Positions 1-64,000 of a stretch of 64,000 nt of DNA are shown one piece after another. The notes beneath the pieces are model-generated. The model was not told the DNA's origin. It made no database searches and was given only the letters and a program-made list of their open reading frames with translations. Both the position numbers and the translations under genes were made by a program. Source of the DNA: Nannobrachium achirus (lineage: Eukaryota; Chordata; Actinopteri; Myctophiformes; Myctophidae); NCBI GenBank assembly GCA_963921795.1, contig OY997659.1:26419708-26483707 (forward strand). Direction: 5' to 3'. Position 1 is the first letter of the stretch; each line of letters opens with the position of its first letter.

Positions 1-546
1 GAGAAATGGAACCTGTTCTATTTAGACACTCCCAGTTAAAGTAACACTCACGATTATCCAGTGTGGGAGCAGTAAACATGCTAAATGTGTAGGTAAAAAT
101 GGGTGCTCAGCAGAAAGGAGGAGAAGCCTGGTGAGCATCAGCACTTTGAAAGCCTCTAAGGCAACATTTTCCTCATGGGCCTCCTTTTCCATTAACAAAC
201 CAAGATAGTGTAGGACTGCTGACACAGGGCAATATGGGGAAAACCCTCCTCCATGGTTCTCTCTTCCCATCATCCTAATCTCTCCATCTGGTGTCCAAAC
301 CAACAACAGAGGTCCTCGGGCCGCCAAACAGATTTTCCTTTGAAAAATAAAAGCTCAACCGACTGATCCAAAACCATTTCCCCTGTTTTTTAATCCGCTC
401 TCCCACTCAACGGCAGGCCTGCCTCCTGTTCCCACCCGGCAGGAGGAGACTCAAAAAACCCTGATTTCTGGTCATGACACAACACGAAATACACAGGCAA
501 CATTTCGGGACGTGTAAATGAACAATAACTCTCTCTCCAGACTCAC

Positions 547-801
547 CTTGAAGTTGTGGACTTTCTCAGATTTGGGGGTCCGGTCGCTCTCCTTCAGTGT
601 GGCTCTGCGCACCAGCGAGGTGAGCTGCGAATAGGCAAACAGTTTGAGAGGCTGCCAGATGGTGGCTGGAGGTTTCTGTGGTCCCATCCTCATGGCCAGC
701 GCCGCCGCCGCCAAAATCTCCTCTTGGTTGGCCTCTCGCTTGGCCTTTTGCACCAGGGACTTCTCCCCCTTGTGAAGCTCGTAGGACTCCCTGGATGGCA
801 T
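547..801 (-). CDS. chn1: alpha-chimaerin, first coding exon of the short (alpha1) isoform; partial gene
   Basis: Chimaerins are GTPase-activating proteins for Rac with a C1 diacylglycerol-binding domain and a RhoGAP domain. They act at the plasma membrane and in neuronal growth cones. This exon encodes 85 residues from an ATG at 801-799 and ends in phase 0 at a consensus donor (GTGAGT on the minus strand, 541-546). The N-terminus MPSRESYE, the block TIWQPLKLFAYSQLTSLVRR and the end KVHNFK correspond closely to my recollection of mammalian alpha1-chimaerin. The next exon, which should begin the C1 domain (VHTFRGPHWCEYC in relatives), is to the left of base 1. Residues 60-85 form the part shared with the SH2-containing alpha2 isoform, while residues 1-59 are alpha1-specific. 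The beta-chimaerin short isoform has a different N-terminus, so chn1 is preferred over chn2. Adjacency to atf2 supports this. Confidence 0.93.
619..632 (-). promoter_or_regulatory. chn1: internal splice acceptor for the alpha2-chimaerin isoform, inside the alpha1 coding exon
   Basis: On the minus strand the codons for F-A-Y-S-Q read as a pyrimidine-rich run ending in CAG (625-627), directly followed by CTCACC, where the alpha1 and alpha2 proteins become identical (L-T-S-L-V-R-R). Splicing here would yield a 78-nt, 26-codon exon (547-624) in phase 0. The junction is inferred from where the two known isoforms converge; no transcript was examined. Confidence 0.65.
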
Positions 802-2058
802 CTCAGTGGCTAGGTCTACCGCAAAACAGACCCAGGAGAGTCCAAAAAGTTACAGTTACTGGGTCCTACAATTAAAAAGTTAAAACTCTCTGAGGCTCAA
901 AGAAAGTCTACAGTATGCAGGGTTACTTTCATTGCTCCAGTCAAACACAACATCTACAATAGCTTTGATAAATATGCAAATCTAAACTGTGAAGAGTAAA
1001 AAAAAAGAAAGAAAATAAGTCCAAAAGGAGAAAAATGTGTCTTCTGTTAAATCCTCTCTCAGCAGTGACAAGGAGATTAAATAGTGCTTTGGTTTTGAGA
1101 GTGTCAAGTCCTGTGATGGCTAGATACAAAAGAGGTACAGCAGCAGCCCTGGGTGCTCATGTGGTTGCCTGGGAATGTGCATGCAGATGAGATGAGTGGT
1201 TGCGCTAATCCTCTCCTCCCGGTACAGTGCTGATATCCTCCCTGGAACAGAACAGACACAGAGCACACAGTAGAGTATGGATGCTGCCAGGGCTGTTTGA
1301 GTGAGGGGGAGGGAGGGAGGAGTACTACAGGGGCGTACCCTGTTGTATGTCACCAGCGGATTAAATGGTTCGCACTGGCCAATCATAGCACGGCCCCACA
1401 TGCTTTCTAGTCGCTACTACCCCGCCCCCACACAGACGCCTCTATCAGATATCCAAGCAGGGGTGCCTTGGTGGGATGAAATTGAGTGTGGGTTGATGAT
1501 AATGAGCAATGAATGAGTCATTGCATCATCAGTGGGATGCTGTTTGCAGGACTACCAACAGCAGTTGGCCGTTGGATCGAGGGGCTATTTTCAAAATCAG
1601 GTTGCCACAGTAACTGGTTGTGCGTCAACTACAATGACCTGTACAGTACCAATTCATGCCCAGTCGAACCACATATAAAAGCATCTTTATCATGATTGTA
1701 AAGTTAACAAGAGCGCCTGGGGATTTTCTTGTTTTCCCCAGAACAAAGAGAAAATAGCAACATGGTTTAAACAGTTTTAAGAACATACAATAAAAATATC
1801 TAAAAAAGGGACTATTCTGAGATGATGCAATAGTTTGTAAAGGCATGCAGTTTACCAGATGGAGGCAGCTCTGATGTGCATTAACCACAATTAAAAGCAC
1901 CTAAAGAGATTTAGCTGTTGTTATGCTCCCTGACTTCAAATCCATAAAAGGATTAAAGTAAATGCCAATGCTCCAAGATAGAAAGCTGGCCTAATTCTAC
2001 CAATGAGATTAAAGAGTCGGCAGCATACAATTTGTACAGTATATATAATTATAAAATA
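802..2058 (-). other. sequence upstream of the alpha1-chimaerin start: presumed 5' UTR, promoter and intron
   Basis: No coding sequence is recognisable. The sequence just upstream of the chn1 ATG must contain the alpha1 5' UTR, because the exon is also an internal exon of the longer transcript. A possible acceptor (TTTTAATTGTAG, minus strand, about 864-876) would give a short separate 5' UTR exon. I could not identify a convincing TATA box or CpG island. The stretch 1300-1320 is G-rich. Confidence 0.4.
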
Positions 2059-2076
2059 CCCCCCCCCCCCCCCCCC
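2059..2076. repeat. poly-C homopolymer, 18 bp
   Basis: An uninterrupted run of 18 C residues in AT-rich surroundings. It is probably length-variable and a likely sequencing-error site. Confidence 0.95.
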
Positions 2077-2154
2077 AGATTTTATGGATATTGAATGTCA
2101 TTAATTTAAATGAGGTTGATTGTTTACCTGATATCATAGTTTCAATGTGTTATT

Positions 2155-2395
2155 TATATTATATCGTCACTGTCCGGCAGAAATCTCGTATCTCTATTTT
2201 CAAATGTGTATGTTTTTTCCCCCCGTAAAGTAAAGCCCTGCTTCATCATACAAGACTGACGCAAACTAGTGAAAATAGTAGATCTACAAGTACCCAACGC
2301 CTCGCACCACGAGGCGTTGTGTGCTTGTAGATTTTTAAGATGGTAAAGGCAAAACAAACTGTTTTGGACAGGTTTCCACCCGACAATAACAATAT
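2155..2395 (+). mobile_element. palindromic MITE-like element, first half of an inverted pair
   Basis: The element starts near CGTCACTGTCCGGCAGAAAT and ends near TTTCCACCCGACAATAACAA. It carries a central hairpin at 2281-2333: ATCTACAAG at 2282-2290 pairs with CTTGTAGAT at 2324-2332, and CAACGCCTCG pairs with its complement inside. No coding capacity is seen. The same landmarks recur in reverse order at about 2820-3065 and, in part, at 37885-38050. Confidence 0.7.
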
Positions 2396-2819
2396 ATATA
2401 TTATATTGTTTAGACAGATGCTAGGTTCTTGGTTTACCTGGGATCTTAGTTTCTTGAGGCACTACAATTGTCTCTTGGATACTCCGGATAAGAGGGATAC
2501 GAGTGTCTGGTAAATGTCTAAATTGTAATTGTATTGGATATCCAGACCACCTACAACCACACACTTTTGCTAGACAATGCAGAAGACAGAATAACAGAAT
2601 TTCTGCATAGCGTCTCTCATCTAACATGTTTGAATGTTCAATCCCCTGATGCAAGCATTGCGTGCGGGTGTATGCAAATGTGGTATCAAACACAGGACCA
2701 TGATAGCACTGTGTCAGAAAGGATCTGCAACCTGCTTCAAATCACACCGCAACACAGGGACGTGCTGGGCCCCTGATTCAGCCCGGGAAAAAGAGTTGGA
2801 GAGGCCCTAATCGTCGTTG

Positions 2820-3065
2820 TCGGGTGGAAACCTTATATGTCCAAAACCGTTTGTTTTGTATTTATCATTTTAAAAATGATTTTAACTAGTGAAAACAGCC
2901 GATCTACAAGCACACACCGCGAGGCGTTGTGTGCTTGTAGATCTGCTGTTTTCACTACTTTTGTGCAACGGCCTTGTATGATGAAGCAGTGCTTTGCTTT
3001 GCGAAAAAATGTATACATTTGAAACTTGGAGATACAAGGTTTCTGCCCGACAGTGACGATTTACT
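2820..3065 (-). mobile_element. palindromic MITE-like element, second half of an inverted pair
   Basis: This is the same family as the element at 2155-2395 but in opposite orientation. It opens with GTTGTCGGGTGGAAACC and closes with TTTCTGCCCGACAGTGACGA. Its central hairpin is the best in the window: a 29-bp arm at 2887-2915 pairs with about 2930-2958 at 28 of 29 positions. About 425 bp of unrelated sequence separates it from its partner. Confidence 0.7.
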
Positions 3066-3291
3066 TTGTTGGCCGCACAGCCCCCAAAATGGAACGAAGG
3101 CCGACATTTTATTTAATTGTTTTCCTAATGGCCGGCCTGGACCGGCCGGGAATGAACCGGTTGTTCGGGAGTTGTCCCGCTTTTCCCAATGGCCAGCAAC
3201 CCTGCCGCAACAAGTCAAATGTGAATTATAATCCCAAATGTAAGAGCTCAATTTAGCCTTTAGCTGTCTTCACACCTCTTGAAGGGAGGAT

Positions 3292-3791
3292 TTAAAGTTG
3301 TACCATGTAACTTTTTTTATAAAACAAATCTTAAAATTGTCCTAACTCTTAAATCGCTAAAGTTTTAGAACACCCACTCCGTTATTTTCAGCTTCTGAAG
3401 CCTTCTCTTTATATGTTTTCTATGATCCTGACCGGGGTCCGGTTTTCGCGCAAAAATTACGTCATCATACACTATCGGCCAATCACAGCGAGGGTTATAC
3501 ACTGCCGGCCAATCACAGCGCATCTTGAAGTGGGGTCGCTAGCTATCACAATAGGGCGGCCATATTTGTAGGCGCCCGTGTGTCTCTATCTATACTCGGG
3601 TGAAACACTCCGTTTCTCCGGAATGCCTGAACGCACAGGAACCAGGGACCCCTCTAAAGATAGATCTCGGCGAGGTGGAGGCAGACGCGGGGGTGACGCG
3701 GGGGTGTGAGGCCCGGTCCGCGGCGAAAAACGGCCGAAAGACGCGGACGCTACTGACCACTAGTTGAGCAACTTACACAGTATAGCTTTAA
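3292..3791. mobile_element. TTAA-bounded MITE of about 500 bp
   Basis: Both ends lie on TTAA (3292-3295 and 3788-3791) and carry imperfect inverted ends: TTAAAGTTGTACCATGTAAC on the left, and on the right the complement of a sequence ending AGTATAGCTTTAA. TTAA target choice is typical of piggyBac-like transposons, and no transposase is encoded. The inside is GC-rich and includes two copies of GGCCAATCACAGCG and a short open frame after 3621 that I do not recognise. Confidence 0.6.
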
Positions 3792-3820
3792 GCATTGCAG
3801 AACAGACCAGAGTGAATGAC

Positions 3821-4413
3821 TGTACAAAAGTTTCATATTGGTCACCAACACTCCCCCTGGCACATCACTGACTTGGCTCCACCCATTCTCTCACCTGCAC
3901 TGATTCACCACACCTGCACCCACTCAGCCCTAATCAGTTACCTGGTGACTATATATACTGCCCCAATGCTCAGTCACTCAGTTTCCTTTTGGCAGCAGCA
4001 ACAACACTCATGGAGAGCCCTGTCCTGGAAGAGCCTTGCCCTTGTTTATGGTCAATGAAGTGAGTTCAATGTTTGTCTATATGACTTGTACTGTTTGCCT
4101 AATGCCTATATGACTTGAAAGGTTTACCTGAATGTAGCCTTGGCTTATGGTTTTCACCTTGAGTTGTAACATTGTATTTATGTGTAGTCCTTATGCCTTA
4201 GAGTATTGACCTTGTGTTGCTATTTGTGTGTATTTACTGTAACTATGTTCTCTTCATTTACTGTATGTTCTTTTTATCTATTTTATAGAATAAAACCATT
4301 AACTTTATAAATCACAACCACCTGGAACTCTTCTTCTTCGCACTCTGACCGGTGCAGCCAAGGCAGTGTTGAAACCAGACTCAAAACCTGGAAAGATCCT
4401 ACCCTTTCTAACA
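3821..4413 (+). repeat. 5' LTR of the non-autonomous element
   Basis: The LTR is 593 bp and bounded by TG and CA. A TATA-like octamer TATATATA lies at 3950-3957 and a poly(A) signal AATAAA at 4289-4294. This defines U3, R and U5 in plus orientation. Confidence 0.93.
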
Positions 4414-4430
4414 TGGTCCTTCGACGCCGA
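4414..4430 (+). other. primer-binding site resembling the tRNA-Tyr 3' end
   Basis: TGGTCCTTCGA starts at the first base after the 5' LTR. It is complementary to a CCA-tailed acceptor ending TCGAAGGA, as in vertebrate tRNA-Tyr, whose 5' end is CCTTCGA. The match weakens after 11 bases. Confidence 0.7.
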
Positions 4431-4472
4431 GAATGTCAACATTGCATGGCTGGAGAGGAGCCCATGATGTCT

Positions 4473-4513
4473 ACCACTACTTCTCCTCCAGCGCCCAGGG
4501 CGCCGCCTCCTGC
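4473..4513 (+). pseudogene. short gag-like open start ahead of the minisatellite
   Basis: A plus-strand frame starting near 4467-4470 reads M-S-T-T-T-S-P-P-A-P-R-A-P-P-P and then enters the 33-bp repeat, where each unit supplies a TAG stop in this frame. It may be a remnant of a gag N-terminus. No capsid fold is visible, and a functional product is unlikely. Confidence 0.35.
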
Positions 4514-5093
4514 AGCCGAGGCTCCCTCCTAGTCTCCGCCTCCTGCAGCCGAGGCACCCTCCTAGTCTCCGCCTCCTGCAGCCGAGGCTCCCTCCTAGTC
4601 TCCGCCTCCTGCAGCCCGGCACCCTCCTAGTCTCCGCCTCCTGCAGCCGAGGCTCCCTCCTAGTCTCCGCCTCCTTCAGCCGAGGCTCCCTCCTAGTCTC
4701 CGCCTCCTGCAGCCAGGCTCCCTCCTAGTCTCCTCCTCCGCCTCCTGCAGCCCGGCACCCTCCTAATCTCCGCCTCCTGCAGCCGAGGCTCCCTCCTAGT
4801 CTCCGCCTCCTGCAGCCGAGGCTCCCTCCTAGTCTCCGCCTCCTGCAGCCGAGGCACCCTCCTAGTCTCCGCCTCCTGCAGCCGAGGCTCCCTCCTAGTC
4901 TCCGCCTCCTGCAGCCGAGGCTCCCTCCTAGTCTCCGCCTCCTGCAGCCCGGCACCCTCCTAGTCTCCGCCTCCTGCAGCCGAGGCACCCGCCTAGTCTC
5001 CGCCTCCTGCAGCCGAGGCTCCCTCCTAGTCTCCGCCTCCTGCAGCCCGGCACCCTCCTAGTCTCCGCCTCCTGCAGCCCGGCACCCTTCTAG
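4505..5093 (+). repeat. 33-bp minisatellite, about 18 units, inside the LTR element
   Basis: The unit reads approximately GTCTCCGCCTCCTGCAGCCG then AGGCTCCCTCCTA. There are 18 copies of 32-33 bp. Variants are GAGGCTC, GAGGCAC and CCGGCAC, arranged irregularly. One unit carries a 6-bp addition near 4731. The array is followed by a degenerate proline-coding stretch to about 5225. Confidence 0.95.
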
Positions 5094-5301
5094 TCTCCTA
5101 CTCCTTCTCCTGCTGTAAGGCCTCCTCAGTCTCCTCCCCCTCCTGCAGCCAGGCCTCCGCAGCCTCCCCCAGCACCTGGGCCCCCTCGTCCACCACCACC
5201 TGAGCCCCCCCCAGCCCCAATCCGTTCTCATGGGGCTGCGACACCACTCATCACCAATATGACCTTTTTAGATTTGTAAATACTGTCGTATTTGGGGCGG
5301 C

Positions 5302-5894
5302 TGTACAAAAGTTTCATATTGGTCACCAACACTCCCCCTGGCACATCACTGACTTGGCTCCACCCATTCTCTCACCTGCACTGATTCACCACACCTGCAC
5401 CCACTCAGCCCTAATCAGTTACCTGGTGACTATATATACTGCCCCAATGCTCAGTCACTCAGTTTCCTTTTGGCAGCAGCAACAACACTCATGGAGAGCC
5501 CTGTCCTGGAAGAGCCTTGCCCTTGTTTATGGTCAATGAAGTGAGTTCAATGTTTGTCTATATGACTTGTACTGTTTGCCTAATGCCTATATGACTTGAA
5601 AGGTTTACCTGAATGTAGCCTTGGCTTATGGTTTTCACCTTGAGTTGTAACATTGTATTTATGTGTAGTCCTTATGCCTTAGAGTATTGACCTTGTGTTG
5701 CTATTTGTGTGTATTTACTGTAACTATGTTCTCTTCATTTACTGTATGTTCTTTTTATCTATTTTATAGAATAAAACCATTAACTTTATAAATCACAACC
5801 ACCTGGAACTCTTCTTCTTCGCACTCTGACCGGTGCAGCCAAGGCAGTGTTGAAACCAGACTCAAAACCTGGAAAGATCCTACCCTTTCTAACA
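5302..5894 (+). repeat. 3' LTR of the non-autonomous element
   Basis: Same length and, by eye, same sequence as the 5' LTR, at an offset of exactly 1481 bp. It is preceded by the G-rich tract and followed by the ATGAC duplication. Confidence 0.93.
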
Positions 5895-7479
5895 ATGACT
5901 GTGCACACTGTGACTCCTTCAGAAATCAATAAGGATTATTTTATTATTGACACATATAGTGTGCTCCCCCCAACCTCAGCAGAGGGGTGGCGAAATGAAA
6001 GTCTGGTCGGTAGAGGGGAACAAACGATAGCTTTGAAGATCAGTGTAGGTGCGCACAATAGCATCCACCAAACTGCAGTGTCTGTTTGCTGACAGGAACT
6101 GAAGCTCCACATGAAAGTTGATATTCTTTTCTTTTTGAAGATTTTCTAAAGGAACCATCTCTGCCGTGTTCAGTGCAAGTCTCTGCTCAGAGGGGGCATC
6201 ACAAGTTGCTGGATAAAAGGCAGCAAAGTCCTTTTATGTACAGTATACAGTATGCATCAGGCACCCTCCCAGACCCCAAGCACTTTGGAAGGCTTTGCAG
6301 CATAATTGCATTGCATGCTGTTAAGTGCAGAGCAAGCATCTGACTCCCAGGATGTGGCTTACTTTGAACGCAGCTCTAATTGACACTGATTGATTTGCTT
6401 GTTTCCCCAAACATGTCTCAAGTTGGGGCCCTGGTGTAAAGGAGGACGTAGAGCTGTTAATATAATACCTTTTATTTCTCCTCCTACTACTGTCCGTCAG
6501 AGTCCATGGGCATGGCCAACAACTGAGCTTTTTTGAGCATACAAAATACAGTGTGCCAATTTGAACCCTGACAGTGTAAAACATTAACCTGTAACTTACA
6601 GAGGTAAATTAGAACTCACACTTTTGCAGTGTAGGTGACCTGCCTCACATCTATGTTCTCAACGAGAACATTTCCTCCAATGAATAATAATAACAGTAAT
6701 AACAGCACCAGTCCCCATTCAGAAACTAGGACAAAGGTTATACTGTGTCAGATTTTCAGTTGTCATTTGATACTTTGGGTTTCTGCTGTGTTCCATTATC
6801 TGCCCACAGTACACAAGCAAGCCATTACCGAGGGGCAATGGAAGCACTGACATCGTTTATGGAGTAGAGAGGTGGTTACATAAGGAAATGTACTTCTAAT
6901 GCGCTGCTGACCTAGCATCAACATTAAGAGCCATTATGTGAACAGCACAGTTCTCTGTATTGATTTGATCATAAAATATAGCTGGGAATGCATAATCTCT
7001 AGAAGAAATGATATATATTGTATGATGAACAAAACACTTTCACACCAACCATCATAATGCATTATCAATCAAAACTGAGAATTGCATGTTTTAAGCTGGT
7101 AAAGCTTTGAGGCTATTTCTTGAACGAGCAACTTTGTCAATTACATACCGTAAGGCTGGAAATGCAGCATATATGTGTATACATTGGACTACAGCCTCAG
7201 ACTTGAGCAGATCATGGATCAGTAGTACATTACATAACCATGCCGCAATCAAGAAACATGGGAAGTGGGACATTATAGAGACCACAGGGAAAACAAGACC
7301 ATTGAATAACAAACTCTGAACTGGGGCACTGTTCTATTGACGCCGCAGCTAAATGGCTTCATAATGTCCGAGGTATGCATCATGCTTCCCAAACAGTCCA
7401 AGTGCAGTGGACCAAGCAAGAGTACTGTAGTTTACCTAAATCCACTCTAGTACTTCATTTCTATTCCCTGTGTGTTACT

Positions 7480-7655
7480 ATCAGCTTTCTCTACTTAAAA
7501 ACTCTTACTTAAATTAATTATTATTATTACTACTGCTACTCTTTACTCCTAGCTGTATCCTTTTTCTGTATCTGCCCTGTGTATCATAACTGAGGTACAC
7601 TGCCATGACAACTGAATTCCCCTCGCTGGATCAATGAAGGTCTATCTATCTAGGA
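7480..7655 (+). mobile_element. LINE 3' tail (family A) ending in a TATC repeat
   Basis: It ends with the typical fish LINE tail: ACTGAATTCCCC, a short GGATCAATGAAGG stretch and (TCTA)n. The same tail design is at 35437-35720 (minus), 38120-38300, 59850-59925 and 60400-60665. Only the untranslated end is left. Confidence 0.6.
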
Positions 7656-9623
7656 CCTACAGTAGGTAACCACAATAAATCCTAAACCATTAGTCAGTCT
7701 AGGGCAGGTCTTCATCCACTTTGTGAGGGGAGTGGTATTGGCCATACATTGAGCAGCTCAGAAGAAAACACATGACTGCTACTTAAACCTGTCTGTGATA
7801 TATAATGTATGTTTGATATGAAACTAGCAAAAAGCTATGCATCAAAATAAATAAGATGAAATGAGTCTGCCTTACATAACAGCTAAAGTATGCCTATAGC
7901 ACATATGGTTGAGCTCCCGCTGCCAAGCAGAATCTCCTATATAAGAGCCAGAACGTGGGATAAAACCACTGCCTTTTTGCTAGCGTTGCAAGGAAGCTGA
8001 AACAAATTACACCACATTTTACCAGGACAAAATAGATTACCCGACTGTGGCTGGTGGCGTCTGTGCTGTGACAGTGATGTATGGGAGGCTGCTATCATGC
8101 TTTCCTATCGAAAGAGCAAGGTTACAATGGACATACTGTTTATAATGCATAGGAGCAATATCTTGTGTAATATAGTAACTTGGGCTGCATCTTAACTGGT
8201 GATTTGGATTCAATTTGATTTCCTGAGGTTTCATTTCAAAAACAAAGGGCAATATGCTGGCAAAAAATGGTATAAGGTGCTTACTCTTTGTTTGTCTGAA
8301 GAAAAATATATTTGATCAACCGGCATGGACTAGTATGACCTTGATCTTCCCAAAAGGATGAATAAAGAAATTAAGTATAGATTAATTGCTAGTAGAAATC
8401 TTACTGCATTTTATGGCATACACACCTTACTGCTGTTATACAGCATAAATAATACAGATACTCGATATAGTCCTGATTTAAGAATACATATAGAACCTTG
8501 GGACAAAATGGGAACAATTCCATAGTTCACAATCAAAATAATCTCATCCCTCACAGCAACAATTCTATTTGACCATTTCATTCTACATGTTGACCACAGA
8601 ACCAACAAGGAAGCATATTCTTTCACATGGAACCATTCATTACTAGAGGAAACAATAGTGATTCTGAAGAACTGAGAGGACGTTCTAAAACTAAATTGTG
8701 ATTTAGCAGCAGCTAACAAGGATTGAATATTCTAAAATAAATAAAACACATAATAGAAACAAAAACGTAATAGAAAAATATTGATACAATTTCTTTTATG
8801 GCATGTGCCTGTTTGTCTATCAATATATTCTCACATAAATTTCACCGTTTGTGAATTCATGATGTCAGATGCACCATCCTGCTGTCCCTCCATATTTGGG
8901 CAAGACAGACGGCATCAATATGAGATCCACAGAAGCTATGCCTTCATTAGACCCTATGTTGTTTTTGTGTGCTTTTTAGGAATGTTGGGAGATGCCCAGG
9001 GAGATGAAGATAAATTGACTTTCTGGTTGCATAGGAATGATTTGGGGTATTTACATCGAAATAGGAATTAATCTGGTGGGATTCGAACCCTAAAATAAAT
9101 CCTGTTCATGAAAGATAATGATGTAAAACGTACAGAATAAAGGAGAGATGGATTGTTTTCCAATCAGAGTGAACAATTAACATTAACATTAACATTTATT
9201 TTCTTTCTGTTAGTAACCTGGAAGATAAGAGGCAAGTATCCAATCAACATGACGTATGAAAATCTGTGGGTGCAGAGTGAAAAATAGCTCAGCGTGGTAC
9301 ATTACATCCTGCGTTCCAGGACAGGCACAGATGAGGGTCGTTCCGTCCGTCATCCCTGTCAAAAGACTCTTATGCAACTGTTCTTCATCATTCTCCCCCG
9401 CATCACAGGCGAGCACAGCTAGAAGTCCATGCAGCCTCCTTCAAGGCATAGCCATAGACGTTTCATAACTGATTGATGATCGCATTTCACTTTCTCTTTC
9501 ACATACACTGCACATAAACACATTGCATGGCCAAATGTACAGTCAATTAATGAATGATCCCAGCTAAATGAACCAGTAAATGTAATTCAAGGTGTTAAGC
9601 GGGTATGAATATGATCAAGATAT

Positions 9624-9675
9624 GCACGCACGCGCGCACTCACGCACGCGCACACGTGCACACAAACACACAAAC
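9624..9675. repeat. alternating CA/CG simple repeat
   Basis: About 50 bp of mostly alternating purine-pyrimidine sequence (GCACGCACGCGCGCAC and following), a potential Z-DNA former. Confidence 0.85.
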
Positions 9676-10775
9676 AGTCAGAGGTCTTTACTTACTTCAC
9701 ATAAATAAAAAAGAAAGAAAAGTAAAGTAAGTGAAAAGTAAGAAAACGTACTTACAAAAAAGCAACAATAATGACTGTCCCGATTATGGGCAGGAATAAG
9801 AGGGGTTATTTTAAACGTAGAATGTGCACATTAACATTGTGTGTCTTTGTTAAGGTAATCAGTTTGGTTTGAGCTTGCTTGTTGTATTTTTGTAGACGCA
9901 CACTGAATTTACCATTAGCAGACTGAAAATGACACTGAAACAACTGGTTCAGTGTGATTTTTGTACAATGTTTTTTTAAAGAATTAGAATAAAAATGATT
10001 TTACCGATGCAACACATCTGTAGAGTAGCCTACTGTCCATATTGCAGCTGTTTCAGTTTGTTTGGGTGTACTGTACCGACAACGGATGTATACGAATCGT
10101 CGTTGTACAATGGAGTTATGCACTTGAAGAAAGCAGATCAACAAGCCCACAACATGCCATGGATGGATGCGTGGTGAGCTTATAGATCGGCTATCTTCAG
10201 CATGCGACTCCATCATACAGTACGTCAAAGTACAAATCGGGCTTAAAACAGCATCTGTTGTGCAGTGGGTGCCACTTTCCCATGAGAACAGAGTTCTGTT
10301 TTTGGACTTCTTTTATACACCAGTGGTTCTGTAAGTTGCCGATATAAGTCCCATGAGGATGCAATGTTAATGAACACTTTAAAGATGCAGATGTATATGA
10401 ATAATTTTTGATCAGTCTTTTCTTATTTTATGGCAGGCGACACTGTGATATTGCATTCTGAGCAACAGATTCACTTGAGTGGCTCAAAACAAAAGAACAT
10501 TTTGTCTCACATTTGTGACACGCATGCAGGATTTTTCCAGTGAGTAGGGAATATATGTCATCATTAAGAATGTAAGATTGGACACAACAGAGAAACACGG
10601 CAGGGGTCTTCAAAACCGGGGAAAGAAAAGTAATGTGTTAGCCTGCAGCCTTAATCATCTAATAAAGGCATTTTCAACACAGCTTTCAGAAAAGCAAGAG
10701 AGTTAGAAACAGCAGAGAGACAGAGAGAGCAAACTCTTCAGAAACAGCCAGGAGGACCAAATGAGCAGCACTCCT

Positions 10776-11847
10776 CCAAGGCACAAGAGAGCAAAGACAG
10801 TGTTGCCAACTCGGGCATTTATTGAACAGTTCTTATTTTACAACAGCATTGTAATGCAACGTAGCATGAATGAACAACATAAATGTGAATAACTGAAATT
10901 GTCTTTTAATAAATCAACACAAGGTTTTCCCGGGACGGGGCTGTCGTTTCTCCTCTTCGTGGGGCGGCCAGGGGGGGGGTAGGTAAGAGTTACTTTAAAG
11001 GGGTTTCCCTCCACAGGAAACAGGCGAGTATAATTCCATTGTATAGTCTCTCTTCCCCACCGGCGCTAGGTGAGTATAGTTCCTCTCTACAGGTGACAGG
11101 TAAAGTATTTCTTTCCCATAGGTAATAGGTGAGTATAGTTCTTTTCCACAGGTGACAGGTAATAGGTGAGTAGGTGCCCGCTCTTACACAAATCCGTCTA
11201 ATTCTCTATCTTCTAAATAAAATGAACACGGGGTATAATGGGCCTGGGGCCAGAGAATTTCCGGATACTAGTAAGGTTTTAAGGGAAGTGAGATATACTC
11301 AACAAAATAGGAATAGGGGTGGCTCGCTGGGGGTCCGGAAGGTAAGGCTGTGGTCTCCTTTTCCAGGTCCTTCTCCTCAGCTCGCCGAGTACACACTCTC
11401 CAGTGATAGGTACACACTCCACAGTGAGTCAGGTTTGCGCTCCTCATTGATCCAGGTACACACTCCTCAGTGTCAGTCCGCTCCCAGTCCATGCCTAGAA
11501 GTAATGAGTAGAAGGAACATTACTATAATGCACTTTACACAGTAACATGCGGTGGAGAGGGAAATATGGTGGCTCTTACCGCCTGTCTGCCCATGATCAG
11601 CTTGTCAGAGACTCCCAGCACAGACTGAAGGGGAGAGCGAGCTCAGTACTTATGCACCCCTGTGTTGGGTGGGGCCCACAGGTGCATACGCTTGTGCCTG
11701 ATGAAGCGTGTGGGCCGGCAGGTAACGCCCGTCAATCACTTGGCCCACACAGTGTGTTGGTCTGCTAGGGCTCGCTCTCCCATCCAGGGTGCGCTTCTTT
11801 GACATGCAGGGCCTACCTGGCGGGCGGTGTCCGAACGAACCACCACA
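10776..11847 (-). repeat. LTR 1 of the array (leftmost; outer 3' LTR)
   Basis: The right edge (minus-strand start TGTGGTGGTTCG) is at 11847, directly against the polypurine tract. By comparison with LTR 2, identity on the left begins at 10776 (CCAAGGCAC). A canonical TG boundary would instead be at 10801. A minus-strand AATAAA lies at 10818-10823, with a GU-rich stretch beyond it that favours the longer LTR. Inside are three copies of a CACACTC..CAGTG motif (11390-11482) and a run of AGGTGAGTA-type repeats (11065-11175). The pol frame ends inside the LTR at 11650. Confidence 0.88.
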
Positions 11848-14800
11848 CATCCCCCCCCTTAAGCTTGCTACTGGTTCGCAAACTTGCCGCTCTTCCTCAT
11901 AGAGCCTGGACAGGGCATCGGCATGGGGAATATCCTTCCCTGGTTTATGCTCCACCTCAAAGTTGTAATCCTGCAACTCCAGAAACCAACGTGTTATTCT
12001 CTTATTAGTGTCCTTACTTTTAGCCATCCATTTCAATGGTGCGTGGTCCGTTATGAGAGTGAAACGCCTTCCCCACAAATAATAGCGTAGGTGGTGTACG
12101 GCCCACTTAATAGCAAGAGCCTCTTTCTCTATCGTTGCATAATTAAGTTCATGCTTTAAGAGCTTTCTGCTAATGAAGACTATTGGGTGCTCTTCGTCAT
12201 CAATGACTTGCGAGAGCACGGCCCCGAGGCCTGTGTTCGAGGCGTCGGTGTGGAGTAGAAAATTCTTACCGAAGTCCGGGGTTTTTAGGACCGGCTCATC
12301 GCAGAGCTTCAGTTTGAGGCCTCGGAACACGGCCTCGGTCTCCTCTGTCCAGCGCAGCATATTGGGCCGACTTTGTCGGGTCATCTCGTACAAGGGAGCT
12401 GCAAGGGTAGCATAGTTATTTATGAACTTGTTATAGTAGGACATGATTCCCAAGAATGACTTTAACTGCTTCTTGCTGACGGGTTTGGGCCATTCGCGTA
12501 TACGCTCCACTTTGCGTAATTGGGGTTTTACGCACCCGCGCCCAATAGTGAAACCCAAATATTCGGCCTCATACAGACCTATTCGGCACTTCTTGGCGTT
12601 GGCGGTCAGACCCGCTCGTCGGAGAGCTCCCAGGACTGCTTCGATGTGATGGAGGTGATTCTCCCAGGTGCTGCTGTGGATCACAATGTCATCTAAATAT
12701 GCGGCGGCATAGAGATGATGGGGCCTTAATACTCGGTCCATGAGTCTCTGAAATGTTGCGGGGGCACCGTGTACCCCGAACGGTAAGACAGTATATTGGA
12801 ACAGCCCTTCAGGGGTAGAGAAGGCTGTTTTCTCTTTGGTTTCTTTTGTAAGGGGCACTTGCCAATAGCCTTTTGTCAAATCGAGGGTGCTTACAAATCG
12901 AGCGGGGCCCAGCCGCTCGATTAATTCATCTACCCGGGGCATGGGGTAAGCATCAAAATTTGAAATCTCATTTAATTTACGGAAATCATTGCAGAACCGG
13001 ATTGTGCCGTCCGGCTTGGGGACCAGCACAATGGGACTCGACCAGGCACTGTGTGACTCCTCTATAATTCCCAGTTGTAGCATATTTGTTACCTCCTCTT
13101 TTACAGCTCCTCGCCGGGCCTCTGGGATACGGTACGGACGTTGTCTCACTATTTTCCCCGGGGTTGTTTGGATGTCGTGCGCAATAGCGTGGGTACGGCC
13201 CGGCAGTTCTGAGAACCGGTCCGCATTCCTACTCAGAAGCTCACGTATATCTTGCGCCTGAGCTGGGGACAGTTCCTCTCCAATAGGGACTGGAGGCGGG
13301 TTCTGAGAGGAGAGAGTGGTTAGTAGGGCCGGGAGAGCGACAGGAGGCACAACGTGCCACTTTTTCAGCAGATTAATATGGTAAATTTGCATAGTTTTCC
13401 GCCGCCCTATTTGGCGCACGCGGTAGTTGACCGGGCCCAGTTTCTCCATAATTTCGTATGGCCCTTGCCATTTTGCGAGAAATTTACATTCGCTCGTGGG
13501 AATGAGCACCAGCACTTTTTCGCCCACCTCAAAGCTCCGCAGCGTGGCGCCTCGGTTGTACACCCTGCACTGGGCGCGCTGCGCTTGTTCCATGTGTTCA
13601 CGAACGAGCGGCCAGATCTTCTTGGCTCTCTCCCCTTCACATAGGTTCCCATCAATCGCGCTGACGTTCCTCCGAGCATTTTCCAGGTTCGGATCGTTCC
13701 ACTGTTGTGTGGCGAAGTCCCCTCTGAGCGGAGAGCTCTCATCCTCCTCTTCGGGGAAGTCAGGCCACGCCACCGGCTCTGGCTCTTCTGACGAGGTGCC
13801 CCGCGGCGCTTCCTCCGCCTCGGGTGCATCTCCCTGCAGCTCCTCGTCTGGAGAGGGTTCGCTCTCTGGTCCCTCTGAGTCGGCGCGGAAGATCGGGCAC
13901 GCGGGCAATGAGTTCCTCCAACGGGGGCCCGGCCGGATCTTTCTTCTTCGCCGCGGCCGCGGCGGTCCTCTGCCCCCCGGGTTCCAATGTCTCTCAAACA
14001 GCACACAGTCCGTGCCGATGAGCAGTGGGACCGGTAGGTTAGGTACAATTCCAGCTTCCACTTCGACATCTCCTTTGGTGGATTGGACGCGTATCAGCGT
14101 CGTTGGGTAGGAGCGCACATCCCCATGCACACAGCTGACCGGCATACGGCTGGAGGTGGGACGCCCGGCATGCTCAGCGTGTACCAGCGTGACGACGCTC
14201 CCCGAGTCGAGAAGAGCCTGGGTGTCCACTCCGTCAATTCTCACCGGCAGGTTGGAGTGGCGCCGCCGCTGGCTCCCGGAGTGAAGGCAGGGGCGTCGGC
14301 CGTCGGAGGCGGCGGTGGCGGATGGCATGGATACGTCCCGGTCTCGGTCCGGGCAGGACCATGCGATATGATCCGCTTTCCCGCAGACGTAGCACCGGCG
14401 TGATGTCTGCGGTTGGCTTCGGGCAGTCCGCTCTGTGGCGGCTCGTCTCGTAGTAGTAGGCGACAGGGGAGTAGCCGGAGGCCGCGAGCGGTCCCGGTTG
14501 TAACGTGCCTCCCCCGTCCCTCTGGGAATCTCTGACTTTGTGCTTCTCATCATCTCTGTACTCACTTGGTGATTTTCCAGGAGCGCAACCAGGGCCTCCA
14601 CGGAATTTGGGCTCACCTGTGAGGCATAGCGGCGGGCATCAGGCGGCAGGGAACGTATACATTTGTCTATGACAATTCTCTCAATCAGTGGCGGGTCACC
14701 GGCCGTAGTCAGCCACCCATGAGTTAGGCGGAGGAGAGCGGCTATTTGGGGCCGAGGCGGCAGCGCCGCTTGCATGTTCCACCCATGGAAGCGCTGGGCT

Positions 14801-15156
14801 CGGGCCGGCATACTATAACCTTGACTAGCCAAGATAGCTGCTTTCAGGCGCCTATATTCACGGGCCTCTGCCAGGGGTAGGTCACGGCACACACGTTGGG
14901 CTTCTCCTGAGAGGAAAGGAGCGATGATGCTGCCCCAGTCGGGGACGGGCCATCGTTCCCGGGCAGCGGTGCGCTCGAACACCTCCAGGAAGGCTTCAAT
15001 ATCATCATCGGGGGACAGTTTCGTTAACACTTCTCCAGGCGAACGTGTGGGATTAACGTTTTGGTCAATTTGGATTTTCTCTATTAATTTAGTCACCGCT
15101 TGCTGTAATTCGGCCTGGCTCTGTAACAGAGCGTCTAGGGCCGGTGTGGTTGTCAT
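11650..15156 (-). CDS. gag-pol polyprotein of the Gmr1-type element, copy 1, lacking the integrase core
   Basis: A single frame of 1168 residues starts at an ATG just after the leader. Residues about 48-200 form a SCAN-like retroviral capsid. The nucleocapsid knuckle is C255-X2-C-X4-H-X4-C268. The protease has D-S-G at 317-319 and a later L-L-I-G-T (378-382). Residues 425-475 are an acidic linker. Residues about 507-601 match only the C-terminal integrase region, with the GPY motif at 565-567. Reverse transcriptase covers about 650-890 with Y-L-D-D at 820-823. RNase H follows with D971, E1012, D1037 and D1080. Integrase before RT is the Gmr1 order. The HHCC finger and D,D-35-E core that should precede residue 507 are absent without loss of frame. 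Residues 1104-1168 are encoded by the LTR. RT and RNase H look intact, but integration would need integrase from elsewhere. Confidence 0.93.
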   Translation of the reverse strand: MTTTPALDALLQSQAELQQAVTKLIEKIQIDQNVNPTRSPGEVLTKLSPDDDIEAFLEVFERTAARERWPVPDWGSIIAPFLSGEAQRVCRDLPLAEAREYRRLKAAILASQGYSMPARAQRFHGWNMQAALPPRPQIAALLRLTHGWLTTAGDPPLIERIVIDKCIRSLPPDARRYASQVSPNSVEALVALLENHQVSTEMMRSTKSEIPRGTGEARYNRDRSRPPATPLSPTTTRRAATERTARSQPQTSRRCYVCGKADHIAWSCPDRDRDVSMPSATAASDGRRPCLHSGSQRRRHSNLPVRIDGVDTQALLDSGSVVTLVHAEHAGRPTSSRMPVSCVHGDVRSYPTTLIRVQSTKGDVEVEAGIVPNLPVPLLIGTDCVLFERHWNPGGRGPPRPRRRRKIRPGPRWRNSLPACPIFRADSEGPESEPSPDEELQGDAPEAEEAPRGTSSEEPEPVAWPDFPEEEDESSPLRGDFATQQWNDPNLENARRNVSAIDGNLCEGERAKKIWPLVREHMEQAQRAQCRVYNRGATLRSFEVGEKVLVLIPTSECKFLAKWQGPYEIMEKLGPVNYRVRQIGRRKTMQIYHINLLKKWHVVPPVALPALLTTLSSQNPPPVPIGEELSPAQAQDIRELLSRNADRFSELPGRTHAIAHDIQTTPGKIVRQRPYRIPEARRGAVKEEVTNMLQLGIIEESHSAWSSPIVLVPKPDGTIRFCNDFRKLNEISNFDAYPMPRVDELIERLGPARFVSTLDLTKGYWQVPLTKETKEKTAFSTPEGLFQYTVLPFGVHGAPATFQRLMDRVLRPHHLYAAAYLDDIVIHSSTWENHLHHIEAVLGALRRAGLTANAKKCRIGLYEAEYLGFTIGRGCVKPQLRKVERIREWPKPVSKKQLKSFLGIMSYYNKFINNYATLAAPLYEMTRQSRPNMLRWTEETEAVFRGLKLKLCDEPVLKTPDFGKNFLLHTDASNTGLGAVLSQVIDDEEHPIVFISRKLLKHELNYATIEKEALAIKWAVHHLRYYLWGRRFTLITDHAPLKWMAKSKDTNKRITRWFLELQDYNFEVEHKPGKDIPHADALSRLYEEERQVCEPVASLRGGMCGGSFGHRPPGRPCMSKKRTLDGRASPSRPTHCVGQVIDGRYLPAHTLHQAQAYAPVGPTQHRGA
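11848..11860 (-). other. polypurine tract of copy 1
   Basis: On the minus strand AAGGGGGGGGATG directly precedes the LTR start TGTGGTGG; it would prime plus-strand DNA synthesis. It is also read as codons of the pol frame. The equivalent site recurs every 4444 bp, the last at 29624-29636. Confidence 0.85.
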
Positions 15157-15171
15157 ATTGCGTCTAGGTGA

Positions 15172-15219
15172 GGTTCAGTACCCGTATTCTGCACACCATG
15201 TGTGGAGACTGAACCCAAA
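15172..15219 (-). promoter_or_regulatory. leader hairpin at the expected primer-binding position (copy 1)
   Basis: Between the gag ATG and the LTR, GGTTCAGT (15172-15179) pairs perfectly with ACTGAACC (15208-15215). An inner stem CACAC/GTGTG (15192-15196 with 15200-15204) has a 3-nt loop. I found no 18-nt complement to a vertebrate tRNA that I could recognise here. The hairpin repeats in each unit. Confidence 0.6.
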
Positions 15220-16291
15220 CCAAGGCACAAGAGAGCAAAGACAGTGTTGCCAACTCGGGCATTTATTGAACAGTTCTTATTTTACAACAGCATTGTAATG
15301 CAACGTAGCATGAATGAACAACATAAATGTGAATAACTGAAATTGTCTTTTAATAAATCAACACAAGGTTTTCCCGGGACGGGGCTGTCGTTTCTCCTCT
15401 TCGTGGGGCGGCCAGGGGGGGGGTAGGTAAGAGTTACTTTAAAGGGGTTTCCCTCCACAGGAAACAGGCGAGTATAATTCCATTGTATAGTCTCTCTTCC
15501 CCACCGGCGCTAGGTGAGTATAGTTCCTCTCTACAGGTGACAGGTAAAGTATTTCTTTCCCATAGGTAATAGGTGAGTATAGTTCTTTTCCACAGGTGAC
15601 AGGTAATAGGTGAGTAGGTGCCCGCTCTTACACAAATCCGTCTAATTCTCTATCTTCTAAATAAAATGAACACGGGGTATAATGGGCCTGGGGCCAGAGA
15701 ATTTCCGGATACTAGTAAGGTTTTAAGGGAAGTGAGATATACTCAACAAAATAGGAATAGGGGTGGCTCGCTGGGGGTCCGGAAGGTAAGGCTGTGGTCT
15801 CCTTTTCCAGGTCCTTCTCCTCAGCTCGCCGAGTACACACTCTCCAGTGATAGGTACACACTCCACAGTGAGTCAGGTTTGCGCTCCTCATTGATCCAGG
15901 TACACACTCCTCAGTGTCAGTCCGCTCCCAGTCCATGCCTAGAAGTAATGAGTAGAAGGAACATTACTATAATGCACTTTACACAGTAACATGCGGTGGA
16001 GAGGGAAATATGGTGGCTCTTACCGCCTGTCTGCCCATGATCAGCTTGTCAGAGACTCCCAGCACAGACTGAAGGGGAGAGCGAGCTCAGTACTTATGCA
16101 CCCCTGTGTTGGGTGGGGCCCACAGGTGCATACGCTTGTGCCTGATGAAGCGTGTGGGCCGGCAGGTAACGCCCGTCAATCACTTGGCCCACACAGTGTG
16201 TTGGTCTGCTAGGGCTCGCTCTCCCATCCAGGGTGCGCTTCTTTGACATGCAGGGCCTACCTGGCGGGCGGTGTCCGAACGAACCACCACA
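15220..16291 (-). repeat. LTR 2 of the array
   Basis: The first internal shared LTR, acting as the 5' LTR of copy 1 and the 3' LTR of copy 2. Its landmarks match LTR 1 at an offset of 4444 bp. Its left edge joins the copy 1 leader. Confidence 0.9.
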
Positions 16292-19200
16292 CATCCCCCC
16301 CCTTAAGCTTGCTACTGGTTCGCAAACTTGCCGCTCTTCCTCATAGAGCCTGGACAGGGCATCGGCATGGGGAATATCCTTCCCTGGTTTATGCTCCACC
16401 TCAAAGTTGTAATCCTGCAACTCCAGAAACCAACGTGTTATTCTCTTATTAGTGTCCTTACTTTTAGCCATCCATTTCAATGGTGCGTGGTCCGTTATGA
16501 GAGTGAAACGCCTTCCCCACAAATAATAGCGTAGGTGGTGTACGGCCCACTTAATAGCAAGAGCCTCTTTCTCTATCGTTGCATAATTAAGTTCATGCTT
16601 TAAGAGCTTTCTGCTAATGAAGACTATTGGGTGCTCTTCGTCATCAATGACTTGCGAGAGCACGGCCCCGAGGCCTGTGTTCGAGGCGTCGGTGTGGAGT
16701 AGAAAATTCTTACCGAAGTCCGGGGTTTTTAGGACCGGCTCATCGCAGAGCTTCAGTTTGAGGCCTCGGAACACGGCCTCGGTCTCCTCTGTCCAGCGCA
16801 GCATATTGGGCCGACTTTGTCGGGTCATCTCGTACAAGGGAGCTGCAAGGGTAGCATAGTTATTTATGAACTTGTTATAGTAGGACATGATTCCCAAGAA
16901 TGACTTTAACTGCTTCTTGCTGACGGGTTTGGGCCATTCGCGTATACGCTCCACTTTGCGTAATTGGGGTTTTACGCACCCGCGCCCAATAGTGAAACCC
17001 AAATATTCGGCCTCATACAGACCTATTCGGCACTTCTTGGCGTTGGCGGTCAGACCCGCTCGTCGGAGAGCTCCCAGGACTGCTTCGATGTGATGGAGGT
17101 GATTCTCCCAGGTGCTGCTGTGGATCACAATGTCATCTAAATATGCGGCGGCATAGAGATGATGGGGCCTTAATACTCGGTCCATGAGTCTCTGAAATGT
17201 TGCGGGGGCACCGTGTACCCCGAACGGTAAGACAGTATATTGGAACAGCCCTTCAGGGGTAGAGAAGGCTGTTTTCTCTTTGGTTTCTTTTGTAAGGGGC
17301 ACTTGCCAATAGCCTTTTGTCAAATCGAGGGTGCTTACAAATCGAGCGGGGCCCAGCCGCTCGATTAATTCATCTACCCGGGGCATGGGGTAAGCATCAA
17401 AATTTGAAATCTCATTTAATTTACGGAAATCATTGCAGAACCGGATTGTGCCGTCCGGCTTGGGGACCAGCACAATGGGACTCGACCAGGCACTGTGTGA
17501 CTCCTCTATAATTCCCAGTTGTAGCATATTTGTTACCTCCTCTTTTACAGCTCCTCGCCGGGCCTCTGGGATACGGTACGGACGTTGTCTCACTATTTTC
17601 CCCGGGGTTGTTTGGATGTCGTGCGCAATAGCGTGGGTACGGCCCGGCAGTTCTGAGAACCGGTCCGCATTCCTACTCAGAAGCTCACGTATATCTTGCG
17701 CCTGAGCTGGGGACAGTTCCTCTCCAATAGGGACTGGAGGCGGGTTCTGAGAGGAGAGAGTGGTTAGTAGGGCCGGGAGAGCGACAGGAGGCACAACGTG
17801 CCACTTTTTCAGCAGATTAATATGGTAAATTTGCATAGTTTTCCGCCGCCCTATTTGGCGCACGCGGTAGTTGACCGGGCCCAGTTTCTCCATAATTTCG
17901 TATGGCCCTTGCCATTTTGCGAGAAATTTACATTCGCTCGTGGGAATGAGCACCAGCACTTTTTCGCCCACCTCAAAGCTCCGCAGCGTGGCGCCTCGGT
18001 TGTACACCCTGCACTGGGCGCGCTGCGCTTGTTCCATGTGTTCACGAACGAGCGGCCAGATCTTCTTGGCTCTCTCCCCTTCACATAGGTTCCCATCAAT
18101 CGCGCTGACGTTCCTCCGAGCATTTTCCAGGTTCGGATCGTTCCACTGTTGTGTGGCGAAGTCCCCTCTGAGCGGAGAGCTCTCATCCTCCTCTTCGGGG
18201 AAGTCAGGCCACGCCACCGGCTCTGGCTCTTCTGACGAGGTGCCCCGCGGCGCTTCCTCCGCCTCGGGTGCATCTCCCTGCAGCTCCTCGTCTGGAGAGG
18301 GTTCGCTCTCTGGTCCCTCTGAGTCGGCGCGGAAGATCGGGCACGCGGGCAATGAGTTCCTCCAACGGGGGCCCGGCCGGATCTTTCTTCTTCGCCGCGG
18401 CCGCGGCGGTCCTCTGCCCCCCGGGTTCCAATGTCTCTCAAACAGCACACAGTCCGTGCCGATGAGCAGTGGGACCGGTAGGTTAGGTACAATTCCAGCT
18501 TCCACTTCGACATCTCCTTTGGTGGATTGGACGCGTATCAGCGTCGTTGGGTAGGAGCGCACATCCCCATGCACACAGCTGACCGGCATACGGCTGGAGG
18601 TGGGACGCCCGGCATGCTCAGCGTGTACCAGCGTGACGACGCTCCCCGAGTCGAGAAGAGCCTGGGTGTCCACTCCGTCAATTCTCACCGGCAGGTTGGA
18701 GTGGCGCCGCCGCTGGCTCCCGGAGTGAAGGCAGGGGCGTCGGCCGTCGGAGGCGGCGGTGGCGGATGGCATGGATACGTCCCGGTCTCGGTCCGGGCAG
18801 GACCATGCGATATGATCCGCTTTCCCGCAGACGTAGCACCGGCGTGATGTCTGCGGTTGGCTTCGGGCAGTCCGCTCTGTGGCGGCTCGTCTCGTAGTAG
18901 TAGGCGACAGGGGAGTAGCCGGAGGCCGCGAGCGGTCCCGGTTGTAACGTGCCTCCCCCGTCCCTCTGGGAATCTCTGACTTTGTGCTTCTCATCATCTC
19001 TGTACTCACTTGGTGATTTTCCAGGAGCGCAACCAGGGCCTCCACGGAATTTGGGCTCACCTGTGAGGCATAGCGGCGGGCATCAGGCGGCAGGGAACGT
19101 ATACATTTGTCTATGACAATTCTCTCAATCAGTGGCGGGTCACCGGCCGTAGTCAGCCACCCATGAGTTAGGCGGAGGAGAGCGGCTATTTGGGGCCGAG

Positions 19201-19600
19201 GCGGCAGCGCCGCTTGCATGTTCCACCCATGGAAGCGCTGGGCTCGGGCCGGCATACTATAACCTTGACTAGCCAAGATAGCTGCTTTCAGGCGCCTATA
19301 TTCACGGGCCTCTGCCAGGGGTAGGTCACGGCACACACGTTGGGCTTCTCCTGAGAGGAAAGGAGCGATGATGCTGCCCCAGTCGGGGACGGGCCATCGT
19401 TCCCGGGCAGCGGTGCGCTCGAACACCTCCAGGAAGGCTTCAATATCATCATCGGGGGACAGTTTCGTTAACACTTCTCCAGGCGAACGTGTGGGATTAA
19501 CGTTTTGGTCAATTTGGATTTTCTCTATTAATTTAGTCACCGCTTGCTGTAATTCGGCCTGGCTCTGTAACAGAGCGTCTAGGGCCGGTGTGGTTGTCAT
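16094..19600 (-). CDS. gag-pol polyprotein, copy 2
   Basis: The predicted 1168-residue protein is identical to copy 1, including the missing integrase core and the tail read from LTR 2. No frameshift or stop has accumulated, so it was copied or homogenised very recently. Antisense open frames at the same place are by-products of GC-rich codons. Confidence 0.92.
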   Translation of the reverse strand: MTTTPALDALLQSQAELQQAVTKLIEKIQIDQNVNPTRSPGEVLTKLSPDDDIEAFLEVFERTAARERWPVPDWGSIIAPFLSGEAQRVCRDLPLAEAREYRRLKAAILASQGYSMPARAQRFHGWNMQAALPPRPQIAALLRLTHGWLTTAGDPPLIERIVIDKCIRSLPPDARRYASQVSPNSVEALVALLENHQVSTEMMRSTKSEIPRGTGEARYNRDRSRPPATPLSPTTTRRAATERTARSQPQTSRRCYVCGKADHIAWSCPDRDRDVSMPSATAASDGRRPCLHSGSQRRRHSNLPVRIDGVDTQALLDSGSVVTLVHAEHAGRPTSSRMPVSCVHGDVRSYPTTLIRVQSTKGDVEVEAGIVPNLPVPLLIGTDCVLFERHWNPGGRGPPRPRRRRKIRPGPRWRNSLPACPIFRADSEGPESEPSPDEELQGDAPEAEEAPRGTSSEEPEPVAWPDFPEEEDESSPLRGDFATQQWNDPNLENARRNVSAIDGNLCEGERAKKIWPLVREHMEQAQRAQCRVYNRGATLRSFEVGEKVLVLIPTSECKFLAKWQGPYEIMEKLGPVNYRVRQIGRRKTMQIYHINLLKKWHVVPPVALPALLTTLSSQNPPPVPIGEELSPAQAQDIRELLSRNADRFSELPGRTHAIAHDIQTTPGKIVRQRPYRIPEARRGAVKEEVTNMLQLGIIEESHSAWSSPIVLVPKPDGTIRFCNDFRKLNEISNFDAYPMPRVDELIERLGPARFVSTLDLTKGYWQVPLTKETKEKTAFSTPEGLFQYTVLPFGVHGAPATFQRLMDRVLRPHHLYAAAYLDDIVIHSSTWENHLHHIEAVLGALRRAGLTANAKKCRIGLYEAEYLGFTIGRGCVKPQLRKVERIREWPKPVSKKQLKSFLGIMSYYNKFINNYATLAAPLYEMTRQSRPNMLRWTEETEAVFRGLKLKLCDEPVLKTPDFGKNFLLHTDASNTGLGAVLSQVIDDEEHPIVFISRKLLKHELNYATIEKEALAIKWAVHHLRYYLWGRRFTLITDHAPLKWMAKSKDTNKRITRWFLELQDYNFEVEHKPGKDIPHADALSRLYEEERQVCEPVASLRGGMCGGSFGHRPPGRPCMSKKRTLDGRASPSRPTHCVGQVIDGRYLPAHTLHQAQAYAPVGPTQHRGA

Positions 19601-19663
19601 ATTGCGTCTAGGTGAGGTTCAGTACCCGTATTCTGCACACCATGTGTGGAGACTGAACCCAAA

Positions 19664-20735
19664 CCAAGGCACAAGAGAGCAAAGACAGTGTTGCCAACTC
19701 GGGCATTTATTGAACAGTTCTTATTTTACAACAGCATTGTAATGCAACGTAGCATGAATGAACAACATAAATGTGAATAACTGAAATTGTCTTTTAATAA
19801 ATCAACACAAGGTTTTCCCGGGACGGGGCTGTCGTTTCTCCTCTTCGTGGGGCGGCCAGGGGGGGGGTAGGTAAGAGTTACTTTAAAGGGGTTTCCCTCC
19901 ACAGGAAACAGGCGAGTATAATTCCATTGTATAGTCTCTCTTCCCCACCGGCGCTAGGTGAGTATAGTTCCTCTCTACAGGTGACAGGTAAAGTATTTCT
20001 TTCCCATAGGTAATAGGTGAGTATAGTTCTTTTCCACAGGTGACAGGTAATAGGTGAGTAGGTGCCCGCTCTTACACAAATCCGTCTAATTCTCTATCTT
20101 CTAAATAAAATGAACACGGGGTATAATGGGCCTGGGGCCAGAGAATTTCCGGATACTAGTAAGGTTTTAAGGGAAGTGAGATATACTCAACAAAATAGGA
20201 ATAGGGGTGGCTCGCTGGGGGTCCGGAAGGTAAGGCTGTGGTCTCCTTTTCCAGGTCCTTCTCCTCAGCTCGCCGAGTACACACTCTCCAGTGATAGGTA
20301 CACACTCCACAGTGAGTCAGGTTTGCGCTCCTCATTGATCCAGGTACACACTCCTCAGTGTCAGTCCGCTCCCAGTCCATGCCTAGAAGTAATGAGTAGA
20401 AGGAACATTACTATAATGCACTTTACACAGTAACATGCGGTGGAGAGGGAAATATGGTGGCTCTTACCGCCTGTCTGCCCATGATCAGCTTGTCAGAGAC
20501 TCCCAGCACAGACTGAAGGGGAGAGCGAGCTCAGTACTTATGCACCCCTGTGTTGGGTGGGGCCCACAGGTGCATACGCTTGTGCCTGATGAAGCGTGTG
20601 GGCCGGCAGGTAACGCCCGTCAATCACTTGGCCCACACAGTGTGTTGGTCTGCTAGGGCTCGCTCTCCCATCCAGGGTGCGCTTCTTTGACATGCAGGGC
20701 CTACCTGGCGGGCGGTGTCCGAACGAACCACCACA
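19664..20735 (-). repeat. LTR 3 of the array
   Basis: The internal shared LTR between copies 2 and 3. The minus-strand poly(A) signal is at about 19706-19711. No difference from LTR 2 was seen. Confidence 0.9.
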
Positions 20736-23700
20736 CATCCCCCCCCTTAAGCTTGCTACTGGTTCGCAAACTTGCCGCTCTTCCTCATAGAGCCTGGACA
20801 GGGCATCGGCATGGGGAATATCCTTCCCTGGTTTATGCTCCACCTCAAAGTTGTAATCCTGCAACTCCAGAAACCAACGTGTTATTCTCTTATTAGTGTC
20901 CTTACTTTTAGCCATCCATTTCAATGGTGCGTGGTCCGTTATGAGAGTGAAACGCCTTCCCCACAAATAATAGCGTAGGTGGTGTACGGCCCACTTAATA
21001 GCAAGAGCCTCTTTCTCTATCGTTGCATAATTAAGTTCATGCTTTAAGAGCTTTCTGCTAATGAAGACTATTGGGTGCTCTTCGTCATCAATGACTTGCG
21101 AGAGCACGGCCCCGAGGCCTGTGTTCGAGGCGTCGGTGTGGAGTAGAAAATTCTTACCGAAGTCCGGGGTTTTTAGGACCGGCTCATCGCAGAGCTTCAG
21201 TTTGAGGCCTCGGAACACGGCCTCGGTCTCCTCTGTCCAGCGCAGCATATTGGGCCGACTTTGTCGGGTCATCTCGTACAAGGGAGCTGCAAGGGTAGCA
21301 TAGTTATTTATGAACTTGTTATAGTAGGACATGATTCCCAAGAATGACTTTAACTGCTTCTTGCTGACGGGTTTGGGCCATTCGCGTATACGCTCCACTT
21401 TGCGTAATTGGGGTTTTACGCACCCGCGCCCAATAGTGAAACCCAAATATTCGGCCTCATACAGACCTATTCGGCACTTCTTGGCGTTGGCGGTCAGACC
21501 CGCTCGTCGGAGAGCTCCCAGGACTGCTTCGATGTGATGGAGGTGATTCTCCCAGGTGCTGCTGTGGATCACAATGTCATCTAAATATGCGGCGGCATAG
21601 AGATGATGGGGCCTTAATACTCGGTCCATGAGTCTCTGAAATGTTGCGGGGGCACCGTGTACCCCGAACGGTAAGACAGTATATTGGAACAGCCCTTCAG
21701 GGGTAGAGAAGGCTGTTTTCTCTTTGGTTTCTTTTGTAAGGGGCACTTGCCAATAGCCTTTTGTCAAATCGAGGGTGCTTACAAATCGAGCGGGGCCCAG
21801 CCGCTCGATTAATTCATCTACCCGGGGCATGGGGTAAGCATCAAAATTTGAAATCTCATTTAATTTACGGAAATCATTGCAGAACCGGATTGTGCCGTCC
21901 GGCTTGGGGACCAGCACAATGGGACTCGACCAGGCACTGTGTGACTCCTCTATAATTCCCAGTTGTAGCATATTTGTTACCTCCTCTTTTACAGCTCCTC
22001 GCCGGGCCTCTGGGATACGGTACGGACGTTGTCTCACTATTTTCCCCGGGGTTGTTTGGATGTCGTGCGCAATAGCGTGGGTACGGCCCGGCAGTTCTGA
22101 GAACCGGTCCGCATTCCTACTCAGAAGCTCACGTATATCTTGCGCCTGAGCTGGGGACAGTTCCTCTCCAATAGGGACTGGAGGCGGGTTCTGAGAGGAG
22201 AGAGTGGTTAGTAGGGCCGGGAGAGCGACAGGAGGCACAACGTGCCACTTTTTCAGCAGATTAATATGGTAAATTTGCATAGTTTTCCGCCGCCCTATTT
22301 GGCGCACGCGGTAGTTGACCGGGCCCAGTTTCTCCATAATTTCGTATGGCCCTTGCCATTTTGCGAGAAATTTACATTCGCTCGTGGGAATGAGCACCAG
22401 CACTTTTTCGCCCACCTCAAAGCTCCGCAGCGTGGCGCCTCGGTTGTACACCCTGCACTGGGCGCGCTGCGCTTGTTCCATGTGTTCACGAACGAGCGGC
22501 CAGATCTTCTTGGCTCTCTCCCCTTCACATAGGTTCCCATCAATCGCGCTGACGTTCCTCCGAGCATTTTCCAGGTTCGGATCGTTCCACTGTTGTGTGG
22601 CGAAGTCCCCTCTGAGCGGAGAGCTCTCATCCTCCTCTTCGGGGAAGTCAGGCCACGCCACCGGCTCTGGCTCTTCTGACGAGGTGCCCCGCGGCGCTTC
22701 CTCCGCCTCGGGTGCATCTCCCTGCAGCTCCTCGTCTGGAGAGGGTTCGCTCTCTGGTCCCTCTGAGTCGGCGCGGAAGATCGGGCACGCGGGCAATGAG
22801 TTCCTCCAACGGGGGCCCGGCCGGATCTTTCTTCTTCGCCGCGGCCGCGGCGGTCCTCTGCCCCCCGGGTTCCAATGTCTCTCAAACAGCACACAGTCCG
22901 TGCCGATGAGCAGTGGGACCGGTAGGTTAGGTACAATTCCAGCTTCCACTTCGACATCTCCTTTGGTGGATTGGACGCGTATCAGCGTCGTTGGGTAGGA
23001 GCGCACATCCCCATGCACACAGCTGACCGGCATACGGCTGGAGGTGGGACGCCCGGCATGCTCAGCGTGTACCAGCGTGACGACGCTCCCCGAGTCGAGA
23101 AGAGCCTGGGTGTCCACTCCGTCAATTCTCACCGGCAGGTTGGAGTGGCGCCGCCGCTGGCTCCCGGAGTGAAGGCAGGGGCGTCGGCCGTCGGAGGCGG
23201 CGGTGGCGGATGGCATGGATACGTCCCGGTCTCGGTCCGGGCAGGACCATGCGATATGATCCGCTTTCCCGCAGACGTAGCACCGGCGTGATGTCTGCGG
23301 TTGGCTTCGGGCAGTCCGCTCTGTGGCGGCTCGTCTCGTAGTAGTAGGCGACAGGGGAGTAGCCGGAGGCCGCGAGCGGTCCCGGTTGTAACGTGCCTCC
23401 CCCGTCCCTCTGGGAATCTCTGACTTTGTGCTTCTCATCATCTCTGTACTCACTTGGTGATTTTCCAGGAGCGCAACCAGGGCCTCCACGGAATTTGGGC
23501 TCACCTGTGAGGCATAGCGGCGGGCATCAGGCGGCAGGGAACGTATACATTTGTCTATGACAATTCTCTCAATCAGTGGCGGGTCACCGGCCGTAGTCAG
23601 CCACCCATGAGTTAGGCGGAGGAGAGCGGCTATTTGGGGCCGAGGCGGCAGCGCCGCTTGCATGTTCCACCCATGGAAGCGCTGGGCTCGGGCCGGCATA

Positions 23701-24044
23701 CTATAACCTTGACTAGCCAAGATAGCTGCTTTCAGGCGCCTATATTCACGGGCCTCTGCCAGGGGTAGGTCACGGCACACACGTTGGGCTTCTCCTGAGA
23801 GGAAAGGAGCGATGATGCTGCCCCAGTCGGGGACGGGCCATCGTTCCCGGGCAGCGGTGCGCTCGAACACCTCCAGGAAGGCTTCAATATCATCATCGGG
23901 GGACAGTTTCGTTAACACTTCTCCAGGCGAACGTGTGGGATTAACGTTTTGGTCAATTTGGATTTTCTCTATTAATTTAGTCACCGCTTGCTGTAATTCG
24001 GCCTGGCTCTGTAACAGAGCGTCTAGGGCCGGTGTGGTTGTCAT
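20538..24044 (-). CDS. gag-pol polyprotein, copy 3
   Basis: Identical in predicted sequence to copies 1, 2 and 4. The zinc knuckle, protease D-S-G, RT Y-L-D-D and RNase H acidic residues are all intact, while the integrase catalytic region is absent at the same codon. It is the central unit of the array. Confidence 0.92.
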   Translation of the reverse strand: MTTTPALDALLQSQAELQQAVTKLIEKIQIDQNVNPTRSPGEVLTKLSPDDDIEAFLEVFERTAARERWPVPDWGSIIAPFLSGEAQRVCRDLPLAEAREYRRLKAAILASQGYSMPARAQRFHGWNMQAALPPRPQIAALLRLTHGWLTTAGDPPLIERIVIDKCIRSLPPDARRYASQVSPNSVEALVALLENHQVSTEMMRSTKSEIPRGTGEARYNRDRSRPPATPLSPTTTRRAATERTARSQPQTSRRCYVCGKADHIAWSCPDRDRDVSMPSATAASDGRRPCLHSGSQRRRHSNLPVRIDGVDTQALLDSGSVVTLVHAEHAGRPTSSRMPVSCVHGDVRSYPTTLIRVQSTKGDVEVEAGIVPNLPVPLLIGTDCVLFERHWNPGGRGPPRPRRRRKIRPGPRWRNSLPACPIFRADSEGPESEPSPDEELQGDAPEAEEAPRGTSSEEPEPVAWPDFPEEEDESSPLRGDFATQQWNDPNLENARRNVSAIDGNLCEGERAKKIWPLVREHMEQAQRAQCRVYNRGATLRSFEVGEKVLVLIPTSECKFLAKWQGPYEIMEKLGPVNYRVRQIGRRKTMQIYHINLLKKWHVVPPVALPALLTTLSSQNPPPVPIGEELSPAQAQDIRELLSRNADRFSELPGRTHAIAHDIQTTPGKIVRQRPYRIPEARRGAVKEEVTNMLQLGIIEESHSAWSSPIVLVPKPDGTIRFCNDFRKLNEISNFDAYPMPRVDELIERLGPARFVSTLDLTKGYWQVPLTKETKEKTAFSTPEGLFQYTVLPFGVHGAPATFQRLMDRVLRPHHLYAAAYLDDIVIHSSTWENHLHHIEAVLGALRRAGLTANAKKCRIGLYEAEYLGFTIGRGCVKPQLRKVERIREWPKPVSKKQLKSFLGIMSYYNKFINNYATLAAPLYEMTRQSRPNMLRWTEETEAVFRGLKLKLCDEPVLKTPDFGKNFLLHTDASNTGLGAVLSQVIDDEEHPIVFISRKLLKHELNYATIEKEALAIKWAVHHLRYYLWGRRFTLITDHAPLKWMAKSKDTNKRITRWFLELQDYNFEVEHKPGKDIPHADALSRLYEEERQVCEPVASLRGGMCGGSFGHRPPGRPCMSKKRTLDGRASPSRPTHCVGQVIDGRYLPAHTLHQAQAYAPVGPTQHRGA

Positions 24045-24107
24045 ATTGCGTCTAGGTGAGGTTCAGTACCCGTATTCTGCACACCATGTGTGGAGACTGA
24101 ACCCAAA

Positions 24108-25179
24108 CCAAGGCACAAGAGAGCAAAGACAGTGTTGCCAACTCGGGCATTTATTGAACAGTTCTTATTTTACAACAGCATTGTAATGCAACGTAGCATG
24201 AATGAACAACATAAATGTGAATAACTGAAATTGTCTTTTAATAAATCAACACAAGGTTTTCCCGGGACGGGGCTGTCGTTTCTCCTCTTCGTGGGGCGGC
24301 CAGGGGGGGGGTAGGTAAGAGTTACTTTAAAGGGGTTTCCCTCCACAGGAAACAGGCGAGTATAATTCCATTGTATAGTCTCTCTTCCCCACCGGCGCTA
24401 GGTGAGTATAGTTCCTCTCTACAGGTGACAGGTAAAGTATTTCTTTCCCATAGGTAATAGGTGAGTATAGTTCTTTTCCACAGGTGACAGGTAATAGGTG
24501 AGTAGGTGCCCGCTCTTACACAAATCCGTCTAATTCTCTATCTTCTAAATAAAATGAACACGGGGTATAATGGGCCTGGGGCCAGAGAATTTCCGGATAC
24601 TAGTAAGGTTTTAAGGGAAGTGAGATATACTCAACAAAATAGGAATAGGGGTGGCTCGCTGGGGGTCCGGAAGGTAAGGCTGTGGTCTCCTTTTCCAGGT
24701 CCTTCTCCTCAGCTCGCCGAGTACACACTCTCCAGTGATAGGTACACACTCCACAGTGAGTCAGGTTTGCGCTCCTCATTGATCCAGGTACACACTCCTC
24801 AGTGTCAGTCCGCTCCCAGTCCATGCCTAGAAGTAATGAGTAGAAGGAACATTACTATAATGCACTTTACACAGTAACATGCGGTGGAGAGGGAAATATG
24901 GTGGCTCTTACCGCCTGTCTGCCCATGATCAGCTTGTCAGAGACTCCCAGCACAGACTGAAGGGGAGAGCGAGCTCAGTACTTATGCACCCCTGTGTTGG
25001 GTGGGGCCCACAGGTGCATACGCTTGTGCCTGATGAAGCGTGTGGGCCGGCAGGTAACGCCCGTCAATCACTTGGCCCACACAGTGTGTTGGTCTGCTAG
25101 GGCTCGCTCTCCCATCCAGGGTGCGCTTCTTTGACATGCAGGGCCTACCTGGCGGGCGGTGTCCGAACGAACCACCACA
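24108..25179 (-). repeat. LTR 4 of the array
   Basis: The internal shared LTR between copies 3 and 4, with the same internal open frames and repeat motifs at the same offsets as the other LTRs. Confidence 0.9.
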
Positions 25180-28100
25180 CATCCCCCCCCTTAAGCTTGC
25201 TACTGGTTCGCAAACTTGCCGCTCTTCCTCATAGAGCCTGGACAGGGCATCGGCATGGGGAATATCCTTCCCTGGTTTATGCTCCACCTCAAAGTTGTAA
25301 TCCTGCAACTCCAGAAACCAACGTGTTATTCTCTTATTAGTGTCCTTACTTTTAGCCATCCATTTCAATGGTGCGTGGTCCGTTATGAGAGTGAAACGCC
25401 TTCCCCACAAATAATAGCGTAGGTGGTGTACGGCCCACTTAATAGCAAGAGCCTCTTTCTCTATCGTTGCATAATTAAGTTCATGCTTTAAGAGCTTTCT
25501 GCTAATGAAGACTATTGGGTGCTCTTCGTCATCAATGACTTGCGAGAGCACGGCCCCGAGGCCTGTGTTCGAGGCGTCGGTGTGGAGTAGAAAATTCTTA
25601 CCGAAGTCCGGGGTTTTTAGGACCGGCTCATCGCAGAGCTTCAGTTTGAGGCCTCGGAACACGGCCTCGGTCTCCTCTGTCCAGCGCAGCATATTGGGCC
25701 GACTTTGTCGGGTCATCTCGTACAAGGGAGCTGCAAGGGTAGCATAGTTATTTATGAACTTGTTATAGTAGGACATGATTCCCAAGAATGACTTTAACTG
25801 CTTCTTGCTGACGGGTTTGGGCCATTCGCGTATACGCTCCACTTTGCGTAATTGGGGTTTTACGCACCCGCGCCCAATAGTGAAACCCAAATATTCGGCC
25901 TCATACAGACCTATTCGGCACTTCTTGGCGTTGGCGGTCAGACCCGCTCGTCGGAGAGCTCCCAGGACTGCTTCGATGTGATGGAGGTGATTCTCCCAGG
26001 TGCTGCTGTGGATCACAATGTCATCTAAATATGCGGCGGCATAGAGATGATGGGGCCTTAATACTCGGTCCATGAGTCTCTGAAATGTTGCGGGGGCACC
26101 GTGTACCCCGAACGGTAAGACAGTATATTGGAACAGCCCTTCAGGGGTAGAGAAGGCTGTTTTCTCTTTGGTTTCTTTTGTAAGGGGCACTTGCCAATAG
26201 CCTTTTGTCAAATCGAGGGTGCTTACAAATCGAGCGGGGCCCAGCCGCTCGATTAATTCATCTACCCGGGGCATGGGGTAAGCATCAAAATTTGAAATCT
26301 CATTTAATTTACGGAAATCATTGCAGAACCGGATTGTGCCGTCCGGCTTGGGGACCAGCACAATGGGACTCGACCAGGCACTGTGTGACTCCTCTATAAT
26401 TCCCAGTTGTAGCATATTTGTTACCTCCTCTTTTACAGCTCCTCGCCGGGCCTCTGGGATACGGTACGGACGTTGTCTCACTATTTTCCCCGGGGTTGTT
26501 TGGATGTCGTGCGCAATAGCGTGGGTACGGCCCGGCAGTTCTGAGAACCGGTCCGCATTCCTACTCAGAAGCTCACGTATATCTTGCGCCTGAGCTGGGG
26601 ACAGTTCCTCTCCAATAGGGACTGGAGGCGGGTTCTGAGAGGAGAGAGTGGTTAGTAGGGCCGGGAGAGCGACAGGAGGCACAACGTGCCACTTTTTCAG
26701 CAGATTAATATGGTAAATTTGCATAGTTTTCCGCCGCCCTATTTGGCGCACGCGGTAGTTGACCGGGCCCAGTTTCTCCATAATTTCGTATGGCCCTTGC
26801 CATTTTGCGAGAAATTTACATTCGCTCGTGGGAATGAGCACCAGCACTTTTTCGCCCACCTCAAAGCTCCGCAGCGTGGCGCCTCGGTTGTACACCCTGC
26901 ACTGGGCGCGCTGCGCTTGTTCCATGTGTTCACGAACGAGCGGCCAGATCTTCTTGGCTCTCTCCCCTTCACATAGGTTCCCATCAATCGCGCTGACGTT
27001 CCTCCGAGCATTTTCCAGGTTCGGATCGTTCCACTGTTGTGTGGCGAAGTCCCCTCTGAGCGGAGAGCTCTCATCCTCCTCTTCGGGGAAGTCAGGCCAC
27101 GCCACCGGCTCTGGCTCTTCTGACGAGGTGCCCCGCGGCGCTTCCTCCGCCTCGGGTGCATCTCCCTGCAGCTCCTCGTCTGGAGAGGGTTCGCTCTCTG
27201 GTCCCTCTGAGTCGGCGCGGAAGATCGGGCACGCGGGCAATGAGTTCCTCCAACGGGGGCCCGGCCGGATCTTTCTTCTTCGCCGCGGCCGCGGCGGTCC
27301 TCTGCCCCCCGGGTTCCAATGTCTCTCAAACAGCACACAGTCCGTGCCGATGAGCAGTGGGACCGGTAGGTTAGGTACAATTCCAGCTTCCACTTCGACA
27401 TCTCCTTTGGTGGATTGGACGCGTATCAGCGTCGTTGGGTAGGAGCGCACATCCCCATGCACACAGCTGACCGGCATACGGCTGGAGGTGGGACGCCCGG
27501 CATGCTCAGCGTGTACCAGCGTGACGACGCTCCCCGAGTCGAGAAGAGCCTGGGTGTCCACTCCGTCAATTCTCACCGGCAGGTTGGAGTGGCGCCGCCG
27601 CTGGCTCCCGGAGTGAAGGCAGGGGCGTCGGCCGTCGGAGGCGGCGGTGGCGGATGGCATGGATACGTCCCGGTCTCGGTCCGGGCAGGACCATGCGATA
27701 TGATCCGCTTTCCCGCAGACGTAGCACCGGCGTGATGTCTGCGGTTGGCTTCGGGCAGTCCGCTCTGTGGCGGCTCGTCTCGTAGTAGTAGGCGACAGGG
27801 GAGTAGCCGGAGGCCGCGAGCGGTCCCGGTTGTAACGTGCCTCCCCCGTCCCTCTGGGAATCTCTGACTTTGTGCTTCTCATCATCTCTGTACTCACTTG
27901 GTGATTTTCCAGGAGCGCAACCAGGGCCTCCACGGAATTTGGGCTCACCTGTGAGGCATAGCGGCGGGCATCAGGCGGCAGGGAACGTATACATTTGTCT
28001 ATGACAATTCTCTCAATCAGTGGCGGGTCACCGGCCGTAGTCAGCCACCCATGAGTTAGGCGGAGGAGAGCGGCTATTTGGGGCCGAGGCGGCAGCGCCG

Positions 28101-28488
28101 CTTGCATGTTCCACCCATGGAAGCGCTGGGCTCGGGCCGGCATACTATAACCTTGACTAGCCAAGATAGCTGCTTTCAGGCGCCTATATTCACGGGCCTC
28201 TGCCAGGGGTAGGTCACGGCACACACGTTGGGCTTCTCCTGAGAGGAAAGGAGCGATGATGCTGCCCCAGTCGGGGACGGGCCATCGTTCCCGGGCAGCG
28301 GTGCGCTCGAACACCTCCAGGAAGGCTTCAATATCATCATCGGGGGACAGTTTCGTTAACACTTCTCCAGGCGAACGTGTGGGATTAACGTTTTGGTCAA
28401 TTTGGATTTTCTCTATTAATTTAGTCACCGCTTGCTGTAATTCGGCCTGGCTCTGTAACAGAGCGTCTAGGGCCGGTGTGGTTGTCAT
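24982..28488 (-). CDS. gag-pol polyprotein, copy 4
   Basis: Same 1168-residue product as copies 1-3. It lies next to the one variant unit (copy 5), so the boundary between variant and non-variant units falls between 28488 and 29968. Confidence 0.92.
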   Translation of the reverse strand: MTTTPALDALLQSQAELQQAVTKLIEKIQIDQNVNPTRSPGEVLTKLSPDDDIEAFLEVFERTAARERWPVPDWGSIIAPFLSGEAQRVCRDLPLAEAREYRRLKAAILASQGYSMPARAQRFHGWNMQAALPPRPQIAALLRLTHGWLTTAGDPPLIERIVIDKCIRSLPPDARRYASQVSPNSVEALVALLENHQVSTEMMRSTKSEIPRGTGEARYNRDRSRPPATPLSPTTTRRAATERTARSQPQTSRRCYVCGKADHIAWSCPDRDRDVSMPSATAASDGRRPCLHSGSQRRRHSNLPVRIDGVDTQALLDSGSVVTLVHAEHAGRPTSSRMPVSCVHGDVRSYPTTLIRVQSTKGDVEVEAGIVPNLPVPLLIGTDCVLFERHWNPGGRGPPRPRRRRKIRPGPRWRNSLPACPIFRADSEGPESEPSPDEELQGDAPEAEEAPRGTSSEEPEPVAWPDFPEEEDESSPLRGDFATQQWNDPNLENARRNVSAIDGNLCEGERAKKIWPLVREHMEQAQRAQCRVYNRGATLRSFEVGEKVLVLIPTSECKFLAKWQGPYEIMEKLGPVNYRVRQIGRRKTMQIYHINLLKKWHVVPPVALPALLTTLSSQNPPPVPIGEELSPAQAQDIRELLSRNADRFSELPGRTHAIAHDIQTTPGKIVRQRPYRIPEARRGAVKEEVTNMLQLGIIEESHSAWSSPIVLVPKPDGTIRFCNDFRKLNEISNFDAYPMPRVDELIERLGPARFVSTLDLTKGYWQVPLTKETKEKTAFSTPEGLFQYTVLPFGVHGAPATFQRLMDRVLRPHHLYAAAYLDDIVIHSSTWENHLHHIEAVLGALRRAGLTANAKKCRIGLYEAEYLGFTIGRGCVKPQLRKVERIREWPKPVSKKQLKSFLGIMSYYNKFINNYATLAAPLYEMTRQSRPNMLRWTEETEAVFRGLKLKLCDEPVLKTPDFGKNFLLHTDASNTGLGAVLSQVIDDEEHPIVFISRKLLKHELNYATIEKEALAIKWAVHHLRYYLWGRRFTLITDHAPLKWMAKSKDTNKRITRWFLELQDYNFEVEHKPGKDIPHADALSRLYEEERQVCEPVASLRGGMCGGSFGHRPPGRPCMSKKRTLDGRASPSRPTHCVGQVIDGRYLPAHTLHQAQAYAPVGPTQHRGA

Positions 28489-28551
28489 ATTGCGTCTAGG
28501 TGAGGTTCAGTACCCGTATTCTGCACACCATGTGTGGAGACTGAACCCAAA

Positions 28552-29623
28552 CCAAGGCACAAGAGAGCAAAGACAGTGTTGCCAACTCGGGCATTTATTG
28601 AACAGTTCTTATTTTACAACAGCATTGTAATGCAACGTAGCATGAATGAACAACATAAATGTGAATAACTGAAATTGTCTTTTAATAAATCAACACAAGG
28701 TTTTCCCGGGACGGGGCTGTCGTTTCTCCTCTTCGTGGGGCGGCCAGGGGGGGGGTAGGTAAGAGTTACTTTAAAGGGGTTTCCCTCCACAGGAAACAGG
28801 CGAGTATAATTCCATTGTATAGTCTCTCTTCCCCACCGGCGCTAGGTGAGTATAGTTCCTCTCTACAGGTGACAGGTAAAGTATTTCTTTCCCATAGGTA
28901 ATAGGTGAGTATAGTTCTTTTCCACAGGTGACAGGTAATAGGTGAGTAGGTGCCCGCTCTTACACAAATCCGTCTAATTCTCTATCTTCTAAATAAAATG
29001 AACACGGGGTATAATGGGCCTGGGGCCAGAGAATTTCCGGATACTAGTAAGGTTTTAAGGGAAGTGAGATATACTCAACAAAATAGGAATAGGGGTGGCT
29101 CGCTGGGGGTCCGGAAGGTAAGGCTGTGGTCTCCTTTTCCAGGTCCTTCTCCTCAGCTCGCCGAGTACACACTCTCCAGTGATAGGTACACACTCCACAG
29201 TGAGTCAGGTTTGCGCTCCTCATTGATCCAGGTACACACTCCTCAGTGTCAGTCCGCTCCCAGTCCATGCCTAGAAGTAATGAGTAGAAGGAACATTACT
29301 ATAATGCACTTTACACAGTAACATGCGGTGGAGAGGGAAATATGGTGGCTCTTACCGCCTGTCTGCCCATGATCAGCTTGTCAGAGACTCCCAGCACAGA
29401 CTGAAGGGGAGAGCGAGCTCAGTACTTATGCACCCCTGTGTTGGGTGGGGCCCACAGGTGCATACGCTTGTGCCTGATGAAGCGTGTGGGCCGGCAGGTA
29501 ACGCCCGTCAATCACTTGGCCCACACAGTGTGTTGGTCTGCTAGGGCTCGCTCTCCCATCCAGGGTGCGCTTCTTTGACATGCAGGGCCTACCTGGCGGG
29601 CGGTGTCCGAACGAACCACCACA
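28552..29623 (-). repeat. LTR 5 of the array
   Basis: The internal shared LTR between copies 4 and 5. Its right edge at 29623 abuts the polypurine tract of copy 5. Confidence 0.9.
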
Positions 29624-32600
29624 CATCCCCCCCCTTAAGCTTGCTACTGGTTCGCAAACTTGCCGCTCTTCCTCATAGAGCCTGGACAGGGCATCGGCAT
29701 GGGGAATATCCTTCCCTGGTTTATGCTCCACCTCAAAGTTGTAATCCTGCAACTCCAGAAACCAACGTGTTATTCTCTTATTAGTGTCCTTACTTTTAGC
29801 CATCCATTTCAATGGTGCGTGGTCCGTTATGAGAGTGAAACGCCTTCCCCACAAATAATAGCGTAGGTGGTGTACGGCCCACTTAATAGCAAGAGCCTCT
29901 TTCTCTATCGTTGCATAATTAAGTTCATGCTTTAAGAGCTTTCTGCTAATGAAGACTATTGGGTGATCTTCGTCATCAATGACTTGCGAGAGCACGGCCC
30001 CGAGGCCTGTGTTCGAGGCGTCGGTGTGGAGTAGAAAATTCTTACCGAAGTCCGGGGTTTTTAGGACCGGCTCATCGCAGAGCTTCAGTTTGAGGCCTCG
30101 GAACACGGCCTCGGTCTCCTCTGTCCAGCGCAGCATATTGGGCCGACTTTGTCGGGTCATCTCGTACAAGGGAGCTGCAAGGGTAGCATAGTTATTTATG
30201 AACTTGTTATAGTAGGACATGATTCCCAAGAATGACTTTAACTGCTTCTTGCTGACGGGTTTGGGCCATTCGCGTATACGCTCCACTTTGCGTAATTGGG
30301 GTTTTACGCACCCGCGCCCAATAGTGAAACCCAAATATTCGGCCTCATACAGACCTATTCGGCACTTCTTGGCGTTGGCGGTCAGACCCGCTCGTCGGAG
30401 AGCTCCCAGGACTGCTTCGATGTGATGGAGGTGATTCTCCCAGGTGCTGCTGTGGATCACAATGTCATCTAAATATGCGGCGGCATAGAGATGATGGGGC
30501 CTTAATACTCGGTCCATGAGTCTCTGAAATGTTGCGGGGGCACCGTGTACCCCGAACGGTAAGACAGTATATTGGAACAGCCCTTCAGGGGTAGAGAAGG
30601 CTGTTTTCTCTTTGGTTTCTTTTGTAAGGGGCACTTGCCAATAGCCTTTTGTCAAATCGAGGGTGCTTACAAATCGAGCGGGGCCCAGCCGCTCGATTAA
30701 TTCATCTACCCGGGGCATGGGGTAAGCATCAAAATTTGAAATCTCATTTAATTTACGGAAATCATTGCAGAACCGGATTGTGCCGTCCGGCTTGGGGACC
30801 AGCACAATGGGACTCGACCAGGCACTGTGTGACTCCTCTATAATTCCCAGTTGTAGCATATTTGTTACCTCCTCTTTTACAGCTCCTCGCCGGGCCTCTG
30901 GGATACGGTACGGACGTTGTCTCACTATTTTCCCCGGGGTTGTTTGGATGTCGTGCGCAATAGCGTGGGTACGGCCCGGCAGTTCTGAGAACCGGTCCGC
31001 ATTCCTACTCAGAAGCTCACGTATATCTTGCGCCTGAGCTGGGGACAGTTCCTCTCCAATAGGGACTGGAGGCGGGTTCTGAGAGGAGAGAGTGGTTAGT
31101 AGGGCCGGGAGAGCGACAGGAGGCACAACGTGCCACTTTTTCAGCAGATTAATATGGTAAATTTGCATAGTTTTCCGCCGCCCTATTTGGCGCACGCGGT
31201 AGTTGACCGGGCCCAGTTTCTCCATAATTTCGTATGGCCCTTGCCATTTTGCGAGAAATTTACATTCGCTCGTGGGAATGAGCACCAGCACTTTTTCGCC
31301 CACCTCAAAGCTCCGCAGCGTGGCGCCTCGGTTGTACACCCTGCACTGGGCGCGCTGCGCTTGTTCCATGTGTTCACGAACGAGCGGCCAGATCTTCTTG
31401 GCTCTCTCCCCTTCACATAGGTTCCCATCAATCGCGCTGACGTTCCTCCGAGCATTTTCCAGGTTCGGATCGTTCCACTGTTGTGTGGCGAAGTCCCCTC
31501 TGAGCGGAGAGCTCTCATCCTCCTCTTCGGGGAAGTCAGGCCACGCCACCGGCTCTGGCTCTTCTGACGAGGTGCCCCGCGGCGCTTCCTCCGCCTCGGG
31601 TGCATCTCCCTGCAGCTCCTCGTCTGGAGAGGGTTCGCTCTCTGGTCCCTCTGAGTCGGCGCGGAAGATCGGGCACGCGGGCAATGAGTTCCTCCAACGG
31701 GGGCCCGGCCGGATCTTTCTTCTTCGCCGCGGCCGCGGCGGTCCTCTGCCCCCCGGGTTCCAATGTCTCTCAAACAGCACACAGTCCGTGCCGATGAGCA
31801 GTGGGACCGGTAGGTTAGGTACAATTCCAGCTTCCACTTCGACATCTCCTTTGGTGGATTGGACGCGTATCAGCGTCGTTGGGTAGGAGCGCACATCCCC
31901 ATGCACACAGCTGACCGGCATACGGCTGGAGGTGGGACGCCCGGCATGCTCAGCGTGTACCAGCGTGACGACGCTCCCCGAGTCGAGAAGAGCCTGGGTG
32001 TCCACTCCGTCAATTCTCACCGGCAGGTTGGAGTGGCGCCGCCGCTGGCTCCCGGAGTGAAGGCAGGGGCGTCGGCCGTCGGAGGCGGCGGTGGCGGATG
32101 GCATGGATACGTCCCGGTCTCGGTCCGGGCAGGACCATGCGATATGATCCGCTTTCCCGCAGACGTAGCACCGGCGTGATGTCTGCGGTTGGCTTCGGGC
32201 AGTCCGCTCTGTGGCGGCTCGTCTCGTAGTAGTAGGCGACAGGGGAGTAGCCGGAGGCCGCGAGCGGTCCCGGTTGTAACGTGCCTCCCCCGTCCCTCTG
32301 GGAATCTCTGACTTTGTGCTTCTCATCATCTCTGTACTCACTTGGTGATTTTCCAGGAGCGCAACCAGGGCCTCCACGGAATTTGGGCTCACCTGTGAGG
32401 CATAGCGGCGGGCATCAGGCGGCAGGGAACGTATACATTTGTCTATGACAATTCTCTCAATCAGTGGCGGGTCACCGGCCGTAGTCAGCCACCCATGAGT
32501 TAGGCGGAGGAGAGCGGCTATTTGGGGCCGAGGCGGCAGCGCCGCTTGCATGTTCCACCCATGGAAGCGCTGGGCTCGGGCCGGCATACTATAACCTTGA

Positions 32601-32932
32601 CTAGCCAAGATAGCTGCTTTCAGGCGCCTATATTCACGGGCCTCTGCCAGGGGTAGGTCACGGCACACACGTTGGGCTTCTCCTGAGAGGAAAGGAGCGA
32701 TGATGCTGCCCCAGTCGGGGACGGGCCATCGTTCCCGGGCAGCGGTGCGCTCGAACACCTCCAGGAAGGCTTCAATATCATCATCGGGGGACAGTTTCGT
32801 TAACACTTCTCCAGGCGAACGTGTGGGATTAACGTTTTGGTCAATTTGGATTTTCTCTATTAATTTAGTCACCGCTTGCTGTAATTCGGCCTGGCTCTGT
32901 AACAGAGCGTCTAGGGCCGGTGTGGTTGTCAT
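29426..32932 (-). CDS. gag-pol polyprotein, copy 5, with one RNase H substitution
   Basis: This is the rightmost and, in element orientation, the first unit. Plus-strand base 29966 is A where the other copies have C, changing codon 989 from Glu to Asp in an acidic loop (D-D-E-E-H to D-D-E-D-H) 18 residues after RNase H D971. It is the only amino-acid difference among the five copies. The substitution is conservative and not in a catalytic residue. The integrase-core gap is the same. Confidence 0.92.
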   Translation of the reverse strand: MTTTPALDALLQSQAELQQAVTKLIEKIQIDQNVNPTRSPGEVLTKLSPDDDIEAFLEVFERTAARERWPVPDWGSIIAPFLSGEAQRVCRDLPLAEAREYRRLKAAILASQGYSMPARAQRFHGWNMQAALPPRPQIAALLRLTHGWLTTAGDPPLIERIVIDKCIRSLPPDARRYASQVSPNSVEALVALLENHQVSTEMMRSTKSEIPRGTGEARYNRDRSRPPATPLSPTTTRRAATERTARSQPQTSRRCYVCGKADHIAWSCPDRDRDVSMPSATAASDGRRPCLHSGSQRRRHSNLPVRIDGVDTQALLDSGSVVTLVHAEHAGRPTSSRMPVSCVHGDVRSYPTTLIRVQSTKGDVEVEAGIVPNLPVPLLIGTDCVLFERHWNPGGRGPPRPRRRRKIRPGPRWRNSLPACPIFRADSEGPESEPSPDEELQGDAPEAEEAPRGTSSEEPEPVAWPDFPEEEDESSPLRGDFATQQWNDPNLENARRNVSAIDGNLCEGERAKKIWPLVREHMEQAQRAQCRVYNRGATLRSFEVGEKVLVLIPTSECKFLAKWQGPYEIMEKLGPVNYRVRQIGRRKTMQIYHINLLKKWHVVPPVALPALLTTLSSQNPPPVPIGEELSPAQAQDIRELLSRNADRFSELPGRTHAIAHDIQTTPGKIVRQRPYRIPEARRGAVKEEVTNMLQLGIIEESHSAWSSPIVLVPKPDGTIRFCNDFRKLNEISNFDAYPMPRVDELIERLGPARFVSTLDLTKGYWQVPLTKETKEKTAFSTPEGLFQYTVLPFGVHGAPATFQRLMDRVLRPHHLYAAAYLDDIVIHSSTWENHLHHIEAVLGALRRAGLTANAKKCRIGLYEAEYLGFTIGRGCVKPQLRKVERIREWPKPVSKKQLKSFLGIMSYYNKFINNYATLAAPLYEMTRQSRPNMLRWTEETEAVFRGLKLKLCDEPVLKTPDFGKNFLLHTDASNTGLGAVLSQVIDDEDHPIVFISRKLLKHELNYATIEKEALAIKWAVHHLRYYLWGRRFTLITDHAPLKWMAKSKDTNKRITRWFLELQDYNFEVEHKPGKDIPHADALSRLYEEERQVCEPVASLRGGMCGGSFGHRPPGRPCMSKKRTLDGRASPSRPTHCVGQVIDGRYLPAHTLHQAQAYAPVGPTQHRGA

Positions 32933-32995
32933 ATTGCGTCTAGGTGAGGTTCAGTACCCGTATTCTGCACACCATGTGTGGAGACTGAACCCAAA

Positions 32996-34067
32996 CCAAG
33001 GCACAAGAGAGCAAAGACAGTGTTGCCAACTCGGGCATTTATTGAACAGTTCTTATTTTACAACAGCATTGTAATGCAACGTAGCATGAATGAACAACAT
33101 AAATGTGAATAACTGAAATTGTCTTTTAATAAATCAACACAAGGTTTTCCCGGGACGGGGCTGTCGTTTCTCCTCTTCGTGGGGCGGCCAGGGGGGGGGT
33201 AGGTAAGAGTTACTTTAAAGGGGTTTCCCTCCACAGGAAACAGGCGAGTATAATTCCATTGTATAGTCTCTCTTCCCCACCGGCGCTAGGTGAGTATAGT
33301 TCCTCTCTACAGGTGACAGGTAAAGTATTTCTTTCCCATAGGTAATAGGTGAGTATAGTTCTTTTCCACAGGTGACAGGTAATAGGTGAGTAGGTGCCCG
33401 CTCTTACACAAATCCGTCTAATTCTCTATCTTCTAAATAAAATGAACACGGGGTATAATGGGCCTGGGGCCAGAGAATTTCCGGATACTAGTAAGGTTTT
33501 AAGGGAAGTGAGATATACTCAACAAAATAGGAATAGGGGTGGCTCGCTGGGGGTCCGGAAGGTAAGGCTGTGGTCTCCTTTTCCAGGTCCTTCTCCTCAG
33601 CTCGCCGAGTACACACTCTCCAGTGATAGGTACACACTCCACAGTGAGTCAGGTTTGCGCTCCTCATTGATCCAGGTACACACTCCTCAGTGTCAGTCCG
33701 CTCCCAGTCCATGCCTAGAAGTAATGAGTAGAAGGAACATTACTATAATGCACTTTACACAGTAACATGCGGTGGAGAGGGAAATATGGTGGCTCTTACC
33801 GCCTGTCTGCCCATGATCAGCTTGTCAGAGACTCCCAGCACAGACTGAAGGGGAGAGCGAGCTCAGTACTTATGCACCCCTGTGTTGGGTGGGGCCCACA
33901 GGTGCATACGCTTGTGCCTGATGAAGCGTGTGGGCCGGCAGGTAACGCCCGTCAATCACTTGGCCCACACAGTGTGTTGGTCTGCTAGGGCTCGCTCTCC
34001 CATCCAGGGTGCGCTTCTTTGACATGCAGGGCCTACCTGGCGGGCGGTGTCCGAACGAACCACCACA
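32996..34067 (-). repeat. LTR 6 of the array (rightmost; outer 5' LTR and presumed promoter)
   Basis: Ends at 34067 with the canonical minus-strand TGTGGTGG and then joins unrelated sequence (ATGATTTC). Transcription of the array would start in this LTR and run leftward. Without an internal unit to its right it contains only the tail of the pol frame, with no start. Confidence 0.9.
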
Positions 34068-34915
34068 ATGATTTCAATCGCGATTTTGCATGTTCCACCC
34101 CCATACAACCCCATCTAACATACAGGGCAGCCATGTTTGTTTACATAACATGTAAAACATAATGGCGATTATCTCAAGAATGCCTGAACGGATTTCCAAT
34201 CGGATTTTTTTGTTTGAAAGCTGTGAACAAACTGCACAAATCCACTCCAATGCAATCCAGGATTGCATTGGATTTTTTAGAGCTCATTCTTCTCTGTTTT
34301 TTTCCCATGCATGAGGTGTGCAAGGTTTAATCATGGCTAAGTTGACGAAAATAAGGCTTCTAAAATGCTTGGTAGCCAATAGCTAACTTCAAGCTAACTT
34401 CATCCTCTTCCTGTACATGCACAAAGGAAAGTGTTCAGGCAAGTCATGGCTGCAGGGCTTCTGCATATACCAGCATATCTCTATGGGATTTTCTATGGCC
34501 ACTGGGCGCCCTCTAGTGGTGACTAGGGTGGCACTAAATCAGTTAAAGGGATATTCCACTTAAAAAAAAAAAAAAAAAAAACTTTGGTCATTTTATCGTC
34601 TAGTTATTGAAAAAACACAGAAAGAAGTGTGGTTGCACTGATGTGAGCCGCAAGGAATCATTTATTGCGACCATAGGTCGCATTTACAATGAAAGCCTGC
34701 ATCTACTGTGCATCAGTCGTGCCCTGTGCGTCAGTCACGCCTCATGTCACGCTCCATACTGTATATGGCCAAGACAGAAAGTTAGTACAACAAATGGATC
34801 TCCATATGTGGAGCTGACTATCATCACCTGGATCTCCCTATACAGTATGAAGAAGATCACAACACTGACCTCATCAAACCCTGGATAGCCATACATGGAG
34901 ACGACTGGATCATCA
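34068..34915. other. non-coding sequence right of the array
   Basis: Contains AT-rich repeat-like sequence. A motif GTTAAAGGGATATTCCACTT at about 34542-34561 resembles one end of a TTAA MITE and is followed by 20 A residues (34562-34581). Near 34790-34900 are degenerate relatives of the CCATATATGG repeat. No exon is seen. Confidence 0.55.
34562..34581. repeat. poly-A, 20 bp
   Basis: An uninterrupted A run following a MITE-like terminus. Confidence 0.95.
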
Positions 34916-35300
34916 CCTACAGTTTACACTTTACAGTTTAGGCATAGCAGACGGTTTTAATCCAAAGCAAGTTACAATAAGCAGGTAGGCCTAATACATC
35001 ACTATAATAAGCAAGATAATATGTCAGTACATCAACAACAATATAACAAATGCATAGGAATATCAATCTAGAAAAACAATAACATAGGTAGACCATGCAC
35101 CTAATCAGTAAAAAACGTTTCTAAAAACCTAAAAAATGCTAAATAGCTTCATGTATGGTCATTGAGTGTTACAGTAGTGCTATGGGTTTAGGCGGAGTCT
35201 GAAGAGGTGAGTCTTCAGTCCACGGCAGAAGCTAGGGAGTGAGTCTGTAGTTAGTTCTAAGTGCGACAGGTAGTTTATTCCACAGTTTGGGGAATAAATA
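34916..35300 (-). mobile_element. L2-type LINE 3' end fragment, minus orientation
   Basis: Its complement matches 51290-51640 over the same landmarks: the coding tail (tryptophan and leucine-rich, ending L-K-T-H-L-F-R-L), the ACCTATGTTATTG stretch and the 3' end with CTTTGGATTAAAA and GTCTGCTA. Only the end of ORF2 and the 3' UTR remain. Confidence 0.8.
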
Positions 35301-35436
35301 GATCTCTGTATATGGAGCTGGCCAGGTTCAGGTTCGGTTTATTAGTCAAATGCGTATCCATACAAGTACAGACAAACAATGAAATGCTTGTCAATACCTC
35401 TACATCTGACCTCACGGACTCCAGATATGGATATAG

Positions 35437-35990
35437 CTAGATAGATAGATAAATAGATACCTTTATCCCAAGGGGGAAAATCAGTCACCCAGAGGCAGCG
35501 CAGCAGTTTAAGGTTACAAAGTTACAGAGAAGTATATGAAAAAGAAAAACGTACTGTTGTGTACAGTGAAAAGAGAAAGGCACAAAAAAGAATATACATA
35601 AAGTGTCAAAAGCAGTCAACGCTCATAAGTGTCACATCACAAAACAAATACTGTAGCAATACTTAAAGCACAACTTATCAATGCAGTGCCAAACAGTCGA
35701 TGCTAGTCAGTGCTACACAAATATCTCATCGCCATGTCCAACACAAGCAATGATCAATACTACCAACACAACCCAATAGTGCAGAGACAAACAAAAGTGT
35801 CCATTGGTCAGTGCAAAAAAAACAACAACAACAAGAAAAGTAACACAGAAAAACGCCACATGAAACCCTCCTTGGAAAGGTCCTTAGAGGTCAAGGTCGG
35901 TACAACTATTGTTCCAGTTAAATTAGGTTACAGTTGTCCTTGTCAAGCAACCGTTGTGGGTCTCATTGCATAACTTGAGAACAACCGGCA
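35437..35990 (-). mobile_element. LINE 3' end (family A), minus orientation
   Basis: Begins at a (GATA)n tail followed by TACCTTTATCCCAAGGGGGA, the complement of the tail at 60400-60665. The shared block includes the complement of CTGTAACTTTGTAA and CTGTGCTGCCTCTGGG. The leftover body to about 35990 is A-rich and non-coding. Confidence 0.65.
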
Positions 35991-36096
35991 CAAAGGACTT
36001 TCCCAGTCTCTCGCATCTCCGTCCTGGGTAGATGAATCAGTCGTTTCCTATAAAAAAACATGTATAGGTCGTTTTCTTTAAAAAAATAGGTTTACT

Positions 36097-36918
36097 GGGG
36101 CGCCCACTGGCCTAGTGGTCAAGGCGCATACCGCATACTCAGGGCCGCCGCTACTATGACGCGCATGACGCGCTCTGCGTCAGGCATCACGCTGCCAAAG
36201 GGCACCAAAAAATTAGAGAGAAAAGAAAAAAGAACAGCCAAGCCGATCCATTTGATCCGGGGGCGGGGCCGCAGCACAGTCCGCGACACACTCCGAGTCT
36301 GCACTCACTCACAGAAAGACAGATCCAAGGACTGATCTGATCTGATACATTGCAAGTGAGAATTAAACATTTTTTCCACTTCATGTTTGCTTTGTGTTAA
36401 ACAGCAGAGTTTCTAGTGTCAATCTCCCTCTGGAAGAGATTACACTAAAGCCTCAGGCGCCGCACAGAGGCGCTCCAACACACACTCTGACATTAAGCTT
36501 GATGGTGTGGAATAATAAATACATAGAATACAACGTATCACAACTTACATGTGTTGTGGACTTGTAGATCTGCTACTTTCACACTTGTTTCATGTATGAC
36601 TGAGGCTAGAGAAAATGTAATCATGTCTGCAATTGTGAAGTCCAGCAAATTTACAAAATAGGTTTGTTTTTTGTTTTTTGTGTTTATCCTTTTACTATCT
36701 ACATGTTTGAGAACCCCAACAGCCAGTTGTGAGTCAGGCACCAAAATGGCTTGTGGCGGCCCTGCGCATACAAGGCTATGATGCCTGCTGGCGTCGCCGG
36801 TTCGATTTCCGATCCGGACGACCTTTGCCACATGTCATTCCCTATCACTCTCCCCATTTCCTGTCAGTCTACTATCCTATCAAATAAAGGCATAAAAAGC
36901 CCCCAAAAAAACAAATCT
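36097..36918 (+). mobile_element. tRNA-derived SINE interrupted by a DNA transposon
   Basis: The head GGCGCCCACTGGCCTAGTGG is a tRNA-like A-box region. The B-box-like GGTTCGATTTCC lies beyond the insertion at about 36799. A CT-rich body and an AATAAAGGC tail follow. Target duplications of about 17 bp, of the form TTAAAAATAGGTTTACT, flank it at about 36079-36096 and 36919-36935. It is not a functional tRNA gene: the two halves are 625 bp apart and the cloverleaf is incomplete. Confidence 0.82.
36140..36764. mobile_element. non-autonomous hAT-like element inserted in the SINE
   Basis: The terminal inverted repeats are CAGGGCCGCC at 36140 and its complement GGCGGCCCTG ending at 36764. An 8-bp target duplication CGCATAC(T/A) lies at 36132-36139 and 36765-36772 with one mismatch. 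The 625-bp interior encodes no hAT transposase. It carries a half copy of the GATCTACAAG hairpin motif near 36562. Confidence 0.82.
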
Positions 36919-37884
36919 TTAAAAATAGGTTTACTTTGGGTGACACAAAAGTTCTGACCTAGAACAATAGTCTGGTTGCCTATAGCAACCGCACAAATAA
37001 AACCCATAATTGAATGTCAATCATCCATGAACATATGACTGACATTCAATACGGCATAAATAACACATGGGCATGGGCAGGCCTTCAACTGCTGCCAGAG
37101 TCTGGTCTTGCTGCAGTTAGGAATTCATACATATATCCATTCAATGTGAGACAGCTGCTATTTGGTTTGAGGCAATGCTCACACCAGCAGGCACCAGGCC
37201 ATGAATATCAAATCGTTCACATTTACAAATAACAGAGCGGCTGGTGGACATCTGGTCAACCCATGTCTATGGATGATGCTCCCTCCATGTTGTGTGCTTG
37301 TTAGCATATCAAAGACAAGATATGAATCTATATCACCAGGAAAAATAGGAGAAATCTAATCATGTGGCTCACAGGATCCACAATAGCATCGCTCCAATAT
37401 GTATGTTTTTTTTTTTTTTTGGACATGGCCCAAATGTGGCTCTCGACCTCATGTGGCCAGCCTATGACAGCATCATTTCATCATCATCATCATCTATGAC
37501 TTCAGTCATCATATGTATGACCTAAGATTCCAAATGTGGGCACGGTTTCAGCCTGATCAGAGGCTATTCGACTTTCATTATGAAATTAAAGTTGCTGTAT
37601 TTTAAAGTAGATCAGTACAGCAGTTTGCGAGAATAATGGGCAGTTGGACACCAACACGGACAGACCCTCTCATGAATGGAGAGTATTGTGAAGAACATGT
37701 ATCACATTTTGTGCGCTCTACACAACGCAGAGACAAAGGCAATTTCCCTTACACCCATGGGGGAGGGGGGGCACCACAAATGCGACAAATGTCAAATTGA
37801 GACAAATTGTAGGTATACCGTATGCTTACGTATTTGCTTCTGCTTTGGGCGGGATACTGCGAGGACACTGACTTCTATAGTGCA

Positions 37885-38050
37885 GGCTATTGTATAGAAT
37901 ATTGTTGCTGTCACGCAGAAACCTTGTATCTCCATATTTAAAATGTTTCTATATTTTTGTAAATAAAAGTCTTGCACAAAAGTAATGCAAATAGCAGATC
38001 TAGAAGCTCACAAGAGCTTGTAAATGGGCTATTATCACCATTTTATCACG
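37885..38050 (+). repeat. degenerate copy of the palindromic MITE-like family
   Basis: Shares CAGAAACCTTGTATCTCCAT with the complement of 3030-3060 and contains a shortened hairpin GATCTAGAAGCTC..GAGCTTGTAAA (37999-38022). Confidence 0.6.
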
Positions 38051-38119
38051 TTTGTTTTTTGTTTGGTTTTTAAGAGGAAAAAGGGAACGTTTCGGTCCTA
38101 CAAACAGTATTCTACTGTA

Positions 38120-38300
38120 GACTCCTCATTATTGATGGTGCTTTTTGTGATGTTATTCTCCCCCTGACCCCTAGTTCGCTTTTTATTGCTGCCCTTGCTG
38201 TACCTTTACTTTCTTACTCATCTGTAACCTAACTGCTGTGCTGCATTTGGCGACTGAATTTCCCTGACGGGATCAATAAAGCTCTATAAATAAAGGATTC
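38120..38300 (+). mobile_element. LINE 3' tail (family A)
   Basis: Contains GCTGTGCTGCATTTGGCGAC then TGAATTTCCCTGACGGGATC and AATAAAGC, matching the 60400-60665 tail. Confidence 0.6.
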
Positions 38301-41300
38301 ATCTAAATGTCACAGTTTCAGTTGGAACTTTTCAGTATGTTTAATGTGTCCATTACACAGTATACAGAAAAGGGCAGAAGATGTTGCTTAGTGTGGTTAT
38401 GATGCAAATGCAACCAAACCTTTGTTACCACAAAGGTGAGAGTATCTTTGTACTTTATGTACAATGTGAACTTGCACACATACATCTAACCCAGCCCTAA
38501 TGGAATGTTAAATTGATGTGGCGGACATTAAGTCAGCATTGAGGAATCTTTGTTTGTTTGGTTACATATGCCACTGATCACAATAAGCAGAATGAGCACC
38601 AAGTCACACTATAGTAAATACATTTAGCAAACAGGTTATAAAACGTTTAGCAGATTATGATTGAGTACCACAAGTTTGTGCTGTCACCGTTAAAAAGGTC
38701 CAATGTTCAGAGTGTTACAGCACCATGTGACAGAGAATGTAAATAACAAAGACTTGTTTGGTTGCAGGTTCAGGGAAAATTGTATATTTGCATCTACGTA
38801 TAAATTCTGTTGACGCTTAGTTGGTATAAGATGCTTTACCATGCACCGCCTGGCAACACCATGGCTTGACGGATTTCAAAAGTGCACAGAAGGACATACT
38901 TGAGTATGACTAGCCCACTAGCCAATCATTATATCATTATGGGGAAATTATATATTCATCCAGATTTATGTCTCAGTGTTTAGAGAATCAGGACATAAAC
39001 TAAAGTCATCTTTGGTGTAAAGAAATCCAGCAAGATATCTGACATCAAATCAATGTCTTCTTTCACAAAAGGTTGTTAGGCACAAACAATAATTAAACAT
39101 CACTTCAATTAATAGCAGAATGTTAAAACAGTGATTAGCCTGTCTTTGTTGTCTTGATTAATTAATTTGCTGCCGTGGCATGAAAGCTAACAGCTGGATG
39201 TCTGGTAATCAGTGGTGACAATCAACACCTTGAAACCTGATCTGATGTAAATAAATAAATAAGCGTGGTACAAATACAAGTGTTTCTGTGAAAATCATAG
39301 TGATAACCATGATTATGTTGGCTACTCACCATGGGCTGATGCCAATATGAATGTAAACACAATATTCAATTAGAACCCAGAGCATATGTGTATCACTATT
39401 ACATTACCAAGAATTGCATTAACCACAAGACCATCATGAAAATCTTGAATATTTTTTATGTTCCCAAAAATAGATTCTAGGGTTAGTGTGGTACAAAGAA
39501 AAGTGAAACAAGGTGCCTAAATGTCTCTGTGTAAATTGGATTAGGGGGTGGGTGCAGGGGTTGAGACAAAGATCCTTGCCATTCAGTGCTGGGTGTTACT
39601 TTTCCAAGAAATCAATTCTCCATGCAATCCCAGAAAGAAGTTAATCTGAATGATTGAGTGAATTATATTGGGTTTGAAGAGATGCCATCTCTTTGATGTC
39701 TCTCACAGGTTATCAGTTCACAGGTTATCACATAGGCATATGAGCCCAGCCCATGGCACCAGAGGCTTTCTAATTTCTTTTATACTGTATAATGCACAAG
39801 ATTTGACTTGTATACACATGGTGTGTTTTTATCTGCAAGGCATCATTTAATCACACGTCTATATGGAATTTGAATAGTTGCATTGCTCTCAGACACAAAC
39901 AATTAGCAACGACAAAGAATGATTCTGTCTAATGTCCTATAATCCATTGTTGATTGGCAAATGCAGCTGTGAGCACTGAAAGTGGGAAGAAGCCGTTTGT
40001 TGCTTGGATGTTTTGGTTTTGATAGTTGATAGAGTTGCTTCCCAGAAGGGAGAACTTAAAATAGATTGTGGCCAGGAGATGCCCCCTCTCTAACTGGCTG
40101 ATGGCAGCGTAAGGACATACTCCGTGATTTCAGTGTAGAACTAGAATCTGTGATTTCTTGCGACTTGCTACGTTCCCGAGTAGGCAGGTGCTCATTTATA
40201 AACTCACCCATTGATTGTAGCATCTAACATTATCAGTACTATGGTAACGGGTACCACACGGTTACAACGGTTACTCTAACAATAAGAACAGGTATTGCAT
40301 AAACGAGTGGGGCATGCATTCCCAACTTGCGTTGTTCTCGACTTGAGTCGTTCCCGACTATTGTCGAAATATGCCCGAATAGGCCCAGGCCAGAGGAGTG
40401 AAACAGTAATTAATAGTCTACGAAGTATAAACCAGGTCAAGTCTATGCTTTGAGTTTGCACAACTCATCCTGGGGATCCATGCCATGTAAACAACTGGTA
40501 GCCCAGAGGAGTTTATGTCCTCAGCGTGAGCCTGTCAAACAGGTTTTATGGGCCCCCGTTTGACCTCGATAATGCAGTCTATGAGCATGAGCAGCATAAG
40601 ACAGACTTTAATACGGCCAATAAAAGCAGTGACCTCACAGTCCCTGGCGTCATCTAAAGGCGCACAGAAGTCATGCTCTCCAATGTGTGATGAGAGTGTG
40701 CCCTCATTAAGTGTTAAACATTCGATAGTTAAATGCTGGGCTCGAAGCACTTTATTTAATCCCATTAACTTCTCCGAGCTCAGCCTTCACAAACTTAATT
40801 GTTGGAGAAATTGCATGTGGAACCATGGAGCTTAGCTCAGACAGAACAAAATCTAATTGTGTGCGCGCATCTTGAACAAATTTCCAAAATCCACAGCAGG
40901 GTTTTTGAAATCCACATCAGAGCAAACCTGCTTTTAAATCCACTTATGACATTTATGGAAATCCCATTAAAATGTCATTTGAGTCACTGGTGCAGAAATG
41001 AAGAAATACAGCTGTTGTGACTAAATGTAACACGGCCATTCTCTTCCAGTTAAGATGAAAAATTACAATACAGAAATGAAACATAATATGAGGTTATTAT
41101 GGTGAGTGATTTTGTGAGTGTGAGTGTCACACCCTCACAAATAAGCATGTAGCTTTGGGAATTTTAAAGCGTCACAGTATAATATAGGGCATTGGTTCTC
41201 AAAGTGGGGGGTAGCAAAATGTTGGGGACCCCTTCTTTGCCTCAGTATCTCCTGGGCAAAGAAAGAATGTGCCTGTGATGTAACCTTGCACTGGCTCCCT

Positions 41301-41984
41301 GTGTATTGAATAGATGGCAGGGGCTGTGTCATTTGCAGATGTACTGAAAGCTGCTTACTTGGCACAGTACATCATGTTAGAAACCACAAGCCCCTCCCCC
41401 AATCCATACCATCCTCAACTGTAAAAAGAATATTGGCTGAAATGAAAATTGCTCAGTGGATTGTGAGTCTTACAACCAGGACAAAAGCTGAATTTTAAAT
41501 AAAAGACACAAATTCACAGTTGTTGTTGTTGCGTCAACTTGGCAGGGTTGAGTATAGGGTATACAGATCATGATCTGTTCTAAAGTTAAAACAGGGCATT
41601 GTGTTGATTTGGTGCTGTTCTTTGAAAATACATGAATACCTACAGTAATTCACATATGATAAAATAAGTAATATCTAAGAATGCCCCCCCCCCCCCAGAA
41701 ATCCTCCCAGAACCGAGTAGGCCACAACTCTTTGTACAATATGGAACACCGTGAAATGATCGACAGGGTAATGAAGAAGCTAATGAGGGGAATCAAGACC
41801 GCTGCAGAGCCAATAAATCAACACAACTGTGCCTACAATGATATAGGAGCAATCAGTAACAATGGTCAGAGCGAGGGGAGCAGAGGGGGAGGGTTGAAGC
41901 TACAAAGCGAGTCAATGTCAAGCACACGCCGGCTGTGTTTATGGCCTCTGATCCTTATTTGGTCATAGGATGGAATCCTGTGCC

Positions 41985-42060
41985 AAAAATAGCCGATCTA
42001 CAAGCTCACAACGTGCCGCATAGATAGATCGACTATTTTCGGCACGAGACACCGTCTTAC
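41985..42060. repeat. hairpin of the GATCTACAAGC family
   Basis: AAAATAGCCGATCTACAAGC at about 41986-42005 is followed by an imperfect complementary arm (GATCGACTATTTTCGG). Downstream CGTCTTACGACGAAGC resembles the flank of the copy at 2820-3065. Confidence 0.6.
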
Positions 42061-42919
42061 GACGAAGCATGAATCTGGATTCATTGTGCATGGATAAGGA
42101 CACGTTTTACCTGGAGTAAGCCATAAAAATTACAATTAAATACTGTAATAAAGGCCTTATTCCAAATGCATAGAAATATTGGAATTAACTTAACTTCACA
42201 TTAACTCTAGCGGACACAACTCACAGATAAAATCAATTCTTAAATCCTGAAGTGTCTGCAAATCAATATGGCTTTGCACTGATCAGCATTTTAGTGAAGA
42301 TTCCCTCTTGTAAGCACATGTACCAAGGACAATCAACACTTCACTGAGGCGAAGGGCATCACAGCAACAACATTTAATACCATTTAGAAATAATTGTCTT
42401 CCGGCTCGGAGTCGTAGATGATTTGACTGTATCGAAAATCTATTAACCAATATGGGTTTAGTGCAAGCACATTGGAATTGAAAGCATAAAGCACAAACAA
42501 AGAAAGGAAAATCCCAGTGGGGAAGACAGCAGCGTCTATTTCCAGGCTTTTGAAGAAGGCACTGGAGAGCCAAGCACAACTGAATGTCAGAGTTAAAGTA
42601 CATGAGGTTAGACCAGTTTACTGTATTTTAGTGGATAATTATGTGTCTACACCAAGCCGGGGACTACGTTTTTGCCCCATCCGTCCACGTCCGTCCGTGA
42701 GTCCTCCGTGAAACTGATTGGCGTGGAACTTTGCATGCACACTCTCAGCAGGCCAAAGAAGGAACCTCTGCCACAATTTTTGGAGCTGTGTGGAACACAA
42801 GCTCCCTATACGTGGCCGTGTGTGTGGGTCTGTCTCCGTCCGTGTCTGTCTGTCTGTCTGTCTGTATGTAGCCTGCAGTAACCTTTTCTGACCACACATG
42901 TTAAGGGAGGGGCGCTGTT

Positions 42920-43019
<100 letters not shown>

Positions 43020-44726
43020 CTCCACTTCGAACAGAGGTTCGATTTTTTTGCTTCAAATCGCTATAACAACCCGCTTCACGTTTTGGCCAACAACCTTTGA
43101 TCCGCAGGACAATCGAATCCTTGGATCATAACGCAACTCTGCATATACAGGCCCTGGCCATGTGTGCCAGACGAGATTTTCCACCATTTAGCATTTTCTT
43201 CGGTTCCGGGTCACCTGTAGTCCGCCTGATGACTAAAACATGACGGAAGTTATTTCCGCTCCCGACCGGATCAGAAACCCGAAAATGGTATTGATCCCAG
43301 GCAGGGATCGTGTTCAGATTCCATTCCAATTGGCTGCCTTTCAAACTCTGCAGGCTCTGGGTAGGCAATCCAGCCTGGTGGAGACCTGCTCTGCGAGGAG
43401 TGCCATGCAACTCTAAATAGTTAAGATTTCAAAAAAATAAAAACGTTTATCTGGAAAGATGGATGGAAGGAATAAAGTTGAACAAGTACTATAGTCTGGT
43501 GGCCCTGCAGGGACAACCACATTAATATATTAGGCATGAGTTTGGGGAGTTTGAATTTGTTCCTTTTATTTAACGTTAGACACTGTTGGTATGGTTAGGT
43601 TTGGGCATGGGTTTTTTGGGGAGTGTTTTAATTAATACATTTTAGTTAAGATTATACACCGTTAGTATAGTTGAGTTCAGGCGACACGGTAGCCTTAACA
43701 CAGACCTAGCAGAACCATACCCTGCTATGAATAAAACTACTGCCTGTGCCATGCATGCTAATCTCATTATAGACATTAACGGAGGAGCTGCTTCCAGACA
43801 CATCGGGAGGGGGGCGGTGCGATACCCAGGGGAGGACCTGGCATGGTTGGGATCAGTCCATGCATGTGCACGTGCACATGCCCAGTGGGGATGGCCTCCA
43901 TCGGTCTGCTTGACGATGGCTGAACTGATACACCCTGGGTAAATACATGCACGTCCCTGGTGAAAACAAAGGCAGACGCCAGGCCCAGTCGCCCTCCAAT
44001 CAAGAGTGATAGCAAACAGACTGACTATGATAGTACTTGCTGCTTCCCGACTGAAACTAATTAATTATTATCACCGTGTGCGAGGTGGAAACAGCTCGTA
44101 TCTCATCGGGACTTCTAATAAAACGTTGACCACATTATGAAAGAAGTACATTATTCATGCACATTTGAATGACAATGGAGGGCGACCATTGCAGGGGGCT
44201 GCAGGCAGGGCGCATTGTGTTTTACACTGAAGGTTTGGTTTGGGACATAACCGGCGTATTTACATAATCTGAAATAAATGCAAATCAAGCCGTTTCATCT
44301 TGGTCTCTCTGGATAAAAGGGGTTAAAGTCTGGGCTCAAAAACAGCACTCTCTCCCCGGGGGGAATAAGGCTTCATGATATGAAAAGCTCAATATTATGG
44401 CCTGAAGCATCTTGTTTTTTTAGCAACCCTGATACATTTTATATGTACACTTGAGCCTTCCTTCAGCAAGGAGGTACCCAACTTGTATTTAGAATACAAT
44501 TCACGTAAACGAGAAGGCCGCTTGGCTCTTAATCCCTGCCTAATTAAGTGAGCGCGGCCAATCTGCTGAGGCGGACGGCTAAGGGCCAAGGCATACCTGT
44601 CGAATTATGGAAACAGCAGGAGCAGCTTCCCTGTCAGCACATCAGCCCTGCATTATTATCCCATTCACTTCATCACAGGGCAAAGACAGAAAGCACTATT
44701 ATTTGCTATATATAGTACCGTATACA

Positions 44727-44728
<2 letters not shown>

Positions 44729-44798
<70 letters not shown>
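44729..44798. repeat. (GT)n microsatellite
   Basis: A pure GT tract of about 70 bp ending in GCGCGTGCATGCG. Confidence 0.97.
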
Positions 44799-44801
<3 letters not shown>

Positions 44802-44963
44802 TGCATGCGATAATTGGCAGTGGCCAAATTTTTTGAGGAGATGATGCTTCCTGTATCCGTGATCTGTATCCTGAAACACTCAATTGTTGAGTTTCCCAAG
44901 TTTGAGCATCTGCAGTACTATCGTTTGGGTTAAAGAATTTCTTGTTAAATGTGAACGCAGATG

Positions 44964-44966
<3 letters not shown>

Positions 44967-45047
<81 letters not shown>
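44967..45047. repeat. (GT)n microsatellite with a CG end
   Basis: About 74 bp of GT followed by GCGCGCGCG. It lies only about 170 bp from the preceding GT tract. Confidence 0.97.
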
Positions 45048-45332
45048 AACGTGCGTGTCACACTTAAAGCCGGTTTGTTTTTTTGTCTCACAGATCGAAA
45101 GTACTGCATGTATATTTCCTCCACATGAACCATAGCATTCCTATTCTGGGCACTGCATAATAGGCTAACATTCAAAGGAAAAAGCGAATAAAGGAGGGGA
45201 CCAAGTCAGACCCTTGAGGGAACCCTGTCAATCAAGTATAGCATAGCATTTATTTGGTTAAATCATTGTTAATGCACATTATACGCATTCATCCAGCAAA
45301 CCATTTACTTTCCACCACCACTACTGCATCCA

Positions 45333-45336
<4 letters not shown>

Positions 45337-45424
<88 letters not shown>
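45337..45424. repeat. (GA)44 microsatellite
   Basis: A pure GA tract of about 88 bp, a purine mirror repeat able to form triplex DNA. Confidence 0.97.
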
Positions 45425-45426
<2 letters not shown>

Positions 45427-47230
45427 CTGGGATTACTACTTTACAGCTGCTATTTTGCCAATGTTATTCCAAGTTTTATTCTGAATTAATGTTGTACTGT
45501 TATCCAGTATACACAAGGGAAGTTCAAAGTAGAAGACCGTTACTGCCTGCAATGTTGCTACCAGCTGTATTGTACATGCATGCGTTGAACCTTGAACTAG
45601 GTTCCTTACTTGTTCCAAAGTTCTCATGGCAAACAACGCCATAATAAAACGTGTCATACAGTAGGCATATTATGCTCTCTGCATTTATCCACAGAAGCAC
45701 CGTCAAATGAGTATAAAATCATTACTGGTTGAATAATTCAAAACCATTACCTTGGGGTCTTAATTAATCAAAACAAAAAACAAAAAAGGGTAGAAATTTG
45801 GTGGAAAAGAAAAGAAGAAAGAAAAACAACCAGTGTCTCTTGATTTCTCATAAACACACAGAGCAAGCGGAGGAGTGAACTCCTGCTTTGAAAAAAGGGG
45901 GAATTGGGGCAAAGGGGGTTGTTATTCACAAGCAATGTGTGACCTACATATTAACATTTACAATTCTTCACTGGCTGACGATCAGCTAATCACGCTGGTC
46001 TCTAGATACTACTCGGGATTGCCAGTGTGTGTTTTGCTGCAGCAAACATTACTGAAACAAATCAACATACAGAATATCTGAGTTTGTAAAAGGCTTTGTT
46101 TTCTCAAAACCTCATTGATAAGTGCACCATCTCCACCACATCTGGAATCATTTTAGTAGCCTATTATGGTGAAATCATAAGATTTCTGTGTCCTCTTGGA
46201 TGTTCTCAAATAATCACCTTTTAATGATAAATACACCTGACGTGATATTGTATCATGATTCATTGTATCACTGTTTTGAATAACATTGGCATGGCACATG
46301 GGAAGAAAGCAGACTCACAAGTATGAATTCACAAGTATGAATGAGGTGCCTCCTGGTGGACATTGAGGGTTGGTACCGGTGAGCTGACAGCCGCCTGCTG
46401 GACAATGGTCATCTGCAAAAACACAATGAGTGCCAAATAAATGATGATGTTATTACTTAAATAAAGAGTAAATTATCATAAATATGTGTACAAAATGCTA
46501 ATCTTAAATCTCCTACCCTTGGGCTCACACGAAGTTGACATGCAAGAATGTGAAAGCATATTTTGCAACTAAATACTGACTGTATATCATTTGTCATTTC
46601 AAATCAAATATACTCAGTTAACATCGTAAGTATGCAATGTATAAATAATGAAATGCATCAAATGGCAAACTTCAGATGGAATAAATAATAATTATTATTA
46701 GTCCTCTTTTAAGGAGACTGGTTCTCGGGTATTCACTACTTGTCTAATAGTACATCTATTAACAAACATTGTAATGCACTTGCCAGAAGTCTCACATTTA
46801 TTGTTATATATGTCCTACTGGCAGATAGCAGAGGAAAAACTCTGAATCTCATACTTGACAATGAAGTGAATCTGATTCCAACCGATCTCTTAATCTTATG
46901 GAGAAACGTCTTTTGAGGATTACACACATAAACAGGTTCTAAAACAAGTTTGAGAGAATTTCAAAGCAAACTTTTGCCTGTCAAATTTCAATTTGAATGA
47001 GAGCCTGCGTGTGCAGGGACACTAACAGACATCTCCTCTTGTTTTTTGAGATGTTCTCAACCTGATGGAAATCCTGAGGGGGCAATAGCTACCTGGGTGG
47101 AATGAGAAGCACCTGGATCCACTGCAGAGTGTGCAGTGATGCACTCCTACATGTCAGCACATGGTTGTCAAAACCATCTATCGTCAACAATGAAGACCTA
47201 CAAATTCACAGAGGAGAGAATACAACCAGT
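45425..47230. other. non-coding stretch with one exon-like segment
   Basis: AT-rich, with an ATT/ATTATT run near 46690. The only gene-like signal is the splice-bounded segment at 46319-46412 on the minus strand. Confidence 0.5.
46319..46412 (-). other. candidate exon bounded by strong splice signals, function unknown
   Basis: On the minus strand TTGTGTTTTTGCAG precedes the segment and GTGAGT (46313-46318) follows it. The 94-nt segment is open in one frame (entry phase 2, 30 codons, Cys- and Gly-rich: D-H-C-P-A-G-G-C and onward). In phase 0 it begins with ATG and runs 27 codons to TGA. I do not recognise either peptide. It could be an untranslated or lncRNA exon, or chance. A 14-bp tandem duplication ATTCACAAGTATGA lies at the donor side. 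Confidence 0.3.
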
Positions 47231-47279
47231 AAGACGCCTAAGGGCAAAAAGCGACCTCGCCCGCGGCCCGCGCCATCTG

Positions 47280-47460
47280 TCTTGCCCATATATGGATTGT
47301 GTTGTCTAACATCATACATACAATCCCTTTTATGCCCATATATGGACATCCTTTTTATGGCCATATGTGGAGATCCCTGCTCTGAGTATCTGACATCACT
47401 GTGATGTCACCTATGATGTCAGAGTGATGTGTCAGCCTTTTATGCCCATATATGGAGATC
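47280..47460. repeat. first CCATATATGG repeat cluster
   Basis: The decamer CCATATATGG is at 47286-47295, 47336-47345 and 47446-47455, with a variant CCATATGTGG at 47361-47370. Each is usually set in TTTTATG-C-decamer-AGATC. The decamer fits the CArG consensus CC(A/T)6GG bound by serum response factor, but it behaves here as part of a dispersed repeat also seen at 52932-53247. Confidence 0.8.
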
Positions 47461-47504
47461 CCTTCTCTACTGCGACCTATGATTGCATATATATATATTA
47501 TATT

Positions 47505-47728
47505 ATATATATATATCCACCTGTTTCCGCGGGAGTTTACTGGAGATTATTTGGACCTGTTTGCACCACACTTCCGGTTTAACAGCAGACATACAACCTC
47601 ACGTCGCGTCGCAGATGCAGCCTGTTGTGAGCTTGTAAATCACACTCGGCTGCGGCGCCGGAAGCTCGGTACAGCGTCTGCGCAATGCACTATGGGGCGT
47701 TGGAAACTCGTGGATATATATATATATA
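47505..47728. mobile_element. small MITE with TATATATCCAC termini, copy 1
   Basis: The left end is TATATATCCACCTGTTTCCG. The right end is the complement of TATATATCCACGAGTTTCCA. The same element is at 59093-59290. The inside has GTTGTGAGCTTGTAAAT, a half of the GATCTACAAGC hairpin. Confidence 0.78.
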
Positions 47729-47739
47729 ATTCTTTTGCC

Positions 47740-48790
47740 ACAGACATACAAAATGAGCAGACAATAATATTACTAGAAACACAAAGAGATAGCCCTGAAT
47801 GACCATAACAGAGTTACAGACCTGAGTTCATTGTATATCACAGTCAAAATAGCTACAGTACCAGCTCACCATGAGAGCTTGAAGATCTGTTGTTTTTGCC
47901 AAATGTTCACTTTTATCGCCTATTATTACATGCCCAGAATAGAGACGCTAGGATTCATGTTTACATATCTCTAGAATGCCTACTAATATTCTAAAATCGT
48001 AACAGTTGACTAAAGTCACAATTAAGTGGCTCGAAGACACTTCAAATAAGTTTAATTAGTACTCAGTGAAATTTCGAGAATTGACTGAATGAATGAATGA
48101 ATGAATAAAGATTATCAAATAAAATGACACTTTCCCCAATGATTATAGATAGAGATTAGAGACATGTTTATAGCATGTTTACCGTTATGGTGAAATGTGA
48201 CACAATGTGAGACAGAGACGTCGCTAGCTTCTGGCCAAAGAGGAGAGTAAAATCAAGTCAGTGAGGATCTGGTCTACTACTCCAACATTCTTTGGAAGGT
48301 GGGAGCATGACATCACCAGCAGAGGGAGATGGTTTATATTCTGGGTAGACTGAGGGTGACTGAAGAAAAGTCATAATGGTCAGAGGCTGGGCAGACAAAC
48401 AGAAGAATATAGTCTGAAGGAATTAATTCACAAATTGTGACGCATTGTGAGCTTGAGATCCATTGTCAGCAGTTCTTATCAATGACGGACAAAACCTCTT
48501 GAGCTGGATTTGGGTAAAGTGTACTAGCCACCTCCACTGTTGCTAACAGCAGAGGGTGGGGCTAGGTAAAGTGGTGATAATTAATGACACATGCAAGAAG
48601 CTGACATTATATAAAGTCACAGCTTTAATGCAGTATTGCTTTGTTTTAAAAATAAGATTTTTTTCAGGAAGAACATTTTTAATACATTGGAGTTTCTGCC
48701 CAATAGCAGAGATATTAATTAAAAACCCTCGTTAAAAACCCTACCCTTTACTGATGTGTCCCGGCTCCCACTCATAACTGCCACACTTGA
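47740..48790. other. non-coding stretch with two degenerate hairpin remnants
   Basis: Hairpin-family remnants are at about 47858-47960 and 48437-48480, and a (GAAT)4 run is near 48093-48110. No exon is seen. Confidence 0.5.
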
Positions 48791-49084
48791 TCAACTCTGT
48801 TTGATTGATTGATTGAAGAATTTATTAGAAGTTTGCAATAGAAAAAAAAGTACAGTTTCATGACAGTACAAATCACTGGTACAAGGTCAACTAAAAGGAG
48901 ATCCTAGAAAGCCGAGGCTTATTTCCACAGGAACCACACTTTAAGTATCTCATATAACATTGAAAGACAGACGGATAGAACATAGTACTTTATCTAGGAT
49001 AATATCAGTTTCAAAAGCATAACATCAAATACAAAAGGCAGAATACAAAGAAAAGGGGGGGGGGGGCATGGGGGCTTAGTCTAT

Positions 49085-50668
49085 TTACAAGTCACGGGTA
49101 GCTGCTGTCTGAAGGTGACTTTTCATACCAATTTTGAGGGAGGCTAGGGATTTGCTCTCCTTTAGGGCTTGTGGAAGGGCGTTCCACATGTTGATGGTAT
49201 AGCAGGAGAACGAGTTAGCGCCTTGTTTAGTGTTAAATCTACGCTGATGATGATTAGTGGAGCTGCCTCTGGTGTTATGATCGTGAACATCCTTGACCTT
49301 TAAGAAGTAGTTTGTCAGGTACATGGGAATCTTGGAGGTGTAGTGTATCTTGTACACCAGGCCCATTGCAAGATGCTGTACTCTGTCAGCTACTTTGAGC
49401 CACCCCACGCTTTCGTGGTGATGCTCGGTAAGGTGGGTCAGAGGAGGGAGACCAAGCACAACCCTAATTAGTTTGTTTTGGGCTGTTTGGAGCTTTAGCT
49501 TTAAGGCAGCTGGGGCGTCGCGATACCAGACAAGGACTCCGTAATCAATGAGGGGCCCAATAAGAGCACCTCCTAGTGTCTTTCGGGATTTAATATTGAT
49601 CAGCGGGGCAACTCTTTGCAAGAAGCGAATTCGTTGATTGACTTTATTGATTACCTTGGTGGTCATTTTTTCACTGGATAGGTTAGCCTCCAGGATGCAA
49701 CCCAGGTAGCAGATGTGGTTTTTTCTTTCTATCACAGTGTCACCTACTTTAATTGTGAAGTTCTCAACTAGGCTAAGTTTCTGACTAGATCCAAAGAGGA
49801 TACATTCAGTTTTGCCTAGGTGAATTGAGAGTCTGTTGTCATTGAGCCAGGTGCAGATCTTGTTAAGTTCACAGTTAAGGGCCTTTTCAACCTGCAATAT
49901 GTCTCTGCCTGAGACTAGGAGAGCCGAGTCATCCGCGAACAGAAACAGATTGCAGTCACAAGCAGATGACATGTCGTTTACGTATATTAAGAACAACAGT
50001 GGTCCTAGTATACTCCCTTGAGGTACTCCACAGTTTACTGGGAGGGGGGGGGACAGGGTTCCGTTGACTTCCACCATCTGTTCCCTCCCCACCAAGTAAG
50101 AGTGCATCCATCTCACTGCTGTGCTATCAAGACCAATAGCTTTGAGTTTTTCAATCAGAATAGAATGATCGACGGTGTCAAATGCCTTCTGGAGGTCCAG
50201 CATGACCATGCCGCAATATTTGCCATCGTGAATTTCACGTTTGATGTAATCATTCAAATAGATGAGGCATGTATCTGTGGAATGGGACTCTCTGAAGCCA
50301 GACTGGAACTCGTAGATCAGTTTATTCTCTTCAAGATATTTAGCCACCTGTTCATAGACAATTTTTTCCATTACCTTAGAGATGGAACTAAGGATTGAGA
50401 TTGGCCTGTAGTTGCCAGGGTCAAGTTTACTGCCTTTTTTGTGCAGGGGGGTTACCTTGGCTAATTTGAAGTCCTGGGGGACATAACCCTGCTTGATAGA
50501 TAGATTAATAATATGGGTAATGATTGGGGCAATGGTGGCAGCTGAGTCTATGAGAAATTTGGGGGCGATTTTATCATGGCCAGCGGCCTTGAATTGAGGT
50601 AGGGTGCGCAGTTTTTTAAACACTTCATCAGTTGTCACCGTGGCAAGTTTAAAGTTTTGTCTTTGCAT
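49085..50668 (-). pseudogene. LINE ORF2 reverse transcriptase region, long but incomplete frame
   Basis: Open for 527 codons. Visible RT blocks, in order, are a K-A-A-G-H-D-K-I region, N-Y-R-P-I-S-I-L, L-D-L-Q-K-A-F-D-T-V-D-H, G-V-P-Q-G-S-I-L-G-P-L-L-F and the catalytic F-A-D-D near residue 244. A C-terminal region of the CR1/jockey/Rex group follows, with R-F-L-Q-R-V-A-P and W-N-A-L-P. No endonuclease domain is present because the 5' part is missing. The frame is entered by a frameshift from 51015-50640, so a complete protein cannot be made from this copy. Codons in this part are otherwise undamaged, suggesting modest age. Confidence 0.88.
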
Positions 50669-51015
50669 ACCCCAAGGTTCCTGTAGAATTTCAAGATGTG
50701 CCTAACACCAAACAGCCCAGATGGAGCGGGCAGTTTATTGACCAGATTTTTGGCCATGGAGGTGAAGTAGATGTTGAGATTTTTGGCTACATCAAGACTA
50801 TCAGTGAGGAGGGTTATGGGAGTTTGGATGGATATGTTGCTGGCTATGGATCTGAGTTTAGCACCACAGCCTAGCTGGGTTTTAAATAGCTTCCATAGGT
50901 CTCGTGGTTTGTGGATGTTTTCCTCAACTTTCTCATCCAAGTAGTTTTTTTTGGCAGAAAGGATTAAGGAGGTTGTCCGATTTCTCCGTTTATTAGCCTC
51001 TAAACTGACTATTTC
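50635..51015 (-). pseudogene. LINE ORF2 upstream segment, shifted frame
   Basis: This piece encodes the basic linker ahead of the RT (K-R-R-N-R-T, then D-L-W-K-L-F-K). It overlaps the start of the main RT frame by about 34 bp in a different frame, placing a frameshift near 50640-50690. Beyond 51015 the open frame runs into unrelated sequence, so the first roughly 33 codons of the open frame are not LINE. Confidence 0.75.
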
Positions 51016-51039
51016 TAATTTGGCTATAGAATGTAGGCT

Positions 51040-51640
51040 ATAGAATGCCACCCTCGCCCTAGTATAGCTCCCTCCACTGGCTTCCGGTTGCGGCCCACAC
51101 TGAACACAAAACACTGATGCTGATCTTCAAAGCAGCCAAAGGTATGGCTCCTCCATCAACCCCTACAACCCCACCCGTTCACTCAGATCAGCCAACACAC
51201 AGGGATGCTGACAGAACCCTCGCTAATAACCCCAGGAAAAAAATCCACTCGTCCTAGACAATTTGCCCTTCTGGCCCCCAAACTGTGGACTAAACTCCCT
51301 GTCGCACTTAGAACTACAGACTCACTCCCTATAGCTTCCGCCGTGGACTGAAGACTCACCTCTTCAGACTCCACCTAAACCCATAGCACTACTGTAACAC
51401 TCCCTTCCCTCAATGACCATACATGAAGCTAGATAGCATTTTTTAGGTTTTATACGTTTTTTACTGATTAGGTGCGTGGTCTACCTATGTTATTGTTTTT
51501 TTTTTCTAGATTTATATTCCTATGCATTTGCTATATTGTTATATTGTTGTTAATGTACTGACATATTATCTTTCTTATTATAGTGATGTGTAAGTCGCTT
51601 TGGATTAAAAGTGTCTGCTAAATGCCTAAACTGTATACTG
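51040..51640 (+). mobile_element. L2-type LINE 3' end fragment, plus orientation
   Basis: Damaged codons for the RT C-terminus (W-L-P-V-A-like start, then L-R-S-A-N-T-Q-G, L-W-T-K-L-P-V, L-K-T-H-L-F) are followed by a 3' UTR ending AAGTCGCTTTGGATTAAAAG and TGTCTGCTAAATG, a very common fish L2 3' end. Several frameshifts are present. Confidence 0.82.
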
Positions 51641-51884
51641 TAACTGTATAGAGTATACACAATATTCACCTGGCGGCCATGTTTGCATTTTGCATTGAAA
51701 AAATCCCAGGGAAGCCTAAGTGAAACACGATTAAAGGGCGATGAAATGATTTTGTAGTTTGTTTTGTGGACATTTATTAATCCGCAGGGGAAATTCCATT
51801 TCAGCTACACCCAGCTGATGGCTGTACTGCTCAAATGGTCATGTTTAGTGCTGCTTTAATAGGACGAGCAGTTAGGGTTAGGGG

Positions 51885-52166
51885 TTAAAGGGGAAGACCA
51901 CCCATTTTCAATATTGAACTATGTCATTAATATATCTTAGAGTAGTTGTGTGGGAATAAAAAAAAGTTCCCCGCCTTCTGAGTTGCCTAGAACTGGAGGA
52001 TTTATTTTGGGGTGTGTATTATAAATCAAACAGAGATGACATCACACCAGTGTGATTTACAATACAAACCCCCAAATCAATCCTCCAGTTCTAGGCAACA
52101 CAGAAGGGGGGGAACTCTAAGGTATATTAATGACATAGTTCAACATTGAAAATGGGTGGTCTTTAA
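51885..52166. mobile_element. near-perfect palindromic TTAA MITE, 282 bp
   Basis: The TTAA ends are at 51885-51888 and 52163-52166. The arms run about 120 bp each. The left arm starts AAGACCACCCATTTTCAATA and its complement closes the right arm. The central part repeats CCTCCAGTTCTAGGCAAC in inverted form. It encodes nothing and would fold into a long hairpin if transcribed. Confidence 0.85.
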
Positions 52167-52176
52167 GGGCTCTATC

Positions 52177-52385
52177 TTGTACAGCGCCTTATCCCTTATC
52201 CTTAATCTTGTTAGCCATTTTTATTTTATTTTGAAAAACATTTTTTAAATGGTGAAAATAGCCGATCTACAAGGTCACAACGTGTCAATGTAGATTGGCT
52301 ATTTTCCAAAAAAAATCTTTCTTTTTCAAAATAATAAAAATGCCCAATAAGATTAGGCACATGGGATAAGGCTCAGCGCAAAATA
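52177..52385. mobile_element. palindromic element containing the GATCTACAAG hairpin
   Basis: The arms are about 90 bp and imperfect. The outer parts CCTTATCCCTTATCCTTAAT and ATTAGGCACATGGGATAAGG are complementary. The inner parts are AAAATAGCCGATCTAC and GTAGATTGGCTATTTT. It adjoins the TTAA MITE directly. Confidence 0.75.
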
Positions 52386-52739
52386 AGGACCTAAAGGTCA
52401 GACCCCAACAATGAAACTAGTCGCAACTCCTTGCAACAAAACAGTTTTAAGGCCAGTCCACACCAATGCAACTCCTTGCAACTGCCATTGGGGATCATGG
52501 TTTCAAGTAGTTGCATGTTGCAAGGAGCTGCGACAGTCTGAAGTGTCTTACTCAGGGACACATGGAACACCTGGGAGGTGAACCGGTGACCTTCTGATGG
52601 AAACAGGTTGAGTGGGCATCTGAACATTGTGGGCACCTCAAGGCATGTCTATACTTTCTCCGAAATGATTGGTGAGTTGTATTTTCTGACGTGCAAATTT
52701 CCGAACTCTCATTTGGTCTAATGCTTTTCAGATGTCGTC

Positions 52740-52890
52740 GAAGTATGGACAGGCGTTTCCTACAGAGGATCGCCCCGATGGTCAATTTCAACACACTGAA
52801 GACCATAGCTGGTGCAATAATCCAGCCCCTCTTTGACTACGGAGTCCCAAAAGCCCTGAAAACTAAGCTCTAACCCATGTACCTGTCAAA
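52740..52890 (+). pseudogene. small LINE RT fragment, plus orientation
   Basis: The translation R-R-F-L-Q-R-I-A-P-M-V-N, I-Q-P-L-F-D-Y-G-V, K-A-L-K-T-K-L matches the C-terminal part of the LINE at 49085-50668, with an internal deletion before the last motif. Confidence 0.7.
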
Positions 52891-52904
52891 ATACTTTAAT
52901 TAAT

Positions 52905-53745
52905 CATCTGTTTGCCTGCGTCCATTTATGCCCATATATGGAGATCTCTGGAGTCACAGTGCCGGTCCCGGAAAACTCTGATGTCAGACATCAGCTCCGC
53001 ATACGGAGATTCTGAACCTTTCGCGCCGGTTCCGGAAAACCGCATATCGGGTCGGGTCGAAGCTGGGCACTGCACTCCCTGCTGCGGCGGGGAACGCTTG
53101 TGCCCATATATGGAAATCTCATGCAAACCCCATGATACCTGTTGTCATAGGACCCGTTTTGACCATCTGTTTGCCTGTGTCCATTCATGCCCATATATGG
53201 ATATATCTGTATCTGTCTGTCTGCGTCCATTTTATGCCCATATATGGAGATCTCTGTGAACACAGTGCCGGTTCTGGAAAATCCTGATGTCAGACATCAG
53301 CTCGGCATACTCAGATTCCGAACCTTTCACGCCGGTTCCGGAAAACCGCGAATCGGGTCAGGTCAAGGCCGGGCACTGCACTATACCTGCAGCGGCGGAA
53401 AACGCGCGTGCCAAAGTCTGTGTTGACTCGTCTGTGTTGACTCACGTGGCGTACGTGATGTCAGAGCCTTTTATGCCGGTTCCGGAAGACCCTGATGTCA
53501 GATCAGCTCAGCATAATATTTGCACAGGAGTGATGTCAGAATGAGTCAGCAGAACTTGCAGAAGTGATGTCACAATGAGTCAGCGCTTGCGCCGGTTCCT
53601 CCAGAACAGCCTGATGTCAACAATCAGCTCCGCATACGGAGATTCAGAACGTTTCGCACCAGTTCCCGGAAAACTGTGCATCGTGTCGGGTCGAGGCCGG
53701 GCACTGCACTCCGCGCCACGGCGGGGAATGTGCGTGCCGAATCTG
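52905..53745. repeat. GC-rich tandem repeat with CCATATATGG motifs
   Basis: There are at least three and a half copies of a core of about 150-160 bp at about 52955-53110, 53262-53420, 53468-53520 (partial) and 53587-53745. Core landmarks are GCCGGTTCCGGAAAA, TGATGTCAGACATCAGCTCC, GCATACGGAGATTC, GGGTCGAGGCCGGGCACTGC and GGCGGGGAA. CCATATATGG occurs at 52932-52941, 53104-53113, 53191-53200 and 53238-53247. No coherent long frame is conserved between units, so I treat it as a satellite-like repeat rather than a gene. Confidence 0.8.
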
Positions 53746-53749
53746 AAGC

Positions 53750-54960
53750 CGGTGGGACGAACGGTTCTCGAGATACGCGGATTACATACGTACACACACA
53801 TGCACGCTCATAGAGACTTCTCGCATTTATTGTAAGAAGATAAAACAGTAATGCCACATTAACTCAGTTGTACGGCAGTGGACTGAGCAACTTTAATAAA
53901 CAAAATATTAATGGGGTAAATCATGCACACTCAGTTTTAAGCTCCTATAATCATTGCAGATGAGTCACATCTGCATAATGATTAGTCCTCCTAGGTTTAA
54001 ATCATCTCTCCCACTATTTTCTTTTTAGCTGCTTGAGTATTTATCAAAGTGAAATTCCATGACTCTATTAGCTGAGTATTTATCAAAGTGAAATTCAGTT
54101 TCAGCTGAGCTAAACTAGACTCAAATATGGCGTCTGACTGAACTAGACAAGTCAGCAACAACAACGTATTTTGTTATTAAAATAACTAACCAACCTTATC
54201 CCCAATCTTGTCCACTCTCCAGCCAGCCTGATGAACAAACGATGTCCCTAATTTTGTCACTGGAGGTAGCTCGACTCGACATCCATGGTCAACATCTTCA
54301 AATCAAAGTGCACGTCCGCCCTTTGACTGCTCTGCCACACAATCTTTTATCTAGCTCTGGTGAGTCTGGTCGATAGCATTAGGAAACTATGGACTATATA
54401 TATTTCATTCACCATACTTTGGCTTAGCCTTCGATTAAGACTCTCGTAGATGTATTTTATCCATAGATAAGCAAATATTCATAGATTGAAAAAATCTAAA
54501 TAGATAAAAATACGTCTACGAGTCTTAATTTAAGGCTAATATTGGCTTAATTAACGTCTAATACATAGCCTATGTTCTGTTGCACTTTCTATCGACATGA
54601 ATTTATGCCATTTGATGTAATAGGTGCTTCTCTTTGTTGGCTGTCAATCAGATGTATCATTAACACCTGGGTCAGTGTTAGCCTGACTCCGCCAGGTGGT
54701 GGCAGCATTGCGTATGCTTGCAAAAGCCTCTATTCTTCTGTATGATGCTACTTATTAGTCTTGATTGAGCTCTGCTTTCTCTCCCATTTTTGAAGGACTG
54801 ATCCTTGTGTTTCCCTTCTTTCCTCTGTTATCTTGTGCTGTTGTCATTGTTTTCTTTCAGGGGTCACTGATTTTATATCTAGAACAGTGATTCATTCTGA
54901 ACCACAAAATTCAATTTCAAGGACCCTGGCTGGTATGCATTAGGCCACATTGTTCCGAAC
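53750..54960. other. non-coding stretch with a small palindrome
   Basis: A 25-bp direct duplication (GAGTATTTATCAAAGTGAAA) lies at about 54035-54097. A palindrome with roughly 33-bp arms (AGCCTTCGATTAAGACTC and its near complement) spans about 54425-54530. A short open frame near 54240-54380 is not recognised. Confidence 0.5.
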
Positions 54961-54984
54961 CTTTTTTCCTTGGTGTGATTTCCA

Positions 54985-55700
54985 ATTGCGCCTCACCACC
55001 ATGCAACAGCACATCCATTAGGTCTACATCTGAGACAGGCCTTTCCCCTCAGGCTCAACTTTCTTCCAGGAAAAGATCTCTGGATTGAATTTCCACAGAT
55101 CATCGAAGGTCTGGTTAGAGTTGCAGGCTGCAGCCGCCATATATTCTCTCCATGGTAGGCAAAGCCGGAATGGCCATGGCCTCCTTCTTTAAGAAGCTTT
55201 GTAGAAAATGTGCTCAGACAGCAGTTTGTGTCTGTGTCAAAAGCTGATGTCGATGTCATAGCCGCCTGGCCCCCACAGTCCCTATACAACATACATGATA
55301 CATCTTTGTCCTGATGATGGTGGCAGAGTTACATTCTGAAGCAGGTGTCGGAGTGCCTCTAGTCTAAAGTTATAGACCAGAACATTGTGTTGATGTCCAA
55401 CTTAGTTAGTGCTGTAATCGTCCATAGATACATGACCTTTCCCAAGACACAGTGAGTGGTTGCACCTCGCTTCTGGAACAGTCACAGAAGCTGTGAGCTA
55501 TAACCTTCTGTCAGTGTTGACATCAAATACATAAAGCATTGAAGTAAACCCTTCCCAGATGAAGATGATATCTTATCAGCACAGCACATGTGTGTCCACA
55601 ACACCCGGAGGGGACCTCAAGGGAACGTTTTCCTCTTCCAGCTGGCACCGGTGGCAACTTCACTCAGCTCGAATACACTTAGTTGAAGAAGTTTGATGTT
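54985..55700 (-). pseudogene. klhdc3: processed pseudogene of klhdc3 (kelch domain protein)
   Basis: KLHDC3 is a kelch-repeat propeller protein that acts as a substrate adaptor of CUL2 ubiquitin ligase. The minus-strand translation in shifting frames gives, in order, V-K-L-P-P-V, a G-H-T-C-A-V-L piece, L-Y-V-F-D-V-N-T, V-T-V-P-E-A-R, L-G-K-V-M-Y, K-L-D-I-N-T-M, F-D-T-D-T-N, H-S-G-F-A-Y-H-G-E and D-L-W-K-F-N-P-E-I-F-S-W-K-K. This is the order in vertebrate KLHDC3. Several stop codons and frameshifts disable it, and no intron interrupts the match over about 700 bp, so it looks retroposed. The segment after M-Y and before F-D-T is partly deleted. Neither a poly(A) tail nor a target duplication was identified with certainty. 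Confidence 0.82.
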
Positions 55701-55962
55701 GAATGGGCATAGAAGGGGGCATGTCCGATCAAATGCATATCAAATCTAAATCTAAATAATGAATCAAGCATCTAAAAATTGTCTGAGGTGCACACAAAAG
55801 TCAGAGTAGATGTGAAAATGACCCCAGAAGTGTTTTAAATTGAAATCCCCTTAATGTCAAATTGTCAATTCATGTAGCATTATTGTGTGTTTAGACTGTC
55901 TAAAAGTTGAACAAAAGACTTGAGCAACAGGTATACCAGAGAAAAGCAACTTGAAAAGTATT

Positions 55963-55990
55963 ATTATTATTATTATTATTATTTTATTAA
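55963..55990. repeat. (ATT)n microsatellite
   Basis: About eight ATT units. Confidence 0.9.
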
Positions 55991-56034
55991 TAGGACAACC
56001 TTAACCCAATTGGGTATTTCTCAATAATAAATTG

Positions 56035-56235
56035 GGCATTGGGTAACATTGGTGCCCCCCTAGGGACAGTTCTGGTTCCCTTCCTTTTTAGCCTCTACAC
56101 CTCAGAGTTCAGGCACAACAATCATCTCAAGTACTCAGTAGACTTGACTACTGTGGTGTCTTTACAGGTCTCTGGGTCTCACTAAAAAATACTGCAGATG
56201 ATTCAGAACGCTGCTGCTCAACTCATTACTAATAC
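56035..56235 (+). pseudogene. broken LINE reverse transcriptase fragment
   Basis: Codons for A-P-L-G-T-V-L-V-P-F-L-F-S-L-Y-T-S-E-F and, after a deletion, for I-Q-N-A-A-A-Q-L-I-T-N resemble the RT finger and C-terminal regions of fish L2-like elements. It is heavily damaged. Confidence 0.6.
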
Positions 56236-56684
56236 CAGTAAGACTCCCTAATCGGGAGATAAGCGACCGTAGGTGGCTTATCTCCACAAATAGGGCAAAA
56301 AATTGTTTTTCCAAAATGTTCCTGATCCATGTTGATGACATGAGTGTAGACATGCTGTGTAGTGATATTCGTGATTTTAGGGCAAAAACTGTAGGAGCAG
56401 TGTCCAAAAATGTGTTTTAAAAATCGGCCTGAAGGTGGCGCTACAATAGGGCCATGTGAGAAATGAGGGGTGGGGTCTCCGCGTTGGCTTGGCGGACGAA
56501 TAGGTACCGGCCCCGGCTCTCCCGGACGCTCCTAGCCCGAGTTACGGCATTTTATGTGCGCTGCAGTGGCAGGGGGTCCTCCACTGGGGGCGCCACCACT
56601 TTTGCATCCGTTCTGGAGCACCAGGAGTCGGTGGTCCCCGGGAATTCCCCGTGAGCAGCCCCGTTGGGGTGGTCATTTGGTCAT

Positions 56685-57020
56685 TTTTTCACATTTGGTC
56701 ATTTTTTACATCTGGGGGTCCCCCAGGGACCTGGGGGTCCTTGGAGGTTGTAGTTTGGCAGGCAAGGAGTGTGTGTGTAAAATCTGGCATGGATCGGGTC
56801 AACGGGTGCGGAGATATAAGCAGGGAAAAAGTGTGACGTGTGACGTGTGAGCACATTTGGTCATTTTTAACATCTGGGGGTCCCCCAGGGACCTGGGGGT
56901 CCCTGGGGCTCCGGGGGTCCTTGGAGGTTGTAGTTTGGCAGGTAAGGAGTGTGTGTGCAAAATTTGGCATGGATGGGGGCAACGGTTGTGGATATATGAG
57001 CAGGGCAAAAGTGTGACGGA
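56685..57020 (+). repeat. tandem duplication of a unit of about 165 bp
   Basis: Two consecutive copies share CATTTGGTCATTTTT, CATCTGGGGGTCCCCCAGGG, TTGGAGGTTGTAGTTTGGCA and GGAGTGTGTGTG. The second copy is slightly longer through an additional GGGTCCCTGGGGCTCC segment. The region 56460-57100 looks like one larger repeat of unknown type. Confidence 0.75.
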
Positions 57021-57149
57021 CTCACTGACGCACAGACAGCCCGTGGAGGTTTTGGTAGTAAATGCGACCTACGGTCGCAACCAAGAAAGTGGAGTATATC
57101 CCTCCAGTTCTTAAATCATTATCTGGCTCCCTATGTGTCAAATAATAGT

Positions 57150-57310
57150 TTTCAGGCCCGTTAGCCACCTAAGCTGCAAATGTAGCCTGACAGTGTATCA
57201 CAGCCAGGTTCGAGTCCCAATCCTAGACAACCTTTTCTGCGTGTCACTCCCCGTCTCTCTCTTTCCATTTCCTGTCTATCTACTGTATACTATCAATATA
57301 GCATCACAGT
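57150..57310 (+). mobile_element. tRNA-SINE 3' part
   Basis: A B-box-like GGTTCGAGTCCC near 57210 is followed by GTGTCACTCCCC, a CT-rich run and TTTCCTGTCTATCTACTGTA, matching the body of the SINE at 36770-36910. Confidence 0.6.
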
Positions 57311-57564
57311 TTAAGCCTCGCCCCTCCCTCACTCCGGTGTCGGAAGCGTTTTCCCCATTTATTTCATCCATAGACATTTCATAAAGTATTTATTTAAACG
57401 TCTTTTAAGCCTCTGACAAAGCTACCCCGGCTTGTGAGGAATCATTACAATAAACACTACTTTTTGCATGCAACGATTAATTAGAAAGCTGAAAAAAGGT
57501 CAGGGTACATCATTTTTGTCAAAACTGCAGAAACTACACTCCCAGAAAGCATTGTGAATTACAC

Positions 57565-57775
57565 TTATTTCCTGAAATATATCCCATAAATCTCGGTCAG
57601 TTTAGTTATCCAGGCCAGCATATGGCCTGACATGTAGTGATTTTCATCCTTGAGGCCGCTCTTATCGTCATCTTTAAAATAGTGCATCATATTTGTAAAA
57701 GAAAGATACTCGCTCACGGTGTTCTGCTGAAGTGCAATTATCGGCCGGGCAGACAGGGGGCAGCAGCTATAGATA
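57565..57775 (-). other. unidentified open segment preceded by an acceptor-like site
   Basis: On the minus strand a sequence ending TTGCACTTCAG (about 57730) is followed by 53 open codons ending in TAA: V-S-E-Y-L-S-F-T-N-M-M-H-Y-F-K and onward to T-K-L-T-E-I-Y-G-I-Y-F-R-K. The composition looks protein-like (mixed charged and hydrophobic residues), but I do not recognise it. The longer frame has no ATG start. It may be an old gene fragment or chance. Confidence 0.25.
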
Positions 57776-57839
57776 CACGAAAGAAGCAGCTCCACCAATC
57801 GCAGACGTCGATTTCACCGGATGTACGTTTTTAGCAGTA

Positions 57840-58380
57840 TGGGTAATGCAGTTCTTCTCCGTGCAATATTTATTAAAACATGTTTTTACTAGAACTATGT
57901 GATTGCATACATACACAGGGGTTCTGCAGAAGCATATAGAACCATTTTACAACCACAAGCCTACTGGTAAGTGTTCATTGAATTGTTACGATTGTATGGC
58001 TGATAATGAAATCCCCTATGGGGTAAATGAATGGGCAGTTTACTTCCGACACCTCACTGCGATGCTCTATGAAGGCAGAAAAGGCCGAACAAATATCTTT
58101 AAAGAGGTGGTGCCATAATTTTGTACATGTTCTGTTTTCATGTGTCTATGAGGTTGACAGTACTTCATTAGACCCCCTCGTGTGGTTATGAGCAATTATT
58201 TTGGATTTCTTCCTGGAGGCTGACACCTCGTGGGTCAAAAGTGCAGATCCAAAAACAGTGATTAAATGACATCATATAATCATCCCCTCCACTTTTACCA
58301 TTCACCCAACACTGTGGGTATGGCTAACTTCAGCTGGGTCACCACCAAGCCCCCAGAATGGCTTGTAAACATTGAAGCGG
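57840..58380. other. non-coding stretch
   Basis: No recognised repeat or exon. Short open frames here lack ATG starts or known motifs. Confidence 0.4.
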
Positions 58381-59580
58381 CCACCCTACTGGCCAAAGCT
58401 AGAACTTCAGGTGGGGTGAAACATAGACATAGAAAGGTAGACGCCTCCTTCGGCTAGGGGGCATATGCATTGAGCAACTAAGGGAATCTTCGTCGCTTCC
58501 GTGTTCATTGCTTCCGCGTGCGTCAAACATACGGAAGTCGGTAAGCCAATCAGAGGCAGGTAGGGGCTGGTCTTTACGTATGCTGCCTGTAAGAACAGCT
58601 GAGCAGCGCAACATCGGAACTGGCTCTGTTGAATTGAATTGTGGTCCTTGGATAAGTCACGGAAAAGACACGCTGTGATTGGCCAGTAGACACTTTGACT
58701 GACAGCGTTCCCTTAGTTTTTTCAGGAAGTCCGGACTAGAACTTTTGCACATCGCTCCAATTAACTGCAGAGGCGAACGAGGCATCTAGCTCTTTATATC
58801 TGTGGGGTGAAACATACATGCACGAGAGCGCCGCTGGGGTCTACAATAGGGTTCAATGGACGTCGACGTCGTTTGTGACGTCATTGCGTCTCGAAGTCAA
58901 ACATTTTGGCACGTAATTATGTGCCAATTTCCCCCAGAATGCACCTGGATTCAGTTACTTCCGCATGCTTCAAAACGCCACTGAGCACTTGCATTGAAGT
59001 GAATGGCTGGGGGTGGGGCTGTCCGTCCTCTATTCTTCTTATAACTCTATGGTCACCACCCAACTGACAACCAGGCATACTTAATCATAGAGTATATATA
59101 TATCCACAAGTTTCCGCGGGAGTTTACTGGAGACTTTCGGGACCAAACTTCCGGGTTTAACAGCAGACATACAAGCTCACGTCGCGTCGCAGATGCAACC
59201 CGTTGTGAGCTTGTAAATCGGCGCCGGAAGCTCGGTACAGACCTCTGCGCCATGCACTATGGGGCGTTGGAAACTCGTGGATATATATAATAGAGAACGG
59301 ATAGCCCCGCCCCCAGCTATTCATCTCAATGCAAGTGCTCAGTGGCGTTTTGAAGCATGCGGAAGTAGCTGAATCCAGGTGCATTGTGGGGGAATTGGAT
59401 CATCTGGATGAATTGGATCATCTGGATGATCCAATTTTTCTTATGTCATGACCGTCATGAACGTCACTCGACGTCCATTGAACCCTATTGTAGACCCCAG
59501 CGGCGTTCTCTTTTACCCGTGCATGTATTTTTCACCCCGCCTGCAGTTCCAGCTTTGGCCAGTAGGGCAAGAGCTTCCTG
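58380..59580. mobile_element. foldback element with two nested insertions
   Basis: The outer arms CCCTACTGGCCAAAGCT (58384-58400) and AGCTTTGGCCAGTAGGG (59551-59567) are exact complements. The arms continue as GGTGAAACATACATGCACG..GCGCCGCTGGGGTCTACAAT (58806-58852), paired with 59480-59540, then down to about 59030 and 59290 with CACTGAGCACTTGCATTGA and its complement. An insertion of 376 bp (58426-58801) splits the left arm and is flanked by a 15-bp direct repeat GTGGGGTGAAACATA. The loop holds the MITE at 59093-59290. No transposase frame is present. Confidence 0.8.
59093..59290. mobile_element. small MITE with TATATATCCAC termini, copy 2
   Basis: The same as the element at 47505-47728, shorter by deletions in the middle, and sitting in the loop of the foldback element. 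Confidence 0.8.
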
Positions 59581-59849
59581 GTACTGTCACCTAAAGGGTT
59601 ACTGTCACTTTTAAAAGGATGAAGACTACGGTAAACTCCTGGCCATCATGGACAATCCCTCTCATCCCCTACATGACACCGTGTCAGGGTAGAAAAGGTC
59701 CAGACTCTTACACCCATATTTAGGAGATCTGTACAACTCCTCGTGTGGTTGGCTTGATCAGGCTGATTGTGGGGGATGTCAAATTCAAGCCATTGGACTC
59801 TTAGTAGTGTTTGGTCTGTCATTTTTGTTTAGATGCCTACTTTTAAATT

Positions 59850-59925
59850 ATAATGTGTTGATGTCTCTATGAGAGCTGCTGTAATTTCCCCTCGAAGATG
59901 AATAAAGTACCTACCTAAAAGCAAG
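59850..59925 (+). mobile_element. short LINE 3' tail (family A)
   Basis: GCTGTAATTTCCCCTCGAAG followed by ATGAATAAAGTACCTACC resembles the other family A tails. Confidence 0.45.
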
Positions 59926-60399
59926 AGACTGACATAGTAGGCCTACTGTACATACTGTAAGCAAAATGGCCATCAATTAGCCTAATTCAAAACACTGTGC
60001 TAGAATCAAACTGATTATTCTGTACAATTTAGGCGAATAGTATGAAACTAGACCAGGTCAACCTGGTTGTGCCAGACCCCCTGTCTGTCATCATCATTTA
60101 TGACATCATGCCTTTTGTAGGCATGTCATCATCATATATACCCTTTATATAGAAAACCCGGACCGACAGACATTTGCTTATGTAGGCCTACCCATTTCAT
60201 GGGTCTGGCAAAAATATATATATGGTAAACAAAAGGAAAAACAACAAAGCTTCAGATCAACTGATTAAACAACTTACTTACATTTTTTAATGAAAAACTC
60301 TAAAAAGTAAACAGATCTAGGCAGTGTTCTCAGATTTTGAAGCCAGTAACTGAAATATTTAATGAATTCCTGATCCATGATGTTTTATATGGCAGAGAG

Positions 60400-60665
60400 A
60401 TACTGTTTGCACTAACTAGCATTGACTGCTATGGTCACTTTTGATTTGGACACTGTACTTTTTTGATAGTTGTGCTTAAGGACATTTTATGTATATATAT
60501 ATTTATATATTATTTGTTTCCTATCTTGATGTACCTTGCTCTTTACTGTACTCTGTTCTTGTTTTTTCTTTTATCTTCTCTGTAACTTTGTAAATAACCT
60601 TATACTGCTGTGCTGCCTCTGGGCAACTGATTTTTCCCCTTGGGATAATAAAGGTGTCTATCTAT
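60400..60665 (+). mobile_element. LINE 3' end (family A)
   Basis: CTGTAACTTTGTAA, CTGTGCTGCCTCTGGGCAAC, TTTTTCCCCTTGGGATAATA and AAGGTGTCTATCTATT match the complement of 35437-35560. Confidence 0.65.
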
Positions 60666-61009
60666 TTGCTCAATGCAATAAATGGATGCCTCATTCCTTA
60701 AAACTGGTATATTCCAAATAATCCACAAGGTGGCAGAACACACCACAGGAAAATCTTTACCATGTAACTGTTAACATGTAACTGCTTACAGGTATAGCAG
60801 ACAATCCAACAACTTAACACTTGTTTTAACCCCTTCACATCACAAAATACTGCATTTACAGTACTAAATACATGAGCAATGCACTATTATCTGGTTGAGG
60901 TATATTACTAGACCTGTTTACATCAAATATAAGCCATAGATGGAATCAAATATCTAAAATAATGATGGCTAAAAAAAGGGAAGAAAATCTATTTAAAGAG
61001 ATATTAAAA

Positions 61010-63031
61010 GGTTTATTACAACATCTTATGAATTCATCATATTTTATACACAACTTTCACATGTAACAAGTTCACTTCCAACACAGTAGCACACCCTTCT
61101 AAGTGGTTAAGCCAAGGTATTTTCAAACAAAATGAATAAATAAAACTTTGATAAATAACCTCAACTGAAGTTCAAACAATCGTCTCAATGTTATTTATTG
61201 GAGACATTATTGAATAGACAGTTAAAATTCTCGTGGAGAATTGTCCCATGCAGATAGCACATAACAGTGATAAGAAAAAAAGGTCTTAAGAAACTAATGC
61301 GTTGTTAGCGTATCATAAAAACTACACAGTAGTAAGCCAGTACAGTTTAAGAGAAAAGGGGAAATGGAGTTATTTATTTGTATCCTACATTATTGTCAAT
61401 AATCAAATGTTCACAAGGCTTCAAAGATGTACTAGTGTTAATATACATCCTCCTTAGGTTACTCGTTGAATGGCGGAGCACGCGATTCCAGTTCATTTCT
61501 TTATTACTTAGCAGGTATTATGTGACAATTATGTGTGAGATCCATCTTGAAGATTTAATGATTCTTACAGTCCACCTTCAACTGCTTAAAGTATAGATCT
61601 AATCAATAGAGCTCAGCTACACAATCCAAACTATTCTATATGTATATTTATATATCAAAAACAAAACAATGTACATAACACCTAGAAAGTTCACATACTT
61701 TGTCTTATTGATGATGTCATTTACAATGTCTTCTAAAAATCTCATATCTAGAATTGCAGGGGACATTTTTAAGTGTTCTGGACACACATGTTCTGGACAC
61801 AAAGCAAAAAACTATACTGTACTTAGTATGTACAGTAGAAGCTGAATTCAAAAAACAAGATATTTCCTCTATCAAGCCATTATGTACACAAGACCCCCAA
61901 TTTGAGAGAAAGACATGATCAAGTCAAACTAATTTGCATTGAAAATGTAAGCAAGTTATACAAAACATTAATGGCACATATTTAACGTCAATATGGTTTA
62001 GTAATGGAAAATGCACTGCAATCCTACAATCACTGCTTCAGGAACAATCAGACTACAGATGGAATGTTAATAAAATAACAATTCTACCCAAGCTACCTCC
62101 TTAACCACATAAACCCTATAAACTTGTTTTGACCGGGGTCCCCCAGGGGTCTATACTTGGCCCACTTCTTTTTTTCTTCACCAAAAATAGCTTACAAGCC
62201 TATGACTGTGCTTGTATATCTGGCAATTGTTCACCTATTTTTGCTACCTATTATGACATGCCCACAATAGGTACGCTAATAGGGTTCAAGTGGTTAATAA
62301 GTATATTTTACAATTAAGAGGAAATCTTAAACATTCAAATCACTTGATGTAAGCACAGTAGATCTAGCCAAAGTACTCACAAAAAAAGAAGAAAGCTGCC
62401 AATTTAAAATTCAACTCATCCATATACATGTGTAATGTGACTGTATTCAAATGTATTTCCAAAAGCTGCCAGTACTTAACATGTGAACAGTCAAACTCTA
62501 AAAAATGTAAACCCTTCATCTCTCAAAATGTGCAAAATGGAAAAAGCGAAAAACCAAAGTGAATCCTCTTTATGTGTTTAATCATAAAGATAGTTCTTTT
62601 AAAAAGGTCATGAACAATACACAAATAAATTAAGCAAATAAATTAACTGACACTTTGGTACGGTTGCCTTAACAATTCACTGATTAACCTTTAAACCGTT
62701 CATAGAATTAAAAATAAATAATACAATCAAATAAATGACAAAATAAAAATGAGGAATACAACATCACTATTACACCTAAAGTGCCTTTTTCCTTCTGTCT
62801 TCATCAATGCCAGAGAAACATTGCATTTTCCTTTTTTTTTCTACAAAAACGGACAAATCACAAACCAACCAACCAAACATGGAAAGAAAAGAAAACAAGC
62901 ACAATACGGTCAAAACTGAAATCGAGTGAGAGTTCCTCTAATCCTGTTGTTGTTGCCAGCGTGCCTGAACAGGCGACAACATTCAACAATTAACATCACA
63001 ACGTGGTGGTTGGCGGCCTGGCGGGTGGCAA
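61010..63031 (-). other. atf2: presumed atf2 3' UTR and downstream sequence
   Basis: AT-rich sequence continuing leftward from the atf2 stop codon. Minus-strand AATAAA hexamers occur near 61012-61017, 61193-61198 and 61371-61376, and ATTAAA near 62576-62581. Which is used cannot be decided from sequence. A LINE RT motif relic and a hairpin remnant at about 62120-62300 lie inside, so the UTR may end to the right of them. Confidence 0.45.
62120..62300 (+). repeat. RT motif relic plus hairpin-family remnant
   Basis: Codons for G-V-P-Q-G-S-I-L-G-P-L-L-F (62132-62171) are all that is left of a LINE. They are followed by AAAATAGCTTACAAGC and GCTTGTATATCTGG and then a block (TGCTACCTATTATGACATGC) resembling 47910-47940. 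Confidence 0.55.
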
Positions 63032-63240
63032 TCAGCTCTCTGTGGGCTGGGAGTGGGCGGGCTCCCCCTGCGGCAGGTGCTCCTCTGTGCTCTGGTGGGA
63101 TGTGGCCGGGGCGGAGCCAGCGGAGGTCATGGAGGAGGAGCTGACCCCGTTGGAGGTGCTGACGGAGCTGTTCTGGATGGCCTCGCTCTGGGGGCTGCCA
63201 GGGACCGACATGTCCTCACAGCTCTCTTCCTTCTCAGCGA
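63032..63240 (-). CDS. atf2: ATF2 (cyclic AMP-dependent transcription factor), terminal coding exon; partial gene
   Basis: ATF2 is a nuclear bZIP factor that dimerises with Jun-family and CREB-family proteins and binds CRE/AP-1 sites after p38/JNK phosphorylation. This exon encodes the last 68 residues plus stop (TGA at 63034-63032) after the leucine zipper. The block S-V-P-G-S-P-Q-S-E-A-I-Q-N-S-S-V-S-T-S-N followed by G-V-S-S is nearly identical to the mammalian ATF2 tail. The final 30 residues are divergent and rich in Ser, Thr, His and Gln. The exon is entered in phase 1 (two bases complete a codon) at an AG at 63241-63242. Upstream exons with the zinc finger, activation domain and bZIP are beyond 64000. 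Confidence 0.94.
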
Positions 63241-63242
63241 CT

Positions 63243-63313
63243 GCACGCACGCACGCGCACACAAGCACACGCGCGCACACACAAACCGCGCGCGCACACA
63301 CGCGCACACGCGC

Positions 63314-63345
<32 letters not shown>
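63243..63345. repeat. CA/CG simple repeat abutting the atf2 3' splice site
   Basis: About 100 bp of alternating CA with CG interruptions. On the transcribed strand it is a UG-rich tract reaching the acceptor AG, replacing a normal polypyrimidine tract. Confidence 0.92.
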
Positions 63346-63411
63346 TTTTAAGAGTCATGAGCACAAGTATTATCCCCCTTTCAATGTTTTCATGAAAATT
63401 ATTTCAAAAGA

Positions 63412-63989
63412 TTAAAGGGATAGTTGACGCAAAAGAATTATCAGTGGTTGGAGACACAAAGAGTCTAGTCTCGCGTGGCCAGACTGTTGCCTCCGCGATT
63501 TGGCCAAATGCTCCCGGCATACAGTCTGGCAAAGCGGAATAGAAATGAGATAAAGCGGATGTGACGCAACCACTCCCTTGGTGCAGTAGCAACATGTCCT
63601 ACTGGAAGCGTTATGTCTCCTTTCTTAATTTTTTGGGGCATTATTTCGTCTTTCTCTGGTGTTGTTGGTGTTACTTCCATGATGTTTTCAAACGTTTTCT
63701 TAAACTATACACTCATAACAAGAATAGGCCGCTCGAATGACTTTGTCTGAGCTATTGTGTTTCTGTTATGTTTCCAATGGGACTACAGTTCAGTGCAGCA
63801 GCGGCTACTTCCGATACTCGCCGTTCCGGAGCTGCCGTTCCAGACTCTATATAGCATTCGGAGATTGTGGAATAGTTGTCTGGCTACGCGAGACTACAAA
63901 GAGTCTCATTGAATTATTGACAAAAACTAAGAAATATCCATGAATTAAAGTCTCCATGGGGTTAGTAATCAATAGAACTATCCCTTTAA
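63412..63989. mobile_element. TTAA MITE in the last atf2 intron, 578 bp
   Basis: The ends are TTAAAGGGATAGTT (63412-63425) and its exact complement AACTATCCCTTTAA (63976-63989). Sub-terminal CTAGTCTCGCGTGGCCAGAC and GTCTGGCTACGCGAGACTAC form a further imperfect inverted pair. No transposase is encoded. TTAA ends suggest mobilisation by a piggyBac-like enzyme. Confidence 0.88.
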
Positions 63990-64000
63990 AAGAAAAGTCT

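Follow-up and report, generated by a model that had tools for sequence, protein, structure and literature searches.

A tandem array of five integrase-less LTR retrotransposon units in Nannobrachium achirus, with splice-like ends to the missing integrase region

The window analyzed here, a 64,000-nucleotide stretch of a 55.6-Mb contig in the 1.66-Gb Nannobrachium achirus assembly, contains a head-to-tail array of five nearly identical LTR retrotransposon units, each lacking the catalytic core of integrase. On balance, we think that these units were derived from reverse-transcribed spliced RNA and that homologous recombination between LTRs raised their number on the spot, as opposed to their arriving by five separate insertions. 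An earlier note made from the window's sequence had described head-to-tail elements with single shared LTRs at an exact 4444-bp period, and comparison of the window with itself upheld both the arrangement and the period (Table 1). Internal regions and single LTRs alternate, with an LTR at the start and at the end, as in the definition of a shared-LTR tandem array; the counts of five units and six LTRs are as assembled, and the array occupies C22:26430483-26453774 in contig coordinates. That note had overlooked the absence of integrase, the splice-like bounds of the gap, the clipped outer LTR and the missing target-site duplication (TSD). In this comparison, a single mismatch was found between the five units, at position 29966, and the six LTRs showed 0 differences over 1072 bp. 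The variant base of unit 5 was scored as derived because C was found in 14/14 distinct bases read elsewhere (one from each of 12 loci and two from an array of two units). The sense strand of the element is the minus strand. A chance repeat or simple satellite is ruled out because the units are retrotransposon reading frames, and no tRNA genes or Rfam families were found within the window.

Table 1. Features of the array and its flanks, in coordinates of the window.
Feature	Position	Strand	Basis
Tandem array, head to tail, of 5 units of 4444 bp and 6 LTRs	10776-34067	-	self-comparison
Outermost LTR, sense 3' end, 1072 bp, lacking the terminal 19 bp seen in family LTRs; abuts single-copy flank, no TSD	10776-11847	-	
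Open frame of 1168 aa, unit 1	11650-15156	-	frame list and Pfam
Polypurine tract adjoining the LTR, sense TTAAGGGGGGGGATG	11848-11862	-	sequence; role presumed
Junction replacing the 876-bp piece, putative exon-exon joint; other units at +4444	13632-13633	-	comparison to full copies
Probable primer binding site, sense TGGTGTGCAGAATACGGG, 2 nt past the LTR	15181-15198	-	sequence; role presumed
Second LTR, full 1091 bp	15201-16291	-	
Equivalent 1168-aa frame, unit 2	16094-19600	-	
Inner LTRs, 1091 bp each	19645-20735, 24089-25179, 28533-29623	-	
Equivalent frames, units 3-5	20538-24044, 24982-28488, 29426-32932	-	
Sole inter-unit variant, A in unit 5 and C in the other four, derived	29966	.	self-comparison and other copies
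Sixth LTR, 1091 bp, sense 5' end of array; terminus complete, then ATGA	32977-34067	-	
Right flank repeat, 92% over 477 bp to a second genomic place, contig C72	34074-34546	.	

Pfam places in each frame, in order, a SCAN-like gag, a protease, the integrase C-terminal domain (residues 565-599), reverse transcriptase (RT; 712-871) and RNase H. The gag and aspartyl protease matches are weak and both fall below the curated cut-off (for SCAN, PF02023, E is 3.7e-4 with 20.7 bits against a cut-off of 27); several relatives also have PF02023. Neither rve nor H2C2, the models for the integrase DDE core and zinc finger, was matched by Pfam in the 1168-aa frame. The ten best-scoring public relatives, which match 55-56% of the query at 71-73% identity, measure about 1440-1460 aa and have integrase domains listed. 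When nine relatives were aligned, the array frame showed one clean gap, the core lying between protease and RT; one of the nine, P0019, is itself without part of that core. The array unit is thus an incomplete element in which 292 codons with the integrase zinc finger and catalytic core are missing, the core being the part by which we judged autonomy. Full relatives have the order protease, integrase, RT and RNase H, with integrase before RT as in Gmr1-type Ty3/gypsy elements, and the array element is probably of this type, the Gmr1 label being given from domain order. Like the Gmr1-like elements of vertebrates, full copies have the order protease, integrase, RT, and a SCAN-like gag is possibly shared as well, whereas the array units depart from that group in lacking the integrase core. 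Gmr1-like elements with integrase before RT were reportedly described by Goodwin and Poulter in 2002. Named protein matches are mostly from fish, with some from frogs, and 54 pattern matches in viral contigs included no relative. Pufferfish contain young Gmr1 elements according to the accessible part of PMC11117352, and SCAN is derived from a Gmr1-like gag according to a reviewer's remark.

Relative to full-length copies in the same genome, every array unit lacks 876 bp (292 codons) in frame. In the full copies this piece encodes the integrase zinc finger and DDE core, and on the sense strand it begins with GTGAGT and ends with ACAG, such that at the sequence level a donor-like and an acceptor-like sequence lie exactly at its two ends, as they would in a retro-copy of spliced RNA. 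The donor GAAGGG/GTGAGTGAATTAAT and the acceptor AACAATTACAG/GAGAGAG (slashes mark the boundaries) are present in 17/17 fetched units having both sites; 876 nt separate them in 16 of the 17 and 857 in L011, and an eighteenth unit, L021, has kept the donor and lost the acceptor side. The donor ranks 2 among the 185 GTs in the internal region of the full-length copy L009, and the acceptor is mediocre, in place 27 when the 279 AGs are ordered by an ad hoc score. About 20 nt upstream of the acceptor lies a TTGAC motif, which we take to be branch-like. A random deletion would have both ends of this kind with a probability of about 9e-5, as computed with hand-entered splice weights. The residues encoded at the donor and acceptor are conserved only in part in relatives (VS in 45/102, LQ in 26/118), which, like the mediocre acceptor, counts against splicing. 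Given these ends, we infer that the integrase region can be spliced out of the element's RNA. The array joint was not seen in other species among those inspected of the 120 listed out of 539 protein matches; 24 of those 120 had an alignment piece across residues 495-530, mostly one that starts at residue 480 of an integrase-bearing protein. A carp protein, P0088, is without integrase but has different boundaries.

Restriction of the integrase-less form to the array was ruled out, since the same joint was found at five other loci. Scoring of 40 of 146 candidates from a search with the joint gave at least ten full-span matches, namely the five in the array and those on C5, C11, C17, C18 and the small contig C72. 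The other 30 scored candidates were one-sided matches, like full copies, and the 13 of these that were fetched comprised 12 full-length units and L021. Over the 26 bases that span the joint, the array and the five dispersed copies do not differ. Those on C5, C11, C17 and C18 have the ordinary build with two LTRs and are flanked by TSDs of CTAC, CAAC, ATAT and ATAA, and their longest frames span 1176, 1148, 1174 and 1176 codons, respectively; the C72 copy, with a 1174-codon frame, runs off the contig end. A 4-bp TSD is thus present in 4/4 testable dispersed copies, which argues that integrase acts on them in trans. Between the array and the C72 copy there are 13 nonsynonymous and 8 synonymous changes, which, at an expected nonsynonymous fraction of 0.76, say little about selection on the integrase-less frames. 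The LTR variant of the C17 and C18 copies is longer, at about 1.21 kb, and 87% identical.

Other members of the family were found with an LTR search of the genome, in which 40 of 284 candidates were scored and yielded 19 loci besides the array, all of them fetched, some partly; counts from these genome searches are lower bounds. The family is young, as the two LTRs of a copy differ by 0-3 bases in 12/12 copies and are identical in 6/12. An intact frame of 1463-1468 codons was present in 10/14 units examined, a set that includes L021 and both units of an array on C1, and copies apparently able to serve as full-length helpers therefore exist. The C1 array consists of two full-length units with 0 mismatches and has a TSD, and so the family does form arrays. 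Near-zero divergence had been read in the earlier note as very recent expansion or homogenization. The identity itself holds, but it is weaker as evidence of special homogenization, because half of the ordinary LTR pairs are identical and the C1 units match perfectly; the identity of the array units alone is therefore unremarkable.

Family LTRs are 1088-1092 bp long and have TGTGG...CCACA ends (12 copies), and on this basis the outermost array LTR was counted as 19 bp short. The primer binding site and polypurine tract of Table 1 are presumably what their names say. No TSD surrounds the array as a whole, its ends being TCCT and ATGA, whereas a 4-bp TSD was found at 20/20 other loci with both ends in hand. 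These were 14 single copies (one with a large deletion), one solo LTR, the two-unit array and four integrase-less copies; C72, C14:33193365 and C18:54483751, with an end missing, were left out of the count. A TSD generated from a shifted LTR end was also considered and rejected, since 38 x 26 end pairs gave only the overlapping CACA, CACAA and ACAA, an outcome estimated to be at chance level. An ATGA 11 bp to the left of the junction is the same tetramer with which the right flank begins, but ATGA is present in 11% of the window's 25-bp stretches. The left flank is single-copy (1 candidate in the genome search), and the right flank is a repeat, as indicated by its second genomic match on C72.

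In the history that we favor, the integrase region would be removed from element RNA by splicing, the spliced RNA would now and then be packaged and copied into cDNA, and the integrase of full-length copies would put this cDNA into other loci. At the array locus, the missing TSD and the clipped outer LTR end suggest that no clean integrase reaction accounts for the entry of the founding DNA or for some later reworking of it. Further units would then have been gained through LTR-LTR exchange, unequally between sisters or between homologues. Five private substitutions are common to all five array units, and together with the single inter-unit difference they make one integrase-less founder and local growth likely. 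Capture of the general cDNA pool into a resident LTR is disfavored because it would likely bring in integrase-plus units, given that 10/14 are intact. Of the routes listed in the earlier note, LTR-LTR exchange and concatemeric cDNA are still candidates. Plain LTR exchange starting from a normally inserted copy should keep the TSD, and it therefore needs a later end deletion or another entry route; by the same token, the missing TSD and clipped LTR either favor entry of a concatemer in one step or demand such a deletion. That alternative, in which cDNA of spliced RNA was joined via its LTRs into a circle or concatemer and end-joined at a chromosome break, bringing in five units at once, is a real possibility, if not a probable one. 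Under it, the lack of a TSD, the clip in the outer LTR and the identity of the units would all follow from one step, and both integrase-independent tandem formation in yeast (PMC11899658) and cDNA recombination of Ty1 (PMC7055915) are described in the accessible parts of those reports. On the other hand, the dispersed integrase-less copies integrated normally, the capture of several units at once has to be assumed, and the two-unit array has a TSD. LTR-LTR exchange is in our judgment slightly the likelier of the two, although the concatemer fits nearly as well. A more sweeping reading, to which we give only tentative credence, would treat the integrase core as an in-frame alternative intron, with two polyproteins made, one of them lacking integrase, spliced RNA repeatedly packaged, copied and shed as a trans-inserted satellite lineage, and the array entering integrase-free as an LTR-joined concatemer. 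If so, the array could be regarded as a naturally occurring parallel, in a vertebrate, to the Ty1 experiment with blocked integrase. Integrase-independent Ty1 arrays were reportedly obtained by Sharon in 1994.

The relationships among copies bear on whether the joint arose more than once. On trees built from the regions before and after the joint (UP and DOWN; 6 integrase-less and 15 full rows, the latter including L027 and L028, identical units of one array), the integrase-less state needs 5 and 6 changes, for shuffled-label means of 5.5 and 5.3, and a single integrase-less clade is rejected on the two sides (p 3.0e-5 and 2.8e-5). Support is weak for most branches, and the two trees are in conflict, which makes recombination within the family likely. 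No internal-region base was both fixed in and specific to the integrase-less copies, and the array unit is closest to the full-length copies L009 and L010 on either side of the joint. Recurrent splicing would most simply account for identical joints on such different backgrounds, and the integrase-less copies look like products of repeated reverse transcription of spliced RNA, inserted by the integrase of full-length copies. It is unlikely, in our estimation, that integrase was instead lost in a one-time chance deletion that template switching then spread across backgrounds, leaving the splice-like ends as coincidence. The conflicting trees do indicate that recombination occurs, and all six loci have exactly the same joint, but the chance of such ends is only about 1e-4, and both the absence of an integrase-less-specific base and the affinity of the array unit to L009 and L010 on both sides speak against it. 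Less probable still is an assembly artefact, in which an LTR loop in the assembly graph was walked several times: near-zero divergence speaks for it, and a false join between two loci would likewise leave no TSD, but the unit with the unique base adjoins the right flank, the 19-bp clip is unexpected for a misjoin of two intact copies when the 20 counted loci have complete outer ends, no N occurs anywhere in the window, and assemblers generally collapse identical repeats more often than they expand them.

Arrays of this kind are already known from plants, yeast and kangaroos, and the novelty here lies in genomic copies from which integrase appears to have been spliced out. LTR-sharing arrays are common in plants, with their mechanism open, according to the accessible text of PMC11899658, which cites kangaroo centromeres, TRIMs, Drosophila and integrase-independent yeast arrays and gives a perfect TSD in 10/28 clear tandem arrays of rice. 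The plant tandem LTR retrotransposons reported there (IDENTAM) likewise have single shared LTRs between interiors, high identity and mostly gypsy membership, whereas the array described here is in an animal genome, has five units, is integrase-less and has no TSD. The yeast Ty1 arrays it mentions are also head-to-tail and LTR-sharing and formed without integrase; in the present array, integrase was lost naturally and at splice-like bounds, and formation without integrase is a possible route. Alternative splicing of coding sequence is described for copia, BARE and CRR in the available portion of PMC3735527, where it takes out most of pol, 104 nt at gag, or rt, and where attempts to amplify spliced BARE copies from barley DNA were unsuccessful. 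In contrast, only the integrase core is missing here, with the frame preserved, and the genome itself contains copies that look spliced. The same portion argues that retrotransposons must keep spliced RNA from packaging, copying and integration; recurrent, trans-inserted spliced LTR copies, if that is what these are, would mean that the barrier is leaky. They would also explain simply how non-autonomous families originate, and integrase dose could be set by the same means. Among the matches listed from the open-licence literature, nothing dealt with the splicing-out of integrase or with arrays of such copies, and the part seen of a zebrafish ERV study (PMC8672886) has no mention of 'tandem'. 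As a recent animal case, the array would allow growth by LTR recombination to be traced across haplotypes. Cassandra/TRIM arrays, in the accessible part of PMC7215508, likewise consist of LTRs and internal domains but are non-coding, whereas each unit here carries its 1168-aa frame.

An array of full-length units of the retrotransposon family was also found on contig C1 of the same genome. Its two units were identical (0 mismatches between L027 and L028), and the array is flanked by a 4-bp TSD, ATAT. At the integrase-less array in the window, the first four bases past the right end, ATGA, recur at 10761–10764, 11 bp from the left junction. This left-hand ATGA could be the relic of a TSD next to an LTR end that was replaced, or it could be a chance occurrence. 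The right flank (34074–34546) has a 92% copy on the small contig C72 and shares the 15-mer TTGCATGTTCCACCC with the array unit at 14770–14784.

Two dispersed integrase-less copies, L039 (C17) and L040 (C18), carry a different LTR variant of about 1.21 kb that is 87% identical to the array LTR. Among other family copies, the splice-like sites of L011 lie 857 nt apart (vs 876) and its frame is broken. The duplication in L018 adjoins the inferred acceptor and spans the C-terminal part of the integrase into RT, and the deletion in L021 has removed both the acceptor and RT.

Family copies and other features (C, contigs of the same genome, G000; plain numbers, window positions)
Feature	Location	Strand
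Two full-length units (L027, L028), three LTRs	G000:C1:7185250-7196983	
L011, full-length copy	C4:42252875-42259641	
L018, rearranged copy, internal duplication	C8:6679437-6687346	
L021, rearranged copy, large deletion	C1:54894365-54899535	
Second, short LTR element (two LTRs, TSD)	3821-5894	+
538-codon frame, reverse transcriptase domain (Pfam RVT_1)	49085-50701	-

The short LTR element in the window is very young and is probably non-autonomous. Its 593-bp LTRs are 100% identical, ATGAC flanks it on both sides as the TSD, and TGGTCCTTCGACGCCG is its PBS-like sequence. It contains a 33-bp minisatellite at 4503–5105 and no frames of at least 140 codons. The RVT_1 frame probably belongs to a LINE. 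The interval 42921–45424 packs four dinucleotide repeats, of CA, TG, GT and AG, into 2.5 kb; all four are long and perfect.
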